Shown here in pieces: positions 1 to 64,000 of a DNA stretch of 64,000 bases. The number at the start of each line of letters is the position of its first letter. Position 1 is the stretch's first letter. Under the pieces are notes generated by a model. The model had not been told where the DNA came from. It did no database searches and was given only the letters and a program-made list of their open reading frames with translations. The DNA comes from Bacteroidaceae bacterium (lineage in GTDB: Bacteria > Bacteroidota > Bacteroidia > Bacteroidales > Bacteroidaceae): positions 45,328 to 109,327 of the forward strand of contig JAFROT010000035.1 of NCBI GenBank assembly GCA_017429525.1, given 5' to 3'. Position numbers and translations under genes: made by a program.

Positions 1-1
1 G

Positions 2-106
2 GCCTTCGACAACGACTGTCAGATGACCCTCGCCATACGTGCATCGCTTATGCCCCGCCTTCGTCAACGTTTGGAGAAGGTAGATGGCGTGAGTATCGTG
101 GAGTGA
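2..106 (+). CDS. C-terminal end of an unidentified protein (truncated by the window edge)
   Basis: Frame 2 is open from the first base and stops with TGA at 104-106, leaving the last 34 residues of a protein that begins outside the window. The tail reads as mixed polar and helical sequence, with a stretch around CQMTLAIRASLMPRLRQRL. That is too little to assign a family. It converges on the serine deaminase gene, and a terminator hairpin lies between the two stops. Confidence 0.55.
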   Translation, partial: AFDNDCQMTLAIRASLMPRLRQRLEKVDGVSIVE

Positions 107-114
107 ATGAAAAA

Positions 115-139
115 GGGACGCCCGTTGATGGTGCGTCCC
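115..139 (-). terminator. Rho-independent terminator of the serine deaminase gene
   Basis: GGGACGC at 115-121 pairs with GCGTCCC at 133-139. Read on the minus strand, the hairpin is followed by a run of five T. It sits about 20 bases after the sdaA stop and may also serve the incoming plus-strand gene. Confidence 0.7.
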
Positions 140-158
140 ATGATGAATCTGCTAAGCC

Positions 159-1361
159 TTAGTGGTTTATCTTGGCGAGTCCGCCTTCTGACGTCTCTTT
201 GTAAAGGGACGGGAGGTCGTGGCCGGTCTGCTTCATCACCTTGACGACGCGGTCGAACGAGACGCGATGCTGACCATCGGACAACGAAGCGTAGAAGTTG
301 GCATCGAGGGCACGAGCGGCAGCGAAAGCATTACGCTCGATACAAGGAATCTGTACGAGTCCGCACACGGGGTCGCACGTCATGCCAAGGTGATGCTCGA
401 GGCCCATCTCGGCAGCATATTCAATCTGAGCTACCGAACCACCAAAGAGCTGGCAGGCTGCGCCCGAAGCCATAGCGCTGGCAACGCCCACCTCGCCCTG
501 ACAACCTACGTCGGCCCCCGAGATGCTGGCATTGTGCTTGACGAGATTGCCGATGAGACCAGCTGTAGCAAGGGCATGAAGGATACGCTCCTCTGCGAAG
601 AGATGACCACGACTCAGGTGATAGAGCACGCCTGGCAACACGCCACAAGACCCACAGGTGGGAGCCGTGACGATGGTGCCACCAGAGGCATTCTCCTCAC
701 TTACGGCAAGCGCATAGGCATAGACGAGGCCATCGCTCTGCAGGTTGGCTTTATAGCCTTTTGCCTTTGTGAAATAGACAGGAGCCTTGCGTTGAAGGCC
801 TAAGGGGCCGGGGAGTATGCCTTCATGGTTGATGCCTCGTTCTACCGACTCTTGCATCACTTGCCATACCTCACGGAGGTAGTCCCATAGCTCTGCACCC
901 TCGCATTGCTCAACGTACTCCCAGAAGGTGTGACCTGTACGTTGGCACCATTCCATAATCTCGGTCATGGTGTTGAGGGGATAGAGCGACTCTTCTGCTT
1001 CGGATGGCTCGTCCTTGCCTTCAGAGAGGGCGCCACCGCCTATGCTATAGACGGTCCATTCGTCAGTGAGGGTTCCATCCTCCTGCTTGACGGCAAACTT
1101 CATGCCGTTGGGATGATAAGGGAGAAAGACGCTCGGGGCCCAATGAAGGTCGACGGGAGCTTGCTCTTCCAAGACGCGTAGGATGGCCACATCCGTCATG
1201 TGTCCCTTGCCAGTGGCGGCCAAGGAACCATAGAGGGTAACATCAAAGGCCTTTGCCTCTGGATGACGGGCGAGATACTGGCGGGCGGCAGCTTGCGGGC
1301 CCATGGTATGGCTGCTTGAGGGGCCGGTGCCTATGCGGTATAATTCACGTAAGCTTTTCAT
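159..1361 (-). CDS. sdaA: L-serine ammonia-lyase (single-chain, iron-sulfur type)
   Basis: Deaminates L-serine to pyruvate and ammonia in the cytoplasm using an oxygen-labile 4Fe-4S cluster. The 400-residue product has the usual single-chain layout. An N-terminal beta domain carries GTGPSSSHTMGP near the start. A C-terminal alpha domain carries the cysteine motifs PTCGSCGVLPG, GCQGEVG and MTCDPVCGLVQIPC that hold the cluster and substrate. The frame stays open about 100 codons upstream, but that part is low-quality sequence overlapping the neighbouring sulfotransferase, so the start is taken at the ATG before KSLRELYRIG. It stands alone and is followed by a terminator. An imperfect stem-loop (1383-1403) lies just upstream. 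Function is secure from the motifs. Confidence 0.95.
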   Translation of the reverse strand: MKSLRELYRIGTGPSSSHTMGPQAAARQYLARHPEAKAFDVTLYGSLAATGKGHMTDVAILRVLEEQAPVDLHWAPSVFLPYHPNGMKFAVKQEDGTLTDEWTVYSIGGGALSEGKDEPSEAEESLYPLNTMTEIMEWCQRTGHTFWEYVEQCEGAELWDYLREVWQVMQESVERGINHEGILPGPLGLQRKAPVYFTKAKGYKANLQSDGLVYAYALAVSEENASGGTIVTAPTCGSCGVLPGVLYHLSRGHLFAEERILHALATAGLIGNLVKHNASISGADVGCQGEVGVASAMASGAACQLFGGSVAQIEYAAEMGLEHHLGMTCDPVCGLVQIPCIERNAFAAARALDANFYASLSDGQHRVSFDRVVKVMKQTGHDLPSLYKETSEGGLAKINH

Positions 1362-1455
1362 TGTATGTAGAGAATGTGTGGACTCGGCGACGAAATCACC
1401 GAGCACTGCGGCTTTAATGTCTGGGGGATTCCCTTTTTCTCTTTTGGTCCTGTAT

Positions 1456-2568
1456 TTATTCTCTTCTTTCGTAGCCCCAGTCGTCGATGGCTTGTCCCCA
1501 GTGCTCGTTGACAAGCTGGATGGTGCGAGGCTTGTACTCGTACTTGTTCTTCTTGTAGCCGCGCTTGCTCTCGATGTAGGCACGGATGGCAGGTTCCGAC
1601 TCCTCCCAGCCCGGCAGCTGGAGTTTAGCGTAGATGTCTTTGGTCGTGGCGTAGGCATCACGCTCGAAGTCCTCGAATCTTACTTCGTAGAGGTTGCCCT
1701 CGGGGATGAATTTCTTCTGCTCCTGATAAGCCTTGTAGAGACGCGGATAGACTTCGATGGCGTTCATCTCAATCTGGTCGTCACTGACGTCCTGCAGCTT
1801 CAGGGGCGCAATGGTCTGCGTGAAGAACGAACGAGTGGACTCGAAGACCGTGTAAGGGTTGCGCATCAGATAGATGAACTTGGCGTTGGGGAAGAGGTCG
1901 ACAAGCGCCTTGACGTGCCCTGTATGCGGTGGGTTCTTGGAGAGATACTGTGTTCCGCCTGTGTTCCAGAGCGAGATTTTGACACAGCGCATGAATGCTT
2001 CCTTGTAGGCTGCTTCTTCTTCAGGCGTGATCTTCTCGAAGGTGAGGTAGCGGTCGCAGTAGTCGAGCATCCGCTTGGGGAAATACCAGAAGTTGTAGTA
2101 GGAGTAAGGCATCGTGTTATTGAGCGCAAACTCTTCTTCCTGAGGTGTATCGGGCGTCAGTTCCATGCCATCGGTGGGGCGGTGGTTGGGAATGAAGATG
2201 TTCATCATGAACTTGAAGAACGGTTGTCCGAACATCATCAGATGGGGGAATACGGTCTGATAGGTTGTCGTATGCCCGAAGTGCTCATCCTGTGCGAAGA
2301 TATTGTGGACGAAGGTTGTCCCGGACCGCCAGTGACCCAGGATGAACAGGGGATCGTGCTCCAGAGGTTTGTCGGCAAGCAACTTCTTATAGCGGCGCTC
2401 TTGAATGGGTGTCAGTACAGACAGCAGTCGACAGATGCTCTTTGTCAGATAGTATTTCGTGCGGAAACCTTTGTCGATAGGCTCTTCGGCAGTCATTTCC
2501 TTGAACGTCTTCCAGTCGGCTCCCACGAGCGGGTTGACGGGAAGGTCTTCGAATTTCAATAGTCCCAT
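1456..2568 (-). CDS. PAPS-dependent sulfotransferase ending a sulfate-activation operon
   Basis: A 370-residue cytoplasmic sulfotransferase of the Sulfotransfer_3 type. The 5'-phosphosulfate loop is visible as GHWRSGTTFVHNIF. The 3'-phosphate-binding motif is seen in LMRNPYTVFESTRSFF. It would move the sulfonate of PAPS onto a hydroxyl acceptor. It starts 21 bases after cysN and is the last gene of amylase-SLC13-cysC-cysD-helicase-cysN-sulfotransferase. The order permease, cysC, cysD, cysN, sulfotransferase resembles the Bacteroides thetaiotaomicron BT_0412-BT_0416 locus, whose sulfotransferase is known to sulfonate cholesterol and related steroids. That is recalled knowledge, not tested here. 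The acceptor in this organism is inferred and could equally be a lipid or glycan. Confidence 0.88.
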   Translation of the reverse strand: MGLLKFEDLPVNPLVGADWKTFKEMTAEEPIDKGFRTKYYLTKSICRLLSVLTPIQERRYKKLLADKPLEHDPLFILGHWRSGTTFVHNIFAQDEHFGHTTTYQTVFPHLMMFGQPFFKFMMNIFIPNHRPTDGMELTPDTPQEEEFALNNTMPYSYYNFWYFPKRMLDYCDRYLTFEKITPEEEAAYKEAFMRCVKISLWNTGGTQYLSKNPPHTGHVKALVDLFPNAKFIYLMRNPYTVFESTRSFFTQTIAPLKLQDVSDDQIEMNAIEVYPRLYKAYQEQKKFIPEGNLYEVRFEDFERDAYATTKDIYAKLQLPGWEESEPAIRAYIESKRGYKKNKYEYKPRTIQLVNEHWGQAIDDWGYERRE

Positions 2569-2589
2569 AGTTGAATAGGAATAGGTAAA

Positions 2590-4017
2590 TTACTTAACCA
2601 CTCTCACTTCCAGTCCTTGGCGGGCAAGTTCCTTGACAGCGGTATCGATGGCAGCGTAGTGTTCTTGGCCGATGCCGAGTTTCTTCAGGTCGAGTGTCGG
2701 CACGAGGTCGTTCTCGAGAGCGCTCTCGTCAAGCGGTTCGAGGATCATGCCAACGGCGGAGGTGTTGTTGGTGATGGGGTCGATAAGGATGAAGGCGCCC
2801 GTCTGGCGATTCTTGGCGTAGGCATCGAAGAAGAGTGTCTTGGCCGTGAGGATATCGACTTGTCCGATTTCATTGAGTTGGAAGGGCTTGCCTTCTTTCT
2901 TCTCAAGGGTGTTCACGTCCACGCGGTGACGGATGGCAGCGATGGTAGCTCGCGTCGTGTTGGTGTTGTGCTTGAGGAAGAATTGTTTGCCCGTGTCCAT
3001 GGTTTCTTCGTCCATCCAAACGAGCATGGTGGTGAAGTGGCGTCCGATGTGAGGGAGATTGTCGGGATGCACAATCATCTCGCCGCGGCTGATGTCAATC
3101 TCGTCCTCGAGGGTGATGGTGACGCTCTGTGGCGGAAAGGCTTCCTGCAGTTCGCCATCGTAGGTGACGATGCTCTTGACATGGCTGCGCTTCATGGAAG
3201 GCAGCGCGATGACTTCGTCGCCCTTGCGGACGATGCCACTCGCCACTTTGCCGCAGAAGCCGCGGAAGTTGAGGTCGGGGCGCAGGACGTACTGTACAGG
3301 ATAGCGTAGGTCGACGTAGTTGCGGTCGGCGTGGATGGGTACAGTCTCCAAGAACTCAAGGAGGGGCGTACCATCGTACCACGGAGTCTTCTCGCTCTTC
3401 TCGACTACATTGTCGCCATCGCGGGCCGACAGCGGGAAGCAGGTGACGTCTTCGATGCCAAGATGGTCGGTCAGCATCTTGTAATCGGCAACAATGCTGT
3501 TGAATACTTTCTGGTCGAAGTCCACAAGGTCCATTTTGTTCACAGCCAGCACGATATGCTTGATGCCCAGCAATGAGACGAGGAAGGTGTGACGCCGAGT
3601 CTGAGTGATGACACCTTTGCGTGCATCGATAAGGATGATGGCCAGGTTGGCCGTCGAACCGCCCGTAATCATGTTGCGGGTGTACTGTTCGTGTCCCGGA
3701 GTATCAGCGATGATGAACTTGCGACGGTTGGTCGAGAAATAGCGGTAAGCCACGTCGATGGTGATGCCTTCTTCGCGCTCGGCTTTCAGACCATCGAGCA
3801 GCAAGGCATAGTCGATGTGATCACCTGCATTGCCAACGCGCTTGGAGTCGCGCTCCAGGGCTGTGAGCTGGTCGTCGTAGAGTTTCTTGGAGTCGAAGAG
3901 AAGTCGGCCGATGAGCGTTGACTTGCCATCGTCGACAGAGCCAGCCGTGAGCAAGCGGAGAAGGTCTTTTTGCTCGTCGGCATCGAGGTAGGCTTTGATA
4001 TCGAGTTTATTATCCAT
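2590..4017 (-). CDS. cysN: Sulfate adenylyltransferase, GTPase subunit
   Basis: Regulatory GTPase subunit of ATP sulfurylase. It couples GTP hydrolysis to APS formation by CysD. The 475 residues show an EF-Tu-like G domain with G1 [10 protein letters not shown]3 DTPGHEQY and G4 NKMD, followed by the beta-barrel domains. It has no C-terminal APS kinase domain, which agrees with the separate cysC upstream. In most genomes cysN directly follows cysD. Here a 3.9-kb helicase gene separates them, with an 83-base gap that contains CTATAG repeats. The sulfotransferase follows directly. Confidence 0.96.
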
Positions 4018-4100
4018 TTGAATGTGTGAGTTTTGATTCTTTGAAGCTATAGGTTATATAGGAACTATAGAAGCAATGTATACGATAGATGTTATGGAGG

Positions 4101-7100
4101 CTATAGCGCTTTGAGCGTTTCGCCTTCGCGCGTGATTTGACCGCTCTTGAGCAGACGTGCCACGCTGCGAGTGATGGCATTGTCAATTTTGGTAGTACGC
4201 CGTGTATAGCCCAGCATGCGGTTGGCTGCCAGCTTGATACCATCGAGGGGGATGGCAATCTGTTCCTTGACCACCTGCAGGACGACCTCGTCGATCTTAC
4301 TGTCGGGAATCTCGTCGATGTCACGCTTTTCTCCAGTGCTGTTCTTCACGGCAACAGGCTTGGGCGCCTTGACCGTTTCAGCTACGATCTTCGGATTGGT
4401 GAGGTTGAGCGGTGCATCATTCTTTTGTGCCGAGCCTTTCGTCTCGATGGCACTGACGATAGCATCGAGAACACGTTGACGGTTCTGCATCCAATCGATG
4501 CTCCATACGCGGATCACTTTCCACCCGAGTCCCTGCAAGACGGATGGTTGTGTGAGCTCACGGTCGCGTGCAATCTTGGTGGCGTTGCGAGCATGGTTGT
4601 CGATGAGGATGCCGAGGAGATAACGTTCGCGGTCAGCTGGATCAACGACAGCCACGTCAACCTTGAACAGGGAACGTCCAACGGCCGTTGAAGTCTCATA
4701 GCCGAGTGCGGAGAGTGCGGCAGCGATATCGTCGGCCAATGCATCGGCCGCAATAGTGGTTGCTTTGGCAGTCGTCTCTTTCTTCAGGAGTTGTCCTGTC
4801 TCGGCATACTTGAGGAACTTCTGCAGGCCTTCCACACCAAGGGCTTTGGAGCGGCGTAGGTCAATCTGCTCAGCACGTAGTGTTGAGAAGACAATCATCT
4901 CATAGCGAGCACGAGAGACGGCTACATTCAGTCGCCGTTCGCCGCCGCGGTTGTTGAGGGGACCGAAGTTCATGCTTACGTTGCCGTCCTTGTCTGGACC
5001 GTAGCCTACGCTGAAGAGGATGACGTCGCGCTCATCGCCCTGGACATTCTCAAGGTTCTTCACGAAGATGGGTTCCTCTGCCTGGAGTGCCTTCGCTTCC
5101 AGTTCGGGCTTGCCACTGAGGGCTTCCATGAGAACATCTTCGATGAGGTTTTGCTGAGCGACGGAGAAGGAGACCACGCCAATGCTGTATTTCGAGAGTT
5201 CTTTGTCAGCGAGACGGCGCAGGATCTCAGCTACTACGGCATCGGCTTCAGCACGGTTACTGCGCTTACCGCCTTTGTCGTAAGTTCCTTCAACCTTTAC
5301 GAGCGACACCTTTTGCAGGCGGTCGTCAGCGGAGGGGAAGGTGAAGAGTCGTCCATCGTAGTACTCTTGGTTGGAGAATGCGATGAGCGATTCGTGCTTT
5401 GAACGGTAGTGGAAAGCCAGATAGTGGTCGGGGATGGACAGTGCCTGACAATCGTCGAGGATGCTGTCAAGGTCGTCGATTTCGGCATCCTCGTCGTCAA
5501 CTTGTTGTGCATCAAAGAAACTTGTCGGCGGCATTTGCTTGTTGTCGCCCACAACGATGAGCGCCTTGCCGCGCCCGATAGCACCAACGGCTTCAGAGGT
5601 AGGCATCTGCGAGGCCTCGTCGAAAATGACAAGGTCGAACTTAGGCCACCGGAGGTCGATGAACTGTGCCACGCTGATGGGGCTCATGAGCATGCATGGG
5701 CATAGCTTGGGCAGCAGATTGGGAATCTGGTCGATGATGTGACGGATGGAGGTGCCGCGACCGCCATTGGCTATATTTCGCTTGAGGATGTTTACCTCAG
5801 AGCCTGTAGCCGCTTCGATGCTGATGCTGGGGATGCGGGCAGCCAAACGGCAGTAAAGTTCTTTCTTGGTGAGTTCCTGAAAGTGCTCAGTGAGTTGGCG
5901 ATAGCGCGCGATGACGTCATCGAAGACGAGGCCGCTGAACTGACGAAGGCTGTCGTTGCCGTCGATCATCGTCAGTGCCCATTCCTTATATAATTCGCGT
6001 GCGAGGGCTTTTGCGCTGTCTGCTCCGCTTTGGCCAGCTTCGATGAGGTCGACTGCGGGTTGCCAGTTCTGGCGAACAAGTTCAGCCCGCTGGCTGGACC
6101 ACTGGAACCATTCGCGCCACTCGTCCTTGTGTGCGAGCCACGTTGAGATGGTTTCGCTTGACAACGATGGTGATACTTGCTGAAGGCTATCCAGGAAACT
6201 GGAAACACCAGCCTTAGATACCGAGCCATCAATCTTCTGCAGTCGCTTGACGAACTTGTTTGTGGATAAGAGTTTGGGCAAGAACCATTTCCCCTGTATC
6301 GCCTGCCATTCAGCAAGCAGTGCTGATGGCTGTTCGCCAGAAGCTTGAAGTTGCCGCAATAAAGTCTCTAGTTGTGCCAGACTCTCGCGTCGGTCGTCCT
6401 TGGGTGCAAGACCATTCAGAGGATGCAAGGTAGGATGCCCCGTCACTTGGAACACTGCGTCGAGTTTGGTAAGCGTGTCCGTGAGTGCTGCAAGGTCGCT
6501 CTCTTTCTTACTCTTGGAAAAATCGAACGAGATGTCAGCCTTCGCTGTTTCGCCAAGATTCAAGTAGCGGTCGATGCAATCATAGACCGAGAGACCGCAG
6601 TCGCCGACCTGATGTACGGCCTGCATATAGCCATTGAGTTGCTGGCGCAGGTCATAGAGTTCCTTGGAGCGTTTCTCGAAATCTTCGCTCACGTGGCCGT
6701 GGGTGACGTCGAGCGCTTGCTGCAGTTGTTCGAGGAAGTGCGTCTTGGTGACTTTGTTGGAGTGTAACTCAAGACAGAACGGGTCGAGCCCAATCTTGGC
6801 AAGACGTTTCTGAACGACACTCAAGGCCGCCATCTTCTCCGCAACGAACAGCACGCGTCGCCCTTGATAGAGCGCATTGGCAATCATGTTGGTGATAGTC
6901 TGCGACTTACCCGTTCCCGGAGGGCCGTAGAGAATGAAACTCTTGCCTTCGCCACTCTCGATGACTGCTTCAAGTTGGGAAGAGTCGACGCTGATGGGCG
7001 TTGCGACTTCGGCCGGTAATGCGGTGAGGTCAAATTGATGAACATCGACGGTCGGGTCGGTCTCAGGTATCGTCAGTCGTCGCTCAATGAGGCTCTTGAC

Positions 7101-8006
7101 GATTGGGCTTTCTTGCAGCTTCTCGGCATTCGTGTGGATGTCATTCCACATGACGAATTTATTGAAGGAGAATAATCCGAGGACGCTCTCGTCCAGAATC
7201 TCCCATCGCTGATGCTGCTCAATGGCCTTGCGCATAGCAGCAAAGATGGCAGGGACGTCGACACCACTTTCGTCCTTGGGCAGCGGGTCGAAGGTCGGGA
7301 TGAGGAGCTTGAACTGTTGACGCAAGAACTCGTTGAGGGTGATGTTGAGTATGGTCTCCTCGTCGCGCAGACGTACGATATAGCCGCCTCCGTTGCGGAC
7401 GATATTGACGGGCAACAGCAGAATGGGCGCGTAGCGGGGCTGGTCGCTCTTCTCGGTGACGTACCATTTGAGCAGGCCGATGGCGATGAACAGTGCGTTG
7501 GCACCATTCTCTTCCAACGCTGTGCGGGCGCCACGGTAGAGGTTGGTAAGGATAGGCTTGAGCTCAGTGGCCGACAAATAGGTCATGAGCTTATGGGCTT
7601 TGATGTTAGCCTCAAACTGTTCCTTCAATGGCGCTGCCTGCGTAGCAGAATGGAACAAGCCGTCTTCGGCCTCCAGCTTCTTTCGCTCTTCGGGCCAAGG
7701 CTGAACGGTATAGTTGTCGCCCGTCTGAAGGTTATCTTCGACATGAGCCACATCAAAGGACACGAACTGAAGAGCTCGCTTGCCCAGACGCGTGTTCAGC
7801 AGGTTATTGCGCAGGCTGAAGTCCAGAAGTTTTCGCTCCCAAAGGGCTTGGCGCGTCAGTTGGCGTTCGTCAATCTTCAGGGCTGCTTCTTCAGCTGCAT
7901 CGAGTGCGAGACCTTCGCTTGTTACAGCATCGGGCAGGGATGTTGCAGCAGAAGGGTTCGTTGGCTCGTTGGCCTCGTTGGGGATAGGTAGTTGTTGGTC
8001 CGTCAT
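4101..8006 (-). CDS. DUF4011-type SF1 helicase with a Vsr-like nuclease domain and DUF3320
   Basis: A 1301-residue protein. The DUF4011 region lies around residues 50-80 (WERKLLDFSLRNNLLN). A superfamily 1 helicase follows, with Walker A GPPGTGKS near 361, Walker B FDEASQ near 785 and motif VI VAVSRAR near 1027. A Vsr/MTES_1575-like endonuclease fold lies at about 1090-1190 (KVDVAVVDP, then GLGWKVIRVWSIDW). A DUF3320 winged-helix-like tail begins near 1215. In many relatives the nuclease has an IECDG motif, and here the corresponding stretch reads ILIDN, so the acidic residue before the aspartate is missing. Such helicase-nucleases occur among anti-phage genes, but no assay is implied. It lies between cysD and cysN on the same strand and is probably co-transcribed with them. 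Confidence 0.88.
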   Translation of the reverse strand: MTDQQLPIPNEANEPTNPSAATSLPDAVTSEGLALDAAEEAALKIDERQLTRQALWERKLLDFSLRNNLLNTRLGKRALQFVSFDVAHVEDNLQTGDNYTVQPWPEERKKLEAEDGLFHSATQAAPLKEQFEANIKAHKLMTYLSATELKPILTNLYRGARTALEENGANALFIAIGLLKWYVTEKSDQPRYAPILLLPVNIVRNGGGYIVRLRDEETILNITLNEFLRQQFKLLIPTFDPLPKDESGVDVPAIFAAMRKAIEQHQRWEILDESVLGLFSFNKFVMWNDIHTNAEKLQESPIVKSLIERRLTIPETDPTVDVHQFDLTALPAEVATPISVDSSQLEAVIESGEGKSFILYGPPGTGKSQTITNMIANALYQGRRVLFVAEKMAALSVVQKRLAKIGLDPFCLELHSNKVTKTHFLEQLQQALDVTHGHVSEDFEKRSKELYDLRQQLNGYMQAVHQVGDCGLSVYDCIDRYLNLGETAKADISFDFSKSKKESDLAALTDTLTKLDAVFQVTGHPTLHPLNGLAPKDDRRESLAQLETLLRQLQASGEQPSALLAEWQAIQGKWFLPKLLSTNKFVKRLQKIDGSVSKAGVSSFLDSLQQVSPSLSSETISTWLAHKDEWREWFQWSSQRAELVRQNWQPAVDLIEAGQSGADSAKALARELYKEWALTMIDGNDSLRQFSGLVFDDVIARYRQLTEHFQELTKKELYCRLAARIPSISIEAATGSEVNILKRNIANGGRGTSIRHIIDQIPNLLPKLCPCMLMSPISVAQFIDLRWPKFDLVIFDEASQMPTSEAVGAIGRGKALIVVGDNKQMPPTSFFDAQQVDDEDAEIDDLDSILDDCQALSIPDHYLAFHYRSKHESLIAFSNQEYYDGRLFTFPSADDRLQKVSLVKVEGTYDKGGKRSNRAEADAVVAEILRRLADKELSKYSIGVVSFSVAQQNLIEDVLMEALSGKPELEAKALQAEEPIFVKNLENVQGDERDVILFSVGYGPDKDGNVSMNFGPLNNRGGERRLNVAVSRARYEMIVFSTLRAEQIDLRRSKALGVEGLQKFLKYAETGQLLKKETTAKATTIAADALADDIAAALSALGYETSTAVGRSLFKVDVAVVDPADRERYLLGILIDNHARNATKIARDRELTQPSVLQGLGWKVIRVWSIDWMQNRQRVLDAIVSAIETKGSAQKNDAPLNLTNPKIVAETVKAPKPVAVKNSTGEKRDIDEIPDSKIDEVVLQVVKEQIAIPLDGIKLAANRMLGYTRRTTKIDNAITRSVARLLKSGQITREGETLKAL

Positions 8007-8027
8007 AATGAGAGAACTATTTTAAGT

Positions 8028-8048
8028 TGTTGCGACGGAGTCGCAACA
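8028..8048. repeat. Short perfect hairpin between cysD and the helicase
   Basis: TGTTGCGAC at 8028-8036 pairs perfectly with GTCGCAACA at 8040-8048 around a 3-base loop. It lies in the 52-base junction between cysD and the helicase gene. On the minus strand no clean T-run follows, so it is not a classic terminator. It may be an attenuator, an RNA-processing site or an insertion scar. Confidence 0.5.
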
Positions 8049-8058
8049 TACGGGACGT

Positions 8059-8967
8059 TTAGAAATAACCTTCGCGTTTCTTTTGTTCCATCGAAGCCTC
8101 TTGGTCGAAGTCGATGACACGAGTGGTGCGCTCGCTCTTGGTGGTCGTCATCATCTCCTCCACGATTTCCTCGATGGTCGTAGCTGTGCTCTCTACGGCG
8201 CCAGTCAGCGGCCAGCAACCAAGGGTGCGGAAGCGTACCATACGCGGCTTGATCATCGGGCGGTATTTCTCGGGCAGGCGGTCGTCGTCAGCCATGATGA
8301 GGTTGCCGTCGATTTCCACGCAGGGGCGCTCTTTGGCGTAGTAGAGGGGAACGATGGGGATGTTCTCGAGGCGAATGTACTGCCAGATGTCGAGCTCTGT
8401 CCAGTTGGAGAGCGGGAATACGCGAATCGACTCGCCTTTATGTATGCGGGCGTTGTAGATATCCCAGAGCTCGGGGCGCTGGTTCTTGGGGTCCCATTGC
8501 TGGAACTGGTCGCGGAACGAGAAGATACGTTCCTTGGCGCGGCTCTTCTCCTCGTCGCGGCGGGCTCCACCGAAGGCCGCATCGAACTTGTATTTGTTCA
8601 GTGCATCGAGCAGCGCTTTGGTCTTCATGAGGTCCGTGTGGACCTTAGAACCATGGGTGAAGGGCCCAACTCCGGCGTTGAACGCTTCCATATTTGATTC
8701 TACGATGAGGTTCCAGCCGTATTTCTTGGCATATTCGTCACGGAACTGAATCATCTCCTTGAACTTCCATTTCGAGTCGATGTGCATGAGTGGGAAGGGT
8801 ACCTTGCCAGGAGCAAAGGCTTTCTCGGCAAGACGTACCATGACGGAGCTGTCCTTACCGATGCTGTAGAGCATGACGGGATTCTCGAACTCCGCCGCTA
8901 CTTCGCGGATGATGTGGATGCTCTCGGCTTCAAGTTCTTGGAGGTGAGAGAGGTGGTATGTATTCAT
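8059..8967 (-). CDS. cysD: Sulfate adenylyltransferase, catalytic subunit
   Basis: Catalytic subunit of ATP sulfurylase. It forms adenylyl sulfate (APS) from ATP and sulfate. The 302-residue length is standard. The PP-loop ATP-binding motif [10 protein letters not shown] lies near residue 35, and the family signature [16 protein letters not shown] lies in the middle. Four bases separate it from cysC upstream, so the two are co-transcribed. Its partner cysN lies 4 kb downstream beyond the helicase gene, which could upset the stoichiometry of the heterodimer unless transcription reads through. Confidence 0.97.
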
Positions 8968-8971
8968 AGAG

Positions 8972-9565
8972 CTATTGTTTTTGTAAACTTTGGATCAGTT
9001 CAATCACTTGTGCTACACTCGTTTCGAGCGGTTGCGTACTGGTGTCTATCGTCAGGGCCGGGTGTTCGGGAACTTCGAACGGAGCGCTGATGCCCGTGAA
9101 GTCCTTGACCTCGCCACGGCGGGCGCGGGCATAAAGACCTTTGACGTCGCGGCGTTCACACTCCTCGAGGGGGGTACTGACGTAGACCTCCTTGAAATCG
9201 TCGGCACCAATGATGTCGCGCGCCATCTGGCGGTATTCGTTGGTCGGCGAGACGAAGGCGGCAAGGGTGACAATTCCTGTATCGACGAAGAGCTTGCCCA
9301 CCTCGGCGATACGGCGGATGTTCTCGCGACGGTCATCGGCGCTAAAGCCTAAGCCTGCGTTGATGCCTGTGCGGATGTTGTCGCCGTCGAGGATACGGCA
9401 GAGGATGCCGAGGCGGTGCAACTCGCGCTCCACGCCGAGGGCGATGGTCGACTTGCCCGAACCGCTGAGGCCGGTGAACCAGATCATCATGCCGCGCTGG
9501 TGGAGTAGCGATTCCTTGTCCTGACGCGTCATCATGGAAATGGGATATATGTTCTCGGTTATCAT
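8972..9565 (-). CDS. cysC: Adenylylsulfate (APS) kinase
   Basis: Phosphorylates APS to PAPS, the universal sulfonate donor. The 197 residues contain the P-loop GLSGSGKST near residue 33 and the APS-binding stretch [18 protein letters not shown]. The start lies one base after the stop of the SLC13 permease and the stop lies four bases before cysD. With CysD and CysN this completes sulfate to PAPS. A stand-alone kinase next to a sulfotransferase, without nearby PAPS reductase, points to sulfonation rather than cysteine synthesis. Confidence 0.96.
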
Positions 9566-9566
9566 T

Positions 9567-11225
9567 TTAAATCATATGATAGAATAATGGAATAAGCAGA
9601 ACGCTCAACGTGAAGACGATGATGTTCATGGGCAGACCCACCTTGACGAAGTCCTTGAACTTGTAGCCGCCGACACCCTGCACGATGAGGTTCGTCTGGT
9701 AGCCGATAGGCGTGGAGAAAGCCGAACTGGCTGCGAAGCACACACAGACGACGAAAGGCATGGGATTAGCACCCAGCTTCTCGGAGACTGCAAGTGCCAG
9801 CGGGAAGGCCAGTGCGGCGGCTGCGTTGTTGGTGATGAGCTCGGTGAAGATATTGGTGATGAGGAACAAGGCCGCCAGGATGATGTAGATGCCATAGTCC
9901 GCCCCCTTGACGATGTCGGTCAGCGAGATGATGTAACCAGCGATGAAGTCGGCAAAACCGCTCTTGGTCATCGCCGTAGAGATGGCAAAGGCGCAGGCGA
10001 TGGTGATGAGGACGTCCCACGAGAAGAATTTCGTGTACTTGCGTGGCGAGAACATACGTGTCCATGCCATGATGATGACGGTGATGCAGACGAAGAAGAA
10101 CATGTCGAGCTTCAGCCCAGGCATGTGTGCCTGCACGAAGTCGGATTGTGCGAGCATCTCCTTGACTGGTTCGAGTTCGCCTACGGTAGCACCGATGATC
10201 ATGAGGATGAGCAGCACCAGCGCAAACCAGCGCTTCTTCTGTCCCATGGGCGGTTCGTATTCGCCTACGCGGTTGATCATCCAGAAGACGCGGCTGTCGC
10301 CCCAAGCTTTCATGAACGAGTCGTCGGCATCGATGATGAGCGTGTCCTCGTGGGTCAGGCGCATATTCATGAAGTCACCTTCGACAATGCTGCCGCCACG
10401 GCTGATGGCACGGACGTGGGCACCATAGTGACGGTAGAAGTCGAACTCATGCAGCGTCTTGCCGAGGCCGGGGAAGCGGTTGCCGAGGAGAACCTCATGG
10501 CGTGTCATGCCGGGCGCAAGATCTTGTTCTTCGGCTTCTTCATCAGAGTGGCGCTCGTTGGGGAGCAGGTACTTAGAGAAGAAAATCAAGTAGATGAGGC
10601 CGGCAAGGGCGATAAAGATACCGACCTTTGTCAGCTCAAACATCGACATGCCATCAATGCCGAAGCGCATGAGTATGCCCTCGGCTGCACCCTCCTCGAC
10701 GGCGACGGTCTCGTCTTTGTACTCCTGCAAGAGCATGCCGTGGAGTACGAGGTTGGTGGTCGTACCGATGAGCGTGCAGATACCGCCGATGACGGTGGCG
10801 TAGGAGAGGGGAATCAGGAATTTCGTGGGTGGCAGTTTCATCTTACGTGCCCAGTTCTTGATCATCGGAGCGAAGATGACGACGACAGGCGTGTTGTTGA
10901 AAAACGCTGAGATGAAGGTCACAATAGGGTAGAAGCGTAGTCCAGCCGAGGTAATCGTGGCGTTCTTCTTGGGCAGCATGCGGAAGACGATGCGCTCGAG
11001 GATGCCACTCTTGCGAACTCCCTCGCTGACCAGGTAGAGCAATGCCACTGTGATCATGCCCTTGTTGGAGAAACCTTTCAGGGCCTCCTCGGGGTTGATG
11101 ATGCCGGCTATGAGCAACAGCACTACCGCCGTGAAGAGGATGAGGCCAGGGCGCAGGCATTCACGCATCAGTGCGACGAGCATGAACACCAGGATGATGG
11201 CGACGTAGATGATGGGGAATGTCAT
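9567..11225 (-). CDS. SLC13-family anion permease with TrkA-C domain (probable sulfate importer)
   Basis: A 552-residue inner-membrane protein of the divalent anion/sodium symporter group. Hydrophobic helices fill residues 1-230 and 340-552. Between them lies a soluble segment with a TrkA-C/RCK-like fold (about 240-330, containing LGNRFPGLGKTLHEFDF). Motifs such as FFNNTPVVVIFAP and TNNAAAALAFPLAL are the two conserved transport signatures of the family. It begins three bases after the amylase stop and ends one base before cysC. The operon position makes sulfate the likely substrate. The substrate itself is inferred, since family members also carry dicarboxylates. Confidence 0.9.
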   Translation of the reverse strand: MTFPIIYVAIILVFMLVALMRECLRPGLILFTAVVLLLIAGIINPEEALKGFSNKGMITVALLYLVSEGVRKSGILERIVFRMLPKKNATITSAGLRFYPIVTFISAFFNNTPVVVIFAPMIKNWARKMKLPPTKFLIPLSYATVIGGICTLIGTTTNLVLHGMLLQEYKDETVAVEEGAAEGILMRFGIDGMSMFELTKVGIFIALAGLIYLIFFSKYLLPNERHSDEEAEEQDLAPGMTRHEVLLGNRFPGLGKTLHEFDFYRHYGAHVRAISRGGSIVEGDFMNMRLTHEDTLIIDADDSFMKAWGDSRVFWMINRVGEYEPPMGQKKRWFALVLLILMIIGATVGELEPVKEMLAQSDFVQAHMPGLKLDMFFFVCITVIIMAWTRMFSPRKYTKFFSWDVLITIACAFAISTAMTKSGFADFIAGYIISLTDIVKGADYGIYIILAALFLITNIFTELITNNAAAALAFPLALAVSEKLGANPMPFVVCVCFAASSAFSTPIGYQTNLIVQGVGGYKFKDFVKVGLPMNIIVFTLSVLLIPLFYHMI

Positions 11226-11228
11226 GTT

Positions 11229-13013
11229 TTATTTCAGCTTTAGGATCACGCCGTTGTTGGCGGGAACGTTAACGCGTGTCGGTGTTTCGTGTGTGAAGGC
11301 TATGGTGGATGTCTTTCCACTCAGGAGGTTAGTGGCCTTTGCTTTTGCCTTGGGTTTGAGGCTATAAAGTTCAAATACGTGTTCGGGGATGTTGATGTCG
11401 AGTTCGGCGTCCTTGTCGTCGAAGTTGGCCACGCAGAGCAGCACTTCATTGTCAGCCCGGCGCAGGTACGCATAGTGGCGTTGAGGATTGAATGTGGCGC
11501 TCTGAGGGTTTACGTACATCAGGTCGTAGAAGTCGCCTTCGCGGATGGCGCGTTCGTTGGAGCAGAGGTTGAGTAGCTGCTTGTAAAACGACTGGAGTTC
11601 AATCTCTTGCTGCGTCAGGTTCTTCTTGCCGAACTTACCTTTATTACGCCAGCGGTTGACGGCGTCAACGGTCCAGTAGTCGAAGATGGTCGTACGTCCG
11701 TCGCGCCCGCTGAAGCCTTCGTCGTCCATGCCTCGCTCGGCCAGTTCCTGACCGAAGTAGACCATGACGGGACCTGTGCTGAAAGTGGCGGCTACGAGCA
11801 TCGGGGCGCGTCCGCGCTCGCCGTTGCCCGCAAAGAAATCCGATGCGATGCGTTGTTCGTCGTGGTTCTCGAGGAACGAGAGCATGTGCGGACGGATGTC
11901 ATCGACGGCTTGCCAACAGCGGGTGATGGCCTCGGCGTTGGCCTGTCCGCAGGTCACGGCGCGGAGGGTGTCGTAGAGGCCGACTTTGTCGTAGAGATAG
12001 TCGAAGCCACCTTCGTGGATGTAGCGGCGATAAGCGTCGGGACCATAGATCTCGGCGATGAAGATGAGGTCGGGGTGAGCAGTCTTCACCTGTGGGATGG
12101 CCCATCCCCAGAACTCGGCTGGCACCATCTCGGCCATGTCGCAGCGGAAACCATCGATACCCTTGCCGGCCCAGTACTGAAGGATGTTCAGCATCTTCTC
12201 CCAAGTCGAGGGAATCGGGTCGAAATGGTTGGTGCGTCCTGCCATGTAGTCGACGCCGTAGTTCAGCTTGACGGTCTCATACCAGTCGTCGTGGTGAGCG
12301 TAGCTGGAGAAGACGTCGTTGCCGGTGGCGCGAGCAGGCCGCTCGGTGTAGGGCGCCTTCTCGTCGGCCTGCAGGTCGAAGTCGGCAGCGAAGGCTTCGC
12401 CGGGGAAATAGTAGAAGTTGTTGCGTGTTGAGAAGTGCTGGGTCGTGTCGTCGGCCGCACCGAGGTCCTCAACGCCTTCGGGGCAGACGTCGCTGTGGTA
12501 CTGACGTGCGACGTGGTTGGGCACGAAATCCAGAATCACCTTGAGTCCTGCTTCGTGACTGCGCTCGACCAGCGCCTCGAACTCCTCCATGCGCTTGGTT
12601 ACGTCGGTGGCCAGGTCGGGGTCGACGTCGTAGTAGTCCTTGATGGCGTAGGCTGAGCCCGCCTTGCCCTTGACGATGGCGTGGTGGTCGGGGGCGATGC
12701 CGTAGGCCGAGTAGTCGGTCTGTGTGGCGTGTTCGATGATGCCGGTGTACCAGATATGCGTGGCGCCGAGGGCTTTTATTTCTTTAAGCGCTTTGGGCGT
12801 GAAGGCGGCCATGGTGCCGCAGCCGTTGGTGGCGCGGTCGCCGTCGTGTTGGTTGACGTTGGCATCGCTGCCAAACAGACGAGTGAAGACTTGGTAGATG
12901 ACAGGTTTCTGCATGTCGACAGTTTCGTTGTAAGACGAACACGCTTGCGTCAGACCCGCCAGGAGTCCGATGCAAGCTGTCGTAATGATGTTCTTGAATA
13001 GAGGACGTTTCAT
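11229..13013 (-). CDS. Alpha-amylase family lipoprotein (GH13)
   Basis: A 594-residue secreted glycoside hydrolase. The N-terminus is a lipoprotein signal ending in LTQAC, so the mature protein should be membrane-anchored and probably surface-exposed. GH13 signatures are DFVPNHV, GFRCDMAE (nucleophile Asp), FIAEIYGP (acid/base Glu) and FLENHDEQR. A C-terminal beta domain follows. The frame is open for 48 codons further upstream, but the signal peptide fixes the start at 13013. It lies 53 bases after fabD and three bases before the permease gene, an odd partner for sulfate genes. The probable role is breakdown of starch-like glucans. Exact specificity cannot be read from the sequence. Confidence 0.9.
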   Translation of the reverse strand: MKRPLFKNIITTACIGLLAGLTQACSSYNETVDMQKPVIYQVFTRLFGSDANVNQHDGDRATNGCGTMAAFTPKALKEIKALGATHIWYTGIIEHATQTDYSAYGIAPDHHAIVKGKAGSAYAIKDYYDVDPDLATDVTKRMEEFEALVERSHEAGLKVILDFVPNHVARQYHSDVCPEGVEDLGAADDTTQHFSTRNNFYYFPGEAFAADFDLQADEKAPYTERPARATGNDVFSSYAHHDDWYETVKLNYGVDYMAGRTNHFDPIPSTWEKMLNILQYWAGKGIDGFRCDMAEMVPAEFWGWAIPQVKTAHPDLIFIAEIYGPDAYRRYIHEGGFDYLYDKVGLYDTLRAVTCGQANAEAITRCWQAVDDIRPHMLSFLENHDEQRIASDFFAGNGERGRAPMLVAATFSTGPVMVYFGQELAERGMDDEGFSGRDGRTTIFDYWTVDAVNRWRNKGKFGKKNLTQQEIELQSFYKQLLNLCSNERAIREGDFYDLMYVNPQSATFNPQRHYAYLRRADNEVLLCVANFDDKDAELDINIPEHVFELYSLKPKAKAKATNLLSGKTSTIAFTHETPTRVNVPANNGVILKLK

Positions 13014-13066
13014 GTTCGAATGAAGTCTTGTGCCATGGCAATCACTGCGGGCACGATGCGTGTGGA

Positions 13067-13969
13067 TTACAACTCCGCAGCTCCACGGACGACGAGTCCT
13101 TCGACGCCCTTGGCGATCTTGGCAATCATGCCTTGCAGCGCCTTGCCCGGGCCGCACTCGGTGAACTCCGTAGCGCCGGCAGCCAGCATGGCCTGCACTT
13201 CCTGTGTCCAGCGCACGCTGGCCGTGAGCTGTGCGATGAGGTTGGCCTTGATCTCGGCGGGCTCAGTGTGGGCCTTGCCGTCGACATTCTGGTAGACCGG
13301 GCATTTGGGCGTGTGGAACTCCGTGGCCTCGATGGCAGCCTGCAGCTCGTCCTTGGCGGGTTGCATGAGGGGGCTGTGGAATGCGCCGCCGACGGGCAGG
13401 GGCAGGGCACGCTTGGCACCTGCTGCCTTCAGCTGTTCGCAAGCCTTGCCGATGGCCTCCACGGTACCGCTGATGACCAGCTGGCCGGGGTTGTTGTAGT
13501 TGGCAGGCACGCAGACGCCACCTTCGGCAGCCACTTCAGCGCAGACGCGCTCGACGGTCTCGTCGTCGAGACCGATGATGGCAGCCATCGTCGAGGGCTG
13601 GGCCTCGCAAGCCTTCTGCATGGCTTGTGCACGGGCGCTCACCAGCTTCAGACCATCCTCGAAGGAGAGGGCTCCGGCAGCCACGAGGGCGCTGAACTCG
13701 CCGAGCGAGTGGCCGCCCACCATATCGGGCTGGAACTTGTCGCCCAGGCAGATAGCAGTAATAACCGAGTGGAGGAAGACGGCAGGCTGTGTCACCTTCG
13801 TCTGCTTCAGTTCATCGGCCGTGCCTTCGAACATGATTTTGGTGATCTCGAAACCGAGAATCTCGTTAGCCTTATCGAAAAGAGCCTTTGCTTCGGCGTT
13901 GCTTTCATAGAGGTCTTTGCCCATTCCTGAGAACTGGGCTCCCTGACCGGGGAAAACGAATGCTTTCAT
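13067..13969 (-). CDS. fabD: Malonyl-CoA:ACP transacylase
   Basis: Loads malonate onto acyl carrier protein for fatty-acid synthesis in the cytoplasm. The 300-residue length is typical. The first motif, FPGQGAQFSGMG, starts at residue 6. The active-site serine is in GHSLGEFSAL, and the catalytic histidine is in GGAFHSPLM. It is the first gene of the minus-strand run leading into the amylase and sulfate genes. A TAAATTTG box at 14091-14098 could serve as its promoter, leaving a leader of roughly 120 bases. Confidence 0.97.
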   Translation of the reverse strand: MKAFVFPGQGAQFSGMGKDLYESNAEAKALFDKANEILGFEITKIMFEGTADELKQTKVTQPAVFLHSVITAICLGDKFQPDMVGGHSLGEFSALVAAGALSFEDGLKLVSARAQAMQKACEAQPSTMAAIIGLDDETVERVCAEVAAEGGVCVPANYNNPGQLVISGTVEAIGKACEQLKAAGAKRALPLPVGGAFHSPLMQPAKDELQAAIEATEFHTPKCPVYQNVDGKAHTEPAEIKANLIAQLTASVRWTQEVQAMLAAGATEFTECGPGKALQGMIAKIAKGVEGLVVRGAAEL

Positions 13970-14090
13970 TTCTTATTGCTTTTGTTTTGTAGGTTGATGT
14001 TTCGTTTGTTGAGGACGCGGCGGCACTTGCGTGCACGGCAGACAACGGCATCTTCGCCTTTGCCGATGCATCCTTGCGCGTAATCGGGCG

Positions 14091-14098
14091 CAAATTTA
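14091..14098 (-). promoter_or_regulatory. Candidate -7 box upstream of fabD
   Basis: Reads TAAATTTG on the minus strand, matching the Bacteroidetes TAnnTTTG -7 element. No good TTTG -33 partner is seen at the expected 19-21 base spacing, so this is tentative. Confidence 0.4.
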
Positions 14099-14158
14099 GT
14101 TAATTTTTTCCTCTTTACACCCTTTTTGAGCGATTTTCCTTATTTTTAACGTGCTTTG

Positions 14159-14190
14159 TTTGTGCAAACGGGCTGGAAACTGTACTTTTG
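14159..14190 (+). promoter_or_regulatory. Upstream promoter for the aromatic-rich protein gene
   Basis: TTTG at 14159-14162, 20-base spacer, TACTTTTG at 14183-14190: a full match to the Bacteroidetes primary-sigma consensus. It lies about 145 bases upstream of the 14337 start, giving a long leader that contains a GTACGCGCGCG motif. A 40-codon open frame (14210-14332) also lies in that leader. Confidence 0.65.
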
Positions 14191-14265
14191 TACACGAAAA
14201 CAATAAATAATGTACGCGCGCGAAGTAGTTTTAGGGATTTTCTCCTTCGGTTTAGGATTTTCCCC

Positions 14266-14296
14266 TTTGGCGGTTGGCCGGTTTGCACTACTTTTG
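14266..14296 (+). promoter_or_regulatory. Proximal promoter for the aromatic-rich protein gene
   Basis: TTTG at 14266-14269, 19-base spacer, TACTTTTG at 14289-14296. This is a consensus promoter about 40 bases before the ATG at 14337. Together with the upstream copy it gives the gene tandem promoters. These elements account for most of the 367-base gap between fabD and this gene. Confidence 0.75.
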
Positions 14297-14336
14297 CACC
14301 ACGAAAATGTTAAACCCTTAAACGTAGAATAGAATT

Positions 14337-15458
14337 ATGATGAACACTAAGAACTTGATGGCAGCTTTGGCGCTGCTCTTCCTGCCCCTCTCGATGGTGG
14401 CTCAGGATGACCTGTACTTCGTCCACAAGAAGTCAGACAAGGCGACGGTGACGTCCAAGCAGTCGAAGGCCGACGATCGCTACCTGCCCGTGGAGATTGT
14501 CTATGCCGACGATGCAGATGCCGCTGTCGACGTGAAAGGTTCCTCACGCGATGTCGACGAGTACAACCGTCGCGGTCGTGCCAGCAAGGGCGTCGTCGTG
14601 GAGAAGGCTGATGGCACGTTCACCTATCAGATTCCCGGTAATGACACCTTATATATTATGGACGACACCATGGCCGTGACCACGCGCAGCTTGGCCAATG
14701 ATGTCTATGCCCAGGGCTATAACGAAGGCTATCAGGACGGCGAGGACTACGCTTACACGCGTCGGCTTAACCGCTTTGGCTATGCCGGTGGCTATGCTTC
14801 GCCTTGGTACTACAGCTACTACGATCCCTTCTATTGGGACGACTGGTATTGGGGCTACGATCCCTATTGGTATGGCGGCTACTATGGCTGGCACCGTCCC
14901 TACTGGGGCTATGCAGGCTGGGGCTATGGCTGGCGTGGCTATTGGGGCTACGATCCCTACTGGTATGGCGGTTACTATGGCTGGGGCTATCCCTATCGCT
15001 ATTTCTGGGGTAGTAACTATGGTCCCAACTATCGCCACAAGTCCGATTGGTATGCTGGCTCCCACGCCATGCGTCGTCCGGGTATGACGGGGCGTTCCGC
15101 TGGCTACAACCGCAACAACACCAGTACCACAACGCGCAGCGGTGGTAACAACAGCGGCTATACGAACCGCAGCCGTTCCTCCTATGGGCGCAGCGGCAAC
15201 ACGAACACTATGCGCTCGACGACGACCACCACCACGAGAAGCAGCAACTCGCGCGTCGGTTCGTTCAGCAACTCGCGCTCGTCCACTCCTTCCTACACGC
15301 CCAGCACCAGCTCGTCGTCATCGCGTAGCAGCAGCTTCGGTGGCAGCTCGTCGGGTGGCTTCTCGGGCGGCAGCCGCAGTGGAGGCTTCTCCGGCGGTGG
15401 CGGTGGTGGCGGCTTCACCGGTGGCAGTCGCGGTGGCGGCGGAGGCCGTGGTCGCTAA
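14337..15458 (+). CDS. Secreted Tyr/Trp/Gly-rich repetitive protein, function unknown
   Basis: A 373-residue protein with a cleavable signal peptide (residues 1-22, ending MVAQ). Residues 30-150 look ordered. Residues about 150-235 are extremely rich in Tyr, Trp and Gly, with an imperfect tandem repeat built on YDPYWYGGYYGW. The last 130 residues are Ser/Gly/Arg/Thr-rich and end in a glycine-arginine tail. Such composition suggests an envelope or exported protein that is flexible or phase-separating. It does not match an enzyme family I recognise. It has tandem consensus promoters and is followed 81 bases later by an outer-membrane barrel gene on the same strand. Bacteroidales carry similar signal-peptide proteins of unknown role. 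Confidence 0.75.
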   Translation: MMNTKNLMAALALLFLPLSMVAQDDLYFVHKKSDKATVTSKQSKADDRYLPVEIVYADDADAAVDVKGSSRDVDEYNRRGRASKGVVVEKADGTFTYQIPGNDTLYIMDDTMAVTTRSLANDVYAQGYNEGYQDGEDYAYTRRLNRFGYAGGYASPWYYSYYDPFYWDDWYWGYDPYWYGGYYGWHRPYWGYAGWGYGWRGYWGYDPYWYGGYYGWGYPYRYFWGSNYGPNYRHKSDWYAGSHAMRRPGMTGRSAGYNRNNTSTTTRSGGNNSGYTNRSRSSYGRSGNTNTMRSTTTTTTRSSNSRVGSFSNSRSSTPSYTPSTSSSSSRSSSFGGSSSGGFSGGSRSGGFSGGGGGGGFTGGSRGGGGGRGR

Positions 15459-15539
15459 GTCAGAGCGCCTGAACGTTATCCTCCAGGATGATTATGCTTG
15501 TTCTCATTCCATGTTAACTCTCTAAAATCACTATAGACA

Positions 15540-17192
15540 ATGAAAAGAATCTTTATATTCTCGATGATGGCGCTTGCCTTCACAGCCGCTCAGGCACAGG
15601 ACACCTACACCAACGACCGTCTGACCAACACGTCTGACATCCATGGAACGGCTCGCTACGTAGGTATGGGCGGCGCTATGGGCGCCCTTGGCGCAGACAT
15701 CTCCGTGATCTCCAACAACCCTGCAGGTATCGGCCTGTTCCGTCGCAACGACATCAGCATCGGTATGGGTGCTGTCGTGCAAGATGCTCCGGCCGTCGAT
15801 GGCGAGAGCCGTGCCCACTACACCTTCGATCAGATAGGCTTCGTCGCCTCCTTCGGTGGTCGCGAAGGCGGCAACCACGTCAACTTCGCCCTGAACTTGC
15901 AGAAGAAGATCGACTTTCGCCGCTCGATGATTGCTGAGAACGGTCAGCTCGGCGGCCTCTCGCAGGCTGCGCAGTTGGCAGGCTTGATGGCCGACTTCTA
16001 CGATGACTACAGCGACAACGTCGGCTCGCTCGTGAACCAAGCCTACAGCGCAGGTCTCTATGACATCTTCGCCGGCAATGGCGAACAGCTGCAGTACAAG
16101 GCCAATCAGAACTCCTTCTACCGCAACAGCAGTGGCAACCTCTACGGCCTCGACCTCAACCTCTCGGGTGGCGTGCAGAACCGCTTCTTCTGGGGCCTCA
16201 CTTTAGGCGTCGACCTGTTGCATTACTACAGCGACTTCTCTTACCTCGAGATGCGCGACGGCTACTTCGGAGGGCAGCCCTTGGCTGACTACAACGTGCA
16301 GGACTACACCGTCGAGGGCACGCACAACGTCAGTGGCGCTGGCTTCAACGTCAAGCTCGGTACCATCTTCCGTCCCATCGAGGACAGCCCCTTCCGCATC
16401 GGTATCGCTGTGGAGACCCCGACATGGTACACGCTTCGCCAGGAGGACAACTGGTTCACGTTCTGGAGCAAATGGGAGAACAATGGTTGGAACGCCGACG
16501 CTGATCCTGCTTCCTACGACTACACTTACATCCAGCAGCAGGGCAAGTACCAGGGCTACAACAGCCCCGATGCCAGCTACCTCGAGTTCAACCTGCACTC
16601 GCCGTGGAAGCTGCGCGCCAGCATCGGCTCGACCGTCGAGGACTTCCTGGCATGGGATGTCGAGTACGAGTACTCGCTCAACAACAAGGCCACCATGGGC
16701 TATCCCCGCCATGAGAGCAACAGCTGGGACGACCAGAGCGTAGGCATGGACAGCGACAAGGGTATGAACGCGCTGACCAAGAGCGTCATGAACGGCGTAC
16801 ACAACGTCCGTGCCGGTCTGGAGTACAAGCCCGTGGCAGACTTCGCCGTGCGCGCTGGCTACAACTTCTACAGCAAGCCCATGAAGGACAACGCCCGCTA
16901 CGATCAGACCATCGACTCTTACTACATGAACTACGTCCTTGGCACCGACTACATGAACCTGAAGGCTACCAACATCTTCACCTTAGGTATGGGCTATCGC
17001 TACAAGAACTTCTACGCCGACGTTGCCTACAAGTATCGTCACCAGAAGGGCGACTTCTACGCTTTCGACGACCACTATCAGACCGCTCTGCAGCCCGAGA
17101 CGCAGTTCGTCACCACCGGCGATTACCTCCATCCCACGAGCGTCAACCTCGATCGTCACAACGTGACCTTCACCCTCGGCTATAAGTTCTGA
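15540..17192 (+). CDS. OmpP1/FadL-like outer membrane protein
   Basis: A 550-residue predicted outer-membrane beta barrel with a signal peptide (residues 1-19, ending AQAQ). Near the N-terminus it has the family stretch ARYVGMGGAMGALGAD followed by SNNPAGIGLF, as in the FadL/OmpP1 hatch region. The remainder alternates aromatic and polar residues and ends with VTFTLGYKF, a typical C-terminal barrel strand. Members of this Bacteroidetes group are often labelled hemin receptor or fatty-acid transporter without proof. The substrate is unknown. The next gene is convergent, across a 400-base gap full of repeats. Confidence 0.8.
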   Translation: MKRIFIFSMMALAFTAAQAQDTYTNDRLTNTSDIHGTARYVGMGGAMGALGADISVISNNPAGIGLFRRNDISIGMGAVVQDAPAVDGESRAHYTFDQIGFVASFGGREGGNHVNFALNLQKKIDFRRSMIAENGQLGGLSQAAQLAGLMADFYDDYSDNVGSLVNQAYSAGLYDIFAGNGEQLQYKANQNSFYRNSSGNLYGLDLNLSGGVQNRFFWGLTLGVDLLHYYSDFSYLEMRDGYFGGQPLADYNVQDYTVEGTHNVSGAGFNVKLGTIFRPIEDSPFRIGIAVETPTWYTLRQEDNWFTFWSKWENNGWNADADPASYDYTYIQQQGKYQGYNSPDASYLEFNLHSPWKLRASIGSTVEDFLAWDVEYEYSLNNKATMGYPRHESNSWDDQSVGMDSDKGMNALTKSVMNGVHNVRAGLEYKPVADFAVRAGYNFYSKPMKDNARYDQTIDSYYMNYVLGTDYMNLKATNIFTLGMGYRYKNFYADVAYKYRHQKGDFYAFDDHYQTALQPETQFVTTGDYLHPTSVNLDRHNVTFTLGYKF

Positions 17193-17218
17193 ACGCCTCA
17201 CACGGATGCGCTTTCAGC

Positions 17219-17350
17219 GTCATCCAGAGAAGTCCTCAACTTTATCCTGATAAATCAGCGTTTCTATCCCGATAAATCCGCGATTTCATCCTGATAAGTT
17301 TCCGCTTTTATCCCGATAAATCTTCAACTTCGTACTGAGACGTCCAACAC
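17219..17350. repeat. 22-bp tandem array A (hairpin units, TTTATCCYGATAAA core)
   Basis: Four clear units start at 17241, 17263, 17285 and 17307. Each has a 14-base core close to TTTATCCCGATAAA (5-base arms around a CCYG loop) followed by an 8-base spacer. A degenerate unit fits on each side (17219 and 17329), making six. It lies just after the stop of the outer-membrane protein gene. The 22-base period is not a multiple of three, so this is not coding. Confidence 0.8.
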
Positions 17351-17377
17351 CTCTCCGTCGAAAGGCATACAAACAGT

Positions 17378-17430
17378 CAGTCGTGAGCAGATTTCCATTC
17401 AATTGGAATCTCACTCACGACTGATTTCTT
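17378..17430. terminator. Large hairpin, probable bidirectional terminator
   Basis: CAGTCGTGAG at 17378-17387 pairs with CTCACGACTG at 17414-17423. An inner GATTTCCA/TTGGAATC stem lies in the loop, and ATTTCTTT follows. It separates repeat arrays A and B in the convergent gap. Confidence 0.65.
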
Positions 17431-17458
17431 TATGGCATTAACGAAGGATTTGCTCCGG

Positions 17459-17590
17459 AATCTCTATGCGTGTGGCCCTGTACGTCTATACGTGTGGCCC
17501 TGAGCGTCTATATGTGTAAGCCTACGCGTCTATACGTGTGGCCCTGAGCGAGCGGACGTGTAAGCTTGTACGTCCATACGTGCTGGCGCG
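17459..17590. repeat. 22-bp tandem array B (TACGT-CTAT-ACGTG units)
   Basis: Six units start at 17459, 17481, 17503, 17525, 17547 and 17569. The core is 5-base arm TACGT, loop CTAT and arm ACGTG, then an 8-base spacer that is TGGCCCTG or a TAAGC-type variant. The units at 17481, 17525 and 17569 can form all five pairs, counting G-T wobble. The other three are partly decayed. The array ends at the stop of the polysaccharide-export gene. Confidence 0.8.
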
Positions 17591-17592
17591 CC

Positions 17593-18411
17593 TTACTTGG
17601 TGACGGCGATGACGACTGCTACGACGCTGGAGATGACGGCTACGATGCTGGCACCGGCGCTGAGGAAGGTGGTGAAGGCCGAGCTCTTCACGTTCTGGCT
17701 CTTGTTGGGTTCTACGTAGATGAGGTCGTTCTGCTGGACGTAGAAGGCGGGGCTCTGGAAGATGTTGGTGTCGGTAAGGTCGAGCTCGTAGCGCATGCGC
17801 TGTCCGTTCTCCTCACGATAGAGCGTCACTTTGCGACGGAGGGCCTGGTCGCTGACATCGCCGCACTGCGAGAGTACATCGAGGACCGTGTTGCGCTCGG
17901 AGTTGAGGGCTACGACATGCGGTTGCTTGACCGCACCCATGACAGCCACGCGGGCGTTGAGCAGACGGACCGTCACGTCGGGGTTCTTGATGATGTTCTT
18001 GCCGGAGATGGTGTTTTCGATGGCCACGGCTGCCTGGTCGCAGGTCAGACCGCCCACGTGCACCATGCCGATGACGGGCAGCTTCACGTCGCCATTGTTG
18101 TCGATGGTGTAGCCGTAGACCGAGCCCATCGAGCCCGTGGTGCCGTAGCTCATGTTGGCTCCGTTGCGCACGCCGGCGCCGAGGGTGATGTCCTGATTGA
18201 ACACCTCCAGCAGTTCGGGGTTGTCGCAGGTCACCTTGATCAGGATCTGGTCGGCAGGCTTCAGGTGCATCTCGTACTTCTGCAGGATTTGCTGGGCCTG
18301 CTGGAACATATCCTCAGAGCCTTGGAAGTAGACGATTTTCTTGGAACTCACGCATGAGGTGAGGCAGACGACCGCAGCGATGGCTACGGTCAGCGAGGCG
18401 AATTTCTTCAT
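17593..18411 (-). CDS. Polysaccharide export lipoprotein (Wza/BexD-like)
   Basis: A 272-residue lipoprotein (signal ending CLTSC) of the outer-membrane polysaccharide export family. The Poly_export domain covers about residues 45-140 (LKPADQILIKV, then GYTIDNNGDVKLPVIG). One SLBB-type domain follows (VRLLNARVAVMGAVKQPHVV). A hydrophobic C-terminal helix (FLSAGASIVAVISSVVAVVIAV) could anchor or cross the membrane. Such proteins normally sit beside a Wzc-type kinase and glycosyltransferases, but none are here, so it is an orphan copy that may serve a locus elsewhere. A consensus promoter precedes it. Confidence 0.9.
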   Translation of the reverse strand: MKKFASLTVAIAAVVCLTSCVSSKKIVYFQGSEDMFQQAQQILQKYEMHLKPADQILIKVTCDNPELLEVFNQDITLGAGVRNGANMSYGTTGSMGSVYGYTIDNNGDVKLPVIGMVHVGGLTCDQAAVAIENTISGKNIIKNPDVTVRLLNARVAVMGAVKQPHVVALNSERNTVLDVLSQCGDVSDQALRRKVTLYREENGQRMRYELDLTDTNIFQSPAFYVQQNDLIYVEPNKSQNVKSSAFTTFLSAGASIVAVISSVVAVVIAVTK

Positions 18412-18442
18412 TGTCTGTAGTGTTTTAGTCAGTTTAGTGGCG

Positions 18443-18474
18443 CAAAGGTAGTAGTTTCTTTTGAAAGCCCCAAA
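18443..18474 (-). promoter_or_regulatory. Promoter of the polysaccharide export gene
   Basis: On the minus strand TTTG (18471-18474), a 20-base spacer, then TACCTTTG (18443-18450). This is a full consensus match about 30 bases before the start codon. Confidence 0.75.
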
Positions 18475-18543
18475 AAATCTGAAAGAAAAAGCGCTGCGGA
18501 GGTTCCGCAGCGCTCATTATGTTGTATGTACAAGTAAGTCAGC

Positions 18544-21500
18544 TTACTTGACCAACACCTTCTGTACGGTGCCGTCGGCACGACGTACGATGTTGATGCC
18601 ACGACGGAGCGTGCTTGCCTGGCGGCCATCGATGGTGTAGATGGTCTTGGCAGCAGCGTTGGTCTCAGCAGCAATGCCTTCGACTGCATCGGGAGCCTCG
18701 GTGCCGAGGTACGTCAGCTTGAAGTTGTCGACAGCCACCCAGTTGCAGTTAGCATCTTCGACGAGGACACCTACGGTGGTGAGGTCCTTGCCATTGGAGT
18801 AGAAGTCGAGTGTGAAGGTGGTCGGGGTAGCGTTCTCAGCCTGAACGACGATGGACTCCTTGCGCGAAGCGTCGCCGATGCTTGCCCAGAGGTAGACACC
18901 CTTGAGTTCCTCGCTGAGACCGCCAGCACTACTCTGGTTGACAGCGTAGCCGTCAACGCTCAGCTGATAGTAGCCTTCGGGAAGGGCAGTAGCGATGGTC
19001 TGAGCAATCGTACCGTTGTTGAGGTGCGTGCTGGGACGCCAAGCCTCGATGAAGTGCTCGATGGAGAGACCAGTCTCCTCGTTAGCGTAGGAAGCGCTCT
19101 GATAGCCTTGGTTCTGACCCACGGTGATGGTGCTGCCATCCTCGGCAACTTCGGTACCCGTGATGGTCCAGTAGTTGGCATTGCCAAGCTCGAAGTCGGG
19201 GTTGTTCAGCACGGCAGTGATGTCGTCACCGGGCTCAGCCGTAGCAACGATAGCGGGGATGAAGCCTTCAGTCATCTTCTTGATGTACTCCTTCATCTCT
19301 TCGACGCTCTCGAAGGAGTCAGAGCTAATCTTGTCGTCGACCTCGGCGAGCAGGTTGAGGTAATCCTCGTCGGTGATTCCAGCTGCGTCAGCCTTGTCCT
19401 GATAGTTCTGGTGAGTGCTCATCACCTCGTTGGCAACAGTCTGACATTCCTTCACCTCGTCGATGATGTTCTTGAGGTCTTCGAGCAGAGCGAGAGCCTC
19501 GTCGGTGTTGGTGATGTCGTCGCTCTTCTCCACGCGAGCAAGGACGTCGCTTGCCTTAGCGAGAGTAGAGGGAGTCGTAATGCTATTGCTGAGCATGTCT
19601 TCGAGAGCAGCACCGCGCTCCTGAATCTCCTCGATGATAGGAATGATGCTCTCCTTACCGAGGTAGGTGAGGGTGAAGTTATCCCAGAGGATCCAGAGGT
19701 TGGTAGCGTTGCACTTCACGCCGATGGTGAGGTCGCCGCCCGTGTGGTAGATGTTGACGGTGTTGAGGTAGAAGGGCTGATCGGTCATCGGGTTGGTGGC
19801 CTCGAAGTAAGCCTTTGCACCTTCCATGGAGTTGGGCTGATAGCCAAGACCGTCGGAACGGGGGGTGTCATAAGGCCAACCGCCGCCGCTGATCTTATGG
19901 CCTTCGTCATCTGTGCCATCGCCCAGGAGAGCGTACTCGCTATACTCTTCGGTGATCTCCATGAACTTCTTCTCGGAGACACCAGCGTAGAGCACCATGT
20001 CGTTCTCGCCGCCATCGATGCGGACGAAGCCCTGAACGCCAATCTGGTAGGAACCAGCGGGCAGGTTCTTGATGGTCTGGTGGATATCAACAGCGCCGTG
20101 ATATCTTTCGATGTTGTGGTACGTAGCGGAGAGTTCAGTCAGCTGACCGTTGGTGATTTCCCAACCAGGAACAGACGTACCGGTGAGGTCACGACCGCTA
20201 CCCTGAGAGAAGTCAGCGTTCTTGATGAGAACGGTGAGGTTGTCACCGGACTTGATCTTCTCGGGATCGTTGAGGAACTCAGCGATGAGCTCGTCAACCT
20301 TGCCCTGAATGCTTTCGAGGTCAGCCTCGGTGAGCGTACCAGCGTTGAAGGCCTCGGTGAGTTCAACTTCAGCCCAGTCGGTGATGTTGTCCTGCAGCTC
20401 CTGCCACTGACCAGCGTTGTTCAGGTCCTGAGCGGTGAGCATAGCCTTGTTGTAGACATCCTGGAACTTCTTGTAGAGCGTCTCAGAGGCCTCGAGGTCT
20501 GCAGTAGCCTTGCCGAGATTCTCGACAGCTGCCTTCATGTCGTCGCCACTGCCATTGATGAGGGCAACCTTGGCTTCGTTAAGCGTAGCGTTGAAGGCAT
20601 CGATGACCTCCTGGTTGGCGTTCAGGATACCCGTGTCCTCAATGTTGTTGCCAACGATGAGGTCTTGTTTCTCTTCTGCCTTAGCGATAGCTTTTTCCAG
20701 ACCCTCCTTGTTGGGGTCTTCCTGCATAGCGCCGATAGCAAAGAGCTTGAAGTTGTCGGCGGAAATCCAGTTACAGTTGGTGTTCTCGACGAGCAGACCA
20801 ACGAGGAGCTTGTCAGCGTTGAAGTCGAACTCGAAGGTGTAGTGTTGAGGCATGTATTCACCTGTCTGAACGGGGTTCTTAGGATTGTAGATATTGTAGG
20901 AACCTGTGCTGGTGAAGATATATACACCCGTGAGCTGATCAACAGGAATCTGATTGCTCTGCTGGCAAGCAGTAGCGTCCATCTCGAGACGATAGCGGCC
21001 TGCAGGCAGACCTGTAATCCACTGACCTGCATAGCCATTGCCAAGGTGATCGGGCTGAGGAATCCAACACTCGAGGAAGTTGGTGATGGCGAGACCCGTC
21101 TCAGAGTTGGTATCGGTACGGTTCTGTTGACCGATGTTCTGACCTGTGATGGTGATTTCCCATCCCGGAGGAGTCTTACCATTGTCGCAGCTGGCGGAGA
21201 AGTCGGGGTTCGTCATCACGTAGCTGGTGACGTCGAAGGGCTCTTCCTCGCTGGAGTGAGCAATACCATAAGCTACAGCCAGGGGCTTGATAGCCTCCTT
21301 GAGGGCATCGTTGGCAGCGTTGATCTCAGCAACGGTAGCCTCGGCGTTGTTGTAGACAGCACCAGCCTCAGTGGCATCGGCACCGTACTTGTCAGCCTCG
21401 AGCAGGGTGTTGTAGAGCGCGTTCTTGGCGTTGTAGACTTCCATGGCAGCCTTGTAGGCATCGAAGGATGCAACGTAGTCGCTGGCAGCAACCTCCTCGA

Positions 21501-22176
21501 TGTAGGCGCGGATGGACTCAGCATCGTCAGCGGAGACGAACTTCCACAGCGCAGAAGCATCAGCGTTGTTCTGCAGGTCGGTCCAGGTGTAGAACGTCTG
21601 AGCAGAAGCGAGGTTGGGGAGGTGTACACCATAGACGATGGAGTTGCCTTCCTGACCGTCGAGGGGCAGCATCTCGTAAGCGTCGCCCACCTTGTTGAGG
21701 GTCCAGAAGCCGTTCTTGTCGGTATCGCGACGACCGGAGTTACCATCAACCCAAGCGGCATTGCCTTCGTGGCAGAGGTACTGGTCGTTGGCCGACTTGT
21801 TAGTGTTCACGTTCATGATCTGCCATGTGCCGGCCAGGGTCTCGTCCTCGAGGTAATCAGCCACGGGGTCAGTCTGGTGGAGCAGGAAGGGAAGGATGGT
21901 GTTCTTGTTGGTACCGACGTTCCAGGTGGGATCGCTGGTGGTGAGAATAGCAGCCGTCGTGGTGACAGCGCGTGTACCCCAATCCATACCGCAACCCAAG
22001 AACTGGCCTGTGCCAACGTTGTAGATGTAGTAGGTACCTTCGGTCTCGGGCTCTACCCATGTGCCATTATACTGGGGCATCGTGGGGAGACTGGGCTTTG
22101 TGGGCGCGTCCCAAGCGAAAGCACTCATACTCATCATCATTGCGCCTGCAAGCGCGAAGAGTAACTTGTGTTTCAT
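18544..22176 (-). CDS. Giant secreted multidomain surface protein with C-terminal sorting tail (paralog 1)
   Basis: A 1210-residue exported protein with a signal peptide (residues 1-21, MMSMSAFA). Near the N-terminus, YYIYNVGTGQFLGCG resembles a lectin-like opening. At least three beta-rich modules follow, each with an NPDF...W motif and a later WVAVDNFKL or similar closing strand, suggesting carbohydrate-binding-like folds. Helical FIVAR-type linkers rich in Ala, Glu and Lys separate them. The last ~35 residues (IYTIDGRQASTLRRGINIV onward) are almost the same as in the protein at 46299-49907 and look like a type IX-style C-terminal sorting signal. No enzymatic motif is seen. Likely role: surface adhesion or glycan binding (inference). 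Confidence 0.8.
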   Translation of the reverse strand: MKHKLLFALAGAMMMSMSAFAWDAPTKPSLPTMPQYNGTWVEPETEGTYYIYNVGTGQFLGCGMDWGTRAVTTTAAILTTSDPTWNVGTNKNTILPFLLHQTDPVADYLEDETLAGTWQIMNVNTNKSANDQYLCHEGNAAWVDGNSGRRDTDKNGFWTLNKVGDAYEMLPLDGQEGNSIVYGVHLPNLASAQTFYTWTDLQNNADASALWKFVSADDAESIRAYIEEVAASDYVASFDAYKAAMEVYNAKNALYNTLLEADKYGADATEAGAVYNNAEATVAEINAANDALKEAIKPLAVAYGIAHSSEEEPFDVTSYVMTNPDFSASCDNGKTPPGWEITITGQNIGQQNRTDTNSETGLAITNFLECWIPQPDHLGNGYAGQWITGLPAGRYRLEMDATACQQSNQIPVDQLTGVYIFTSTGSYNIYNPKNPVQTGEYMPQHYTFEFDFNADKLLVGLLVENTNCNWISADNFKLFAIGAMQEDPNKEGLEKAIAKAEEKQDLIVGNNIEDTGILNANQEVIDAFNATLNEAKVALINGSGDDMKAAVENLGKATADLEASETLYKKFQDVYNKAMLTAQDLNNAGQWQELQDNITDWAEVELTEAFNAGTLTEADLESIQGKVDELIAEFLNDPEKIKSGDNLTVLIKNADFSQGSGRDLTGTSVPGWEITNGQLTELSATYHNIERYHGAVDIHQTIKNLPAGSYQIGVQGFVRIDGGENDMVLYAGVSEKKFMEITEEYSEYALLGDGTDDEGHKISGGGWPYDTPRSDGLGYQPNSMEGAKAYFEATNPMTDQPFYLNTVNIYHTGGDLTIGVKCNATNLWILWDNFTLTYLGKESIIPIIEEIQERGAALEDMLSNSITTPSTLAKASDVLARVEKSDDITNTDEALALLEDLKNIIDEVKECQTVANEVMSTHQNYQDKADAAGITDEDYLNLLAEVDDKISSDSFESVEEMKEYIKKMTEGFIPAIVATAEPGDDITAVLNNPDFELGNANYWTITGTEVAEDGSTITVGQNQGYQSASYANEETGLSIEHFIEAWRPSTHLNNGTIAQTIATALPEGYYQLSVDGYAVNQSSAGGLSEELKGVYLWASIGDASRKESIVVQAENATPTTFTLDFYSNGKDLTTVGVLVEDANCNWVAVDNFKLTYLGTEAPDAVEGIAAETNAAAKTIYTIDGRQASTLRRGINIVRRADGTVQKVLVK

Positions 22177-22464
22177 AAAGCAGTTAATAATTAATTAGTT
22201 GAATGATTAAAAATGGTTTGGTAAACGTTTCTTTTTGGGTGCTTAAAGGGTATAATCGGCCCTAAGTGGTGGCAAAATTACACTTATTCCGCGAACGGCA
22301 CTCAGATTAGATGTTAAAAGTGCGTCCGTTTAAAGATTATTAACAAATAGAGGGCTTTTCACCGATAGTTGCAAGTTGATAATAAGTTCTCGCGCGCATG
22401 TGTACGCGTGGAAATAGAATAAGGTGTAGCGGTGAGGAAAGACTGTCGTGACAGCAGGGAGTGT
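22177..22464. other. Intergenic leader region of the giant surface protein
   Basis: 288 bases without a gene. A minus-strand TAATTTTG box at 22273-22280 is a plausible -7 element for the surface protein, giving a leader of about 95 bases. No clear -33 partner is seen. A TCGCGCGCATGTGTACGCG stretch lies near 22390, downstream of the hydrolase stop. Confidence 0.4.
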
Positions 22465-23622
22465 TCAGCGGTGGAGGCTGACGGTGAGCCGTGCCGGGCA
22501 GGCGTAGGCTGGGTCGGCATGGAAGGCGATGCACTCGCGCATCGTCTCTGCCGCTCGCGGTAGCCGGCCGTGGAAGAGCGTGCGACCCTGATAGCGCACG
22601 GTGACGCGGCGGTCGAGGTCGACGAGTCGGTCGGAGAGCCAGAAGGTGAGCTGCGAGTAGCTACATTCGCTGATGTCGATGACGTTGTCCTGACAGGTGA
22701 GGCGCACACGCTGGTAGCGACGGAGCTCGTCGGCAGGCGCTGTCAGCCAGTAGAAATGCTGGCGCAGCACTTCCTCTTGCTGCCAGACGATGGTGCGCGG
22801 GTAGGGGTTGCGCTGGTACTGCGCCATCCAGGGCAGGGCGAGGGTGTCGGCCCGGAGCATCCAGTGGCCCATGCCCTGCATGATGTGCGTCTCGTGGCGG
22901 TAGCCCTCGGGGTCGGTGCGCTGCAGGGAGTCGAGTTGGAGTCCGCGCTCAGCGTCCCGGCGGTTGCGGTCGTAGGCAGCATCGTCGGCGCCGCACCAGA
23001 TCATGAAAGGCGTGTTGCGGAGGTTCAGCAGGGAGACGTCGCCGGGGTGGCCTGCCATCATCGAGGCGGCAGCCCAGTGGTCGGCCATACGGGGCGCCAT
23101 GCGCCATAAGCCGTCGCCGCCTGCCGAGTAGCCCAGCAGATAGACTTTGTCGGGGTTGACGTCGAGGTGGGCTACGCACATGGCAATCAGTCGTTCGTAG
23201 AGACCGTCCAGGAGCGGCTTGAACCACATGTCCCAGTCGTTGTAAGGCGCACGGGGTGCTATGTAGACGCCTTCGGCAGGACGGTAGAGGCGCTTCTGGT
23301 TCTCCCATTGCTGGTCGTTGACGGAAGCGGGCGCGCTGCCGCCGCCATGCAGCGAGATCCATAGGCTGCGTCCGTCGGCAGGGCGCTCGCCATAGACGGC
23401 AGACCAGATGGGCATGGTCAGCGTGTCGGACTTGACGAGGCTCTGCTGCCATTCGTCGGCCGTTAGCTGACGCGTCTGCATGCACCATTCTGCTATCAAC
23501 TGCTTAGCCTGCTCCTCAGCCTTACGCCTGGACAGGCCGCGGGCATGGGCTGACGTCGCCAGTAAGGCTGCTGCGAGGATAAGCGCCGCGCGCTGTAGTG
23601 AGTTCAGGAATGAGGCGTTCAT
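22465..23622 (-). CDS. Secreted alpha/beta hydrolase (esterase/peptidase-like)
   Basis: A 385-residue protein with a signal peptide (ending SAHA) and an alpha/beta-hydrolase fold. The oxyanion-hole region is ISLHGGGSAP. The nucleophile elbow is LLGYSAGGDG with Ser in GYSAG. An Asp in IWCGADDAAYDRN and a His in MQGMGHWML complete a likely triad. It resembles phospholipase/carboxylesterase or prolyl-oligopeptidase-like proteins. The substrate is unknown. It overlaps the upstream MFS gene by four bases (ATGA), so translation is coupled. Together with two AmpG-like permeases it may process cell-wall-derived or peptide material in the periplasm (inference). Confidence 0.82.
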   Translation of the reverse strand: MNASFLNSLQRAALILAAALLATSAHARGLSRRKAEEQAKQLIAEWCMQTRQLTADEWQQSLVKSDTLTMPIWSAVYGERPADGRSLWISLHGGGSAPASVNDQQWENQKRLYRPAEGVYIAPRAPYNDWDMWFKPLLDGLYERLIAMCVAHLDVNPDKVYLLGYSAGGDGLWRMAPRMADHWAAASMMAGHPGDVSLLNLRNTPFMIWCGADDAAYDRNRRDAERGLQLDSLQRTDPEGYRHETHIMQGMGHWMLRADTLALPWMAQYQRNPYPRTIVWQQEEVLRQHFYWLTAPADELRRYQRVRLTCQDNVIDISECSYSQLTFWLSDRLVDLDRRVTVRYQGRTLFHGRLPRAAETMRECIAFHADPAYACPARLTVSLHR

Positions 23623-25142
23623 GATGCTTGCTTCTTACCGTAGTCGGGGTCGATCTTGATGAGGGCTGAGACGGCGAAGGTGACGAGGCAGCATGCCATC
23701 ACCCACCAGAAGAAGCGTTGGTAGCCAAGGTGGTCGGCCATCCAACCGGCTATCATGCCCGGAATCATCATGCCGAGGGCCTGCATGGCGGTGCAGATGC
23801 TGAAGACGGCCGTCGAGCGCTCGCCTTGCGAGAAATAGACGAGGTAGAGCATATAGGCGGTGAAGCCGAAGCCGTAGCCGAACTGCTCGACGAATACGCA
23901 GAGGTTGACCGTCACCAGGGGAGCGTGGTCGCCGGCAGCGGCAAACGACGGGGCGGCATAAGCGAGATAGACGTAGACGAGGTCGGGGAGTGAGATGGCC
24001 AGCACCATCGGCCAGAGCCAGCGCTTGAGCCCATGGCGCGAGACGCACCAGCCGCCGAGCAGGCCGCCCAGCGTGAGCCCGATGATGCCTATGGTGCCGT
24101 AGACGAAGCCCACGGCCTCGGTGCTGAGAGCGAGTCCGCCAGCGTCGGCGCTATCGAGCAGGAACGGGTTGGCTATCTTGACCAGCTGCCCCTCGGGGAA
24201 ACGGAAGAGGAGCATGAAGAGGAGCGCCGTCAGGATATGTGGCTTGGTAAAGAAGGTGCGGAGGGCGAGCCAGAAGGCAGAGGACCCTCCCCCCGAGGAC
24301 CCTCCCCCCGCCCTCCCTTGTAGGGAGGGAGCAGAATGAGTTTGACTGGCTGACATGCTACTACGGCGGGTGTCGGCGGCGTCAATGGGTGATGAATCCG
24401 TTTGACTGGCTGACATGCTATGCTGGATGTCGGCGGCGTCAATGGGTGAGGCTGCTGAATCTGACTGACGGGCACTCTCCGTTTCACCACTTGTCAGGTA
24501 ATCACTCCCCTCCCTAAAAGGGAGGGGCAGGGGGGTGGGTCTTTGGGGGGTGGGTCTGGCTGGTCTAGGCAAAGCTATGCTATGCCACAACCACAAGGCA
24601 ACGAACAGGCCTGCCAGCACGAGGAAGGTGATGCTCCATGCCATCGGGACGGATTGGCTGTGCTCCAGCCAACCTGCGAGCATGACCAAGAGACCTTGCC
24701 CGAAGATGTTGCCGATGCGGTAGAAGGTGCTGCGGATGCCTACGTAGAGGCTCTGGTCGTGGGTGGAGAGCCCGAGGATGTAGAGACCGTCGGCAGCGAT
24801 GTCGTGGGTGGCGCTGGCAAAGGCCAGCAGCCAGAAGAAAGCCAACGAGCCCTTCAGCCAGTAGGAGGTAGGGAGCGTGAAGGCGATGCCCGCGAAGCCT
24901 GCGCCGATGAGCAGTTGCATCACGAGTATCCACCACCGCTCCGTCTTGATGGCTGCGATGAAGGGACTCCAGAGGGGCTTGATGACCCATGGCAGATAGA
25001 GCCAGGAGGTGTAGAGGGCGAGGTCGGTGTTGGAGAGGCCGAGACGCTTGTACATCGTTGTGGCGATGACCATCACGGCCACGTAGGGTAGCGCTTCGGC
25101 CAGATAGAGCGAAGGCACCCAGGCATAGGGCTTGTTCTTCAT
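23619..25142 (-). CDS. AmpG-like MFS permease with a repeat-expanded central loop
   Basis: A 507-residue inner-membrane transporter with about 12 helices. The opening, PSLYLAEALPYV, and the THDIAADG motif in the fourth helix are typical of AmpG-type muropeptide permeases. The loop between the two halves (about residues 195-285) is abnormally long and low in complexity, built from a duplicated segment SPIDAAD...SMSASQT and Ser/Gly-rich tail. At DNA level it coincides with G/C-rich palindromes at 24311 and 24507. The gene is still open, so the insertions preserved the frame. It overlaps both neighbours by four bases (proS operon). Substrate inferred only. Confidence 0.85.
   Translation of the reverse strand: MKNKPYAWVPSLYLAEALPYVAVMVIATTMYKRLGLSNTDLALYTSWLYLPWVIKPLWSPFIAAIKTERWWILVMQLLIGAGFAGIAFTLPTSYWLKGSLAFFWLLAFASATHDIAADGLYILGLSTHDQSLYVGIRSTFYRIGNIFGQGLLVMLAGWLEHSQSVPMAWSITFLVLAGLFVALWLWHSIALPRPARPTPQRPTPLPLPFREGSDYLTSGETESARQSDSAASPIDAADIQHSMSASQTDSSPIDAADTRRSSMSASQTHSAPSLQGRAGGGSSGGGSSAFWLALRTFFTKPHILTALLFMLLFRFPEGQLVKIANPFLLDSADAGGLALSTEAVGFVYGTIGIIGLTLGGLLGGWCVSRHGLKRWLWPMVLAISLPDLVYVYLAYAAPSFAAAGDHAPLVTVNLCVFVEQFGYGFGFTAYMLYLVYFSQGERSTAVFSICTAMQALGMMIPGMIAGWMADHLGYQRFFWWVMACCLVTFAVSALIKIDPDYGKKQAS
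24281..24550. repeat. REP-like palindromes and 60-bp duplication inside the MFS gene
   Basis: Two palindromes bracket a duplicated segment. The first is CCCTCCC/GGGAGGG (24311-24329). The second is CCCCTCCCT/AGGGAGGGG with a 3-base loop (24507-24527). TTTGACTGGCTGACATGCTA occurs at 24341-24360 and again at 24401-24420. The second palindrome and its G-rich flank closely resemble the copies at 60086-60175. All of it lies in the cytoplasmic-loop coding region. Confidence 0.75.
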
Positions 25143-26497
25143 GCAGCGGGAGTTTTAGTGGGGTAGGCCGACGCGAATCGGAAACCTAAGTAAGCGGCCA
25201 GCCAGGCGGGGATGGCCAAAAGCATGTCGATGAGGAAGAAGAGGTGGAAGCCGATGCGCTCGACGAGCCAGCCTGAGGAGGCTACGGCGGGCAACATGAC
25301 CAGCGAGATGAGCGGGATGTAGAGGTAGTTGATGGTGCTGCGATAGCGCTCGCCCGAGATGTAGCGGATGAAGACCATGCATGCGCTCAGGCCGAAACCG
25401 AAGAGCAGCTGAGCCGTGAACGTGGCGACGCAGAGGGGTGGCAGGCCCGTAGGCGGATAGAGGGTCATCAGGTAATAGACGACGGGCGAGAGGGGCATGG
25501 CCACGGCTTGCGGCCACATCAGGCGGTGACGCCAGTTGAGCCTGTAGCCGAGTCCTAAGCCGAGCGAGAAGGCCATCACGCCTACCGTGCCCTGCGCCCA
25601 GCCTATCCACTGCAGCGAGCAGCCCAAGCCACCAGCTGCCGACGGCGCTATCAAATAAAGTACGCGCGTGTAGAACATCAGCGACTGAGGCAGCAGGAAG
25701 AAGAAGAGGCAGAGGATGACGGTGAGCCAATGGGGCTTGTGGGCGATGCGGTCGATGACGTGGACTTCAGCCCTGACGGCATTGCCGAGCGAGTCGTTCT
25801 GGCGGCGGTCGCCAATGCGCGGCGAACGCAGGACGAAGAAGTTGTAAAGCACAATCAGCAGGTAGAACCCAGCCAGCAGGTAGATGGCGCTGCTCCACGA
25901 GAGGGCGATGGCATGGCGGCGGTTGTGGTAGAACACCTCGAGCGAGCCCACGACAACAATCATCACGCCGTAAGTGAAGATGGTGCTGGTCTGCGACGAG
26001 AACATCTTGGGGCTGTTGTAGAGGCGCTGCTGCCGCGGACGGAGCATGCGCTCGTAGTACATGCGGGCTGCCAGTTCGTGCCACGCGCAGAAGAGGCAGA
26101 GCACGAAGAGCGCCGCGAACACCAGGTAGCGGCTCTCTGCCGTGCCGTTGAAGCAGAAGGCCAGCACCACGAGCATCACGAAGATGGCGCCCTCGATGCC
26201 GCGCAGCACGTAGGCAAAGCGCCCCGTGTTGCGCACCTTCTGTCGCACGAAGGACTTCAGCACCCATGGCAGCGAGAGCAGCGCGCAGAGCAGCGTGCTG
26301 TAGGCCCAGCCAATCTTCAGCTGCAGAAACATCAACAGCGCCACGAACGTGATCATGGCGCTGGGAATGGCCTCGGCTGCAAAGAGCGTGGGCAGCCACA
26401 GCAGGCTCCCCTCACGCTGGCGCGACTCAACCCTTAGCTCCCTCTCGCGGACGGAGGGGGAGGCTGTTTCGGGCTGAGTGTTTCTTGCAGCAGGCAT
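25139..26497 (-). CDS. MFS permease, AmpG-related
   Basis: A 452-residue polytopic membrane protein with about 12 hydrophobic helices. It begins, after a 30-residue polar tail, with SLLWLPTLFAAEAIPSAMI, parallel to the start of the next gene's product, so the two are probably diverged duplicates. HELAARMYYE replaces the usual AmpG motif in the fourth helix, suggesting a different or altered substrate. It starts 33 bases after the proS stop and overlaps the next gene by four bases. Tandem permeases could form a heteromer or act on related muropeptides or peptides (inference). Confidence 0.82.
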   Translation of the reverse strand: MPAARNTQPETASPSVRERELRVESRQREGSLLWLPTLFAAEAIPSAMITFVALLMFLQLKIGWAYSTLLCALLSLPWVLKSFVRQKVRNTGRFAYVLRGIEGAIFVMLVVLAFCFNGTAESRYLVFAALFVLCLFCAWHELAARMYYERMLRPRQQRLYNSPKMFSSQTSTIFTYGVMIVVVGSLEVFYHNRRHAIALSWSSAIYLLAGFYLLIVLYNFFVLRSPRIGDRRQNDSLGNAVRAEVHVIDRIAHKPHWLTVILCLFFFLLPQSLMFYTRVLYLIAPSAAGGLGCSLQWIGWAQGTVGVMAFSLGLGLGYRLNWRHRLMWPQAVAMPLSPVVYYLMTLYPPTGLPPLCVATFTAQLLFGFGLSACMVFIRYISGERYRSTINYLYIPLISLVMLPAVASSGWLVERIGFHLFFLIDMLLAIPAWLAAYLGFRFASAYPTKTPAA

Positions 26498-26530
26498 GTT
26501 GACAAGTGTGTGTTGAGGCGGGTGCTTTCG

Positions 26531-28012
26531 TTAGTAGGCACGGGCGATGATGACGCGGTACTTGGCGGGTTTGCCGCTGACCATGTCGGTGCCGGGTGTC
26601 TGTTCGAAGGCGAAGGGCACGCAACGGATGGTGGCCTGCGTCTCTTCCTTGATGCGCGCCTCGGTCTCGGCGGTGCCGTCCCAGTGGCAGAGGAAGAAGC
26701 CGCCGTCCTTGATGCGCTCCTTGAACTCGTCGTAGTTGTCGCACTCGTAGATGTGCTCGTCGCGGAACTTGCGGGCCTTCTCGAAGATGGCGGTCTGCAT
26801 GTCGTCGAGCACATTCCTCACGTGCTGGGCGATGCCGTCTACGCTGAGTTCTTCCTTCTCGAGCGTGTCGCGGCGCATGAGCTCGATGGTGCCGTTCTCC
26901 ATGTCGCGCGGGCCCATGACGAGGCGCACGGGAACGCCCTTCAGCTCGTAGTCGGCGAACTTGAAGCCCGGACGCTTCTGGTCGTTGTCGTCCAGCTTGA
27001 CGCTGATGCCCATGCCCTTGAGCTCGTCGGCGATGGCACCGAGACGTTCGCGCAGGCGGTTGAGCTCGTCCTCAGTCTTGTAGATGGGCACGATGACCAC
27101 CTGGATCGGCGCGAGTGCGGGCGGCAGCACGAGGCCGTTGTCGTCGGAGTGCGTCATGATGAGCGCGCCCATCAGACGGGTCGAGACGCCCCACGACGTA
27201 GCCCAGGCATACTCGGGCTGGTTGTCCTTGTTGAGGAACTGTACGTCGAACGCCCGTCCGAAGTTCTGGCCGAGGAAGTGGCTGGTGCCGCTCTGCAGCG
27301 CCTTGCCGTCCTGCATCATAGCCTCGATGGTGTAGGTGTCGAGCGCACCGGCGAAGCGCTCGGTCTCGCTCTTGACGCCCTGCATGACGGGCACGGCCAT
27401 CACCTTCTCGGCGAAGTCGGCATAGACACCGAGCATCATGCGTGCGCGTTCCTCTGCTTCTTCGCGTGTGGCGTGGGCCGTGTGGCCCTCCTGCCAGAGG
27501 AATTCAGCCGTACGCAGGAACAGGCGCGTGCGCATCTCCCAGCGCATCACGTTGGCCCACTGGTTGATGAGCAGGGGCAGGTCGCGGTAGGAGTGAATCC
27601 AGTTCTTGTAGGTGTTCCAGATGATGGTCTCGGAGGTAGGACGGATGATGAGTTCCTCCTCCAGCTTCGCCTCGGGGTCAACGACGACACCGTCGTGCGT
27701 CTCGTTGGTCTTCAGGCGGTAGTGGGTGACGACGGCACACTCCTTGGCGAAACCTTCGACGTGCTCGGCCTCGCGCGAGAGGAAACTCTTCGGGATGAGC
27801 AGGGGGAAGTAGGCATTCTGCACGCCCGTCTCCTTGAACATGGCGTCCAGCTTGTGCTGCATCTTCTCCCAGATGGCATAGCCATAGGGCTTGATGACCA
27901 TGCAGCCGCGCACATCGCTTTGCTCGGCCAGGTCAGCCTTCACTACGAGTTCATTGTACCATTGCGAGTAGTTCTCGCTTCGCTTCGTTAGATTCTTTAA
28001 TTCTTTTGCCAT
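26531..28012 (-). CDS. proS: Prolyl-tRNA synthetase, archaeal/eukaryal type
   Basis: Charges tRNA-Pro with proline. The 493-residue length and the motifs ([42 protein letters not shown]) identify the short class II form without an editing insertion, as usual in Bacteroidetes. The anticodon-binding domain follows ([14 protein letters not shown]) with the extra C-terminal zinc-binding-like domain ending IIARAY. The frame extends 12 codons upstream, but the start is set at the ATG before AKELKNL. Unusually for a housekeeping gene, it heads an operon with two permeases and a hydrolase. Confidence 0.97.
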
Positions 28013-28045
28013 AATGTATTTTGAGCTTTTTTGTCTTTTGCGGTG

Positions 28046-28053
28046 CAAAGTTA
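28046..28053 (-). promoter_or_regulatory. Candidate -7 box of proS
   Basis: TAACTTTG on the minus strand, 33 bases before the proS start. The flank TAACTTTGCAC is the same as at the HU-like gene. The -33 element is not clear. Confidence 0.55.
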
Positions 28054-28117
28054 GTGAAATATCGTCAAAGAATCGAATAAATCTTGTGGTTTTGATTCGT
28101 TGTATCGAGAATTTATG

Positions 28118-28125
28118 TACTTTTG
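28118..28125 (+). promoter_or_regulatory. -7 box of the OmpA lipoprotein gene
   Basis: TACTTTTG 53 bases before the start codon. A TTTG lies at 28091-28094, but its 23-base spacing is longer than usual. Confidence 0.55.
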
Positions 28126-28178
28126 CACTCAGAAAGCTACTTTAAACAACACTTTTATTCACTAAAACACAGTACAAC

Positions 28179-28907
28179 ATGAAAGGATTAAAGTTCTATG
28201 CACTCGGCCTCTGCGCCGCATTGCTATTCAATTCTTGCAACATGACCAACACTGCCAAGGGCGGTATGATTGGTGGTACGAGCGGCGCAGCCCTCGGTTC
28301 AGCTCTCGGCGCTATCCTGGCCAAGAGCGGCAACAAGGGCAAGTGGGCTGGCATCGCCGGTGCTGCCGGTGCTGTCGCTGGTACGACAGCCGGTGTGCTC
28401 ATCGGTCGTAAGATGGACAAGGCAAAAGCTGAGGCCGAGCGTATCGCTAATGCTCAGGTTGAGAGCGTCGTCGACGGCAATGGCTATCAGGCCGTTAAGG
28501 TGACCTTCGACAGCGGTATCCTCTTCCAGACGGGTAAGTCGGCTCTCAACGCCGTCGCTCAGAGCTCGCTCAACAACTTCGCCTCCAACGTGCTGATTCC
28601 CAACTCTGATATGAGCGTAGGTATCATCGGCTACACCGACAATGCGGGCTGGAAGAACAGCACCGCCGACCAGAGCAAGCAGAAGAACCAGAAACTCTCG
28701 CAGGATCGCGCACAGGCTGTCAGCAGCTATCTGCTGAAGCAGGGCGTCGGCGCAGGCCAGATCAAGGAAGTTGCCGGCCTTGGCGAGGACAACCCCGTTG
28801 CCGACAACAGCACGGCTGCCGGTAAGGCTCAGAACCGCCGCGTCGAGGTTTACCTCTATGCCAGCGATGAGATGATCAAGGCTGCTGAGGCTGGTACGCT
28901 CCAGTAA
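28179..28907 (+). CDS. OmpA-family lipoprotein (YiaD-like)
   Basis: A 242-residue lipoprotein (signal ending LFNSC) attached to the outer membrane. A glycine-rich, glycine-zipper-like stretch (GGMIGGTSGAALGSALGAILA and onward, residues 28-75) precedes a C-terminal OmpA domain (about 105-230). The peptidoglycan-binding signatures are IIGYTDNAG and NRRVEVYL. It would link the outer membrane to peptidoglycan. It is monocistronic, with its own promoter and a strong terminator. The glycine zipper may insert in or oligomerise on membranes. Confidence 0.92.
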   Translation: MKGLKFYALGLCAALLFNSCNMTNTAKGGMIGGTSGAALGSALGAILAKSGNKGKWAGIAGAAGAVAGTTAGVLIGRKMDKAKAEAERIANAQVESVVDGNGYQAVKVTFDSGILFQTGKSALNAVAQSSLNNFASNVLIPNSDMSVGIIGYTDNAGWKNSTADQSKQKNQKLSQDRAQAVSSYLLKQGVGAGQIKEVAGLGEDNPVADNSTAAGKAQNRRVEVYLYASDEMIKAAEAGTLQ

Positions 28908-28961
28908 TCGGGTCTCCGTTCTGCCCCTTTGCAGGGCCGACTCAAGAGAATTAACTCAAAC

Positions 28962-28997
28962 AAGAAGAGGGTGCGCAAGTGTGCGTACCCTCTTCTT
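28962..28997. terminator. Bidirectional terminator between ompA-like and HU-like genes
   Basis: AAGAAGAGGGT (28962-28972) pairs with ACCCTCTTCTT (28987-28997), with further pairing in the loop and CTCTTTT after it. It serves the OmpA lipoprotein gene. Confidence 0.75.
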
Positions 28998-29095
28998 CTC
29001 TTTTGTTCGCCCTTACGGACGGAAGGTCAGTTCTCGCCTTGGTGGCCTCGGACCAGCCGGGCCGTTGAAGGCCCCTCTTAGCCGTTGCCGCCCTC

Positions 29096-29656
29096 TTAGC
29101 CGTTGCCGCCCTCGCCGCCTTCGCCGCTCCCGGAGCCTTCGCCGCTCTCGGAGCCTTCGCTGGTCTTGGTCCAGTCGGCCTGCGTCTCGCCGCGCTTCTG
29201 GGCGCGGAGGGCAGCCTGCTGCGCCTCGCGGGTGATGGTCACCTCGAAGGTAGCCTCGGCCAGCTTGTCCATGAGCTTCTTCGACTGCGTGAAGTTCACG
29301 TTCAGGCCCTTGATGTTGGAGGCCGTGAACATCTCCGACGCCGTCTTGGGGTTGCCGTCCTTGTCCTTGCCGGCAGAGGCGCCCTCGCTGGTGATGGTGG
29401 TCTTGAGCACGCCCAGGTCGCCCAGGTGCACGTTGTTGCCCTCCATCAGCGCCTCGGCCACGCACTTGGTCATGTCGACGAGGATGCCCTGGATGGAGCC
29501 GCTGGAGAATGGCGAGCCGTGGTCCACGATGTGGTCGGCCAGCTCGGGCAGGGTGATCGTCTTCTGGTGCTGGATGTTGGCGTAGGCCTTCTTCTCCTCC
29601 TCGGCGTTCATGGGGTTGGGGCGTTCGTTGACGCTGTACTTGATTGATTCTCGCAT
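29096..29656 (-). CDS. HU-related DNA-binding protein with an acidic Gly/Ser/Glu tail
   Basis: A 186-residue member of the long HU/IHF-like family of Bacteroidetes (histone-like, TIGR01201 group). Residues 1-130 carry the HU fold: ITLPELADHIVDHG, then HLGDLGVLKTTI. The last ~25 residues are a low-complexity Gly/Ser/Glu tail ending GGEGGNG. It presumably shapes or bridges DNA in the nucleoid. An 18-base segment holding the stop codon is duplicated just downstream, suggesting recent slippage in the tail. A TAACTTTG promoter box lies about 120 bases upstream. Confidence 0.88.
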   Translation of the reverse strand: MRESIKYSVNERPNPMNAEEEKKAYANIQHQKTITLPELADHIVDHGSPFSSGSIQGILVDMTKCVAEALMEGNNVHLGDLGVLKTTITSEGASAGKDKDGNPKTASEMFTASNIKGLNVNFTQSKKLMDKLAEATFEVTITREAQQAALRAQKRGETQADWTKTSEGSESGEGSGSGEGGEGGNG

Positions 29657-29774
29657 GGTGTAAACGATTTAATGGTTAATGAAAAGTGTGGGTTGTTGTC
29701 GTTCAGGTTCCGCTACTCCGGGCCTCCGTATTGCGCGCTGCATCAGCCCTTTGTTCTTCTCCTTTTTGACAGTG

Positions 29775-29805
29775 CAAAGTTACGAAATAATCCTGAATCT
29801 ACCAA
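29775..29805 (-). promoter_or_regulatory. Promoter of the HU-like gene
   Basis: Minus strand TTGG (29802-29805), 19-base spacer, TAACTTTG (29775-29782). The -33 element is one base off consensus. Confidence 0.55.
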
Positions 29806-29935
29806 GCATTTACGCAATTTATTTTAAAGAAAATCAGGCGTTTCATTAGCCTGCTTTTAAGTGATGAGTGAAGGACTTTAGCACTATTCTCAACTTACGA
29901 AATAATGAATGGAAATATATTTTATTGCCGAAAAG

Positions 29936-29967
29936 TTTCGCCTTCTCAGTAAAGATCAGTAATTTTG
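29936..29967 (+). promoter_or_regulatory. Promoter of the first RAYT-like gene
   Basis: TTTC (29936-29939), 20-base spacer, TAATTTTG (29960-29967), about 26 bases before the ATG at 29994. The rest of the 337-base gap (29657-29993) is AT-rich, and I see only this promoter and that of the HU-like gene. Confidence 0.6.
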
Positions 29968-29993
29968 TGGCCATGACAAGCTAATTGTGCCTC

Positions 29994-31364
29994 ATGAAAC
30001 GCAAGGAACAGATAGAAGCGAAGAGACTTCATGCCGGCGATAAGAAGCCATCCATGAAGCGACGCGACGACCACAACGACTATCATGGACGACGTATGTA
30101 CATGATTACCCTGGAGGTGGAAGGCCGTCGGCCGCTGTTCGGGGAGGTGGTTGGCGGCCCTTTCTCAATGGCTGCAAGCCCAGAAGCTCCCCGTGTCGAG
30201 CTGTCACCGATTGGGGCTATGGTGCAGGCCGAGTGGCAGGGCATTCCCCGCTACTACCCTCAGATCGAGGTGCTATCGCTCCAGATGATGCCTGATCACC
30301 TCCACGGCATTCTCTTTGTCCATGAGTCTCTTCCCGTCCACCTCGGCCATGTGCTGGGCGGCTTCAAGAAAGGTTGCGAGCGCAAGTGGAGCGCGATGCT
30401 TGGAGCGGCTAACAACGGGGCTGCCAACGGGGTTGCCAACGGAGCTGCCAACGGAGCTGCGGCAAAGCCGCAGCCTACTCCAAACGCAATCATGGAGCAG
30501 GCCGCCGCAGGCGTCTCTTCATCAGTGATCACCTCGCCGTCCTCGCCCCTTCCTGCCTCGCCATCCTCCTCCGTTCTTGCCTCGCCATCCTCGCCCCTTC
30601 CTGCCTCGCCGTCCTCCTCCGTTCCTGCCTCGCCATCCTCGCCCCTTCCTGCCTCGCCATCCTCGCCCCTTCCTGCCTCTCCGTCCTCTTCTGTTCCTGC
30701 CTCGCCATCCTCGCCCCTTCCTGCCTCGCCGTCCTCCTCCGTTCCTGCTTCGCCGTCTTGCCTTCTTTCAGTGCAGGGTGCGGCTCTGCCGCAGCTTCTT
30801 TCTGCCTCCAAGCCCCGCCTCTTCGCCCTCGGCTACAACGACCTGCTCCTGAAGAGCTATGACGAACTGCAAAGGTGGAAGCACTACCTCGCCGACAACC
30901 CGCGCCGCTTGCTCTTGAAGCGCGCCCGTCCCGAGTTCCTCCGCCCACGGTTCAACATGGAGAGAGGCGGCTATACCTTTGCGGCCATTGGCAACCTCGA
31001 GCTGCTTGACAGCCCCTGCCGCCTTCAAGTCCGCGTGTCACGCCGCTGTACTTCGGCTCAAGTGCGGGAAGAGATAGCCCGTTATCTGGCGGCAGCCCGT
31101 GAGGGGGCAGTCCTCGTCTCGCCCTCCATCTCGCCCGGCGAGAAAGCCGTCATGCGCGCAGCCTTCGACGCCCGATTGCCCCTCATCGTCCTCGTGGAGA
31201 ATGGCTTCACGCCCCTCACCAAGCCTCGCGGCGAGCAGTTCGATGCCTGCGCAGCCGGTCGCCTCCTCCTCCTCGCTCCCTGGGAGCACCACAATGACCG
31301 CCGCGCCATCACCGTCCAGCAATGTCAACAACTCAACCTGATGGCTACGGCGCTATGCAGGTGA
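29994..31364 (+). CDS. RAYT-like HUH transposase with repeat linker and DprA/LOG-like C-terminal domain
   Basis: A 456-residue protein in three parts. Residues ~25-130 form an IS200/REP-associated (Y1) transposase core with the HUH motif MPDHLH near 99. Residues ~180-260 are a low-complexity linker of SPSSPLPA/SPSSSVPA repeats. Then WKHYLADNPRR near 297 supplies the probable catalytic tyrosine. Residues ~355-456 look like a Rossmann fold of the DprA/LOG kind (VLVSPSISPGEKAVMRAAF, then GEQFDACAAGRLLLLAPW). The start is the ATG at 29994. An upstream TTG is also possible. Single-stranded DNA transposition of palindromic repeats is the known role of the core family, and the C-terminal role is unknown. 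The homologous protein at 58555 has the same layout. Confidence 0.8.
   Translation: MKRKEQIEAKRLHAGDKKPSMKRRDDHNDYHGRRMYMITLEVEGRRPLFGEVVGGPFSMAASPEAPRVELSPIGAMVQAEWQGIPRYYPQIEVLSLQMMPDHLHGILFVHESLPVHLGHVLGGFKKGCERKWSAMLGAANNGAANGVANGAANGAAAKPQPTPNAIMEQAAAGVSSSVITSPSSPLPASPSSSVLASPSSPLPASPSSSVPASPSSPLPASPSSPLPASPSSSVPASPSSPLPASPSSSVPASPSCLLSVQGAALPQLLSASKPRLFALGYNDLLLKSYDELQRWKHYLADNPRRLLLKRARPEFLRPRFNMERGGYTFAAIGNLELLDSPCRLQVRVSRRCTSAQVREEIARYLAAAREGAVLVSPSISPGEKAVMRAAFDARLPLIVLVENGFTPLTKPRGEQFDACAAGRLLLLAPWEHHNDRRAITVQQCQQLNLMATALCR
30533..30765 (+). repeat. In-frame tandem repeats inside the first RAYT-like gene
   Basis: Repeats of about 24 bases alternate CCTCGCCCCTTCCTGCCTCGCCAT with CCTCCTCCGTTCCTGCCTCGC variants, encoding an expandable Ser/Pro/Ala linker between the HUH and tyrosine motifs. 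Copy-number change would keep the frame. Confidence 0.85.
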
Positions 31365-31506
31365 GAGCAGCAGCATAAAAAGAGAAAATGCGAAAAGAAC
31401 AAAATGTTAAGTGGTCTTTTAGGGCGTTCGAATAGTATGGAAGAACAGTGCCAACTACGCTCGCTCAAAAGCAATTATCTATTAATAATATCTAAAAGCA
31501 GAAAGA

Positions 31507-32058
31507 ATGGATATTTACAAGAATGCGGAACTACGTGTTCTGCGGCATCTGGCTGATGATCCAGAAGAATTAATACCCGAAGGGATGGAAGACTGGGAGT
31601 TCTATGCCACTTGCGACAGGCTGGAAAAGCGAGGCTGCGTACGTGTGGCATGGATTGAAGGTCACGAGGCAGAGGATGCCATGATCCTCGACACCGGCAG
31701 GATGCGGCTCAAGGAACTTGAGATGGAATTAGCGGGTGAAGAGAGTGAGCTGGAACGATTGCGGAGAGAGAACGAGGAGTTGAAAGCCAAGCTCCAAGAG
31801 TTGCAGAATCCGCAGGACGATGAAACCGTCAAGGACTTGGCCGCCTGTTTCTTTGGCGACACAGACGTTGCGCGGCATTTCCTGCACCAGATAAGGTTGG
31901 TGCCTGATAAAGAGAAGCCGTCTATCGCAAAGCAGTATATGAATCAGAACAAGCTCAGTCCGCTTTCGGCTAGAAACGACCTATATTCCATTCTGGTGAA
32001 GCATGGACTTTATTCTAAGCGATTGAACAATTGGACTCAATTGTTGAACAAAGCATAA
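31507..32058 (+). CDS. Hypothetical protein with N-terminal winged-helix-like region and coiled coil
   Basis: A 183-residue cytoplasmic protein that I do not recognise. Residues 1-75 (LRVLRHLADD through CVRVAWIEGHE) could form a small winged helix. Residues ~78-105 form a strongly charged coiled coil (ELERLRRENEELKAKLQEL). The C-terminal ~75 residues are helical and contain LSARNDLYSILVKHGLYSKR. Base composition is less GC-rich than the core genes around it, and it lies in the accessory stretch between the RAYT-like gene and a replication-type gene pair. A terminator follows the stop directly, so it is its own unit. A DNA-binding or regulatory role is only a guess. Confidence 0.7.
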   Translation: MDIYKNAELRVLRHLADDPEELIPEGMEDWEFYATCDRLEKRGCVRVAWIEGHEAEDAMILDTGRMRLKELEMELAGEESELERLRRENEELKAKLQELQNPQDDETVKDLAACFFGDTDVARHFLHQIRLVPDKEKPSIAKQYMNQNKLSPLSARNDLYSILVKHGLYSKRLNNWTQLLNKA

Positions 32059-32080
32059 CAAGACACTTATATACATCACA

Positions 32081-32113
32081 GAAGGAGTCAACAGCGATGT
32101 TGGCTCCTTTTTC
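32081..32113 (+). terminator. Terminator of the coiled-coil hypothetical gene
   Basis: GGAGTCAACA and TGTTGGCTCC form a stem around GCGA, followed by TTTTTCTG. This is a textbook Rho-independent terminator starting about 25 bases after the stop. Confidence 0.8.
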
Positions 32114-32199
32114 TGTTTGAAAATTGAAATCAATATTGATGAACCACTATAAAAACATTGACAAAGTGCTTTTTATTGCAGCAGATTTCCAATTATGCT

Positions 32200-32231
32200 T
32201 TTGTAGGAATAGGTGGTTGGTAGTAATTTTG
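32200..32231 (+). promoter_or_regulatory. Promoter of the ATPase/primase pair
   Basis: TTTG (32200-32203), 20-base spacer, TAATTTTG (32224-32231). The full consensus match lies about 185 bases before the ATPase start, so the transcript carries a long leader. Confidence 0.7.
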
Positions 32232-32416
32232 CGCTCGGAGAAGACCCTCTCCGGGCGCATTTTGTATTTGTGACGGGTCGGTAATCCTCCACACATATTC
32301 TATAGGTTATGTGTACAATGTCTAAGGATTCATCCTAAGCACGGGACCTGTCAAGCTCTGAAATCGTCTATGGGGCTTGAAGTGCGAGACACAATCTTCC
32401 ATATAAACAAACAATC
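32232..32416 (+). promoter_or_regulatory. Structured ~180-nt leader upstream of the ATPase gene
   Basis: This holds several possible stems. GCGCTCGGAGA/TCTCCGGGCGC lies right at the presumed transcript start (32231-32258) and is followed by ATTTTGTATTTG. A CTAAGGAT/ATCCTAAG pair lies near 32320, and TCAAGC/GCTTGA near 32350-32382. No open frame of note is present. It could be an attenuator, a copy-control RNA remnant or an untranslated cis-regulator. It accounts for most of the 358-base gap. Confidence 0.5.
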
Positions 32417-33523
32417 ATGGAAGCATTATCCCCCCAAGTCCTGGCCGACGCAATCGTCGATCAGGCAGTAGCCCAGCCGACCTCGGAGGAGCAGGTGCGG
32501 GCCCAACAGTTGGCAGAGCTGACGTCTCTGCGCATCACGACCTCAACGGTAGTAGAGGCTGAGCAGTATGCGCTGTCGGTTGACGGCGTCGGATTCTTCG
32601 CCCTGGGCGACGTCCACGGCCTGAAAGGCAAGCAGAAAACGGGCAAGAGCGCTGTGTTGAAGGTCTGTGCCGCAGCCTTGCTCAGCGGTCAGCAGTTCCG
32701 CGTCAAGTCAGAACTGATGGAGCCAACGGTGTTGTTCATCGACACCGAGCAGAAAGCGTCTGACGTGAAGCTTATCATCGACGAACTCAAGGAGATGACG
32801 CAGTGCACGGACGAGTACATCGACCAGCACCTACATCTCTTCTCCCTTCGTCGCAAGAGCTATGATTCGCTGCTCAGCGACACCCGACTGCTCATCGAGG
32901 AAATCAAGCCGCAGGTGGTCTTCATCGACGGCTTGGTAGACTACGTGGCTTCGTTCAACGACGAGGTCATGTCGCGCGAGCTCATCCACGAGCTCCTGCA
33001 AATCTGCGAAGAGCACGGCTGTGCCATCGTCAACGTGCTGCACGAGAACAAGGCTGCCGACGACCAGAACATGCGTGGTCACCTCGGCACCGTGCTCTCG
33101 CAGAAGGCTGGGTCCGTGCTGCAGTGCCAGAAGACGAAGTCGGGCGTCATCAGCGTCAGCTGTCCCGATGCGCGCCATGGCAACATGCCGACGTGGAACA
33201 TCCGCTTCAACAGCGAAGGGCATCTCATCGACGCCGACCAGCAGCGCCATGCCGAACTACAGGCAGAGCGTGAACGTAAGGCAGCCGCCAGGCAGGAGGC
33301 CAAGGAGTTGCAGCAGGAGCAACGCCTGAACGCGACCTTGCACTTCATTGCTGAGAAGGACGGAAGCCTCCCGCGTAATGAGTTGACCAAGAAGCTGGAA
33401 ACAGAGCTGAACCTCTCGCGTTCGGCAGTCTCGAAGTTCATCACTCAAATGGTGAAGGACGGCAAACTGTGTGAGAACAACAAAATGATCACCGCAAGCC
33501 CCGACGTGACCCTGCCATTCTGA
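32417..33523 (+). CDS. RecA-fold AAA ATPase of mobile-element type (RepA/AAA_25-like)
   Basis: A 368-residue cytoplasmic ATPase. The P-loop is in GLKGKQKTGKSAVLK (about residues 74-88). Walker B is in PQVVFIDGLVDYV (about 173). A charged helix (ERKAAARQEAKELQQEQ) leads to a C-terminal winged-helix-like domain (about 305-360, RNELTKKLETELNLSRSAVSKF). This resembles hexameric RepA-like helicases and the AAA_25 ATPases common in Bacteroidales plasmids and integrated elements. A primase-like gene follows about 100 bases later behind a large hairpin, so the pair looks like a replication module. No integrase or mobilisation gene is nearby, suggesting a remnant or a domesticated unit. Confidence 0.82.
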   Translation: MEALSPQVLADAIVDQAVAQPTSEEQVRAQQLAELTSLRITTSTVVEAEQYALSVDGVGFFALGDVHGLKGKQKTGKSAVLKVCAAALLSGQQFRVKSELMEPTVLFIDTEQKASDVKLIIDELKEMTQCTDEYIDQHLHLFSLRRKSYDSLLSDTRLLIEEIKPQVVFIDGLVDYVASFNDEVMSRELIHELLQICEEHGCAIVNVLHENKAADDQNMRGHLGTVLSQKAGSVLQCQKTKSGVISVSCPDARHGNMPTWNIRFNSEGHLIDADQQRHAELQAERERKAAARQEAKELQQEQRLNATLHFIAEKDGSLPRNELTKKLETELNLSRSAVSKFITQMVKDGKLCENNKMITASPDVTLPF

Positions 33524-33546
33524 CGGGCTGAGAACATGTTCCTGTG

Positions 33547-33587
33547 CGTTTGTTCTTCCTTCCCTATATATGAAGGAAGAACGAACG
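33547..33587. repeat. 16-bp-arm hairpin between the ATPase and primase-like genes
   Basis: CGTTTGTTCTTCCTTC (33547-33562) pairs with GAAGGAAGAACGAACG (33572-33587) at 15 of 16 positions around a 9-base loop. No long T-run follows. It could tune read-through between the two genes or be a protein-binding dyad or origin-type palindrome. Confidence 0.7.
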
Positions 33588-33627
33588 AACGGGAATTCAC
33601 AAAGAACGAACAAAAAACATAAGAATC

Positions 33628-34554
33628 ATGAAAACAGATTTTCGCTATCAATTGGACAGCCCCCGCGTGACGGGGCGCCGTCAGCAGAAGACCACCTGCC
33701 CGCAATGTGGTCGCCGCAAGTGCTTCGTGCGTTATGTAGATACGCACGATGACTATCGCTACCTCCACGACACCGTAGGCCGTTGCGACCATGAGCAGTC
33801 GTGTGGCTACCACTATCGTCCGTCGGAATACTTTCATGACCATCCCTGGATGAAGAAGGAATCTCCGAACTTTCATCCACGGCCATTGACGCCACCGCCT
33901 CCACCACCGCTGACTCCATTGCCGATGGAGTTAGTCGACGCGTGCCATTCGACGCAGAGCACCTTCTGGCTATGGTTTGCAGGCGATTGTGCCCGAACGC
34001 TTGACTTCGATTCCGAGACGGTGAGGCGAGTCTACGAGGACTATCACATCGGCAGCGCCGATCAAGGAGACATCATCTTCTGGCAAATCGACGAACAGCA
34101 GCGAGTACGCACGGGGCACGTCATGGCTTACGACAACCACGGCCATCGCTATGGCCACAACGGTTGGGTTCACGATGACTTGCAAAGCGGGCGGATGCGT
34201 GGCCAGCTGCCCGAGGGCTACGTCCTGCAACAATGTTTTTTCGGCCAGCACTTGCTGCCCAAGTACCCCGATGCACATGTCTGTCTGGTCGAAAGCGAGA
34301 AGACCGCTCTCATCATGGCTGCTCGCCAGACGCCACATCTGTGGCTGGCCACCTGTAGCAGTGGCGGACTGAACGCAGAGAAACTGGAATGCTTGCGCGG
34401 TCGCCGTTTCACGCTGTTTCCCGACAGCGGATGCCTCGAGAAGTGGCAGACCATCATGAGCAAGACCAAGGGGCTGCACTATTCGATTTCCGATCAGATG
34501 GAGCCCTTCCCTCCAAATACAGATTTGGCTGACCTCCTTTTGCAGAGGGGGTGA
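33628..34554 (+). CDS. Primase-like protein with zinc finger and Toprim-like region (DUF6371 type)
   Basis: A 308-residue protein. The N-terminus carries a zinc-ribbon-like set of cysteines (TCPQCGRRKCF and VGRCDHEQSCGYHY), as in primases. A proline-rich linker (about residues 85-105) follows. The C-terminal half has a Toprim-like core: HVCLVESEKTALIMA, then LFPDSGCLEKW. This arrangement matches DUF6371-type proteins found beside RepA-like ATPases in Bacteroidales mobile elements. A role in priming replication is inferred from the family and partner, not shown. The gene ends just before 22-bp repeat array C. Confidence 0.75.
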   Translation: MKTDFRYQLDSPRVTGRRQQKTTCPQCGRRKCFVRYVDTHDDYRYLHDTVGRCDHEQSCGYHYRPSEYFHDHPWMKKESPNFHPRPLTPPPPPPLTPLPMELVDACHSTQSTFWLWFAGDCARTLDFDSETVRRVYEDYHIGSADQGDIIFWQIDEQQRVRTGHVMAYDNHGHRYGHNGWVHDDLQSGRMRGQLPEGYVLQQCFFGQHLLPKYPDAHVCLVESEKTALIMAARQTPHLWLATCSSGGLNAEKLECLRGRRFTLFPDSGCLEKWQTIMSKTKGLHYSISDQMEPFPPNTDLADLLLQRG

Positions 34555-34560
34555 CCATGC

Positions 34561-34692
34561 TTTGAATAGTCGGCTGAGTGAAGTTGAATAGTCGACTCGT
34601 CGCAGTTGAATACTCGACTTCACTCAGTTGAATAGTCAACTCGCCGCAGTTGAATAGTCAGCTGCGGCGGGTTGAAGGGTCGAGAAAAAAGG
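34561..34692. repeat. 22-bp tandem array C (GTTGA-ATAG-TCAAC units)
   Basis: Six units start at 34561, 34583, 34605, 34627, 34649 and 34671. Core GTTGA, loop ATAG, arm TCAAC or a G-U-compatible variant (TCGAC, TCAGC), then an 8-base spacer such as TCGTCGCA or TCGCCGCA. Outer units are partly decayed. It fills the convergent gap between the primase-like gene and the TRIC gene. Confidence 0.85.
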
Positions 34693-34708
34693 GTGGGGGA
34701 TGGTGAGC

Positions 34709-35371
34709 TTACTCCTCGGCTTTGAGGGTGGGCAGGCCCCAGCCGTACTTGACGGCGAGGAGGCGGATGCCGATGGCTACGGTGCAGGAGAGGACGGCGC
34801 TGCCCTCGGGACGCCAGCCGAGGTAGTGGAGGCAGAGGATGTAGACGACGCCTCCGGCGAGGCAGCAGGTGGCATAGATCTCCTTGCGGAAGATGAGGGG
34901 CACCTCGTTGATGAGGATGTCGCGGAGGATGCCGCCGCCGGCGCCGGTGATGCAGCCGAGGCAGATGGCGGCCCAGGTGGGGAAGCCGAGGCCGAGGGCT
35001 TTCTCGATACCGATTACGTTGAAGAGCGAGAAGCCGATGCAGTCGAAGAGGAACCATGTGTTGTTCTGGCGCACCAGCCAGCGGCGGAAGGCGATGACCC
35101 AGATGAGGCCGAACAGACAGGTGAGGAGGTAGATGGGGTCTTCGAGCCAGAAGGGTGTCTTGCCGATGAGGAGGTCGCGGGTGGTACCGCCGCCTACGGC
35201 CGTGACGGTGCCTACGATGAAGGCTCCGAAGAGGTCGAACTGCTTGGCGGCTGAGAGGCGTGCTCCCGAGACGGCGCCGGCGAGGGTACCGATGAGTTCA
35301 AGGATGACGAACGACCAGGGTATGCTGAGCATGTCGCCCATCTGCTGAAAGAAGTGTCTGATGAAGTCCAT
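34709..35371 (-). CDS. TRIC-family cation channel (YicG/YadS-like)
   Basis: A 220-residue inner-membrane protein with seven likely helices and the internal repeat of the bacterial TRIC (UPF0126) family. The glycine-rich motifs are LIGTLAGAVSGARLSA, GGTTRDLLIG and the second-repeat GGGILRDILI. Bacterial TRIC proteins form trimeric monovalent cation channels. It is followed by array C and preceded by the plug-protein gene 79 bases upstream on the same strand. Those 79 bases are G/T-rich and show no clear promoter, so the two may be co-transcribed. Confidence 0.92.
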   Translation of the reverse strand: MDFIRHFFQQMGDMLSIPWSFVILELIGTLAGAVSGARLSAAKQFDLFGAFIVGTVTAVGGGTTRDLLIGKTPFWLEDPIYLLTCLFGLIWVIAFRRWLVRQNNTWFLFDCIGFSLFNVIGIEKALGLGFPTWAAICLGCITGAGGGILRDILINEVPLIFRKEIYATCCLAGGVVYILCLHYLGWRPEGSAVLSCTVAIGIRLLAVKYGWGLPTLKAEE

Positions 35372-35450
35372 ACGGGGTGGGAGTGAGGCTTAGGTGGGTG
35401 GGGTGAGTTGGGTTGGCGCTCGTGATGGGCGTGGAGGTGAAGGTTGAGGG

Positions 35451-36701
35451 TTAGCGGTTGGCGTTGGATTGCACTCGGGCATAGCCTACGAGGGCATCGT
35501 AGCGTGCGCCTTGCGGGCGGTGGTAGACGAGGATCTGGTACTCGTTCTCGGTCTGATAGAAGTCGCCTTCGGTGCGGGCGGTGTGGCCTACGCCGTGGGC
35601 GTCGGGCTGGAGGAACTGGTAGTTGTAGTAGCCTTGCTTGAGGAGTATGCCGCACTCGTAGGCGTGGAGCTGCTCGTCGTAGTGCATGAGGCATTGCGGG
35701 TCGGGGAATCCGTTGTCCCAGAGGCCTGTCACGTAGACGTCGCCGCCGTCGAGGCGTGGTGTCTCGAGGAGGAAGTGGACGAAGAGGTACTCGCTCATCG
35801 TGGCGTTGTCCTCGTCGCCGGAGTGGCGAATGATGTAGGCGCCGTCGGCATCGGGGTCGTAGGTGTAGTTGTGCTGGGGCGTGACGGCGAAGAGGGTGGC
35901 GTGGTACTGCTCGTCGACCCACGCCATGCGGTCAACGTTCATGCCGTTGAGCCTGACGTCGAGGATCTCGAAGTTGTGGAACTCGGCGCCGGCGGGGAAG
36001 ATGAGCTCGCGGCGATGCGTCCATTCGGCTCCGTTGCCCTTGGTGATGTTAGGGGGCAGGTCGGTGACGGCGTTGTCGCGCCGTCGGTTCTGCATGACGA
36101 GGGTGTGGAGCTCGCGCTGCGGGTCGATGACGCGTCGCTGTCCGTAGTTGAGGGCGTAGGTGACCTGCTGATGGCGCTGGTTGAAGTCGATGTCGGTGTT
36201 GTTGCTCACTTCGGCCTGTATGCTCATCTCGGGGGCGTAGAGCGAGAAGCAGGCCTCGAGGACGGGCTCGTCGCTGGCGTCGCGCTCGTCGGCATAGACG
36301 CTGACGCGGTAGTTGCCGGGCAGGAGCAGGCGCGTGTCCTCGTTGGGGAAGCGCAGGCGGTAGTGGGTGTAGAGTACGGTGGTGTTGAAACTGGTCTCGT
36401 AGTCCTCGATGGGCTGGTTGTTGAAGCCGCTGAGGTAGTCGCTCTCGAAGATGTCGTCGCAGACGGTCCAGTCGGCATTGCAGAACTCTACCTTATAAAT
36501 ATAGCGCGTGTACTCGTGGGTGAGGGCGTCGAAGCCTATCTCCACGCGCTTGCCCAGCTGTGCCACGGGGGGCAGGAGCGGGTCGCCGGCGACGATGACT
36601 TGCACGGTGCGGATGTGCTCGGAGAGGCTGCGTGTCAGCTGAGCGCAAGTGCCGGCGAGACAGCCGAGCAGGAGGCTGAAAAGGATCAAGTGACGTTTCA
36701 T
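35451..36701 (-). CDS. Type IX secretion system plug protein (DUF5103)
   Basis: A 416-residue secreted protein (signal ending GTCAQ). The family first domain follows (VGDPLLPP-like VAGDPLLPPVAQLG, then FDALTHEYTRYIYKVEFCNADW), with the typical SDYLSGFNNQPIEDYETSFNT region cut by conserved aromatic residues. Family members correspond to the plug that closes the periplasmic side of the SprA/Sov translocon in Bacteroidetes. Its presence supports an active type IX system, consistent with the sorting-tail proteins in this window. The start is the ATG at 36701, because the upstream extension of six codons precedes the promoter-like box. The -7 box is only four bases from that ATG. Confidence 0.85.
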   Translation of the reverse strand: MKRHLILFSLLLGCLAGTCAQLTRSLSEHIRTVQVIVAGDPLLPPVAQLGKRVEIGFDALTHEYTRYIYKVEFCNADWTVCDDIFESDYLSGFNNQPIEDYETSFNTTVLYTHYRLRFPNEDTRLLLPGNYRVSVYADERDASDEPVLEACFSLYAPEMSIQAEVSNNTDIDFNQRHQQVTYALNYGQRRVIDPQRELHTLVMQNRRRDNAVTDLPPNITKGNGAEWTHRRELIFPAGAEFHNFEILDVRLNGMNVDRMAWVDEQYHATLFAVTPQHNYTYDPDADGAYIIRHSGDEDNATMSEYLFVHFLLETPRLDGGDVYVTGLWDNGFPDPQCLMHYDEQLHAYECGILLKQGYYNYQFLQPDAHGVGHTARTEGDFYQTENEYQILVYHRPQGARYDALVGYARVQSNANR

Positions 36702-36705
36702 GGCG

Positions 36706-36713
36706 CAAAAATA
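36706..36713 (-). promoter_or_regulatory. -7 box directly before the plug-protein start
   Basis: TATTTTTG on the minus strand, ending four bases before the ATG at 36701. If used, transcription would begin at or near the start codon (leaderless). No -33 partner is clear. Confidence 0.4.
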
Positions 36714-36722
36714 GTGCATTTT

Positions 36723-36754
36723 TTTCGTTGTTTCGCATTTTTGTTGTACTTTTG
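36723..36754 (+). promoter_or_regulatory. Promoter of the DUF1460/mtgA operon
   Basis: TTTC (36723-36726), 20-base spacer, TACTTTTG (36747-36754), 24 bases before the ATG at 36779. It lies in a 77-base divergent intergenic region shared with the plug gene. Confidence 0.65.
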
Positions 36755-36778
36755 TCGAAAAATAAGGAGAAGTTAACG

Positions 36779-37663
36779 ATGCGACACCTGTTTACAACCG
36801 TTTTTGCATGCCTCGTCATGCTCCTGATGCCGCTCTGCGCAGCGGCCATCACCTATCAACCCGCCGACAGCGTGAAGGTGGTCGGCCTGCTCATGAAGGG
36901 CAAGCGGCAGCCTGCGGGCGAGAACCTGATGCTGTTCTATGCGCAGCAGTTGAAGGGGCTGCCCTACGTGGGCCGCACGCTCGAGGTGAACCCTCGCGAG
37001 GAGCTGGCCGTGAACCTGCGCGAGCTGGACTGCACGACGCTGGTGGAGAACGTGGTGGCGCTCGTGCTGACGACGCAGCAGGGGAGCACGCGCTTCGCTG
37101 ACTTCTGCCGCAACCTGCAGCGCATCCGCTATCGCGACGGCCGCCTGGACGGCTATGCCTCGCGCAACCATTACTTCAGCGAGTGGATACAAAGTAATGA
37201 GCAACAGGGCCTTGTGAAGGAGGTCGTGGGCGCGAAGGGCGATGCTCGCGGGGCTTACTTCCCGTTTGTGGACCAGCAGACTCTGGCGTGCACCTACATG
37301 AGTGCGCACCCCGACCGCTACCCGATGCTCAAGGGCGATGCGGCGGCGCTGAAGCAGATACGTGCCAACGAACGACGCATCAACGGGCGGGTGGTTCGCT
37401 ACGTGCCTCGGCGCCTGCTCTCACGCTCGCGCAAGGACCTCGCTGCCATCGAGGACGGCGACATCCTGGCCATCGTCACCAAGAAACCGGGGCTCGACGT
37501 CTCGCATCTGGGGCTGGCCGTGTGGGGGCGCGACGGACAGTTGCACCTGCTCAACGCCAGCCAGATCCACAAGAAGGTGGTGCTGGAGCCGATGACGCTC
37601 GCCGAGTACATGCAGAAGCATCCCACGCAGTTGGGCGTGCGGGTAATCAGAGTAGTGAAGTGA
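36779..37663 (+). CDS. DUF1460 amidase-like cysteine hydrolase
   Basis: A 294-residue secreted protein (signal ending CAAA) of the DUF1460 family, an NlpC/P60-like fold with N-acetylmuramoyl-L-alanine amidase-type activity proposed from structures. The likely catalytic Cys lies in ELDCTTLVENV (near residue 85) and the His in DVSHLGLAVWG (near 243). It would cleave peptidoglycan fragments in the periplasm. The true start is the ATG before RHLFTTV. The 17 codons upstream overlap the promoter. Its stop abuts the mtgA start with no spacing, so both are one operon. Confidence 0.88.
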   Translation: MRHLFTTVFACLVMLLMPLCAAAITYQPADSVKVVGLLMKGKRQPAGENLMLFYAQQLKGLPYVGRTLEVNPREELAVNLRELDCTTLVENVVALVLTTQQGSTRFADFCRNLQRIRYRDGRLDGYASRNHYFSEWIQSNEQQGLVKEVVGAKGDARGAYFPFVDQQTLACTYMSAHPDRYPMLKGDAAALKQIRANERRINGRVVRYVPRRLLSRSRKDLAAIEDGDILAIVTKKPGLDVSHLGLAVWGRDGQLHLLNASQIHKKVVLEPMTLAEYMQKHPTQLGVRVIRVVK

Positions 37664-38356
37664 ATGATGAAATTGCTAAAGACGATACAAAAGTGGTTGC
37701 AGAGGCTGGTGATCTTCTTCTTCGCCTCTACGATTCTGGCCGTTGTGGCCTATCGGTGGCTGCCGGTCTACGTGACGCCGCTGATGGTGATTCGCTGCGC
37801 CCAGCAAGTGGGGCGTGGCGAGACCTTGCGGCTGCACCATCACTGGGTGCCGCTGGACTCGATGTCGAAGTACATGCCAGTGGCTGTCATGGCCTCTGAG
37901 GATCAACGTTTTCTGGAGCATCATGGCTTCGACTTCGACGCCATCGACCAGGCCTTGAAAGAGCGACAGGCGGGCAAACGTCAGCGCGGCGGCAGCACCA
38001 TCAGCCAGCAGACGGCCAAGAACGTGTTCCTCTGGCCGAAAGCTTCGTGGGTGCGCAAGGGATTGGAGGCTTACTTCACGGCCCTCATCGAGATTGTCTG
38101 GAGCAAGCACCGCATCATGGAGGTTTACCTGAACTCCATCGAGATGGGCGACGGCATCTATGGGGCAGAGGCGGTGGCGCAGCTGCACTTCGGGCATCCT
38201 GCCAGCGAACTGACGCGCTCCAACTGCGCGCTCATTGCGGCCACGCTGCCCAACCCGTTGCGCTTCAGCAGCAAAGAACCGTCTGCTTACATGCTGAAAC
38301 GCCAGACGTGGATCATGCGCCAGATGAAGCACATCGACCTGTTCCCGAAGGAGTGA
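37664..38356 (+). CDS. mtgA: Monofunctional peptidoglycan glycosyltransferase
   Basis: A 230-residue inner-membrane enzyme that polymerises lipid II into glycan strands. One N-terminal transmembrane helix (residues ~14-35) is followed by a GT51 domain. The catalytic motif ASEDQRFLEHHGFD contains the first Glu. Motif 2, GGSTISQQTAKN, and the later RIMEVYLNSIEMG complete the set. There is no transpeptidase domain, and the length fits MtgA. Its ATG directly follows the DUF1460 stop. Partnership of a synthase with a wall hydrolase suggests coupled remodelling (inference). Confidence 0.95.
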   Translation: MMKLLKTIQKWLQRLVIFFFASTILAVVAYRWLPVYVTPLMVIRCAQQVGRGETLRLHHHWVPLDSMSKYMPVAVMASEDQRFLEHHGFDFDAIDQALKERQAGKRQRGGSTISQQTAKNVFLWPKASWVRKGLEAYFTALIEIVWSKHRIMEVYLNSIEMGDGIYGAEAVAQLHFGHPASELTRSNCALIAATLPNPLRFSSKEPSAYMLKRQTWIMRQMKHIDLFPKE

Positions 38357-38486
38357 GCCATTTTTAGGCGGGGAGTAAAATGATTTAACTCAAGTTTCAG
38401 GAGTTAAGTATGGTCGGCCTACGGCCTCAAAATAATAAGAAAATTAAGGTAATAATATAGCCGTTGAACCGTTGAACGGGGAAGAA

Positions 38487-38704
38487 AGCCCCAGAGGGGC
38501 GAAGGAATTTAGGCAGGGGTGGAGCGAACGTAGTGAGCGGGAACCCCTGCTTTAAGGGATATGGTATATAGAGTGCCGTAGGTACGGCGGAAGTATTTTG
38601 ATTGTTCCGTCGTACCTACGGCACTCGTTTGTCCTCATGTCGTGGAGCAGGGGTTTCGCTTCGCTTCACCCCTGCCTAAATTCCGACACCCCTACGGGGT
38701 TTTG
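38487..38704. mobile_element. Nested palindromic MITE/REP-like element between mtgA and pqqD
   Basis: Outer arms GGAATTTAGGCAGGGGT (38504-38520) and ACCCCTGCCTAAATTCC (38668-38684) are a perfect 17-bp inverted repeat. Inside are AACCCCTGC/GCAGGGGTT (38542-38550, 38647-38655) and a 22-bp stem with one mismatch (38571-38592 with 38605-38626, GAGTGCCGTAGGT...ACCTACGGCACTC). Small hairpins GCCCC/GGGGC and ACCCC/GGGGT flank it. No gene is encoded. It occupies most of the 387-base convergent gap. It looks like a non-autonomous element or large structured RNA. Confidence 0.75.
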
Positions 38705-38743
38705 GAGTCAACAGAGGGCTTCAACTCAGCTTCCATTGGCCTT

Positions 38744-39010
38744 TTATTCTGCCAGCCCGGCGTTCTTCCAGTCGGCCATGGTGCGCTGGGCATCGGTGAG
38801 GGCCGTGTCCATGTCGACGTCGTACTCCTCGGTCAGGAGCTGAGCCAGTCGGTGGGCGTCGAAGTCCTGGCCTACGACCTTCTGCCAGAGATAGGCAGCG
38901 CTCTCGTTGAGGCTGATGATCTTGGAGAAATTGATGTTCTTCTGTCCGAGCGCCACGACGACCATCTCGCCACAGACGTCCATTAGTTCAAATCCTTCGT
39001 TGATTCTCAT
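38744..39010 (-). CDS. PqqD-family peptide-recognition protein
   Basis: An 88-residue PqqD-like protein, a small winged-helix fold that in RiPP pathways binds the leader of a precursor peptide (RiPP recognition element). Typical features are INEGFELMDVCGEMVVV, SLNESAAYLWQKV and the acidic EEYDVDMDTALTDA. It is last in a run of secreted protein, HprK-like kinase, S24/S26 peptidase and this gene. A small open frame (39047-39094) lies directly upstream. No radical SAM, transporter or clear precursor is in the window. The group resembles kinase/peptidase/PqqD sets of unknown product in Bacteroidales. Confidence 0.85.
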   Translation of the reverse strand: MRINEGFELMDVCGEMVVVALGQKNINFSKIISLNESAAYLWQKVVGQDFDAHRLAQLLTEEYDVDMDTALTDAQRTMADWKNAGLAE

Positions 39011-39046
39011 CGTTGCTGTTTATGGTGTGTTCTACAAATTAGTATT

Positions 39047-39094
39047 TTAGTACTTGGTAGGTCTCTCCTTTGCCTCAGATGATCTGAAACTCAT
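39047..39094 (-). CDS. Possible 15-residue micropeptide upstream of pqqD
   Basis: ATG at 39092-39094 on the minus strand opens a frame of 15 codons with a TAA at 39047, giving MSFRSSEAKERPTKY. It lies between the peptidase stop and the PqqD start, where RiPP precursors are often found, but it is too short to judge. It may be chance. Confidence 0.2.
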   Translation of the reverse strand: MSFRSSEAKERPTKY

Positions 39095-39121
39095 TATCAG
39101 ACCTTGTTTGATTGTTAATTC

Positions 39122-39673
39122 CTAAATGGTGAGCCGGTAGATGTAGAGCAGATAGCGGCGCACGGGCAGCAGGCGTCTCCACTGGCGTATGCGCCAGCGC
39201 AGCCATCGGTTGCTGGCCGGCGTCACGTGGTTGTTGGGGCGTATGTACTCCGTCACGATGCCGCAGACGTCGTTGATGTGGCAGTGCTCGGTGCCCTGTA
39301 TGTTGCCGTCGCCCATCAGCGTGAGCCACCCGTCGCCGGTCATGTCGATGATGCGGTGGAGCACGAAATGGCCCGGCACAATCTCGGCCAGCACGGCATC
39401 GCCTACGTGTAGCTCGTCGAAGGCATCGAGGGTCACTTGGTCGCGTATGTGCTCGAGGAAGGGGCGCATGCTGTAGCCTTTGACGGCCAGTGTGACGGTG
39501 TGGCCTTCGTTGATGAAGCGCCTGACCAGGGGCAGCAGGCGGTCGTTGGGGAGGTCCTTGTGCTGCTGTCGCCCGGCTTCGGCATCGGCATACCGATGCT
39601 CCTTGGCCATACGCACGGGGGCTGCCAGGATGCGACCTACGCGGGTCGTGGCTGATTTCAGAGGGTTGGTCAT
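39122..39673 (-). CDS. S24/S26-type signal-peptidase-like protein
   Basis: A 183-residue protein with the S24/S26 serine-peptidase core. The Ser is in VKGYSMRPFL (near residue 65) and the partner strand is VGDAVLAEIVPGHFVLHRII. The usual catalytic Lys position is occupied by His (VLHRI), as in S24-like variants of this type, so catalysis is not certain. WLTLMGDGN fits the family. The last ~35 residues are basic and hydrophobic (RWRIRQWRRLLPVRRYLLYIYRL), possibly membrane-associated. The start overlaps the kinase stop by four bases. Probably acts with the kinase and PqqD protein on a peptide. Confidence 0.78.
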   Translation of the reverse strand: MTNPLKSATTRVGRILAAPVRMAKEHRYADAEAGRQQHKDLPNDRLLPLVRRFINEGHTVTLAVKGYSMRPFLEHIRDQVTLDAFDELHVGDAVLAEIVPGHFVLHRIIDMTGDGWLTLMGDGNIQGTEHCHINDVCGIVTEYIRPNNHVTPASNRWLRWRIRQWRRLLPVRRYLLYIYRLTI

Positions 39674-40557
39674 TTTACGGAAATGGTTTGGTAACTGAGT
39701 AGGGCAGCCTCGGCATCGGGCAGGCACCCCAGCCAGTAGACGGGTGTCGACTTGATCATGCGCGAGATGGTCTGGCAGATGCCCATATAGACGCGGCGGT
39801 CCCATTTCATCGAGCTGACGGCAGGGAGTAGGGTAGTGAAGGCTTCCAAGGCGCTCATCTGACGTATCTCGTTGGCAGGTCGCTGCTCCAGGCGTGTGAT
39901 GGCTCCTATGGGAGCCCAGATGTTGCGATAGCAGGGCGTCTTGCCGCTCCAGGGCGAGCCGTAGATGCGTGCCTGCCCGTCGACGATGCGGATGACGGGG
40001 TTGTCATCGTTCATCAGGTCGCAGCCAGGTATGTTCTTGTACCACAGGTGAGTGTGCGTGCTCTTGCCCGTGCCGCTGGGCGCCGTGAAGAGGTAGCCGT
40101 AGCCATCCTTGCGAATCACGGAGGCGTGGATGAGAAGGGTGTCCATCGTGGCAGCAGCGAAGGCGTAGGCCATCATCAGCGCGTTGTTGAGGCCGAACTG
40201 CTGCTGGCGCAGCGTGCCCTCGGCGAGGGTGGCCCGGCAATGGCTGAAATCGCTGTCGGCTATCATGCTGCAGGCGAGGCGGTGCTCCGTCCCGGGCAGG
40301 CTGATCTCGAAGCCATGATGGCCGTCGGCGTTGAGGTAGACACCGTGGTTGGCGCCGCCGCAGTCGAACTGCCCAATCTCGTTCCACGACGAGAAGTCAG
40401 CGGGCGTGCCTGCCGAGACTTCCATCGTCAGCAGCGGGCTGTCGGCCTCGGAGCATACAAAAGGCGCAAACGAAGGCAACAGCTGGGCGCTGTCCAATTC
40501 GTCTGCGCAAACGACTTGCAGCGAGTGCAAGGCAATGCAGTAAGAGCTGCTGGTCAT
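39670..40557 (-). CDS. HPr-kinase-like protein (PEP-carboxykinase fold)
   Basis: A 295-residue protein with the P-loop APSGTGKSTHTHLW near residue 152 and DDNPVIR after it, typical of HprK-like kinases without the N-terminal HprK domain. HASVIRKDGYG before the P-loop is also a family feature. Such kinases occur beside PqqD proteins in lasso-peptide and other RiPP loci, where some phosphorylate the product. The start is the ATG at 40557, overlapping the stop of the secreted-protein gene by four bases. The longer upstream frame is antisense-like and rejected. Substrate unknown. Confidence 0.82.
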   Translation of the reverse strand: MTSSSYCIALHSLQVVCADELDSAQLLPSFAPFVCSEADSPLLTMEVSAGTPADFSSWNEIGQFDCGGANHGVYLNADGHHGFEISLPGTEHRLACSMIADSDFSHCRATLAEGTLRQQQFGLNNALMMAYAFAAATMDTLLIHASVIRKDGYGYLFTAPSGTGKSTHTHLWYKNIPGCDLMNDDNPVIRIVDGQARIYGSPWSGKTPCYRNIWAPIGAITRLEQRPANEIRQMSALEAFTTLLPAVSSMKWDRRVYMGICQTISRMIKSTPVYWLGCLPDAEAALLSYQTISVK

Positions 40558-41075
40558 GACTTCTCCTTCCCCTTCTTTTTCTCCTTCTCCTTCTCCTTTG
40601 TGGCTTTGGCCGGAGCGGCGTCGTTCGTGGCGGGAGTCTCCTGGATGGTGATCTCCTTCCACTCTTCGGCTCTGAACTTGAAGCGTTCGGCGGGCAGAGG
40701 CATCAGCTTGAGGCCGTCGGCCTTCTCGTAGCGTCGCTGGACTTTGCTCCAGCGCTTCAGCAGCTTGCGGGGATTCTTGTCGAAGAAGACGGTGCAGATG
40801 GTGTTCTTGCGCCCCTCCTCGCTCTCGAGGTAATACTGCAGTTGGAGGGAGTAGAGCGAGCGGTCGACGAGGAACTTGTGTGCGGGCTCGAGCCATGCGC
40901 TGTCAATCTGCTGAATGTCGGTCTGATAGGCAACAGAATCGACAAAGGAAGCGGCAAAGCCGAACATGTAGATGCGCGTCATCTCGGGCTTCTTGGCTGC
41001 TGAGGCCGACAGGACGATGCACAGCAGGGCGACGAGCAAGCCGCATGACTTGTAGATTACTCTTATTCTTGACAT
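40554..41075 (-). CDS. Secreted hypothetical protein with Lys/Glu-rich tail
   Basis: A 173-residue protein with a signal peptide (residues 1-27, ending ASAA). The middle (MTRIYMFGFAASFVDSVAYQ through KNPRKLLKRWSKVQRRYEK) looks like a small alpha/beta domain, perhaps periplasmic. The last ~30 residues are a highly charged tail (KATKEKEKEKKKGKEK). I do not recognise the family. It lies 48 bases after rpoD and is translationally coupled to the kinase gene. It is therefore probably part of the rpoD transcript or the peptide-modification set. Confidence 0.75.
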   Translation of the reverse strand: MSRIRVIYKSCGLLVALLCIVLSASAAKKPEMTRIYMFGFAASFVDSVAYQTDIQQIDSAWLEPAHKFLVDRSLYSLQLQYYLESEEGRKNTICTVFFDKNPRKLLKRWSKVQRRYEKADGLKLMPLPAERFKFRAEEWKEITIQETPATNDAAPAKATKEKEKEKKKGKEKS

Positions 41076-41123
41076 TCCTGTATATTCCGGTTTGTGGGTG
41101 GGTCGGTAGCTGCCTTGGGCATC

Positions 41124-41984
41124 CTATCCGAGATAGGACTTCAGCAGTTTGCTCTTCGAGTTGTTGCGCAGGCGGCGGATGGCCTTCTCCTTGATCTGAC
41201 GGACGCGCTCACGCGTGAGGTTGAACTTATCGCCAATCTCCTCGAGCGTCATCTCCTGGTGGTTGATGCCGAAGAACATCTCCACGATCTGCTTCTCGCG
41301 CTCGCTCAGGGTGGAGAGGGCACGGTCAATCTCGCGGCTGAGGCTCTCGTTGACGAGGCTCTTGTCGGCCATAGGGCTGTCGTCGTTGGGCAGCACGTCG
41401 AGCAGTGTGTTGTCCTCGCCCTCCACGAACGGTGCGTCCACCGAGATGTGGCGTCCGCTCACCTTCAGCGTGTCGGAGATCTTGTCGACGGGGATGTCCA
41501 GTTCCTCGGCCAGCTCGTCGGGGCTGGGGCGACGCTCATTCTCCTGCTCGAACTTGGAGAGGGCCTTGGAGATCTTGTTGAGCGAGCCCACCTGATTCAG
41601 GGGCAGTCGCACGATACGGCTCTGCTCGGCCAAGGCTTGCAGGATGCTCTGGCGAATCCACCATACGGCATAGGAAATAAACTTGAAACCGCGTGTCTCG
41701 TCGAATTTCTCGGCAGCCTTGATGAGGCCGAGGTTACCTTCGTTGATCAAGTCGGGAAGCGAGAGACCTTGGTTCTGATACTGCTTGGCCACACTGACGA
41801 CGAAGCGCAGGTTGGCGCGTGTCAGCTTCTCGAGCGCTGCGCGGTCACCCTTACGGATACGCTGCGCGAGTTCTACCTCTTCCTCGACAGTAATCAGGTC
41901 TTCACGTCCAATCTCCTGAAGGTACTTGTCCAACGACGCACTTTCGCGGTTGGTGATACTTTTGGTAATCTTAAGTTGTCTCAT
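41124..41984 (-). CDS. rpoD: Primary RNA polymerase sigma factor (short Bacteroidetes type)
   Basis: The 286-residue housekeeping sigma factor, lacking region 1.1 as usual in Bacteroidetes. Regions seen: 1.2 ([16 protein letters not shown]), 2 ([18 protein letters not shown]), 3 and 4 ([17 protein letters not shown], the -33 recognition helix). This is the factor that reads the TTTG/TAnnTTTG promoters noted across the window. It is followed by the secreted-protein, kinase, peptidase and pqqD genes with short gaps or overlaps. Confidence 0.97.
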
Positions 41985-42011
41985 TTCTCTTTGGAAAACA
42001 TTTTAAGCGCG

Positions 42012-42043
42012 CAAAATTATATTAAATATAGTACGCGCGCAAG
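42012..42043 (-). promoter_or_regulatory. Promoter of rpoD
   Basis: Minus strand CTTG, 20-base spacer, TAATTTTG (42012-42019), about 28 bases before the start. The spacer begins with CGCGCGTAC, and another GCGCGC lies right after the -7 box. Similar TACGCGCGC words occur near other starts in the window. Confidence 0.6.
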
Positions 42044-42162
42044 AAAAATACAACCTTTTTGTGCATAAAATGACGAAAGAGGCAAAGATTTTCGTTTCTT
42101 TGCGCTCTTTCGCCTATTTCGCTTGTTTTGGCCTACTTTTTGCAAGCGGGCTTAAGTTTGTG

Positions 42163-43680
<1,518 letters not shown>

Positions 43681-43743
43681 TTAGATTTAATAATTACCAT
43701 TTACGATAGAAGTCAATTGAGGCGTCCCTCGTGAAATCCGACA

Positions 43744-43751
43744 CAAAAGTA
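43744..43751 (-). promoter_or_regulatory. -7 box of htrA
   Basis: TACTTTTG on the minus strand, about 63 bases before the start. The -33 element is not clear. Confidence 0.5.
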
Positions 43752-43841
43752 GTGCAAAAGTTTATCTCGCTGACGTTTTGTCGCTATTTTTTCCTATCTT
43801 TTAACATGCTTAGCGCTTTGCTTAACCTCGGTTAAACTCGC

Positions 43842-43908
43842 CGACTGACATTTTTGCATTTCTTTTCGTATGCGTCCATTTTTGTCGCCAGCGACTGCCA
43901 TTTTTGCA
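43842..43908. repeat. Direct repeat CGACTG(A/C)CATTTTTGCA in the htrA-rnpB gap
   Basis: CGACTGACATTTTTGCA at 43842-43858 and CGACTGCCATTTTTGCA at 43892-43908 are 50 bases apart. A third related CATTTTTG lies between them. The 315-base gap is otherwise AT-rich with no gene. The function is unknown, and it may be regulatory for either flanking transcript. Confidence 0.5.
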
Positions 43909-43970
43909 AAAAACTCTAAACACAATGCAAAAACATTAAACATTACCCCCTAAAGCTGAAAGTTTATTCC

Positions 43971-43978
43971 TACCTTTG
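43971..43978 (+). promoter_or_regulatory. -7 box of rnpB
   Basis: TACCTTTG about 18 bases before the P1 helix of the RNase P RNA. Confidence 0.6.
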
Positions 43979-43995
43979 CAGCCGCAAAAACATGA

Positions 43996-44401
43996 GAAAA
44001 GCAGTGGGACGGCTTGCCGCTGGTCTGCGCCCTTCGGGTGGCAGGCAAGAGGAAAGTCCGGGCCGCATAGGGCACTCCGCTACCTAACGGGTAGAAGTCC
44101 GCGAGGGCTAGCACGTGCAGAAGAGAACGACCGCCACCGCAAGGTGGTAAGGGTGAGAAGGCGAGGTAAGAGCTCACCAGGCGCATGGCGACATGCGTGC
44201 TGTGCACACCGGAGGAGGAAAGTTCATGTAAACCAGCGATGCGTCGACTACGTCCTCCCCGGAGGGCGCAAGGGCGAGAGAGGGCTGCCCGTCCGAGCTG
44301 GAGGGTAGAACGATAGAGGCGTCGCGAGAGCGCCGTCGTAGATAAATGGCAAGCACCCGCTTCGGCGGGCACAGAACCCGGCTTACAGGCCCACTGCTTT
44401 T
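43996..44401 (+). ncRNA. rnpB: RNase P RNA (catalytic subunit, bacterial type A)
   Basis: Removes 5' leaders from pre-tRNAs. The closing helix P1 is formed by AAAAGCAGTGGG near 43997 and CCCACTGCTTTT near 44390. The conserved GAGGAAAGTCC (P4 left side) is at 44049-44059. The universal ACAGAACCCGGCTTA is at 44371-44385. Several GNRA- and UUCG-type hairpins lie between (for example CCCGCTTCGGCGGG). A run of eight or more T follows directly and should end transcription. Ends are set from P1, and the true 5' end may be a few bases earlier. Confidence 0.96.
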
Positions 44402-44411
44402 CTTTTTTTTC
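44401..44411 (+). terminator. T-rich terminator of rnpB
   Basis: T-run directly after the P1 closing strand of RNase P RNA. Confidence 0.6.
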
Positions 44412-44463
44412 ACTACGTTCAACGGGCAGAGCATGCACCTGCGCTGCTACGATAGATTTTGAC

Positions 44464-45741
44464 ATGAGCCTGCTATCCTTCTTTCGCGAAGGTCTCCTGT
44501 GGACCATCGATGTCAGCCAGCTGCCGCGTCTGCGCAGGTGGGCGCTGCATGCGTTGCGCCGCTTGGTGATGGCGGTGGAGCTCTTCGTCGACCGCAACCT
44601 CTCGGCCCACGCCTCGGCCCTCACTTACTCCAGCATCCTCGGTGCCGTGCCCATCCTGGCTATCGTCTTTGCCATTGCGCGGGGATTCGGCTTCGGGCAG
44701 TTGATCGAGCAGAAACTGACGTCGAGCGTGCGCTTCACCCCCGAGATGATAACCACCATCATGGACTTTGTCAACTCCTACCTCGAGCGCACTCGTGGCG
44801 GCATCTTCATCGGGATTGGCATCCTCCTCTTGTTCTACACCCTTATCTCCCTGACCTCCAACATCGAGAATGCCTTCAACACCATCTGGTGCGTGAAGAC
44901 TTCGCGCAACACCTATCGCCGCATCGTCGACTACGTCAGCGTCTTCTTCCTGCTGCCCATCGTCATCGTCGTCACGTCGGGTCTGCAGCTCTTCCTGGTC
45001 GGTATAGGCCGGTTCCTGCCTTCGTTCACCTTTGTCAGCGATGGCATAGAGGCTTTGGTGCAGCTCTCGCCCTATGCACTGACCATTCTGGCTTTCATGG
45101 CGCTCTACAAGCTGATGCCCAACACCGATGTCCATTGGCGCTCCACCGTTGTACCCGCCGTCCTCGCAGGCGTTGCCTTCCAGGGCTTGCAGTGGTTCTA
45201 CATCCATTCTCAGGTGTGGATCTCCAGCTACAGCGCTATCTATGGTTCCTTCGCCGCCATCCCGCTGTTCATGCTGTGGATGCAGCTCTCGTGGACCATC
45301 TGTCTGTTCGGCGCGCAACTCTCCTACGCCCATCAGATGGAAGCCGATTTCGCCTTCGAGAAGGTGGCGCCTCGCCTCAGCCGCAAAGCCCACGACCGAG
45401 TGGCGCTGCAGTTGATGCAGGCGCTCTGCGATGCCTTTGAGCGCGGCGATGCCCTCACCGCCCCCGAACTGGCGGCAGTCACGGCTATCCCGCTCTCGCT
45501 GACGAATACGATCCTCTATGAATTTACGGCCGACGAACGCCATCCGCTCGTCAGCGAGGTCATGCGTGGGCGTCGCGACAAACCGCGTTTCCAGCCCGCT
45601 CGACCTGTTGAGACATTGACGCCCGAGGCTGTCGTCGATTACCTCAACAACCTGGGCGACGACTATCAGCCCCTCAGAACACCTCCCACCAGCGACGCTT
45701 CCGCTTCTGCTGCTGCCCCAGCGGGTCCATTTCCTCGCTGA
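44464..45741 (+). CDS. YihY/BrkB-family membrane protein
   Basis: A 425-residue inner-membrane protein with six helices between about residues 45 and 290. The family opening, LSAHASALTYSSILGAVPILA, and the later NTDVHWRSTVVPAVLAG and LMWMQLSWTICLFGAQLSYA are clear. The family was once labelled RNase BN wrongly. Its real role is unsettled (possibly transport). The last ~130 residues form a soluble winged-helix-like tail and a Ser/Ala/Pro end. The 3' end overlaps the convergent gene at 45674 by 68 bases. Confidence 0.92.
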   Translation: MSLLSFFREGLLWTIDVSQLPRLRRWALHALRRLVMAVELFVDRNLSAHASALTYSSILGAVPILAIVFAIARGFGFGQLIEQKLTSSVRFTPEMITTIMDFVNSYLERTRGGIFIGIGILLLFYTLISLTSNIENAFNTIWCVKTSRNTYRRIVDYVSVFFLLPIVIVVTSGLQLFLVGIGRFLPSFTFVSDGIEALVQLSPYALTILAFMALYKLMPNTDVHWRSTVVPAVLAGVAFQGLQWFYIHSQVWISSYSAIYGSFAAIPLFMLWMQLSWTICLFGAQLSYAHQMEADFAFEKVAPRLSRKAHDRVALQLMQALCDAFERGDALTAPELAAVTAIPLSLTNTILYEFTADERHPLVSEVMRGRRDKPRFQPARPVETLTPEAVVDYLNNLGDDYQPLRTPPTSDASASAAAPAGPFPR

Positions 45742-46102
45742 GGATCTGCTCGTAGGTCTTGCCCTCGTGAATGATGCGGTAGATCGTGCCCCAGTCGGGC
45801 AGACCGCCTACGTTGCGGTCGTCAATCCACATGTCCACTTTCAGCTTGCGCGTGAAGCTCTCGTTGCGCGTGACGTCCTCCTCGGGGAAGTCGCGGTTGA
45901 TGGCGTAGAACTCCAGTCCACGCTCGCGGCACCATTCGATGGCAGCATCCAGAAGTTCGCCTTCACGTACTGTCCACAGGATGAGTTGGTGACGCTCTTC
46001 GGCCAGCATCTTCAGCGTCTGAACGGCAAAGGGAATCTCCTCGCCAATGGCGGGATAACGGTGACGGACGATTGTGCCGTCGAAGTCTACTGCTATGGTC
46101 AT
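45674..46102 (-). CDS. Small HAD-like phosphatase (BT0820-like)
   Basis: A 142-residue protein starting TIAVDFDGTIVRH, the HAD motif I with two aspartates. LILWTVREG supplies motif II and MWIDDRNVGG the acidic motif. The size and signatures fit the small Bacteroides HAD family typified by BT0820. The substrate is unknown. The frame extends 11 codons further, but the ATG before TIAVDF fits the family. Its last 68 bases overlap the YihY gene end to end, so both C-termini are read from the same DNA. Confidence 0.85.
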   Translation of the reverse strand: MTIAVDFDGTIVRHRYPAIGEEIPFAVQTLKMLAEERHQLILWTVREGELLDAAIEWCRERGLEFYAINRDFPEEDVTRNESFTRKLKVDMWIDDRNVGGLPDWGTIYRIIHEGKTYEQILSEEMDPLGQQQKRKRRWWEVF

Positions 46103-46132
46103 TGTCTGTACTTCAGTTTTGAATTTCGGCTG

Positions 46133-46140
46133 CAAAGGTA
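46133..46140 (-). promoter_or_regulatory. -7 box of the HAD-like gene
   Basis: TACCTTTG on the minus strand, 30 bases before the start codon. Confidence 0.5.
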
Positions 46141-46238
46141 CTACAAAGCGGGCGCATCGGAGCTAGTCGAAGCCGTTAAAAATCATTAAAACGAAAGTTA
46201 ACGTGTCTGCTATCGCGCGCGCATTTATAAATAAGGAC

Positions 46239-46246
46239 TATCTTTG
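46239..46246 (+). promoter_or_regulatory. -7 box of giant surface protein 2
   Basis: TATCTTTG, 52 bases before the ATG. The -33 position is occupied by TATCGCGCGCGC, not TTTG, one of several GC-alternating words near promoters. Confidence 0.5.
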
Positions 46247-46298
46247 CGCACTTTTTCAGGCTATTATTCACATCAATCACTAACAAAACAATCCAACA

Positions 46299-49200
46299 AT
46301 GAAGCAACGTTTACTTACGTTCTTGTCCATGGTTGCCCTTTCAGTGGTGTCCATGGCGCAGATGACGTGGACCGCTCCTGCTCCCAAGGGCTCTGACCTC
46401 TCCAGCAGCGATCGCGACACCGTCTATCTCTACAACGTCGGTGCTGCTCAGTTCCTTCACGCAGGCACTGCTTGGGGGACGCATGCCGTCGTGAAATCTC
46501 TGGGTTTGCCCGTCCGTCTGACCTCCACGACGACCGAGGCAGGCGCCACCTACTGGCAGATCTACTTCTTCGAGGGTTCGAAGAGCAAGCAGATGTTGTT
46601 CAACGACAATGGCTCTGACTGCTTTGTCGACCTGAACAATCAGGACGTCACCAAGTCCTATTGGGCCTTCTCCAAGGTGGGCGACTACTATCGCATCCAG
46701 AGCTTCTCGACAGCCGTCAGCGACCCAGAAGCGTTCGACGCCTCGCTGTTCTTCGGTCAGTCGCCTCTGCGTACCGACTTAGACCAGAACGGCAACACCC
46801 TCGACAGCCACATCGGTTGCTTTGCCGACATGAAAGCCGACGAGGAAGAGGCCCACATCGACTGGATCATCGTCACCAAGCGTGCCTACGACGAGTGGAA
46901 TGCTGTCAACGGTCTGAAGTACAACCTCCTCGACCTCATCAACACGGCTGAGGACTTCGGCGTGACGCCTACCGACGCCATCGCTGTCCTCAACAACGCC
47001 AACGCCACAGCTGCCGACGTGCAGGCTGCCATCGACGGCATCAAGGAGGTCATCATCAATGGTCTCGACGACCAGGCCAGCGAGTTGAACCCCGTCGACG
47101 TCACGAGCCTCTTCATCACCAACCCCGACTTCAACAACAAGAGCACGGATGGTTGGGTGCTCACAGGCTCCTATGCCAAGACGCAGAACAACCGCAACCA
47201 CAACATCCAGTACGACGATGGCACTGAGACCGATGAAGTAGGTCTCGACACCGGCGGTTGGCTGGAGTTCTGGAAGAGTGGCGGCATCGATGCCGACCAG
47301 GATGCTCATCAGGTCATTAAGGACCTGCCTGCTGGTGTCTACAGTCTCGGACTTGTCGGTGTCGGCACCGGTGGTCAGCTCTATGCTATCACCAACGGCA
47401 TCGAGCAGACGGCTCCGCTCACCCAGTACCTGCAGCACGTCGACTTCCAGTTCCTGCATGTCGGCGGCGACCTCACCTTCGGCTTCAAGTTCTCGCCCAC
47501 GGGCAGTGTCGCTTGGGTCGCTGTGGACAAGTTCCGCCTCTTCTACCTCGGTAAGTCTACAGAGGACGAGACGCTCACCATGCTCCGTAAGGCCTTCGAC
47601 CAATACGAGCCCTACACCACCGACTACAAGGTCAGCGAAGCCCTTCTGGCTGAAGCCATGACGGTTCTCGACAACGCGCAGAAGCTGATCAACGATCGTA
47701 GCGACGACAAGGAGGCCAACACCGCTGCCATCAATGCCATCAACAATATGACGGCACGCATCTCAGCCGAAGCTGCAGCCTACACCAAGCTCGACAACTT
47801 CATCAACAACACCATCGCCAACGACCTCACGCGCTATGCCGACTCTGAGTCGCCCGCCATTCAGGGACTCTACACGCAGATTACCGATTTCGAGGAGGAG
47901 TTTGCTGCCGCCTTCAACGATGCCAGCTGGAACACCGACGAGATTAACGCGAAGATTGAAGCCTACAATCAGGCAGTCTCCGCAGCCCTCGAGGCTCGTC
48001 GTCAGGAGGTGAAGGTTCAGCTCGACGAGTCTGCCGCCACGGGCGAAGCACTTGCAGAGCCCCTCGATATCACCGAGCTCTACAGCGACATGGCTTTCGA
48101 CTACACGACCTCGCAGGTGGCTCACACCGACGGCCTGGGCGACTGGGTCAATGAGACCAAGACGGGCAACTTCAAGACTGCCTACAGCACGGCTGAGGTG
48201 TGGAACGTTCACCCCTTCAACATCTACCGCGAGCTGCCCGACCTGCCCAAGGGAAAGTACACCATCCAGGTGAAGGCTTTCTATCGCACGGCCAACAACC
48301 TCGACAACTACCAGAGCTACGACGCTGCTGCCCAGCCTCTTGCCTTCCTCTATGCCAACAATAGCCAGAAGGGTCTGACCAACGTGGCCGAGCTGGCACG
48401 CGACGAGAAGTGGTTCGACAACGACGCTGCCCTCACCTCCGACGGCACCACCGATGCCGACGGCAACCTCGTCTACAACTCCGCACCTTTCGTGCCCAAT
48501 AGCCAGCAGGGTGCTCACATCGTCTTCACCAGCGACGAGGCTCTCGCACAGAAGGCCGTCACTGAGGTGGCTGCCTCTGTCATCAACGAAGGTGATGTCC
48601 TCACCATCGGCATCAAAGGCACTGAGGATCTGCAGGACAACTGCTGGGTCGTCTGGGCCGATGTCAAGGTGTTCTACAATGGCATCACCACCATCGACGA
48701 CGAACTGCAGGCACTCATCGACAACGCCGGCACGCTCAAAGCCTTCGGCGTACAGGCCACTGAGACGCTCATCAGCGAGGCCATCGCAGCTGGCGAGGCT
48801 GCTATCGGCCAGGATGCCGCAACGCAGGTTGAGGCTGCCCAAAAGCTGAATGCTGCCGTCGAGGCTTCGAAGCGTTCCGAGCAGCTCGTCGACGAGATTG
48901 CAGCGCTCTATCCCGTCTACGACGAGAAGCGTCAGACGCTCGAGGGCGACTACACCGACACGACTTTCCCCGACCTGATGAACACCATCGGCAGCGCCTA
49001 CAGTTCTGAGATTTTCGAGAGCAACGAGCAGATTGAGCAGTGGATCAATGGGCTCAAGGACAGCTGGAACAACTACATTCTCTCCAAGGCTGGCATCGAG
49101 GGCGCTTCCGTTGCGGAACCCTTCGAGATCAGCGAACTCATCGTCAACAACACCTTCGACGATGCTACTGGCGACAGCACCACGACGCCTGCCGGATGGA

Positions 49201-49907
49201 CGGCAGAGTTTGAGAACAACGGTGGTAAGGGTCGCGAGGGCATCATGGAGTTCTGGGGCTGCAGCACCTTCGACATCTATCAGGAACTGCCCAAGCTGAA
49301 GGATGGCTACTGGCGCCTCGAGGTCGATGCCTTCTGCCGTGCAGGCAACACCGACGACGAGATTGCCGCTATCTCCACGCCCGACAGCATTCCCTTCAAT
49401 CAGGAATACCTCTACGTCAGCGCCAAGAGCTTCAGCAAGGAGAAGAAGGTGGTGCAGTGGAGCGACCTCAACGCAGGTGCCGTCGTGAACAACGAGGAGA
49501 ACGCCGAGCTCATCTCCACGCTCGCCAAGAACGACTACAGCTTCACTTTGGGCGACGTGACCACCAACTTCGTGGCTCCCAACAACCAGTCGCAGATGGC
49601 AACCTTCATCGCTGCTGGTCGCTACCACAACACGATAGACTTCGCCTATCAGGAGAGCGATGGTCCCGTGCGTATAGGTCTGAAGCTCGTCGAGACGATG
49701 ACCAACATCTGGTGCCCCTTCGACAACTTCCGCCTCTACTACCTCGGCACTACAGCTCCCGATGCTGTCGAGAGCATCGCAGCTGGCACCCAGGCTGCTC
49801 CTGCTGCCATCTACACCCTCGACGGTCGCCAGGCTTCGACCCTGCAGCGTGGCATCAACATCGTACGTCGTGCTGACGGCAAGGTGCAGAAGGTGCTTGT
49901 GAAGTAA
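46299..49907 (+). CDS. Giant secreted multidomain surface protein with C-terminal sorting tail (paralog 2)
   Basis: A 1202-residue exported protein (signal ending VSMAQ), paralogous to the one at 18544-22176. It opens with YLYNVGAAQFLHAGTAWGTHAV, matching the paralog at many positions. Beta-rich modules with NPDF/NNTFDD openings and WVAVDKFRL, WVVWADVKV and WCPFDNFRL closings follow, separated by helical Ala/Glu linkers. The C-terminal ~35 residues (IYTLDGRQASTLQRGINIV onward) differ from the paralog at only about three positions, while the bodies have diverged. No catalytic motif is seen. Probably glycan-binding or adhesive and exported by the type IX-like route. Confidence 0.8.
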   Translation: MKQRLLTFLSMVALSVVSMAQMTWTAPAPKGSDLSSSDRDTVYLYNVGAAQFLHAGTAWGTHAVVKSLGLPVRLTSTTTEAGATYWQIYFFEGSKSKQMLFNDNGSDCFVDLNNQDVTKSYWAFSKVGDYYRIQSFSTAVSDPEAFDASLFFGQSPLRTDLDQNGNTLDSHIGCFADMKADEEEAHIDWIIVTKRAYDEWNAVNGLKYNLLDLINTAEDFGVTPTDAIAVLNNANATAADVQAAIDGIKEVIINGLDDQASELNPVDVTSLFITNPDFNNKSTDGWVLTGSYAKTQNNRNHNIQYDDGTETDEVGLDTGGWLEFWKSGGIDADQDAHQVIKDLPAGVYSLGLVGVGTGGQLYAITNGIEQTAPLTQYLQHVDFQFLHVGGDLTFGFKFSPTGSVAWVAVDKFRLFYLGKSTEDETLTMLRKAFDQYEPYTTDYKVSEALLAEAMTVLDNAQKLINDRSDDKEANTAAINAINNMTARISAEAAAYTKLDNFINNTIANDLTRYADSESPAIQGLYTQITDFEEEFAAAFNDASWNTDEINAKIEAYNQAVSAALEARRQEVKVQLDESAATGEALAEPLDITELYSDMAFDYTTSQVAHTDGLGDWVNETKTGNFKTAYSTAEVWNVHPFNIYRELPDLPKGKYTIQVKAFYRTANNLDNYQSYDAAAQPLAFLYANNSQKGLTNVAELARDEKWFDNDAALTSDGTTDADGNLVYNSAPFVPNSQQGAHIVFTSDEALAQKAVTEVAASVINEGDVLTIGIKGTEDLQDNCWVVWADVKVFYNGITTIDDELQALIDNAGTLKAFGVQATETLISEAIAAGEAAIGQDAATQVEAAQKLNAAVEASKRSEQLVDEIAALYPVYDEKRQTLEGDYTDTTFPDLMNTIGSAYSSEIFESNEQIEQWINGLKDSWNNYILSKAGIEGASVAEPFEISELIVNNTFDDATGDSTTTPAGWTAEFENNGGKGREGIMEFWGCSTFDIYQELPKLKDGYWRLEVDAFCRAGNTDDEIAAISTPDSIPFNQEYLYVSAKSFSKEKKVVQWSDLNAGAVVNNEENAELISTLAKNDYSFTLGDVTTNFVAPNNQSQMATFIAAGRYHNTIDFAYQESDGPVRIGLKLVETMTNIWCPFDNFRLYYLGTTAPDAVESIAAGTQAAPAAIYTLDGRQASTLQRGINIVRRADGKVQKVLVK

Positions 49908-49953
49908 TCACGCTCATCCCGGCAACCATCCCGGTTGCTACGTCATCATACAG

Positions 49954-49984
49954 GAAAGGGAGCCGCATTTCGCGACTCCCTTTC
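49954..49984. terminator. Terminator after giant surface protein 2
   Basis: GAAAGGGAG (49954-49962) pairs with CTCCCTTTC (49976-49984). A smaller CAACC/GGTTG hairpin precedes it. Works in both directions between convergent genes. Confidence 0.65.
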
Positions 49985-50071
49985 TGCTGTTTACTCCCTA
50001 ATGGTTGGAGATGATGAGGTAATGATTCGTTACCCCGTCGTTGTGTCTTTACTCGCCTCTTGTCTTGGCCT

Positions 50072-50803
50072 TCAGAAGCGGATGATGGTGCCGCCGTCGC
50101 TCTGCGCGTAGCGGCGTAGCAGGTCTTGGATGAACTGTGCGCAGGCGAGCACGTTGTCGCAGTTGCCGTCGTAGCCATTGACGATGGCCAGCAAGTGGCG
50201 CGTCTCGAGCGAGAGTTTGGTGCGTTCGTGGTCGCTGGTGGGTGTGCCAATGCCGCCGATGGCATCGCGGTAGACGGGCAGTCCTGCGATGTTGAGCGGC
50301 CCTCGGCCGATGCCTTCATAAGGTTCGCCTTCGCGTCCGATGCCCAGGGTGAGGGGAACGTCAACCGCAGCGTGAACGCTAACGGGAGCTTCAGCGTGAA
50401 CTTCCTCTGGGGCCGCTATCTTGTCGGCATCGAAGCCTCCGATGGAGTAGCCGTAGGCGATAGAAGCGAGGTTGATGAGGTCCACGAGCGTGCTGACGCG
50501 GTAGAGGTCGTGGCCCTTGAGCGTGCGGCGTACGAGCGCCTCGCCCGAAGGGCGGTAGCGGCTGGGGTCCTTGCCACAGCGGCGGTAGGCGGTGCGTGTG
50601 GCCTCGATGGAGGGCATCAGCTTGATGCTGTCGGGGGTGTAGCGACTGCGGTAGTCGGCCAGGAAGCGGTCAATCTCTTGCCACAGGGCGGCATCGAACT
50701 CGCTGTTGACGACGGACGCAAAGACAGCGGCACCCACGAACTCGGGGCACCGCTCTCTGATCTCTTCTGAAATGCTAATGGAAAACATCTTTCGTTTGTT
50801 CAT
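50072..50803 (-). CDS. B3/4-domain protein (PheT-like editing fold)
   Basis: A 243-residue cytoplasmic protein of the COG3382 group, carrying the B3/B4 domain found in the phenylalanyl-tRNA synthetase beta chain. YRRCGKDPSRYRPSGEALVRR is the family hallmark and LVDLINLASIAYGYSIGGFD follows. An extra Ala/Val/His-rich segment (EEVHAEAPVSVHAAVDV) sits mid-domain. These proteins may edit or bind amino acids or mischarged tRNA, but this is not proven. The start could also be the internal Met five codons in. Confidence 0.85.
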   Translation of the reverse strand: MNKRKMFSISISEEIRERCPEFVGAAVFASVVNSEFDAALWQEIDRFLADYRSRYTPDSIKLMPSIEATRTAYRRCGKDPSRYRPSGEALVRRTLKGHDLYRVSTLVDLINLASIAYGYSIGGFDADKIAAPEEVHAEAPVSVHAAVDVPLTLGIGREGEPYEGIGRGPLNIAGLPVYRDAIGGIGTPTSDHERTKLSLETRHLLAIVNGYDGNCDNVLACAQFIQDLLRRYAQSDGGTIIRF

Positions 50804-50804
50804 T

Positions 50805-50890
50805 TACCACTTACCATTTGGCATTTACGGATTTACCATTTGGCATTTGGCATTTACGGATTTACCATTTACGGATTGACCATTTGCTTT
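50805..50890. repeat. Short-word tandem repeats (CATTTACC/CATTTGGC/CATTTACGG)
   Basis: About eleven copies of 6-9-base words built on CATTTRS lie directly upstream of the B3/4 gene. The segment ATTTACCATTTGGCATTTACGG recurs in part. No gene. Probably a slippage-prone microsatellite. Confidence 0.75.
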
Positions 50891-50965
50891 CTCATGTAAT
50901 GTCCATGGGCGTTTAGGATTCATTCGCGAGCGAATGGTAAATCCATAATGGCCAATGTGAGGTGA

Positions 50966-51547
50966 TTACTTCTTCTCCTTCATGTTGACGCCACGGATGC
51001 CGTGGTAGGAGGGGGTAGAGGCAGCGGTCGCCGTGCTGTCGGCATCGCCTGCGGCGCGAGTGCGCTTGACGTAGTAGTCGTAGCCATAGTAGTCGCCGTA
51101 GCCACCGTAGCCATAGCTATCCCAGTAGCGGTCGTAGTTGCGCAGGCGGAAGGCGGTGAGGTTCTCCAGCGTGTAGTAGTCGGCGATGTAGCCCGAGAAG
51201 TAGTCGTAGCTCAGGCGGTAGTCTACGATGGCGCAGTCGAGGTTGGGATCGTCGTAGGTCAGGTAGACGGCGCGGTTCTGCACCCGCCAGGTGAAGTAGG
51301 TGGTGACGGCGTGGTAGCGGTAGTAGTCGATCTCGACGCCCGTGCCGCGGTCGTAGCCGTAGTTGGAGTAGAATTCGATCTCCGAGCCGATGGCGCGTTC
51401 GCCGTCATAGTACATATCCATGTCGCCGAACCAGTGGCCGCTGATGGTAGCGCCGATTTCGTCGTCCTCGTCCATGCAGCTGGTGAAGGCGAAGGTGGCT
51501 GCCAGCAGGATGATGAGCATCCAGAGTCTGTTGAGTAAAGTCTTCAT
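50966..51547 (-). CDS. Tyrosine-rich lipoprotein of unknown function
   Basis: A 193-residue lipoprotein (signal ending FTSC, start set at the ATG before KTLLNRL because it gives a clean lipobox). The mature part opens acidic (MDEDDE), then SGHWFGDMDMYYDGE, and is rich in Tyr, Asp and Gly, with clusters such as YGYGGYGDYYGYDYY near the end. The first half may be a lipocalin-like or immunoglobulin-like barrel (weak). A similar aromatic bias is seen in the 14337 protein. It has its own promoter box. Confidence 0.75.
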   Translation of the reverse strand: MKTLLNRLWMLIILLAATFAFTSCMDEDDEIGATISGHWFGDMDMYYDGERAIGSEIEFYSNYGYDRGTGVEIDYYRYHAVTTYFTWRVQNRAVYLTYDDPNLDCAIVDYRLSYDYFSGYIADYYTLENLTAFRLRNYDRYWDSYGYGGYGDYYGYDYYVKRTRAAGDADSTATAASTPSYHGIRGVNMKEKK

Positions 51548-51577
51548 AGTCGTAGCGATTTTAGTGTTTCGATGGTG

Positions 51578-51585
51578 CAAAGGTA
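51578..51585 (-). promoter_or_regulatory. -7 box of the Tyr-rich lipoprotein gene
   Basis: TACCTTTG on the minus strand, 30 bases before the start. This is the same spacing and sequence as at the HAD-like gene. Confidence 0.55.
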
Positions 51586-51640
51586 TAGCGAAAAGGGATG
51601 CCCTGCAAGCGGACATCCCTAAACGTTGCTGGGAATATCC

Positions 51641-53197
51641 CTATCGTCGTAGGTTTTTCACTACGCGGCCGTCGGCGGTACGGGTGATGGTGATGCCGCG
51701 GTGGTCTTTGCCTACGGGCCGTCCCATCAGGTCGTAGTGGCGCTCGGTGGTGGCGGCATTGGCCTTGGCGTCGCTGATGTGGTCGGGGGTGAGGTAGTAG
51801 TAGGAGATGGCTGAGCGATGCTCCTCGCCTCCGCCGCGGTAGATGGACTGCACGCCAATGCGCTCAAGGCCTTCCTGAAAGAGGTAGACGCCATAGGCTT
51901 TCTCGTAGATGTAGGAGCGGCTGTAGGCCTCGCGATTGTCGTCGGTGAAGAGGTAGGGCACTTCGTCGATGTCCTCGGGGAGCTGTTTGTACTCATCGGT
52001 ACGGAAGACGAAGGGCTCGGTCTCGTCGTCGAAGAAGAGTTGGTAGCTGACCTTGGCGGGATCGATGAAGCGTCCCTCGGTGTCGAGCAGGGGCACGTTG
52101 AGCATGAGGATGCCGAAGGGGCCCATCGACTGGAAGTGGACGACAGAGGGGTCGGCAGGCGTTGCTGCCACTTCGGTGAAGGGACGGAACCGGGGTGCGT
52201 GGTAGGTCTCTCCGAGTCCTATGCCCGTGTCGGAGTTGCTGGCGAAGATGGTCTGTTCGGTAGCAAAGGTGCGGCTGGCGGCGTCGTAGTCGTAGGCGAC
52301 GCTGCCGTTGGTCCAGGTGTAGTTCCAGGTCCAGTTGCCGGTCTCGTCGGGGGCCCATTCGGCGTCGGCACCGCAGAAGTAGAGGAGGTAGGACGAGTAG
52401 AAGCCCGCGTATTGGAGGGGGAAGATGAGCTTGCGCCCGTTGATGGTGCCGTGCATCCAGGCGTCGGGCAGGCGGTTCTCAGAGACGCCCTTGATGTAGA
52501 CCTCGCGGCCGCTGATGGCCACGTCGACGAGGTGTCCGGAGCTCTCGTGCTCCATGGAGTAGACCTCGGTCTGCAGTCCTTCGGGCGGAGTGACGGGTCT
52601 CACGTCCTGGTAGTGAAGCACGGTGGCGTAGTCGAGGTAGTAGGCCCACTCGCCCGCCGGCTGTCGCCGACCGTCGTCGTCGATATAGTCTGTGTAGACG
52701 AATCCTATCCCGTCGAAGACGTTGTTGGCAGGGTCACCGCTGGTGCCTTCGAGGTGGATGTCGTCGCCGTCGATGGTGAAGGTGACGTTGCCCTTGAGCT
52801 CGGCGCTGTAGTCGCGGACGGAGCCTTTGACCTTTACGCGGGCGAGCTGCATCCCGTAGTTGCCGTTGTCGAACCAGTAGACCATCTGTCCGAGGGGAAC
52901 GGTGATGGTGTGGCCGTCGACGTCGCCCTCGACCCACGTAGCCGTCGAGGCGTGTGAGATGATGTTCATGAAGTAGGCCTTGGTGCCGTCCTCCGAGAAG
53001 ACGACCTGCGTGGCGATGCCGTCTTGCGTGGCGTCGCCGATGAAGTAGTAGGGGGCATAGGTGGCGCCTCCGCTACGGGTGTAGGCGCGCAGATCGCCTG
53101 CGGGCTGTTCGTTGATGATGCCGTGAGCGTCGCGCTCTTGTGCGTAGGTGGCGACGGCTGATGTGGCGAGGACTATGAGGAGAAGGAAACGGTTCAT
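51641..53197 (-). CDS. Secreted beta-rich protein with sorting tail
   Basis: A 518-residue exported protein (signal ending VATYAQ). It is rich in Tyr, Trp and Asp in a beta-strand pattern, with no domain I can name with confidence. Family resemblance is to uncharacterised Prevotella secreted proteins. The C-terminal 30 residues (HYDLMGRPVGKDHRGITIT and RTADGRVVKN) match the sorting-tail pattern seen in the two giant proteins. It follows the 53287 gene on the same strand across a heptamer-repeat spacer. Confidence 0.72.
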   Translation of the reverse strand: MNRFLLLIVLATSAVATYAQERDAHGIINEQPAGDLRAYTRSGGATYAPYYFIGDATQDGIATQVVFSEDGTKAYFMNIISHASTATWVEGDVDGHTITVPLGQMVYWFDNGNYGMQLARVKVKGSVRDYSAELKGNVTFTIDGDDIHLEGTSGDPANNVFDGIGFVYTDYIDDDGRRQPAGEWAYYLDYATVLHYQDVRPVTPPEGLQTEVYSMEHESSGHLVDVAISGREVYIKGVSENRLPDAWMHGTINGRKLIFPLQYAGFYSSYLLYFCGADAEWAPDETGNWTWNYTWTNGSVAYDYDAASRTFATEQTIFASNSDTGIGLGETYHAPRFRPFTEVAATPADPSVVHFQSMGPFGILMLNVPLLDTEGRFIDPAKVSYQLFFDDETEPFVFRTDEYKQLPEDIDEVPYLFTDDNREAYSRSYIYEKAYGVYLFQEGLERIGVQSIYRGGGEEHRSAISYYYLTPDHISDAKANAATTERHYDLMGRPVGKDHRGITITRTADGRVVKNLRR

Positions 53198-53200
53198 ATT

Positions 53201-53270
53201 GAGAGTTGAGAGTTAAGAGTTAAGAGTTGAGAGTTGAGAGTTAAGAGTTAAGAGTTGAGAGTTAAGAGTT
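53201..53270. repeat. Ten tandem copies of RAGAGTT
   Basis: Ten consecutive 7-base units, GAGAGTT or AAGAGTT, in the pattern G G A A G G A A G A. They fill the 89-base gap between two secreted-protein genes, just upstream of the 51641-53197 start. A slippage-prone leader that could vary expression. Confidence 0.9.
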
Positions 53271-53286
53271 TAGCGTGTAGAGTGGG

Positions 53287-55176
53287 TTAGGGGAGGACCA
53301 CCTTGCGTGTGCGTGCCGTGCCGTCGGTGAGGGTTTGGCGCTCGATGACGATGCCACGTCGGGCAGTGCTGACGCGGCGTCCGGCCAGGTCAACGAAGGT
53401 CGAGGCCTTGACCTTAGCGTCGGTCGTCAGGCTGCCGATGCCGTCGGTCTGGCTGCCGGGCACTTGGGCCTTCTCGGCATTCGAGACCTCGCCCGTGAGG
53501 GTGTTGATCAGCACGGCGACGACGCGCAGTTTCGACTTGTCCTGGATGAGGGTGTTCTTCGAGATGTCGAACGTGTAGGTGTGCTCGTAGGCCTGGCCAT
53601 CGACGACCTTCTCGGGCAGGCTCTCCTCGATAGCCGATGCGCCTTGGCAGGAGAGCTGTACGGCCACGTCGTTGAAGTGGAGGTCGCGGATGGTGCCAGC
53701 CAATGCGGTGAGAGGTTTCAGGTAGGGGTCGCTCTCGCTGCGGCCGGCATAGTAGTTGCTTTGTGCCCAATCGCGCGAGTCGCTGTGCAGGTCGTCGGCC
53801 ACGAGGACATACGACAGCCGGAACGGGTTGTTCGAGAGGGCGTTGACGAAGGTGCTCTTCGAGTGCACCAGGATGGCCGTGCTGTCGGCGTCGGCCCATT
53901 CGGCGTCGAGCTCCAGGGCTACGGGCGTGAAGACGCTCTGGCGCGCCTTCCAGTCCTTCTCGATGCCCAGGCTGCTGCCGCTGTTGCTGCCGAAGAAGGG
54001 GTCGTAGCCTTCGTCGGCGCCTTGGTTGTCATGCCCGGTCACGATGCGGTCGATGAAGCCGTGGGGGTAGCCCGACGGCGTGTTGGGCGTGTTGATGGTG
54101 ATCTGCATCGGGTCGCCGTTGTGGTAGGCGATGCCGATGAAGTCGTCGCCATGCTTGGCCGTCATCGCCTCCATGGCAGCCATGCCGCGTGGGCACCAGC
54201 CGCACCAGCCGCCCGTGTATTCCTCCATGAGGGGCTTGTGCTTCGGCGTCTTGTCGAGGATGGCGATGTTGAAGCTGATGGCGGGGTCCAGGTCCTCGTT
54301 GTCGGCATCGTTGATCTTGGTGATGTGGATCTTGACGGGCTTCGACCCCGTCGTCTGCTGTGCCGGTAGGGTCAGCTTGACGGTGGCGTGCTGGCCGTAG
54401 TAGGTGCCTTTGAGGTTGGTGGCCTTGACCTGCTGTGTGACCTCGCCGTCGATGTCGATGTCGCAGGTGATGCGTGTGATGGCGCTTGTGCCGTGGTTGC
54501 TGAGCACCAGGTTGAGCGTCTTCTGCTGACCCGTCAGGGCGTAGAGCGACAGCTCGTCGGGTGTGGAGAAGGCAGCGGCGTACTTCTTGATGCGGTCGCC
54601 GCCCAGTCGGACGACGAAGGCGTAGGCGCGTCCAGCCGTGAAGTAGTTGCTCTGGTCGAGCGTCTTCCATTTGCGCTCCGTGCGTGAGGAATGGATGTAG
54701 AGGCCGTCGGTGGCCGTGGAGGTCAGGCACATGACGGGCGTCTTACCAGGGTCGTTGCTGTTGTTGACGTCGATGCTGGTGACGGTGAGCGAGTAGCCCA
54801 CGTAGACGCCCTCCTCGGTGAGCAGGTAGGGTTTCTCGAACGTCACCTCAGCCCATTTGCCGTCGGGCGTGAAGTCCACGCTGGCGATGTCGGGCTTGTT
54901 CTTGTTGCTCTCGAGGGTGAGGGATGTCGAGAGCCACGCCTTGTAGTCAGTAATGTTGGCGGCACCCGCTTGCACGGGCACGTTGATGCCCCTGATCTCC
55001 AGGCCAGCCAGCGTCGGGTCTGTGATGTGCATGGCCATGTCGTAGGTCTCAGCCTTGGCGGTGCCGATGCCCGAGAGCGTGCCTGTGCCCTGGTAGATGC
55101 CATAGAGCTGTTCTTCTTGAGCGCTCACGCTGAGCGTCGCCAGCAGGCAGAGGGTGATGAGTAAACTTTTCTTCAT
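53287..55176 (-). CDS. Omp28-related outer membrane protein with thioredoxin-like motif and sorting tail
   Basis: A 629-residue exported protein (signal ending VSAQ). The N-terminal half consists of beta-rich domains (about residues 20-300). The middle carries an Omp28/thioredoxin-like domain with EEYTGGWCGWCPRG, a CxxC pair near residue 325, then HGDDFIGIAYHNGDP. The last ~35 residues (FVDLAGRRVSTARRGIVIE) form a sorting-like tail. Omp28 proteins are surface proteins of Bacteroidetes, and the CxxC could be redox-active. Start is the ATG at 55176. The TTG two codons upstream is less likely. Confidence 0.82.
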   Translation of the reverse strand: MKKSLLITLCLLATLSVSAQEEQLYGIYQGTGTLSGIGTAKAETYDMAMHITDPTLAGLEIRGINVPVQAGAANITDYKAWLSTSLTLESNKNKPDIASVDFTPDGKWAEVTFEKPYLLTEEGVYVGYSLTVTSIDVNNSNDPGKTPVMCLTSTATDGLYIHSSRTERKWKTLDQSNYFTAGRAYAFVVRLGGDRIKKYAAAFSTPDELSLYALTGQQKTLNLVLSNHGTSAITRITCDIDIDGEVTQQVKATNLKGTYYGQHATVKLTLPAQQTTGSKPVKIHITKINDADNEDLDPAISFNIAILDKTPKHKPLMEEYTGGWCGWCPRGMAAMEAMTAKHGDDFIGIAYHNGDPMQITINTPNTPSGYPHGFIDRIVTGHDNQGADEGYDPFFGSNSGSSLGIEKDWKARQSVFTPVALELDAEWADADSTAILVHSKSTFVNALSNNPFRLSYVLVADDLHSDSRDWAQSNYYAGRSESDPYLKPLTALAGTIRDLHFNDVAVQLSCQGASAIEESLPEKVVDGQAYEHTYTFDISKNTLIQDKSKLRVVAVLINTLTGEVSNAEKAQVPGSQTDGIGSLTTDAKVKASTFVDLAGRRVSTARRGIVIERQTLTDGTARTRKVVLP

Positions 55177-55290
55177 AAGCAATTTAATTTATAGTTAGTT
55201 ATTTGTCGTCTGTTTCGCTTGTCTTGGGGTATATGATTTTATTTTCTGGCTGAAATTTACTCCGAATTTACTCCGCATTTCTTTCATCGT

Positions 55291-55298
55291 CAAAGTTA
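55291..55298 (-). promoter_or_regulatory. -7 box upstream of the Omp28-like gene
   Basis: TAACTTTG on the minus strand, about 115 bases before the start codon. Confidence 0.45.
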
Positions 55299-55312
55299 TC
55301 AGCCATCTTTAT

Positions 55313-55368
55313 TTTTCACTTTTCACTTTCTTATTATTCACTTTTCACTCTTTCACTTTTCACTTTTT
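55313..55368. repeat. TTTTCAC tandem repeats
   Basis: About six copies of a 7-8-base word TTTTCAC(T), interrupted once, directly after the stop of the DnaJ-like gene and upstream of the Omp28-like gene. Confidence 0.8.
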
Positions 55369-56218
55369 ACAGCCCTCTCGCCTTGAAGATGAGTTCCTTC
55401 GCCTCGTTGATCTCCTTCAGCTTCTTCTCGGCGGCAGCGCGCACGTCCTCGCCCAGCGTAGCCACGCGGTCGGGGTGATGCTTGACCACCATACGCTTGT
55501 AGGCCGCGCGCACCTCGTCGTCCGTGGCGCTCTCGTCAATCTCCAGCACTGCGTAGGCATCCTTCAGCGTCGTCGTGCCCAGGTTCAGCATCGAGTTGAG
55601 CTCAGCCTCCGAGAGGCCCAGGTAGCCCGTTATCTCGCGCAGCGCTGCAATCTCCTCGGTGGCCACATGGCTGTCGGCCTTGGCCAGCATGGCCAGCAGC
55701 GACAACAGCTGCAGGCGCTGCGACTCCGTGAGCACCATCCGCAGTTGCTGGCAAGCCTCGATGATGGTCTGGCGGTACGAGCCCGGCTGCTGCTGCTCCA
55801 TCTGCTTCTGGCGCTCGAACAGGCGCAGCATGATCTGGTTGCCTTGCGTGACGGCTGCCTCGCCGAAGTTCTGGCGCAGGAACGTGCGCATGGCCTCCAT
55901 CTCGCTGTGCATGATCTTGCCGTCGGCGCGGATGACGTAGCTCGCCAGCGTCAACATCGAGAACAGGAACCCGTTGCGCGTACCCTCGTCCGTGCGGTAG
56001 CTCTGGTCGCCGCCCGTGCGGTAGCGCTGACGGTCGTAGCCGTCGCCTGTGTAGGTGCCACCTGTGTAGGTGCCGCCCGTGTCGTAGCCTGTCGCTTCAA
56101 GACCGTTGTCGCCAGCCATCGTGTCGAAGAGCGCTCCGAGCACGAAGCCCGCCAGCGCACCTATCGGCCCGCCTGACAGCAGGCCCAGGAAACCGCCTAT
56201 CCATTTAGCTCTTGCCAT
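55367..56218 (-). CDS. DjlA-like co-chaperone (TerB + DnaJ)
   Basis: A 283-residue protein. The N-terminus is a glycine-rich hydrophobic hairpin (GGFLGLLSGGPIGALAGFVLG), as in DjlA-type membrane anchors. A short linker with a repeated TYTGG motif follows. A TerB-like helical domain occupies ~75-200 (YVIRADGKIMHSEMEAMR). The C-terminal J domain has the essential HPD in VVKHHPDRVA near residue 255. It would recruit DnaK to the membrane. The stop overlaps the TTTTCAC repeat tract by a couple of bases. Confidence 0.92.
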   Translation of the reverse strand: MARAKWIGGFLGLLSGGPIGALAGFVLGALFDTMAGDNGLEATGYDTGGTYTGGTYTGDGYDRQRYRTGGDQSYRTDEGTRNGFLFSMLTLASYVIRADGKIMHSEMEAMRTFLRQNFGEAAVTQGNQIMLRLFERQKQMEQQQPGSYRQTIIEACQQLRMVLTESQRLQLLSLLAMLAKADSHVATEEIAALREITGYLGLSEAELNSMLNLGTTTLKDAYAVLEIDESATDDEVRAAYKRMVVKHHPDRVATLGEDVRAAAEKKLKEINEAKELIFKARGL

Positions 56219-56281
56219 ATCTCTGTAGTGTAAGTCCTTTTTTTATGTGGTGTGAGAAAGTCAGTTCGAAAATCATGTCGG

Positions 56282-56333
56282 TTTGCCTGCCCACCGAGGG
56301 GAGGGCTTGCCTGCCCGCTGAGGGGAGGGCTTG
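56282..56333. repeat. Direct 24-bp repeat CCTGCCC(A/G)C(C/T)GAGGGGAGGGCTTG
   Basis: Two tandem copies with two differences lie in the 275-base divergent gap between the DnaJ-like and fucosidase genes. G-rich on the plus strand. No clear function. Confidence 0.65.
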
Positions 56334-56481
56334 CCTTGTTGGCCGCAAAGATAGGAAAAAGTTTAGAGTTCTGCCTCTCCTGCTCCCTGTTTTTTTCGTT
56401 CGCAAGCCTCCTTTTACCTATTTTTCACGGCTAAATGGAACATTTAGCGGCCAATCGTCGCCTCAATTCGGAAAGTTTATG

Positions 56482-56489
56482 TATTTTTG
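56482..56489 (+). promoter_or_regulatory. -7 box just before the fucosidase start
   Basis: TATTTTTG ends five bases before the ATG at 56494, so transcription from it would be leaderless or nearly so. The -33 element is not seen. Confidence 0.35.
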
Positions 56490-56493
56490 TCGC

Positions 56494-57798
56494 ATGAAAC
56501 GCATCTTCATCACCCTTTCCCTGTGCCTGGCCGCTCTGGTCTCGGTCGAGGCGCAGACCTACGTTCCCACAGCCGACAACATGGCCGCCCGCGCCGAGTT
56601 CGAGGGCTTCCGCTTCGGCATCTTCATCCATTGGGGCATCTACAGCGAGTTCGCCCAGGGCGAATGGTACCTCAACAGCGGCGGACTGACCCACGAGGAA
56701 TACGCCAAGGCCGCCTCATGCTTCTACCCCGTGCGCTTCGACGCCGAGGCATGGGCACGAGCCTTCAAGGACTCCGGTGCCAAGTACGTCACCTTCACCA
56801 GTCGCCACCACGACGGCTTCTCGATGTTCCATACGCGGCAGAGCACCTACAACATCGTCGATGCCACGCCCTTCGGTCGCGACGTCCTCAAGGAACTCTC
56901 CGCCGCCTGCGCAAAGGAGGGCCTCCGGCTTCACCTCTACTATTCCATCCTCGACTGGATGCGCCCCGACTATCCCGTAGGCCGCACGGGCCTCAAGACA
57001 GGGCGTGAGCTGCGGCCCAACTACGACTCCTATTTCCGCTTCATGCAGGCGCAGGTGCGCGAGCTGCTGACCAACTACGCACCCATCGGCGCACTCTGGT
57101 TCGACGGCTACTGGGACCACGATGGCGACAGCATACCCTTCGACTGGCGCATGCCTGAGTTCTACCGCTACATCCACCAGCTGCAGCCCAACTGCCTCAT
57201 CGGCAACAACCATCACATCACACCCATCGAGGGCGAGGATTTCCAGATGTTCGAGCGCGACCTGCCTGGCGAGAACACAGCCGGCCTCTCAGGGCAGGAA
57301 ATCAGCCATCTGCCGCTCGAGATGTGCCAGACCATGAACGGCATGTGGGGCTACAAGGTGGCCGATCAGAACTACAAGTCGACCGCCGAGCTCATCCAGC
57401 TCATCGCACGCGCTGCCGCCAAGGGCTCCAACCTCCTCCTCAACATCGGCCCACAACCCAACGGCGAACTGCCCGCCACGGCCCTCGACCGCCTCAAGGG
57501 CATCGGCCAGTGGATGCGCGTTAACGGCGAGAGCATCTACGGCACACATGCCGCCGACATGCCCGACCAGCCCTGGGGCGTCGCCACCACCAAGACCAAC
57601 CACCTCTACCTCCACGTCTTCGATGCCGAAGCCTCTGCCATCCAACTGCCCTGGACGCTCGGCAAGCTGCGTTCCGTCAAGGCCCTCGCCACGGGGTCGG
57701 CACTTGCCTACAAGCTCGATCGCCGCGCCAAGAGCCTCTCCATCCAGCTCCCTGCCGAGCGCAGTAAGGATGATTTTGTCGTAGAGATAGTACGTTGA
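56494..57798 (+). CDS. Alpha-L-fucosidase (GH29)
   Basis: A 434-residue secreted enzyme (signal ending VEAQ). GH29 features: FGIFIHWGIYSEFAQGEWY near the start, SRHHDGFSMFHT, and the nucleophile Asp in ALWFDGYWD near residue 205. A C-terminal beta-sandwich follows. It would release terminal L-fucose from host or plant glycans in the periplasm or on the surface. The frame is open for 94 more codons upstream, but the signal peptide sets the start at 56494. CutC follows within 25 bases, so the two are probably one transcript. Confidence 0.93.
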   Translation: MKRIFITLSLCLAALVSVEAQTYVPTADNMAARAEFEGFRFGIFIHWGIYSEFAQGEWYLNSGGLTHEEYAKAASCFYPVRFDAEAWARAFKDSGAKYVTFTSRHHDGFSMFHTRQSTYNIVDATPFGRDVLKELSAACAKEGLRLHLYYSILDWMRPDYPVGRTGLKTGRELRPNYDSYFRFMQAQVRELLTNYAPIGALWFDGYWDHDGDSIPFDWRMPEFYRYIHQLQPNCLIGNNHHITPIEGEDFQMFERDLPGENTAGLSGQEISHLPLEMCQTMNGMWGYKVADQNYKSTAELIQLIARAAAKGSNLLLNIGPQPNGELPATALDRLKGIGQWMRVNGESIYGTHAADMPDQPWGVATTKTNHLYLHVFDAEASAIQLPWTLGKLRSVKALATGSALAYKLDRRAKSLSIQLPAERSKDDFVVEIVR

Positions 57799-57822
57799 AA
57801 CCCAGTGGAAAACCATTATCCG

Positions 57823-58509
57823 ATGAAACCAACGCTTGAAGTGTGCTGCGGTACCCTCGCGAGTGCCCTGCGCGCTGTCGAGGGTGGGGCAGGGCGCATC
57901 GAACTCTGCTCAGCCCTCTCGCTGGATGGACTCACGCCCTCGCTCGGCACCCTCCGCCTGCTGCGCCATCGCTTTCCCCAGCTCCGCATCCATGTGCTCA
58001 TTCGTCCGCGCGAGGGCGATTTCGTCTACACCGACGACGAGCTGCAGGTCATGCTGTCTGACATCCGCGAGGCCGTCGCTGCAGGTGCCACAGCCATCGT
58101 CGCCGGTGCCCTCACCCCTGCCGCCGAGGTCGACCTTGCGGCCACCCGTCGCCTGATCGCCGCCTCGGCAGGACTCCCCTTCACCTTCCACCGAGCCTTC
58201 GACGCCGTCCGCGATCAGGCCGTAGCCCTCCAGCAGCTCATCGACCTCGGCGTGACGCGCGTCCTCACCTCAGGCGGTGCTCTCACAGCCGAGGCAGGCA
58301 TCCCCCAGCTGCAGCGCCTCGCCCAGCAGGCTGCCGACCGCATCATCATCCTCCCTGGCGGAGGCGTCAACCGCCACAACGCTGCCCGCATCCTCGCCGC
58401 CACACCCACCACTGAGCTCCACGGCTCCTGCTCAGCCGCCCTCCCCAGCGGCCTCCGTGAGACCTCCCCCGCCGAGGTTCGTGCCGTCCTCAGCGCCATC
58501 GGCGGCTGA
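57823..58509 (+). CDS. cutC: CutC-family protein
   Basis: A 228-residue TIM-barrel protein of the CutC family, historically tied to copper homeostasis, though its real activity is uncertain. Conserved pieces: LEVCCGTLASALRA, GAGRIELCSALSLDGLTPS, HVLIRPREGDFVYTDDE, TFHRAFDAV and VLTSGG. The start is taken at the ATG before KPTLEVCC. A GTG 18 bases upstream is an alternative. It lies between the fucosidase and the second RAYT-like gene. Confidence 0.93.
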   Translation: MKPTLEVCCGTLASALRAVEGGAGRIELCSALSLDGLTPSLGTLRLLRHRFPQLRIHVLIRPREGDFVYTDDELQVMLSDIREAVAAGATAIVAGALTPAAEVDLAATRRLIAASAGLPFTFHRAFDAVRDQAVALQQLIDLGVTRVLTSGGALTAEAGIPQLQRLAQQAADRIIILPGGGVNRHNAARILAATPTTELHGSCSAALPSGLRETSPAEVRAVLSAIGG

Positions 58510-58554
58510 CACAAGCGATATCACGGCAGACATAATCGCCATCAACGAATCACC

Positions 58555-60030
58555 ATGCCAACGTCGAAAGAAGACTTACAGAGTCGGGGGATACCTCTCC
58601 ATGATACTCAACACCACCAACACCGCCGCGCTGATTGGCAGGATTATGGTGGGGTGGGGTTGTATATGGTTACGCTCTGCATCGAAGGGCGTCATCCCCT
58701 TTTCGGGCAACTGCAGGGCAACATCCGTGCAGCCCGTGATAGCGCCGACTTCCCCCATCTTGTCCAGAGCCCCCTCGGACGCGCCATCATCGCCGAGGAG
58801 TTGCCCAAGATCCACCGCTATTATCCCCAGATAAAGGTGTGGAAGGCCGCCCTCATGCCCGACCATCTCCACCTCCTTCTGTATGTCTCAGCCCCTTTGC
58901 CCGACGGCAAGAAGCTGGGCGACATCCTTCGCCGCTTCAAGGGCGGCTGCAGCCGCGCCTGGTGGGCCCAGCTCGATGCCGCAAAGGCCGCACAGGGCAC
59001 GCGGGCCGCACAAACCGCGCTAACCGCACCGAATGGTGCGGGCACAACGGCGCAAGGCACAACGGCACCACCGCCCTCTTCCTCGCCCTCCTCCTCGCCG
59101 CAAGGCACAACGGCGCAAGGCCAAACGCCGCCCTCCTCCTCGCAGGGCCAAACACCGCCGCCCTCTTCTTCGCTGCCGCCCTCCTCCTCGCCGCCCTCCT
59201 CTGGCCTGCAAGCCGTGGTGCCCGTGCTTTCGAGCACGGTTAAGCGCCCCTCCCTCTTCGAGCCCGGCTACCACGACCGCATCATCAAGCGGCCCGGCAT
59301 GCTCGACACCATCAAGCGCTACATGGCCGACAACCCGCTGCGCGCGCTGATGCGGCGCCAGCTGCCCCATCTGTTGGAGCGGCGCCTCCACCTGCGCGTG
59401 GGCACTCACGACTACGCGGCCTTCGGGGCGCTCTTCCTGCTCAAGCGCGCCGAGAAGGAGCAGGTCTTTTACCACCGCAAGGACAAGAAAACCGGCATAA
59501 ACACCGAACTGCTGGACAGCTACAAACAGTCACGTGCCCGTCAGTTGGCGGAGGCTCGTGAGGGCGTGGTGCTCGTCTCGCCCGCTATCTCCACGCCTGA
59601 GCGCTTGGTCATCGATGCCGCCATCGACGAGGGGCTGCCCGTCATCAACCTCCAGAAGGAACCCATCACGCGCTACTGGAAGCCCGAGCGCCGCCGCTTC
59701 GAGGCCTGTGCCCGCGGAGCCCTGCTCATCCTTGCCCCCTGGGGCCTTGACGAAGAGATCATGCGAACCGCCGCCAATGCGACGGGCACCATAGCCAGCA
59801 CTTCATCGCGCCCCACAACCGCCTCGCCATCGCACTCCTCGCCCTCTTCCTCGCTCGCCTCCTCGCCCTCAAGCCCCTCTTCCTCGCTCACCCCCTCGCT
59901 TCCCTCTTCCTCCTCGCCATCAGTTCCCAGCGATTATGCTCGCTTTCATCATCTGAATGATTTGGCAGCAGAGATCTGTGCCACGACTGACGTGGTTCTT
60001 CTCAACATGAAAGACATCATGGCAGAATAA
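58555..60030 (+). CDS. Second RAYT-like HUH transposase with low-complexity linker and DprA/LOG-like domain
   Basis: A 491-residue protein with the same plan as the one at 29994. HUH motif ALMPDHLHLLLY lies near residue 100. A Ser/Pro/Gln/Thr linker of about 65 residues (TTAPPPSSSPSSSPQG and similar) follows. GYHDRIIKR and IKRYMADNPLR lie near 240-257, with the probable catalytic Tyr. A Rossmann-like C-terminal domain occupies ~325-400 (GVVLVSPAISTPERLVIDAA). An extra Ser/Pro-rich stretch follows (410-460), with a short conserved end. The linker in this copy differs from copy 1 while the flanking domains agree. Two REP-like elements follow its stop. Confidence 0.8.
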   Translation: MPTSKEDLQSRGIPLHDTQHHQHRRADWQDYGGVGLYMVTLCIEGRHPLFGQLQGNIRAARDSADFPHLVQSPLGRAIIAEELPKIHRYYPQIKVWKAALMPDHLHLLLYVSAPLPDGKKLGDILRRFKGGCSRAWWAQLDAAKAAQGTRAAQTALTAPNGAGTTAQGTTAPPPSSSPSSSPQGTTAQGQTPPSSSQGQTPPPSSSLPPSSSPPSSGLQAVVPVLSSTVKRPSLFEPGYHDRIIKRPGMLDTIKRYMADNPLRALMRRQLPHLLERRLHLRVGTHDYAAFGALFLLKRAEKEQVFYHRKDKKTGINTELLDSYKQSRARQLAEAREGVVLVSPAISTPERLVIDAAIDEGLPVINLQKEPITRYWKPERRRFEACARGALLILAPWGLDEEIMRTAANATGTIASTSSRPTTASPSHSSPSSSLASSPSSPSSSLTPSLPSSSSPSVPSDYARFHHLNDLAAEICATTDVVLLNMKDIMAE

Positions 60031-60085
60031 AGGGGCGACCATTTCGGTCACCCCTTTGTCCTTGTTGTCCGCCTGCCTTCCCCCC

Positions 60086-60175
60086 CCCCCTAAAGGGGAG
60101 GGGTCGAGGGAGAGGCCTTTCTTGGGGGAAGGGTTCCCCCCTCCCTAACGGGGAGGGGTCGGGGGAGAGGCCTTT
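60086..60175. repeat. Pair of REP-like elements next to the second RAYT-like gene
   Basis: Two 35-base copies, at 60086-60120 and 60141-60175, match at 32 positions. Each has a palindromic head (CCCCTAAAGGGG; CTCCCTAACGGGGAG), then GGGGTCGRGGGAGAGGCCTTT. They lie 55 bases apart, directly downstream of the RAYT-like stop and up to the last codon of the convergent leucine-rich-repeat gene. The head and G-rich flank match the palindrome in the MFS gene at 24507. This is the expected arrangement of REP sequences next to a RAYT gene. Confidence 0.8.
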
Positions 60176-63100
60176 TATTTCCCCAAAATAACATTCACCA
60201 GCGCGGTCACGTCGGCGATGGTCACCTTGCCGTCGCCGTTGACGTCGGCCGAGGCGGCTGAGGGCGTGAATTCGATTTCGGTCGTGGCGATGTCCGAATT
60301 CAGGTAGCCATCCTTCATGGCGTAGACGCTGATGGTGTAGGTGTTCGCCATTGACGACAGCGCTATGGTGTTCCCTTGGAACTGCCCGCTTCCGGCTGCG
60401 CTGACGCTGCTCACGAACTCCACGCCCTCCGTTGCGCATCCTAATGTCAGCTTGCCGTTGGCGAAGGCGATGGTGGGCGTAGCACATTTGGGCAGCGGCA
60501 GGATGTCGAAATGGCTGAAGTACTCCCACACGGGGGCTGCCTGATAGGTCGGGATGCTGCCCTCGGGCACGCGCACCACTGCTCCCTCATAGATGCCGAA
60601 CTCGTCGGTGGAAGCGTCGCCGAACACATCCGTGCCCATCGTGGGCGGCGTAGGCGTCAGCACATCGATGGTGCGCAGTTTCTCGCAATAGCGGAACGCT
60701 CCTGTGCCGATGCTCGTCATCGAGCCCGACAGCGTGATGCTCGTCAGGTCGCTGCAGCGGTCGAAGGCGTAATCGTCCAGCGAGGAGACGCTGATGGGGA
60801 TGACCACGCTCGTCAGTCCCGTGCCGGAGAAGGCGGTGCTTATGCTCGTCGTTGTGGACGGTATGTTGATGCTCTCCAGCGCTTCGCAGCCATCGAAAGC
60901 ATTCTGGCCGATTGTTTCCAAGCCCTCGGACAGGGTCACGCTCGTCAGATAAGAACAATAGATGAACGCTGCCTTTCCGATGGTCTTCACGCTGCCTGGA
61001 ATGACGATGCTGGCGATGGGCATCATGTAGAAGGCATAGTCGCCGATGGCGGTTACGGTGGAGGGGATTGTCGAAGTGGCGCTGCCTGCGACGAGCGTGT
61101 TGGTGGCCGTCTCGATGATGGCGTTGCAGCCCTCGCGCGAGTCATACTTGGTGTTGCCGCTCGCCACCGTGAGGCTGGTCAGCGACCGGCAGGAGAAGAA
61201 GGGAGTAAAGCCAATCGACGTGACCGACGCAGGGATGGTGACGGTCGTGAGGGCCGAGCAGGAGGCAAAGGCCTGCTCGCCGATGGTCGTGACTGTCGAG
61301 GGAATCGTGACCTGCTGCATCGTGGTGTTAGATTGATAGTTGTCCATGAACGCCAGCTTGCCGATGCTGGTGACGGAGTAGCTGATGCCCCCGTCAGTGA
61401 TTGTGCTGGGTATCACCACGTTGGCAGCCGTCCCCTTGTATTGCGTCAGTTCGGCCTCGCGGGTGTCATCGTCCAGCGTGAACACGAAGTCGCCGCTCGT
61501 CACCGTTGCCCCCATCTCGATGTGCGCGAAGTCTTGCCAACCCTCAGCCTCCTGATAGGCCTCGGGCGTGGGGACTTTCAGCGTGGCATTGCTATACACG
61601 TCTTCGTCGAACACCGACCCGTCCAGCGTGGGCGGCACCTTGGCTTTCACATAGATGGTGTTCAGCTTGGTCTTATAGAAGGCAGAATAGCCGATTCGGG
61701 TCACCGACGAAGGGATGGTGATGGAGGTCAAGCTATTGCCATATCCTGCAAAAGCCGATGCGGCGATGCTGGTCACGGTCTGGGGGATCGTCGTCGACGG
61801 GTAGCCATACTGCAGCGTGTTGGTGGCCGTCTCGATGATGGCGTTGCAGCCTTCGCGCGAGTCGTACACCGGATTGCCGCTCGCCACCGTGATCGACCTC
61901 AGTGCTTGACAGCCATAGAAGGCGCCACTTTCAATGTCGGTCACGCTCGCAGGAATCGAGATGCTCTGCAGATTGGGACAAGTGTAGGACGAGAATGACT
62001 CACGGGCAATCTGGGTGACGGCTAATGTTGTGCCGTTTACCGTGAGGCTGGCAGGGATGTTGAAGGTGGTTGCCGAGCTTTGGTAACGCTTTACGCTGGC
62101 GTTGCAGTTTATGTCCTCCATATACATGCAGCCGTCTATTGTCGCAAGGGCGGTGATGGCTGAGAACTGTTTCCAGTAGTTGGCCGCAGCGTACCGCGTG
62201 CCGCAGCCCAGCGGCACCTGGAGCGTCATCGTGTAGGTGGCGCTGGCCGGCTGATTGCTCAGGCCGAACGTGGTCGCGTCGATGGCCACAGGCGTAGGAT
62301 TCAGCACGCACACTCTCGTCAGAATCGCGCAGTTGTAGAAGGCGCCGCCGCCAATCTCCGTCACCGTAGTCGGAATCACCACGCTTCTCAGCGCGCTGCA
62401 GTTGCTGAGGGCATTGCCGCCGATAGCCCTGACCTCGAACCCCTGGCCGTCGGCCGTGATTTGCGAAGGAATTTCAAGGTCGGCCAGCAGCCCGTCGGTG
62501 TGCCCTTTCACAAAGGCCTTCACCGCGCCGCCCATCTCCTTGAACCCGTACACGAGGCCCGTGGAAGCGTCGGTGTAGTCGCGGCGAATCACCACCGTCT
62601 GTCCCTTGATGACGCTGCCCGCCGCATCGACGACAGCCATGTTCCTCGACGCATTGAGCTTGGCGCCGTCGGGCGCAGCTATCGACGAGCCACTCAGCTC
62701 AATAGCCTTCTCCCAGTAAGCACTCGTGCTCATGTAGTTGAAATCGCAGATGGAGCCGTCAGACCCTGTGGCGCTGACGTTGGCGTTGCCGATGAGCAGC
62801 CTTTCGTTGCCCTCGTCTCCGTTGCCGGCGATGCCCCACATGCCGTCGGCCGCCACCGTGCATCCGCTGATGCTAAGCGTCGCATTGTTGGTCACGTAGA
62901 TGCCGCAGCTGCCGGCCGTGCAGGCAAGGCTGCCGGAGCCGCTGATGGTCAGGTCGCCCCCTGCCTGAATACCATTTTCCGTCGCCGTGATCGTGTTGGT
63001 GCCTGTCAGCACGAGGTTGCCGCTGCTTGAGAACACGATAGCACCTTCAACCCTGGCCGAGGGGACGCTAATCGAAGCATTGTTGAGCGTCAGCGTATTG

Positions 63101-63273
63101 TTCGTGGGGTTGTACGTCACCGAGCCGCTCTTGATAGCCGTCAAGCTGCTTGAGGTATAGGTGGTCGTGGAGGTCGGCGTCAGCGCTTGGCTGCCGATTT
63201 TCACACCCTCAGCCCAAGTCGTCATGACCATCGTGGCGAGCGCAATCAAAGTGGTAAGTATTCGGTGTTTCAT
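60175..63273 (-). CDS. BspA-type leucine-rich-repeat surface protein with dockerin-like end
   Basis: A 1032-residue exported protein (signal ending TTWA). The first ~250 residues are beta-helix-like (GNLVLTGTNTITATENGI). Then come many LRR_5 (BspA-like) units of about 23 residues, such as VTSIGKLAFMDN and LETIGQNAFDGCEALESI. The final ~25 residues, DVNGDGKVTIADVTALVN, are a dockerin type I-like calcium-binding repeat. BspA proteins bind host matrix proteins and other bacteria. The dockerin-like end may serve anchoring or assembly rather than cellulosome use. The last codons touch the REP-like pair. Confidence 0.88.
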   Translation of the reverse strand: MKHRILTTLIALATMVMTTWAEGVKIGSQALTPTSTTTYTSSSLTAIKSGSVTYNPTNNTLTLNNASISVPSARVEGAIVFSSSGNLVLTGTNTITATENGIQAGGDLTISGSGSLACTAGSCGIYVTNNATLSISGCTVAADGMWGIAGNGDEGNERLLIGNANVSATGSDGSICDFNYMSTSAYWEKAIELSGSSIAAPDGAKLNASRNMAVVDAAGSVIKGQTVVIRRDYTDASTGLVYGFKEMGGAVKAFVKGHTDGLLADLEIPSQITADGQGFEVRAIGGNALSNCSALRSVVIPTTVTEIGGGAFYNCAILTRVCVLNPTPVAIDATTFGLSNQPASATYTMTLQVPLGCGTRYAAANYWKQFSAITALATIDGCMYMEDINCNASVKRYQSSATTFNIPASLTVNGTTLAVTQIARESFSSYTCPNLQSISIPASVTDIESGAFYGCQALRSITVASGNPVYDSREGCNAIIETATNTLQYGYPSTTIPQTVTSIAASAFAGYGNSLTSITIPSSVTRIGYSAFYKTKLNTIYVKAKVPPTLDGSVFDEDVYSNATLKVPTPEAYQEAEGWQDFAHIEMGATVTSGDFVFTLDDDTREAELTQYKGTAANVVIPSTITDGGISYSVTSIGKLAFMDNYQSNTTMQQVTIPSTVTTIGEQAFASCSALTTVTIPASVTSIGFTPFFSCRSLTSLTVASGNTKYDSREGCNAIIETATNTLVAGSATSTIPSTVTAIGDYAFYMMPIASIVIPGSVKTIGKAAFIYCSYLTSVTLSEGLETIGQNAFDGCEALESINIPSTTTSISTAFSGTGLTSVVIPISVSSLDDYAFDRCSDLTSITLSGSMTSIGTGAFRYCEKLRTIDVLTPTPPTMGTDVFGDASTDEFGIYEGAVVRVPEGSIPTYQAAPVWEYFSHFDILPLPKCATPTIAFANGKLTLGCATEGVEFVSSVSAAGSGQFQGNTIALSSMANTYTISVYAMKDGYLNSDIATTEIEFTPSAASADVNGDGKVTIADVTALVNVILGK

Positions 63274-64000
63274 AACAGTATATTTTTGTTTTGCGGTGTA
63301 AAGTTACACATTAATTCAATACGAGCCAACATTTTCTCCAAAATTGGTGCAAAATCAGCCCTTTTCTTGTCTGCAGCCCCCTCGGTTCAGTCGGCGTTTA
63401 CGCCCCTTCGCTCTGGCCCCCGCGTCCATTCGTATTCGCGACTACGATTATTCGCATCGGCCTCCGCGTCCCCTCGTTTTATCTCTCACGTATCTGCACG
63501 TATTTAATTCTGGTTCCCGAAAAAAGACGAAAAGCCGAAAAAGGACGAAAAAATCAGATTGTTATCTTGACCTATCCCGTTCATCGCAACGCCTAAGAAT
63601 TTTCGTTACTTTCGTCATTTTCGTCATTTTCGGAATCAAAAATTCTCCACGTATCTCACGTATCTCATAGATTTCCTGAAAAAATTTACTCCGCATTTCT
63701 GCGTATTTACTTTCAGCGTCAAAAGTCATCTTGCTCGATTCTGTTATAGATTTGTTAGATTTCTGCGCGAAGCGCATCCCATCCCGTTCGCCGCTGCAAA
63801 GGTACATCATTCTCGCGACCTGTGCAAGCGTTTTTGAAAATACTGGGGTGCGCGGAGAGGTACTTTTTTTTCATGCGCTGCCTATTGCCTTCGCATTCAG
63901 CCCTTTGCCTCTCGCCCCTTGTGTGTGACAAGCGTGACAAGCGTGACAGTTATGTTTGTCACGCTTGGACATGGATAAAGAATTTTATTGTATTATATAT
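63274..64000. other. Gene-free end region with simple repeats
   Basis: 727 bases with no convincing gene. It holds a TAACTTTA near-promoter for the leucine-rich-repeat gene at about 63300. It also holds tandem words such as GTCATTTTC (63610-63630), ACGTATCTC (63650-63665) and GACGAAAA (63520-63550), and an inverted repeat at 63938-63967. Short open frames here have no family features. The AT-rich tail may be the start of the next gene's control region. Confidence 0.55.
63929..63967. repeat. Direct and inverted repeat CAAGCGTGACA
   Basis: CAAGCGTGA occurs at 63929-63937 and CAAGCGTGACA at 63938-63948. The complement TGTCACGCTTG lies at 63957-63967, giving an 11-bp perfect hairpin with an 8-base loop. 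Could be an operator or terminator for a gene beyond the window. Confidence 0.65.

Follow-up and report, generated by a model that had tools for sequence, protein, structure and literature searches.

Organization of the locus

The window, the whole 64,000-nt stretch of DNA analysed, contains three tandem arrays, A, B and C (Table 1), each made up of about six units of 22 nt. The self-match at lag 22 is 0.63 (A), 0.65 (B) and 0.66 (C), values reached by 0 of 1000 dinucleotide shuffles of each array. The units of the three arrays are unrelated in sequence. Arrays A and B both lie between the end of a plus-strand gene at 17192 and that of a minus-strand gene at 17593, and array C lies between a plus-strand gene end at 34554 and a minus-strand gene end at 34709, so that all three occupy convergent gaps. 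The nearest stop codon is 2 to 27 nt away, the shortest distance being that from the end of B to the stop of the minus-strand gene. In number and length of units, unlikeness of sequence and convergent setting, the arrays are as given in the preliminary description of this DNA.

Array B is a member of a family dispersed in its own genome, and the sequence of the A-B gap matches about 25 places there at E<=0.001, most of them via B. Array C holds nested longer inverted repeats, one with an 18-bp stem near 34655 and the other, longer still, near 34600. The predicted hairpin between A and B is possibly a two-way terminator; a T-run scan detected no terminator at it. Rfam models gave no match on the arrays, the sole match in the window at gathering score being RNase P (44001-44401).

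Table 1. Arrays, predicted hairpin and flanking genes in the window
Feature	Position	Strand	Description
Gene 5' of array A	15540..17192	+	550 aa; no Pfam match
Array A	17219..17350		Six units, core TTTAT-CCYG-ATAAA; 27 nt 3' of the gene 15540-17192
Hairpin between A and B (putative terminator)	17375..17425		Predicted by folding of 17360-17440; z -6.5 and -5.9 on the two strands
Array B	17459..17590		Six units; ACGT-ATAG-ACGT family as read on the minus strand
Polysaccharide export protein (Poly_export, SLBB)	17593..18411	-	3' end abuts array B
DUF6371 / zinc-ribbon protein	33628..34554	+	5' of array C
Array C	34561..34692		Six units, GTTGA-ATAG-TCAAC
Glycine-transporter-like gene (PF03458)	34709..35371	-	3' end faces array C

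Period, distribution and genomic location

Before periods were counted, two sorts of array were removed: those strongly periodic at 1-12 nt and those lying for half or more of their length inside called genes. Genes were called with our own ORF/codon heuristic, and no annotation was used. The genome of the window (464 kb) gave 17 noncoding arrays at lag 22 and at most two at any other lag from 14 to 43. A further 40 were found in 29 genomes of the same genus (1195 kb), and the genus total (30 genomes, 1659 kb) is 57 noncoding arrays at lag 22, 3 at lag 21 and 2 at lag 23. The idea that one form recurs with different sequences gained from this sample, 18 of the 30 genomes carrying at least one lag-22 array. 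No lag-22 array was present in 13 genomes of other families (400 kb). A strict 22-nt period does not extend to all relatives; periods of 21, 23 or 24 nt occur in some of them. Units are arranged head-to-tail, mostly about 3 to 6 per array. Carriers include some uncultured bacteria of the gut and rumen. Arrays A, B and C are part of a widespread class, extragenic DNA repeats that are dispersed in genomes of this genus and of some relatives.

Location was scored for 84 of 94 arrays, the 10 without a called neighbour being left out. Clustering in convergent gaps, a check proposed beforehand, amounts to a preference (28 of 84 arrays, against a background of 197 of 1276 gaps, 15%) but not to a rule, as 17 of the 84 lie in divergent gaps. 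Among the 39 arrays in co-directional gaps, 29 are nearer the stop of the upstream gene. The strand of the ATAG loop beside genes shows a weak bias (9 same, 21 opposite, p 0.04) in arrays partly fetched for their likeness.

Symmetry of the repeat unit

In the 94 arrays the symmetry extends over the full 22-mer, which is a quasi-palindrome: one dyad lies at the unit centre and the next 11 bp on, so that dyads recur every 11 bp. Paired positions number 6.7, 6.9 and 7.2 of 11 in three array sets, against 5.2 to 5.4 in shuffled units (z 6.2, 9.2 and 11.2); the sets are not separate genomes, and arrays with identical units were removed. Some genomes stand under two handles (L322 = G007, L329 = G051, L316 = G012). 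Base-centred symmetry was not raised in the three sets.

The unit had been described as a hairpin with 5-nt arms and a 4-nt loop, followed by a spacer. With the 22 columns permuted identically across all units of an array as the null, this plan is clear in C (28/30 pairs; 0/2000 permuted arrays reach the value) but marginal in A (22/30 pairs; 140/2000) and in B (26/30 pairs; 110/2000), where the best register also differs from the one described. For 67 arrays, many of them fetched because they resemble B, the mean 5-4-5 score is 3.96 against 3.47 in shuffled units, with p<0.05 in 16. Arms with loops of 0, 2, 4, 6, 8 or 10 are enriched to a like extent in these 67 arrays. Because all even loops from 0 to 10 behave alike, the unit is better regarded as a whole 22-mer quasi-palindrome with no fixed 4-nt loop, and hairpin-plus-spacer is not supported as a specific structure. 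The arrays point to a constraint or a generator that acts on symmetry and spacing.

Free perfect palindromes of exactly 22 bp are in no clear excess in noncoding DNA (3 in the genome of the window, 1 in the genus). Identity among units is not significantly correlated with symmetry of the consensus (rho 0.11), a correlation to be expected if arrays were born perfect and then decayed. Symmetry is lower in arrays with more units (rho -0.43).

Families, covariation and turnover

Between arrays of one family, cores are kept and arms are altered on both sides together. Family 1 was aligned with all 17 members and family 2 with 13 of 15, L275:1688 and L293:16243 not being alignable in register. In family 1, 27 cells have two-sided arm changes where shuffles give 15.4; in family 2 the figures are 18 and 7.3 (0/500 shuffles each). 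Related rows can beat shuffles in these tests without structure; the excess falls away in both families once partners are slid. Neither the pairs with two-sided changes nor the further pair types exceeded shuffles (224/500 and 340/500 in family 1, 75/500 and 100/500 in family 2). Two-sided pair-restoring changes within arrays (28 against 24.8 shuffled, 94 arrays) show no excess.

Variants mirrored across their own dyads reach p<=0.05 in 22 of 94 arrays (total 374 against 314), under a null that only reorders a few units; the window arrays are weak or negative in this test (A p 0.10, B 0.10, C 0.91). An end-repeat signal above the 95th percentile was obtained for 25 of 91 arrays, three of the 94 being left out, and is overstated, as 11 nt of palindromic core fall within the end zones. 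Tandem homogenisation within arrays is plain. The A-B gap of genome G041 holds a single array of other sequence, and A is absent; another G041 array separates genes that nearly abut in the window. Two orthologous arrays have, by eye, the last unit alone in common. For the protein tree, 2 of 80 proteins were skipped for stops. The arrays turn over between close relatives.

Origin and possible function

The reading preferred here, with a probability of roughly 0.4, is that the arrays are extragenic DNA of REP/BIME type that owes its symmetry to hairpin-templated strand switching and has been multiplied in tandem. Strand switching inside DNA hairpins would create and restore the symmetry, one arm being copied from the other by quasi-palindrome correction, and the tandem copies would come from slippage or unequal exchange. 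Avoidance of promoters may explain why the arrays persist near gene 3' ends. The likeliest candidate for the ruler of the 22-bp step (two helical turns) is a dimeric DNA-binding or topology protein. Mutation alone does not account for the fixed 22-bp step, for its uneven occurrence among groups, or for the lower variability of cores than of arms.

It is somewhat unlikely that dimeric DNA-binding proteins (of nucleoid, topology or partition type) use the arrays as tandem operator-like sites, with one dimer per 22 bp on one helix face and the families reflecting different specificities. A unit of two helical turns with dyads every 11 bp would suit such proteins, as would the conserved cores within families, common to up to 6 and 8 genomes. 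Against this, cores are kept but arms differ among a genome's arrays of one family, both half-sites being changed together, and covariation would not be expected of independent half-sites bound by a single protein. The analysis pointed to no candidate protein, and the steps of 21, 23 or 24 nt in some relatives also count against it.

It is doubtful that a lineage-specific system, mostly blind to the letters, writes tandem palindromes of set length into gene 3' flanks and copies one 11-bp half from the other. The set length would be 22 bp in this genus and about 21 or 23-24 bp in some relatives.

That the arrays act as RNA, as 3'-UTR hairpin trains or as two-way intrinsic terminators of convergent genes, is improbable. 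The preference for gene 3' ends and the A-run/T-run flanks at a few arrays agree with it. Predicted folding is very strong for C (plus strand -67.3 kcal/mol, z -9.9; minus strand z -8.1) and moderate for A (z -3.6 and -2.7), but for B no better than in shuffles. Departures from pairing on the plus strand of C include G.T and no A.C. Over 84 arrays with called neighbours, however, G.T on the transcript strand (227) does not exceed A.C (254), and one-sided changes over 94 arrays (G.T 109, A.C 94) do not bear out the earlier suggestion that G-U changes keep the pairing; the G-T pairing in REP stems that the available part of PMC3733652 takes as a sign of RNA function is not seen. The sense strand folds better in 32 of 74 arrays (23 of 46 non-convergent), the 20 of 94 without a gene pointing at them being left out; the convergent cases alone do not decide, because a two-way terminator would give equal strands. 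Terminator polarity, with a T-run after the hairpin on the transcript strand, is no general feature of the 94 arrays (39, against 33 with the opposite polarity), though individual arrays may qualify, and 17 of 84 arrays lie in divergent gaps. Overall, the symmetry is DNA-like rather than RNA-like in character.

Mobilisation of the arrays as REP/BIME sequences by RAYT (TnpA-REP) transposases is very improbable. Dispersed extragenic palindromes near 3' ends agree with it, and diverged RAYT-like genes exist in the genus (the genome of the window has 11 matched stretches, others up to 13), among them the window ORF 29985-31364 and C5:55958-57238; the stop of the latter has an array 48 bp away. The available part of PMC6006769 reports a subclass of RAYT-type genes, mostly from Bacteroidetes, flanked by atypical secondary structures. 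Against this, 12 genomes without a match to the RAYT query, drafts in which a gene may have been missed, gave 20 arrays in 395 kb (7 of 12 genomes), while ten genomes with many matches gave 10 arrays in 400 kb. Fourteen of those 20 arrays are held by G007, G024, G051, G049 and G023, which have no match to PF01797 or NF047646 at E<=0.1. An array lies within 1.5 kb at only 7 of 30 RAYT loci, and the tags GTAG and CGTC, present in 11 and 16 of 94 units, have shuffled counts of 13.6 and 13.4. Arrays are frequent in genomes where no RAYT or Y1 gene was detected, and a RAYT-driven origin is unsupported.

Ordinary minisatellites, palindromic by chance or composition, deserve hardly any credence: the plain homogenisation, the marginal 5-4-5 result for A and B by themselves and the lack of a clear excess of free 22-bp palindromes would suit them, but the lag-22 survey and the whole-unit symmetry, above shuffled-unit and column-permuted controls over 94 arrays, contradict them, and ordinary slippage has no reason for choosing 22.

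A sequence-specific transposase is the usual explanation for REP-like repeats. In the present arrays that transposase appears dispensable, and length and mirror symmetry persist while much of the sequence does not. If this holds, either tandem palindromes of fixed length would be built by some process at the DNA level, or a protein would recognise symmetry and spacing instead of letters. The genomes offer many arrays, and close genome pairs, for following birth, homogenisation and loss.

Comparison with known systems

Going by search results, the literature searches gave no paper recognisable as describing a plan of 22-nt tandem palindromes. The closest likeness is to REP/BIME sequences, which in the available part of PMC3733652 are dispersed, extragenic and palindromic, with several families per genome, lie downstream of genes and in convergent gaps, and have stems with alternative complementary residues. 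Here too there are many dispersed extragenic copies (17 arrays in 464 kb), the unit is palindromic (whole-unit symmetry and families 1 and 2), and 28 of 84 arrays are in convergent and 39 in co-directional gaps, yet 17 are in divergent ones. Unlike REP/BIME sequences, the arrays have no excess of GTAG/CGTC tags and appear to need no cognate RAYT transposase. The GTAG-1 REPs of Thauera, found via a tandem repeat database, share 5-bp stems and are largely clustered, but carry GTAG and belong to another phylum, and the available part of the paper mentions no 22-bp ruler (PMC3733652). Quasi-palindrome correction, a type of mutation already described, arises by template switching and extends the identity between the arms of imperfect inverted repeats; the available part of PMC3820800 deals with mutations in yeast reversion assays, with no tandem array or fixed length.

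The arrays are not of the CRISPR kind, with identical repeats and unrelated regular spacers, as the 8-nt 'spacers' largely repeat with the unit. Bacterial minisatellites or VNTRs are likewise tandem, homogenised within the array and fast in turnover; their unrelated loci share neither unit length nor symmetry, unlike the arrays. Plasmid iterons are also tandem repeats of about two helical turns, but are few per replicon, beside the rep gene and of one sequence, whereas the arrays described here are numerous and diverse.

Arrays in the window

The preliminary description had placed three arrays of about six 22-nt units each between convergent genes, and both the positions (Table) and, from the neighbouring gene calls, the setting were confirmed for all three. 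Self-match at an offset (lag) of 22 is 0.63 for array A, 0.65 for B and 0.66 for C, scores equalled by 0 of 1,000 dinucleotide shuffles per region across lags 10-44. For the proposed unit plan of 5-nt arm, 4-nt loop, 5-nt complementary arm and 8-nt spacer, pairing of the arms exceeds chance in C (0/2,000 column-permuted controls) and is marginal for A (140/2,000) and B (110/2,000), the best register of B differing from the one first assigned. A strong hairpin lies between arrays A and B. In array C, unit 1 and unit 3 have 8-nt spacers that are perfectly reverse-complementary to each other, and the spacers of units 4 and 5 are almost so; long nested inverted repeats result.

Table. Location and annotation of arrays and other features
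Feature	Location	Annotation
Array A	window 17219-17350	3' of the stop of gene 15540-17192 (+)
Array B	window 17459-17590	adjoins the stop of polysaccharide-export gene 17593-18411 (-)
Array C	window 34561-34692	flanked by DUF6371 gene (+) and glycine-transporter-like gene (-)
RAYT-like HUH protein	window 29985-31364	PDHLHGI, YLADNP; NCBIfam REP_Tyr_transpos E 0.008, below model cut-off
RAYT-like gene	C5:55958-57238	NCBIfam REP_Tyr_transpos E 3e-10, below model cut-off
Simple arrays, another kind of repeat	window 50802-50885, 53202-53270, 55313-55367	unit ~7 nt (ATTTACC, AGAGTTA, TTTTCAC types)
RNase P RNA, class A	window 44001-44401	

Abundance and distribution

Arrays A, B and C belong to a genome-wide class. 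The intergenic region holding A and B matched 54 pieces of the source genome at E≤10 and about 25 places, self included and mostly via B, at E≤0.001; the arrays at matching places have related yet distinct units. In 464 kb of this genome, noncoding arrays with lag 22 numbered 17, and no other lag from 14 to 43 had more than 2; the 15 arrays at lag 44 are a harmonic. Three of the 17 are those of the window, and the 400 kb outside it come from two long contigs in which B matches also lie. A further 29 genomes of the genus, possibly GTDB's UBA4372, yielded 40 lag-22 arrays, 3 lag-21 arrays and a single lag-23 array in 1,195 kb, and at least one lag-22 array was present in 18 of the 30 genomes sampled, the source genome included. 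Thirteen genomes of other families of the order (400 kb) lacked lag-22 arrays and had one lag-21 and one lag-23 array. A second setting (44-nt window) gave the same outcome by lag; noncoding counts depend on our own gene calls. The genomes compared are draft Bacteroidales, many labelled as from rumen, omasum or other gut sites, Prevotellaceae bacterium UBA4372 among them.

Eighty named loci (1,371 kb, genus genomes among them) held 39 arrays at lag 22, 11 at lag 21 and 5 at lag 23. No lag-22 array was found in 11 loci set aside as other groups (165 kb), nine of which bear genus names such as Paraprevotella, Alloprevotella and Bacteroides; lag-21 arrays occurred in two of them. Lag-22 arrays probably extend beyond the focal genus, since loci L342 and L357 lie far from the window's gene in a protein tree, within the part containing Alloprevotella. 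Several lag-21 and lag-23 arrays appear palindromic, as judged without a control. Array calls in 61 kb of one genome (G101; loci L317, L360 and L361), some overlapping, were at 23 nt (five), 24 nt (two) and 22 nt (one), which suggests a lineage-specific step. Genome L326/G102 has two arrays at 21 and two at 22, and Alloprevotella L358/G103 two at 21. Given these 21-, 23- and 24-nt arrays, 22 is the rule for the sampled genus and not for the whole class.

Genomic location and turnover

Of the 84 arrays for which both flanking genes were called, 28 occupy convergent gaps, 17 divergent gaps and 39 gaps between co-directional genes. Convergent gaps are preferred (197 of 1,276 gaps overall are convergent; p 5e-5), but not exclusively. 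In co-directional gaps, 29 of 39 arrays are closer to the stop of the upstream gene.

In the few cases compared, arrays were gained, lost and rewritten faster than the adjoining genes. In the near relative G041, the gap that corresponds to A and B lacks A and carries one array with a different unit in the position of B, and array C has a diverged counterpart; behind the gene of array C, genome G015 has an array of different sequence. Two genes that nearly abut at window 8967-8972 are parted in G041 (locus L129) by an array of some five 22-nt units, and the end of one gene differs there too. An array next to a RAYT (TnpA-REP transposase) gene shares, by eye, the last unit alone with its orthologous array.

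Unit symmetry

Symmetry was scored in 94 arrays, no two with an identical unit (16 from the source genome, 40 from the genus and 38 from named loci, the latter two sets sharing genomes). At the best between-base dyad, 6.7, 6.9 and 7.2 of 11 positions are paired in the three sets, against 5.2 to 5.4 in shuffled units (z 6.2, 9.2 and 11.2). Base-centred symmetry in the same 94 arrays was not above that of shuffled units. For both the genus arrays and those of named loci, pairing exceeds the null at the unit centre and farther outward, and a constant unpaired loop is therefore absent; in the source-genome set the second position from the centre pairs below the null. Some units are perfect 22-bp palindromes. 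Among short palindromes in noncoding DNA, 22 bp is the commonest spacing (7 in the source genome, 20 in the genus); the counts are 4 and 9 for 44 bp and 2 and 9 for 11 bp.

Unit families

Related units group into family 1, with a CGTG core (17 arrays from no more than 6 genomes), family 2, with CATG as first and ATT as second core (15 arrays from no more than 8 genomes), and the B family (14 arrays, 11 in the source genome), with 25 singleton arrays; raw labels give 8 and 10 genomes for families 1 and 2, since some genomes carry more than one label, namely two. Of the cells of family 1, 78% are paired and 27 carry two-sided changes (15.4 in shuffles; 0/500); in family 2 (13 of 15 rows) the values are 80% and 18 (7.3; 0/500). 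Sliding partner columns by 1 to 3 lowers pairing to 14-50%, and one-sided G-U forms are rare. Neither family exceeded shuffles in how many pairs show two-sided changes or in how many further pair types occur, and row relatedness may inflate the remaining covariation signals. Among units inside single arrays there is no excess of two-sided compensation (28 vs 24.8). As compensation is found between arrays but not within them, the symmetry looks like a trait set at array founding or by occasional renewal of the whole array.

The source genome also contains a noncoding element of ~430 bp (13 copies aligned; e.g., L078:12960-13450 and loci L154, L161, L148 and L165) with an inverted repeat of CTACACTTTAGCAC. 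Its terminus is a perfect 22-bp palindrome, TTATTCGGTCGCGACCGAATAA, that runs directly into a B-family array. Five loci searched gave no Rfam match to the element.

Origin of the symmetry

Overall, the evidence favours symmetry at the DNA level. Selection at the RNA level would favour G.T departures from pairing; on the transcript strand G.T (227) shows no excess over A.C (254; p 0.24), which does not support the proposal that pairing is often kept by G-U changes. In 32 of 74 arrays the sense strand has the better fold, and flanking A-run/T-run polarity is 39 vs 33, neither showing an advantage. Individual arrays may have an RNA role, given the folding of array C, alone very strong and so on both strands (z -9.9 and -8.1), the weaker folding of A (z -3.6 and -2.7) and the departures of C on the + strand, which include G.T and no A.C; B folds no better than shuffled sequence.

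The best supported candidate source of the symmetry is strand switching inside DNA hairpins, which would generate symmetric units and is a mutation type already described (PMC3820800). It is favoured by the joint arm changes between arrays, by mirrored variants within arrays, above reordered units in 22 of 94 (A, B and C not among them), and by the likeness of array ends when one is inverted (25 of 91 exceed the 95th percentile vs 10 for direct orientation, the inverted count being inflated by core letters inside the end zones). Strand switching does not explain the 22-bp step or the conserved cores, which suggest that the arrays are read by a protein. Selection of sites by such a protein alone has trouble with arms that vary among arrays within one genome.

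Comparison with known systems

Diverged RAYT-like genes are present in the genus (Table). The window protein contains an insertion of low complexity, is extended at its C-terminal end, and belongs to a multi-copy, highly diverged family of the genus. In twelve genomes without a RAYT match, 395 kb contain 20 arrays, and in ten with many matches 400 kb contain 10; two further transposase models had no match in 5 of the 12 RAYT-negative genomes, which hold 14 of the 20 arrays. A requirement for RAYTs was therefore rejected, within the limits of draft genomes. No published description of such arrays was recognisable in the literature searched, whose coverage was incomplete. Compared with repetitive extragenic palindromes (REP/BIME) as described in PMC3733652, the arrays are alike in location, dispersal and palindromy but depart from that group in tag, RAYT and G-T pairing, and we regard them as a variant form of extragenic palindromic repeat.
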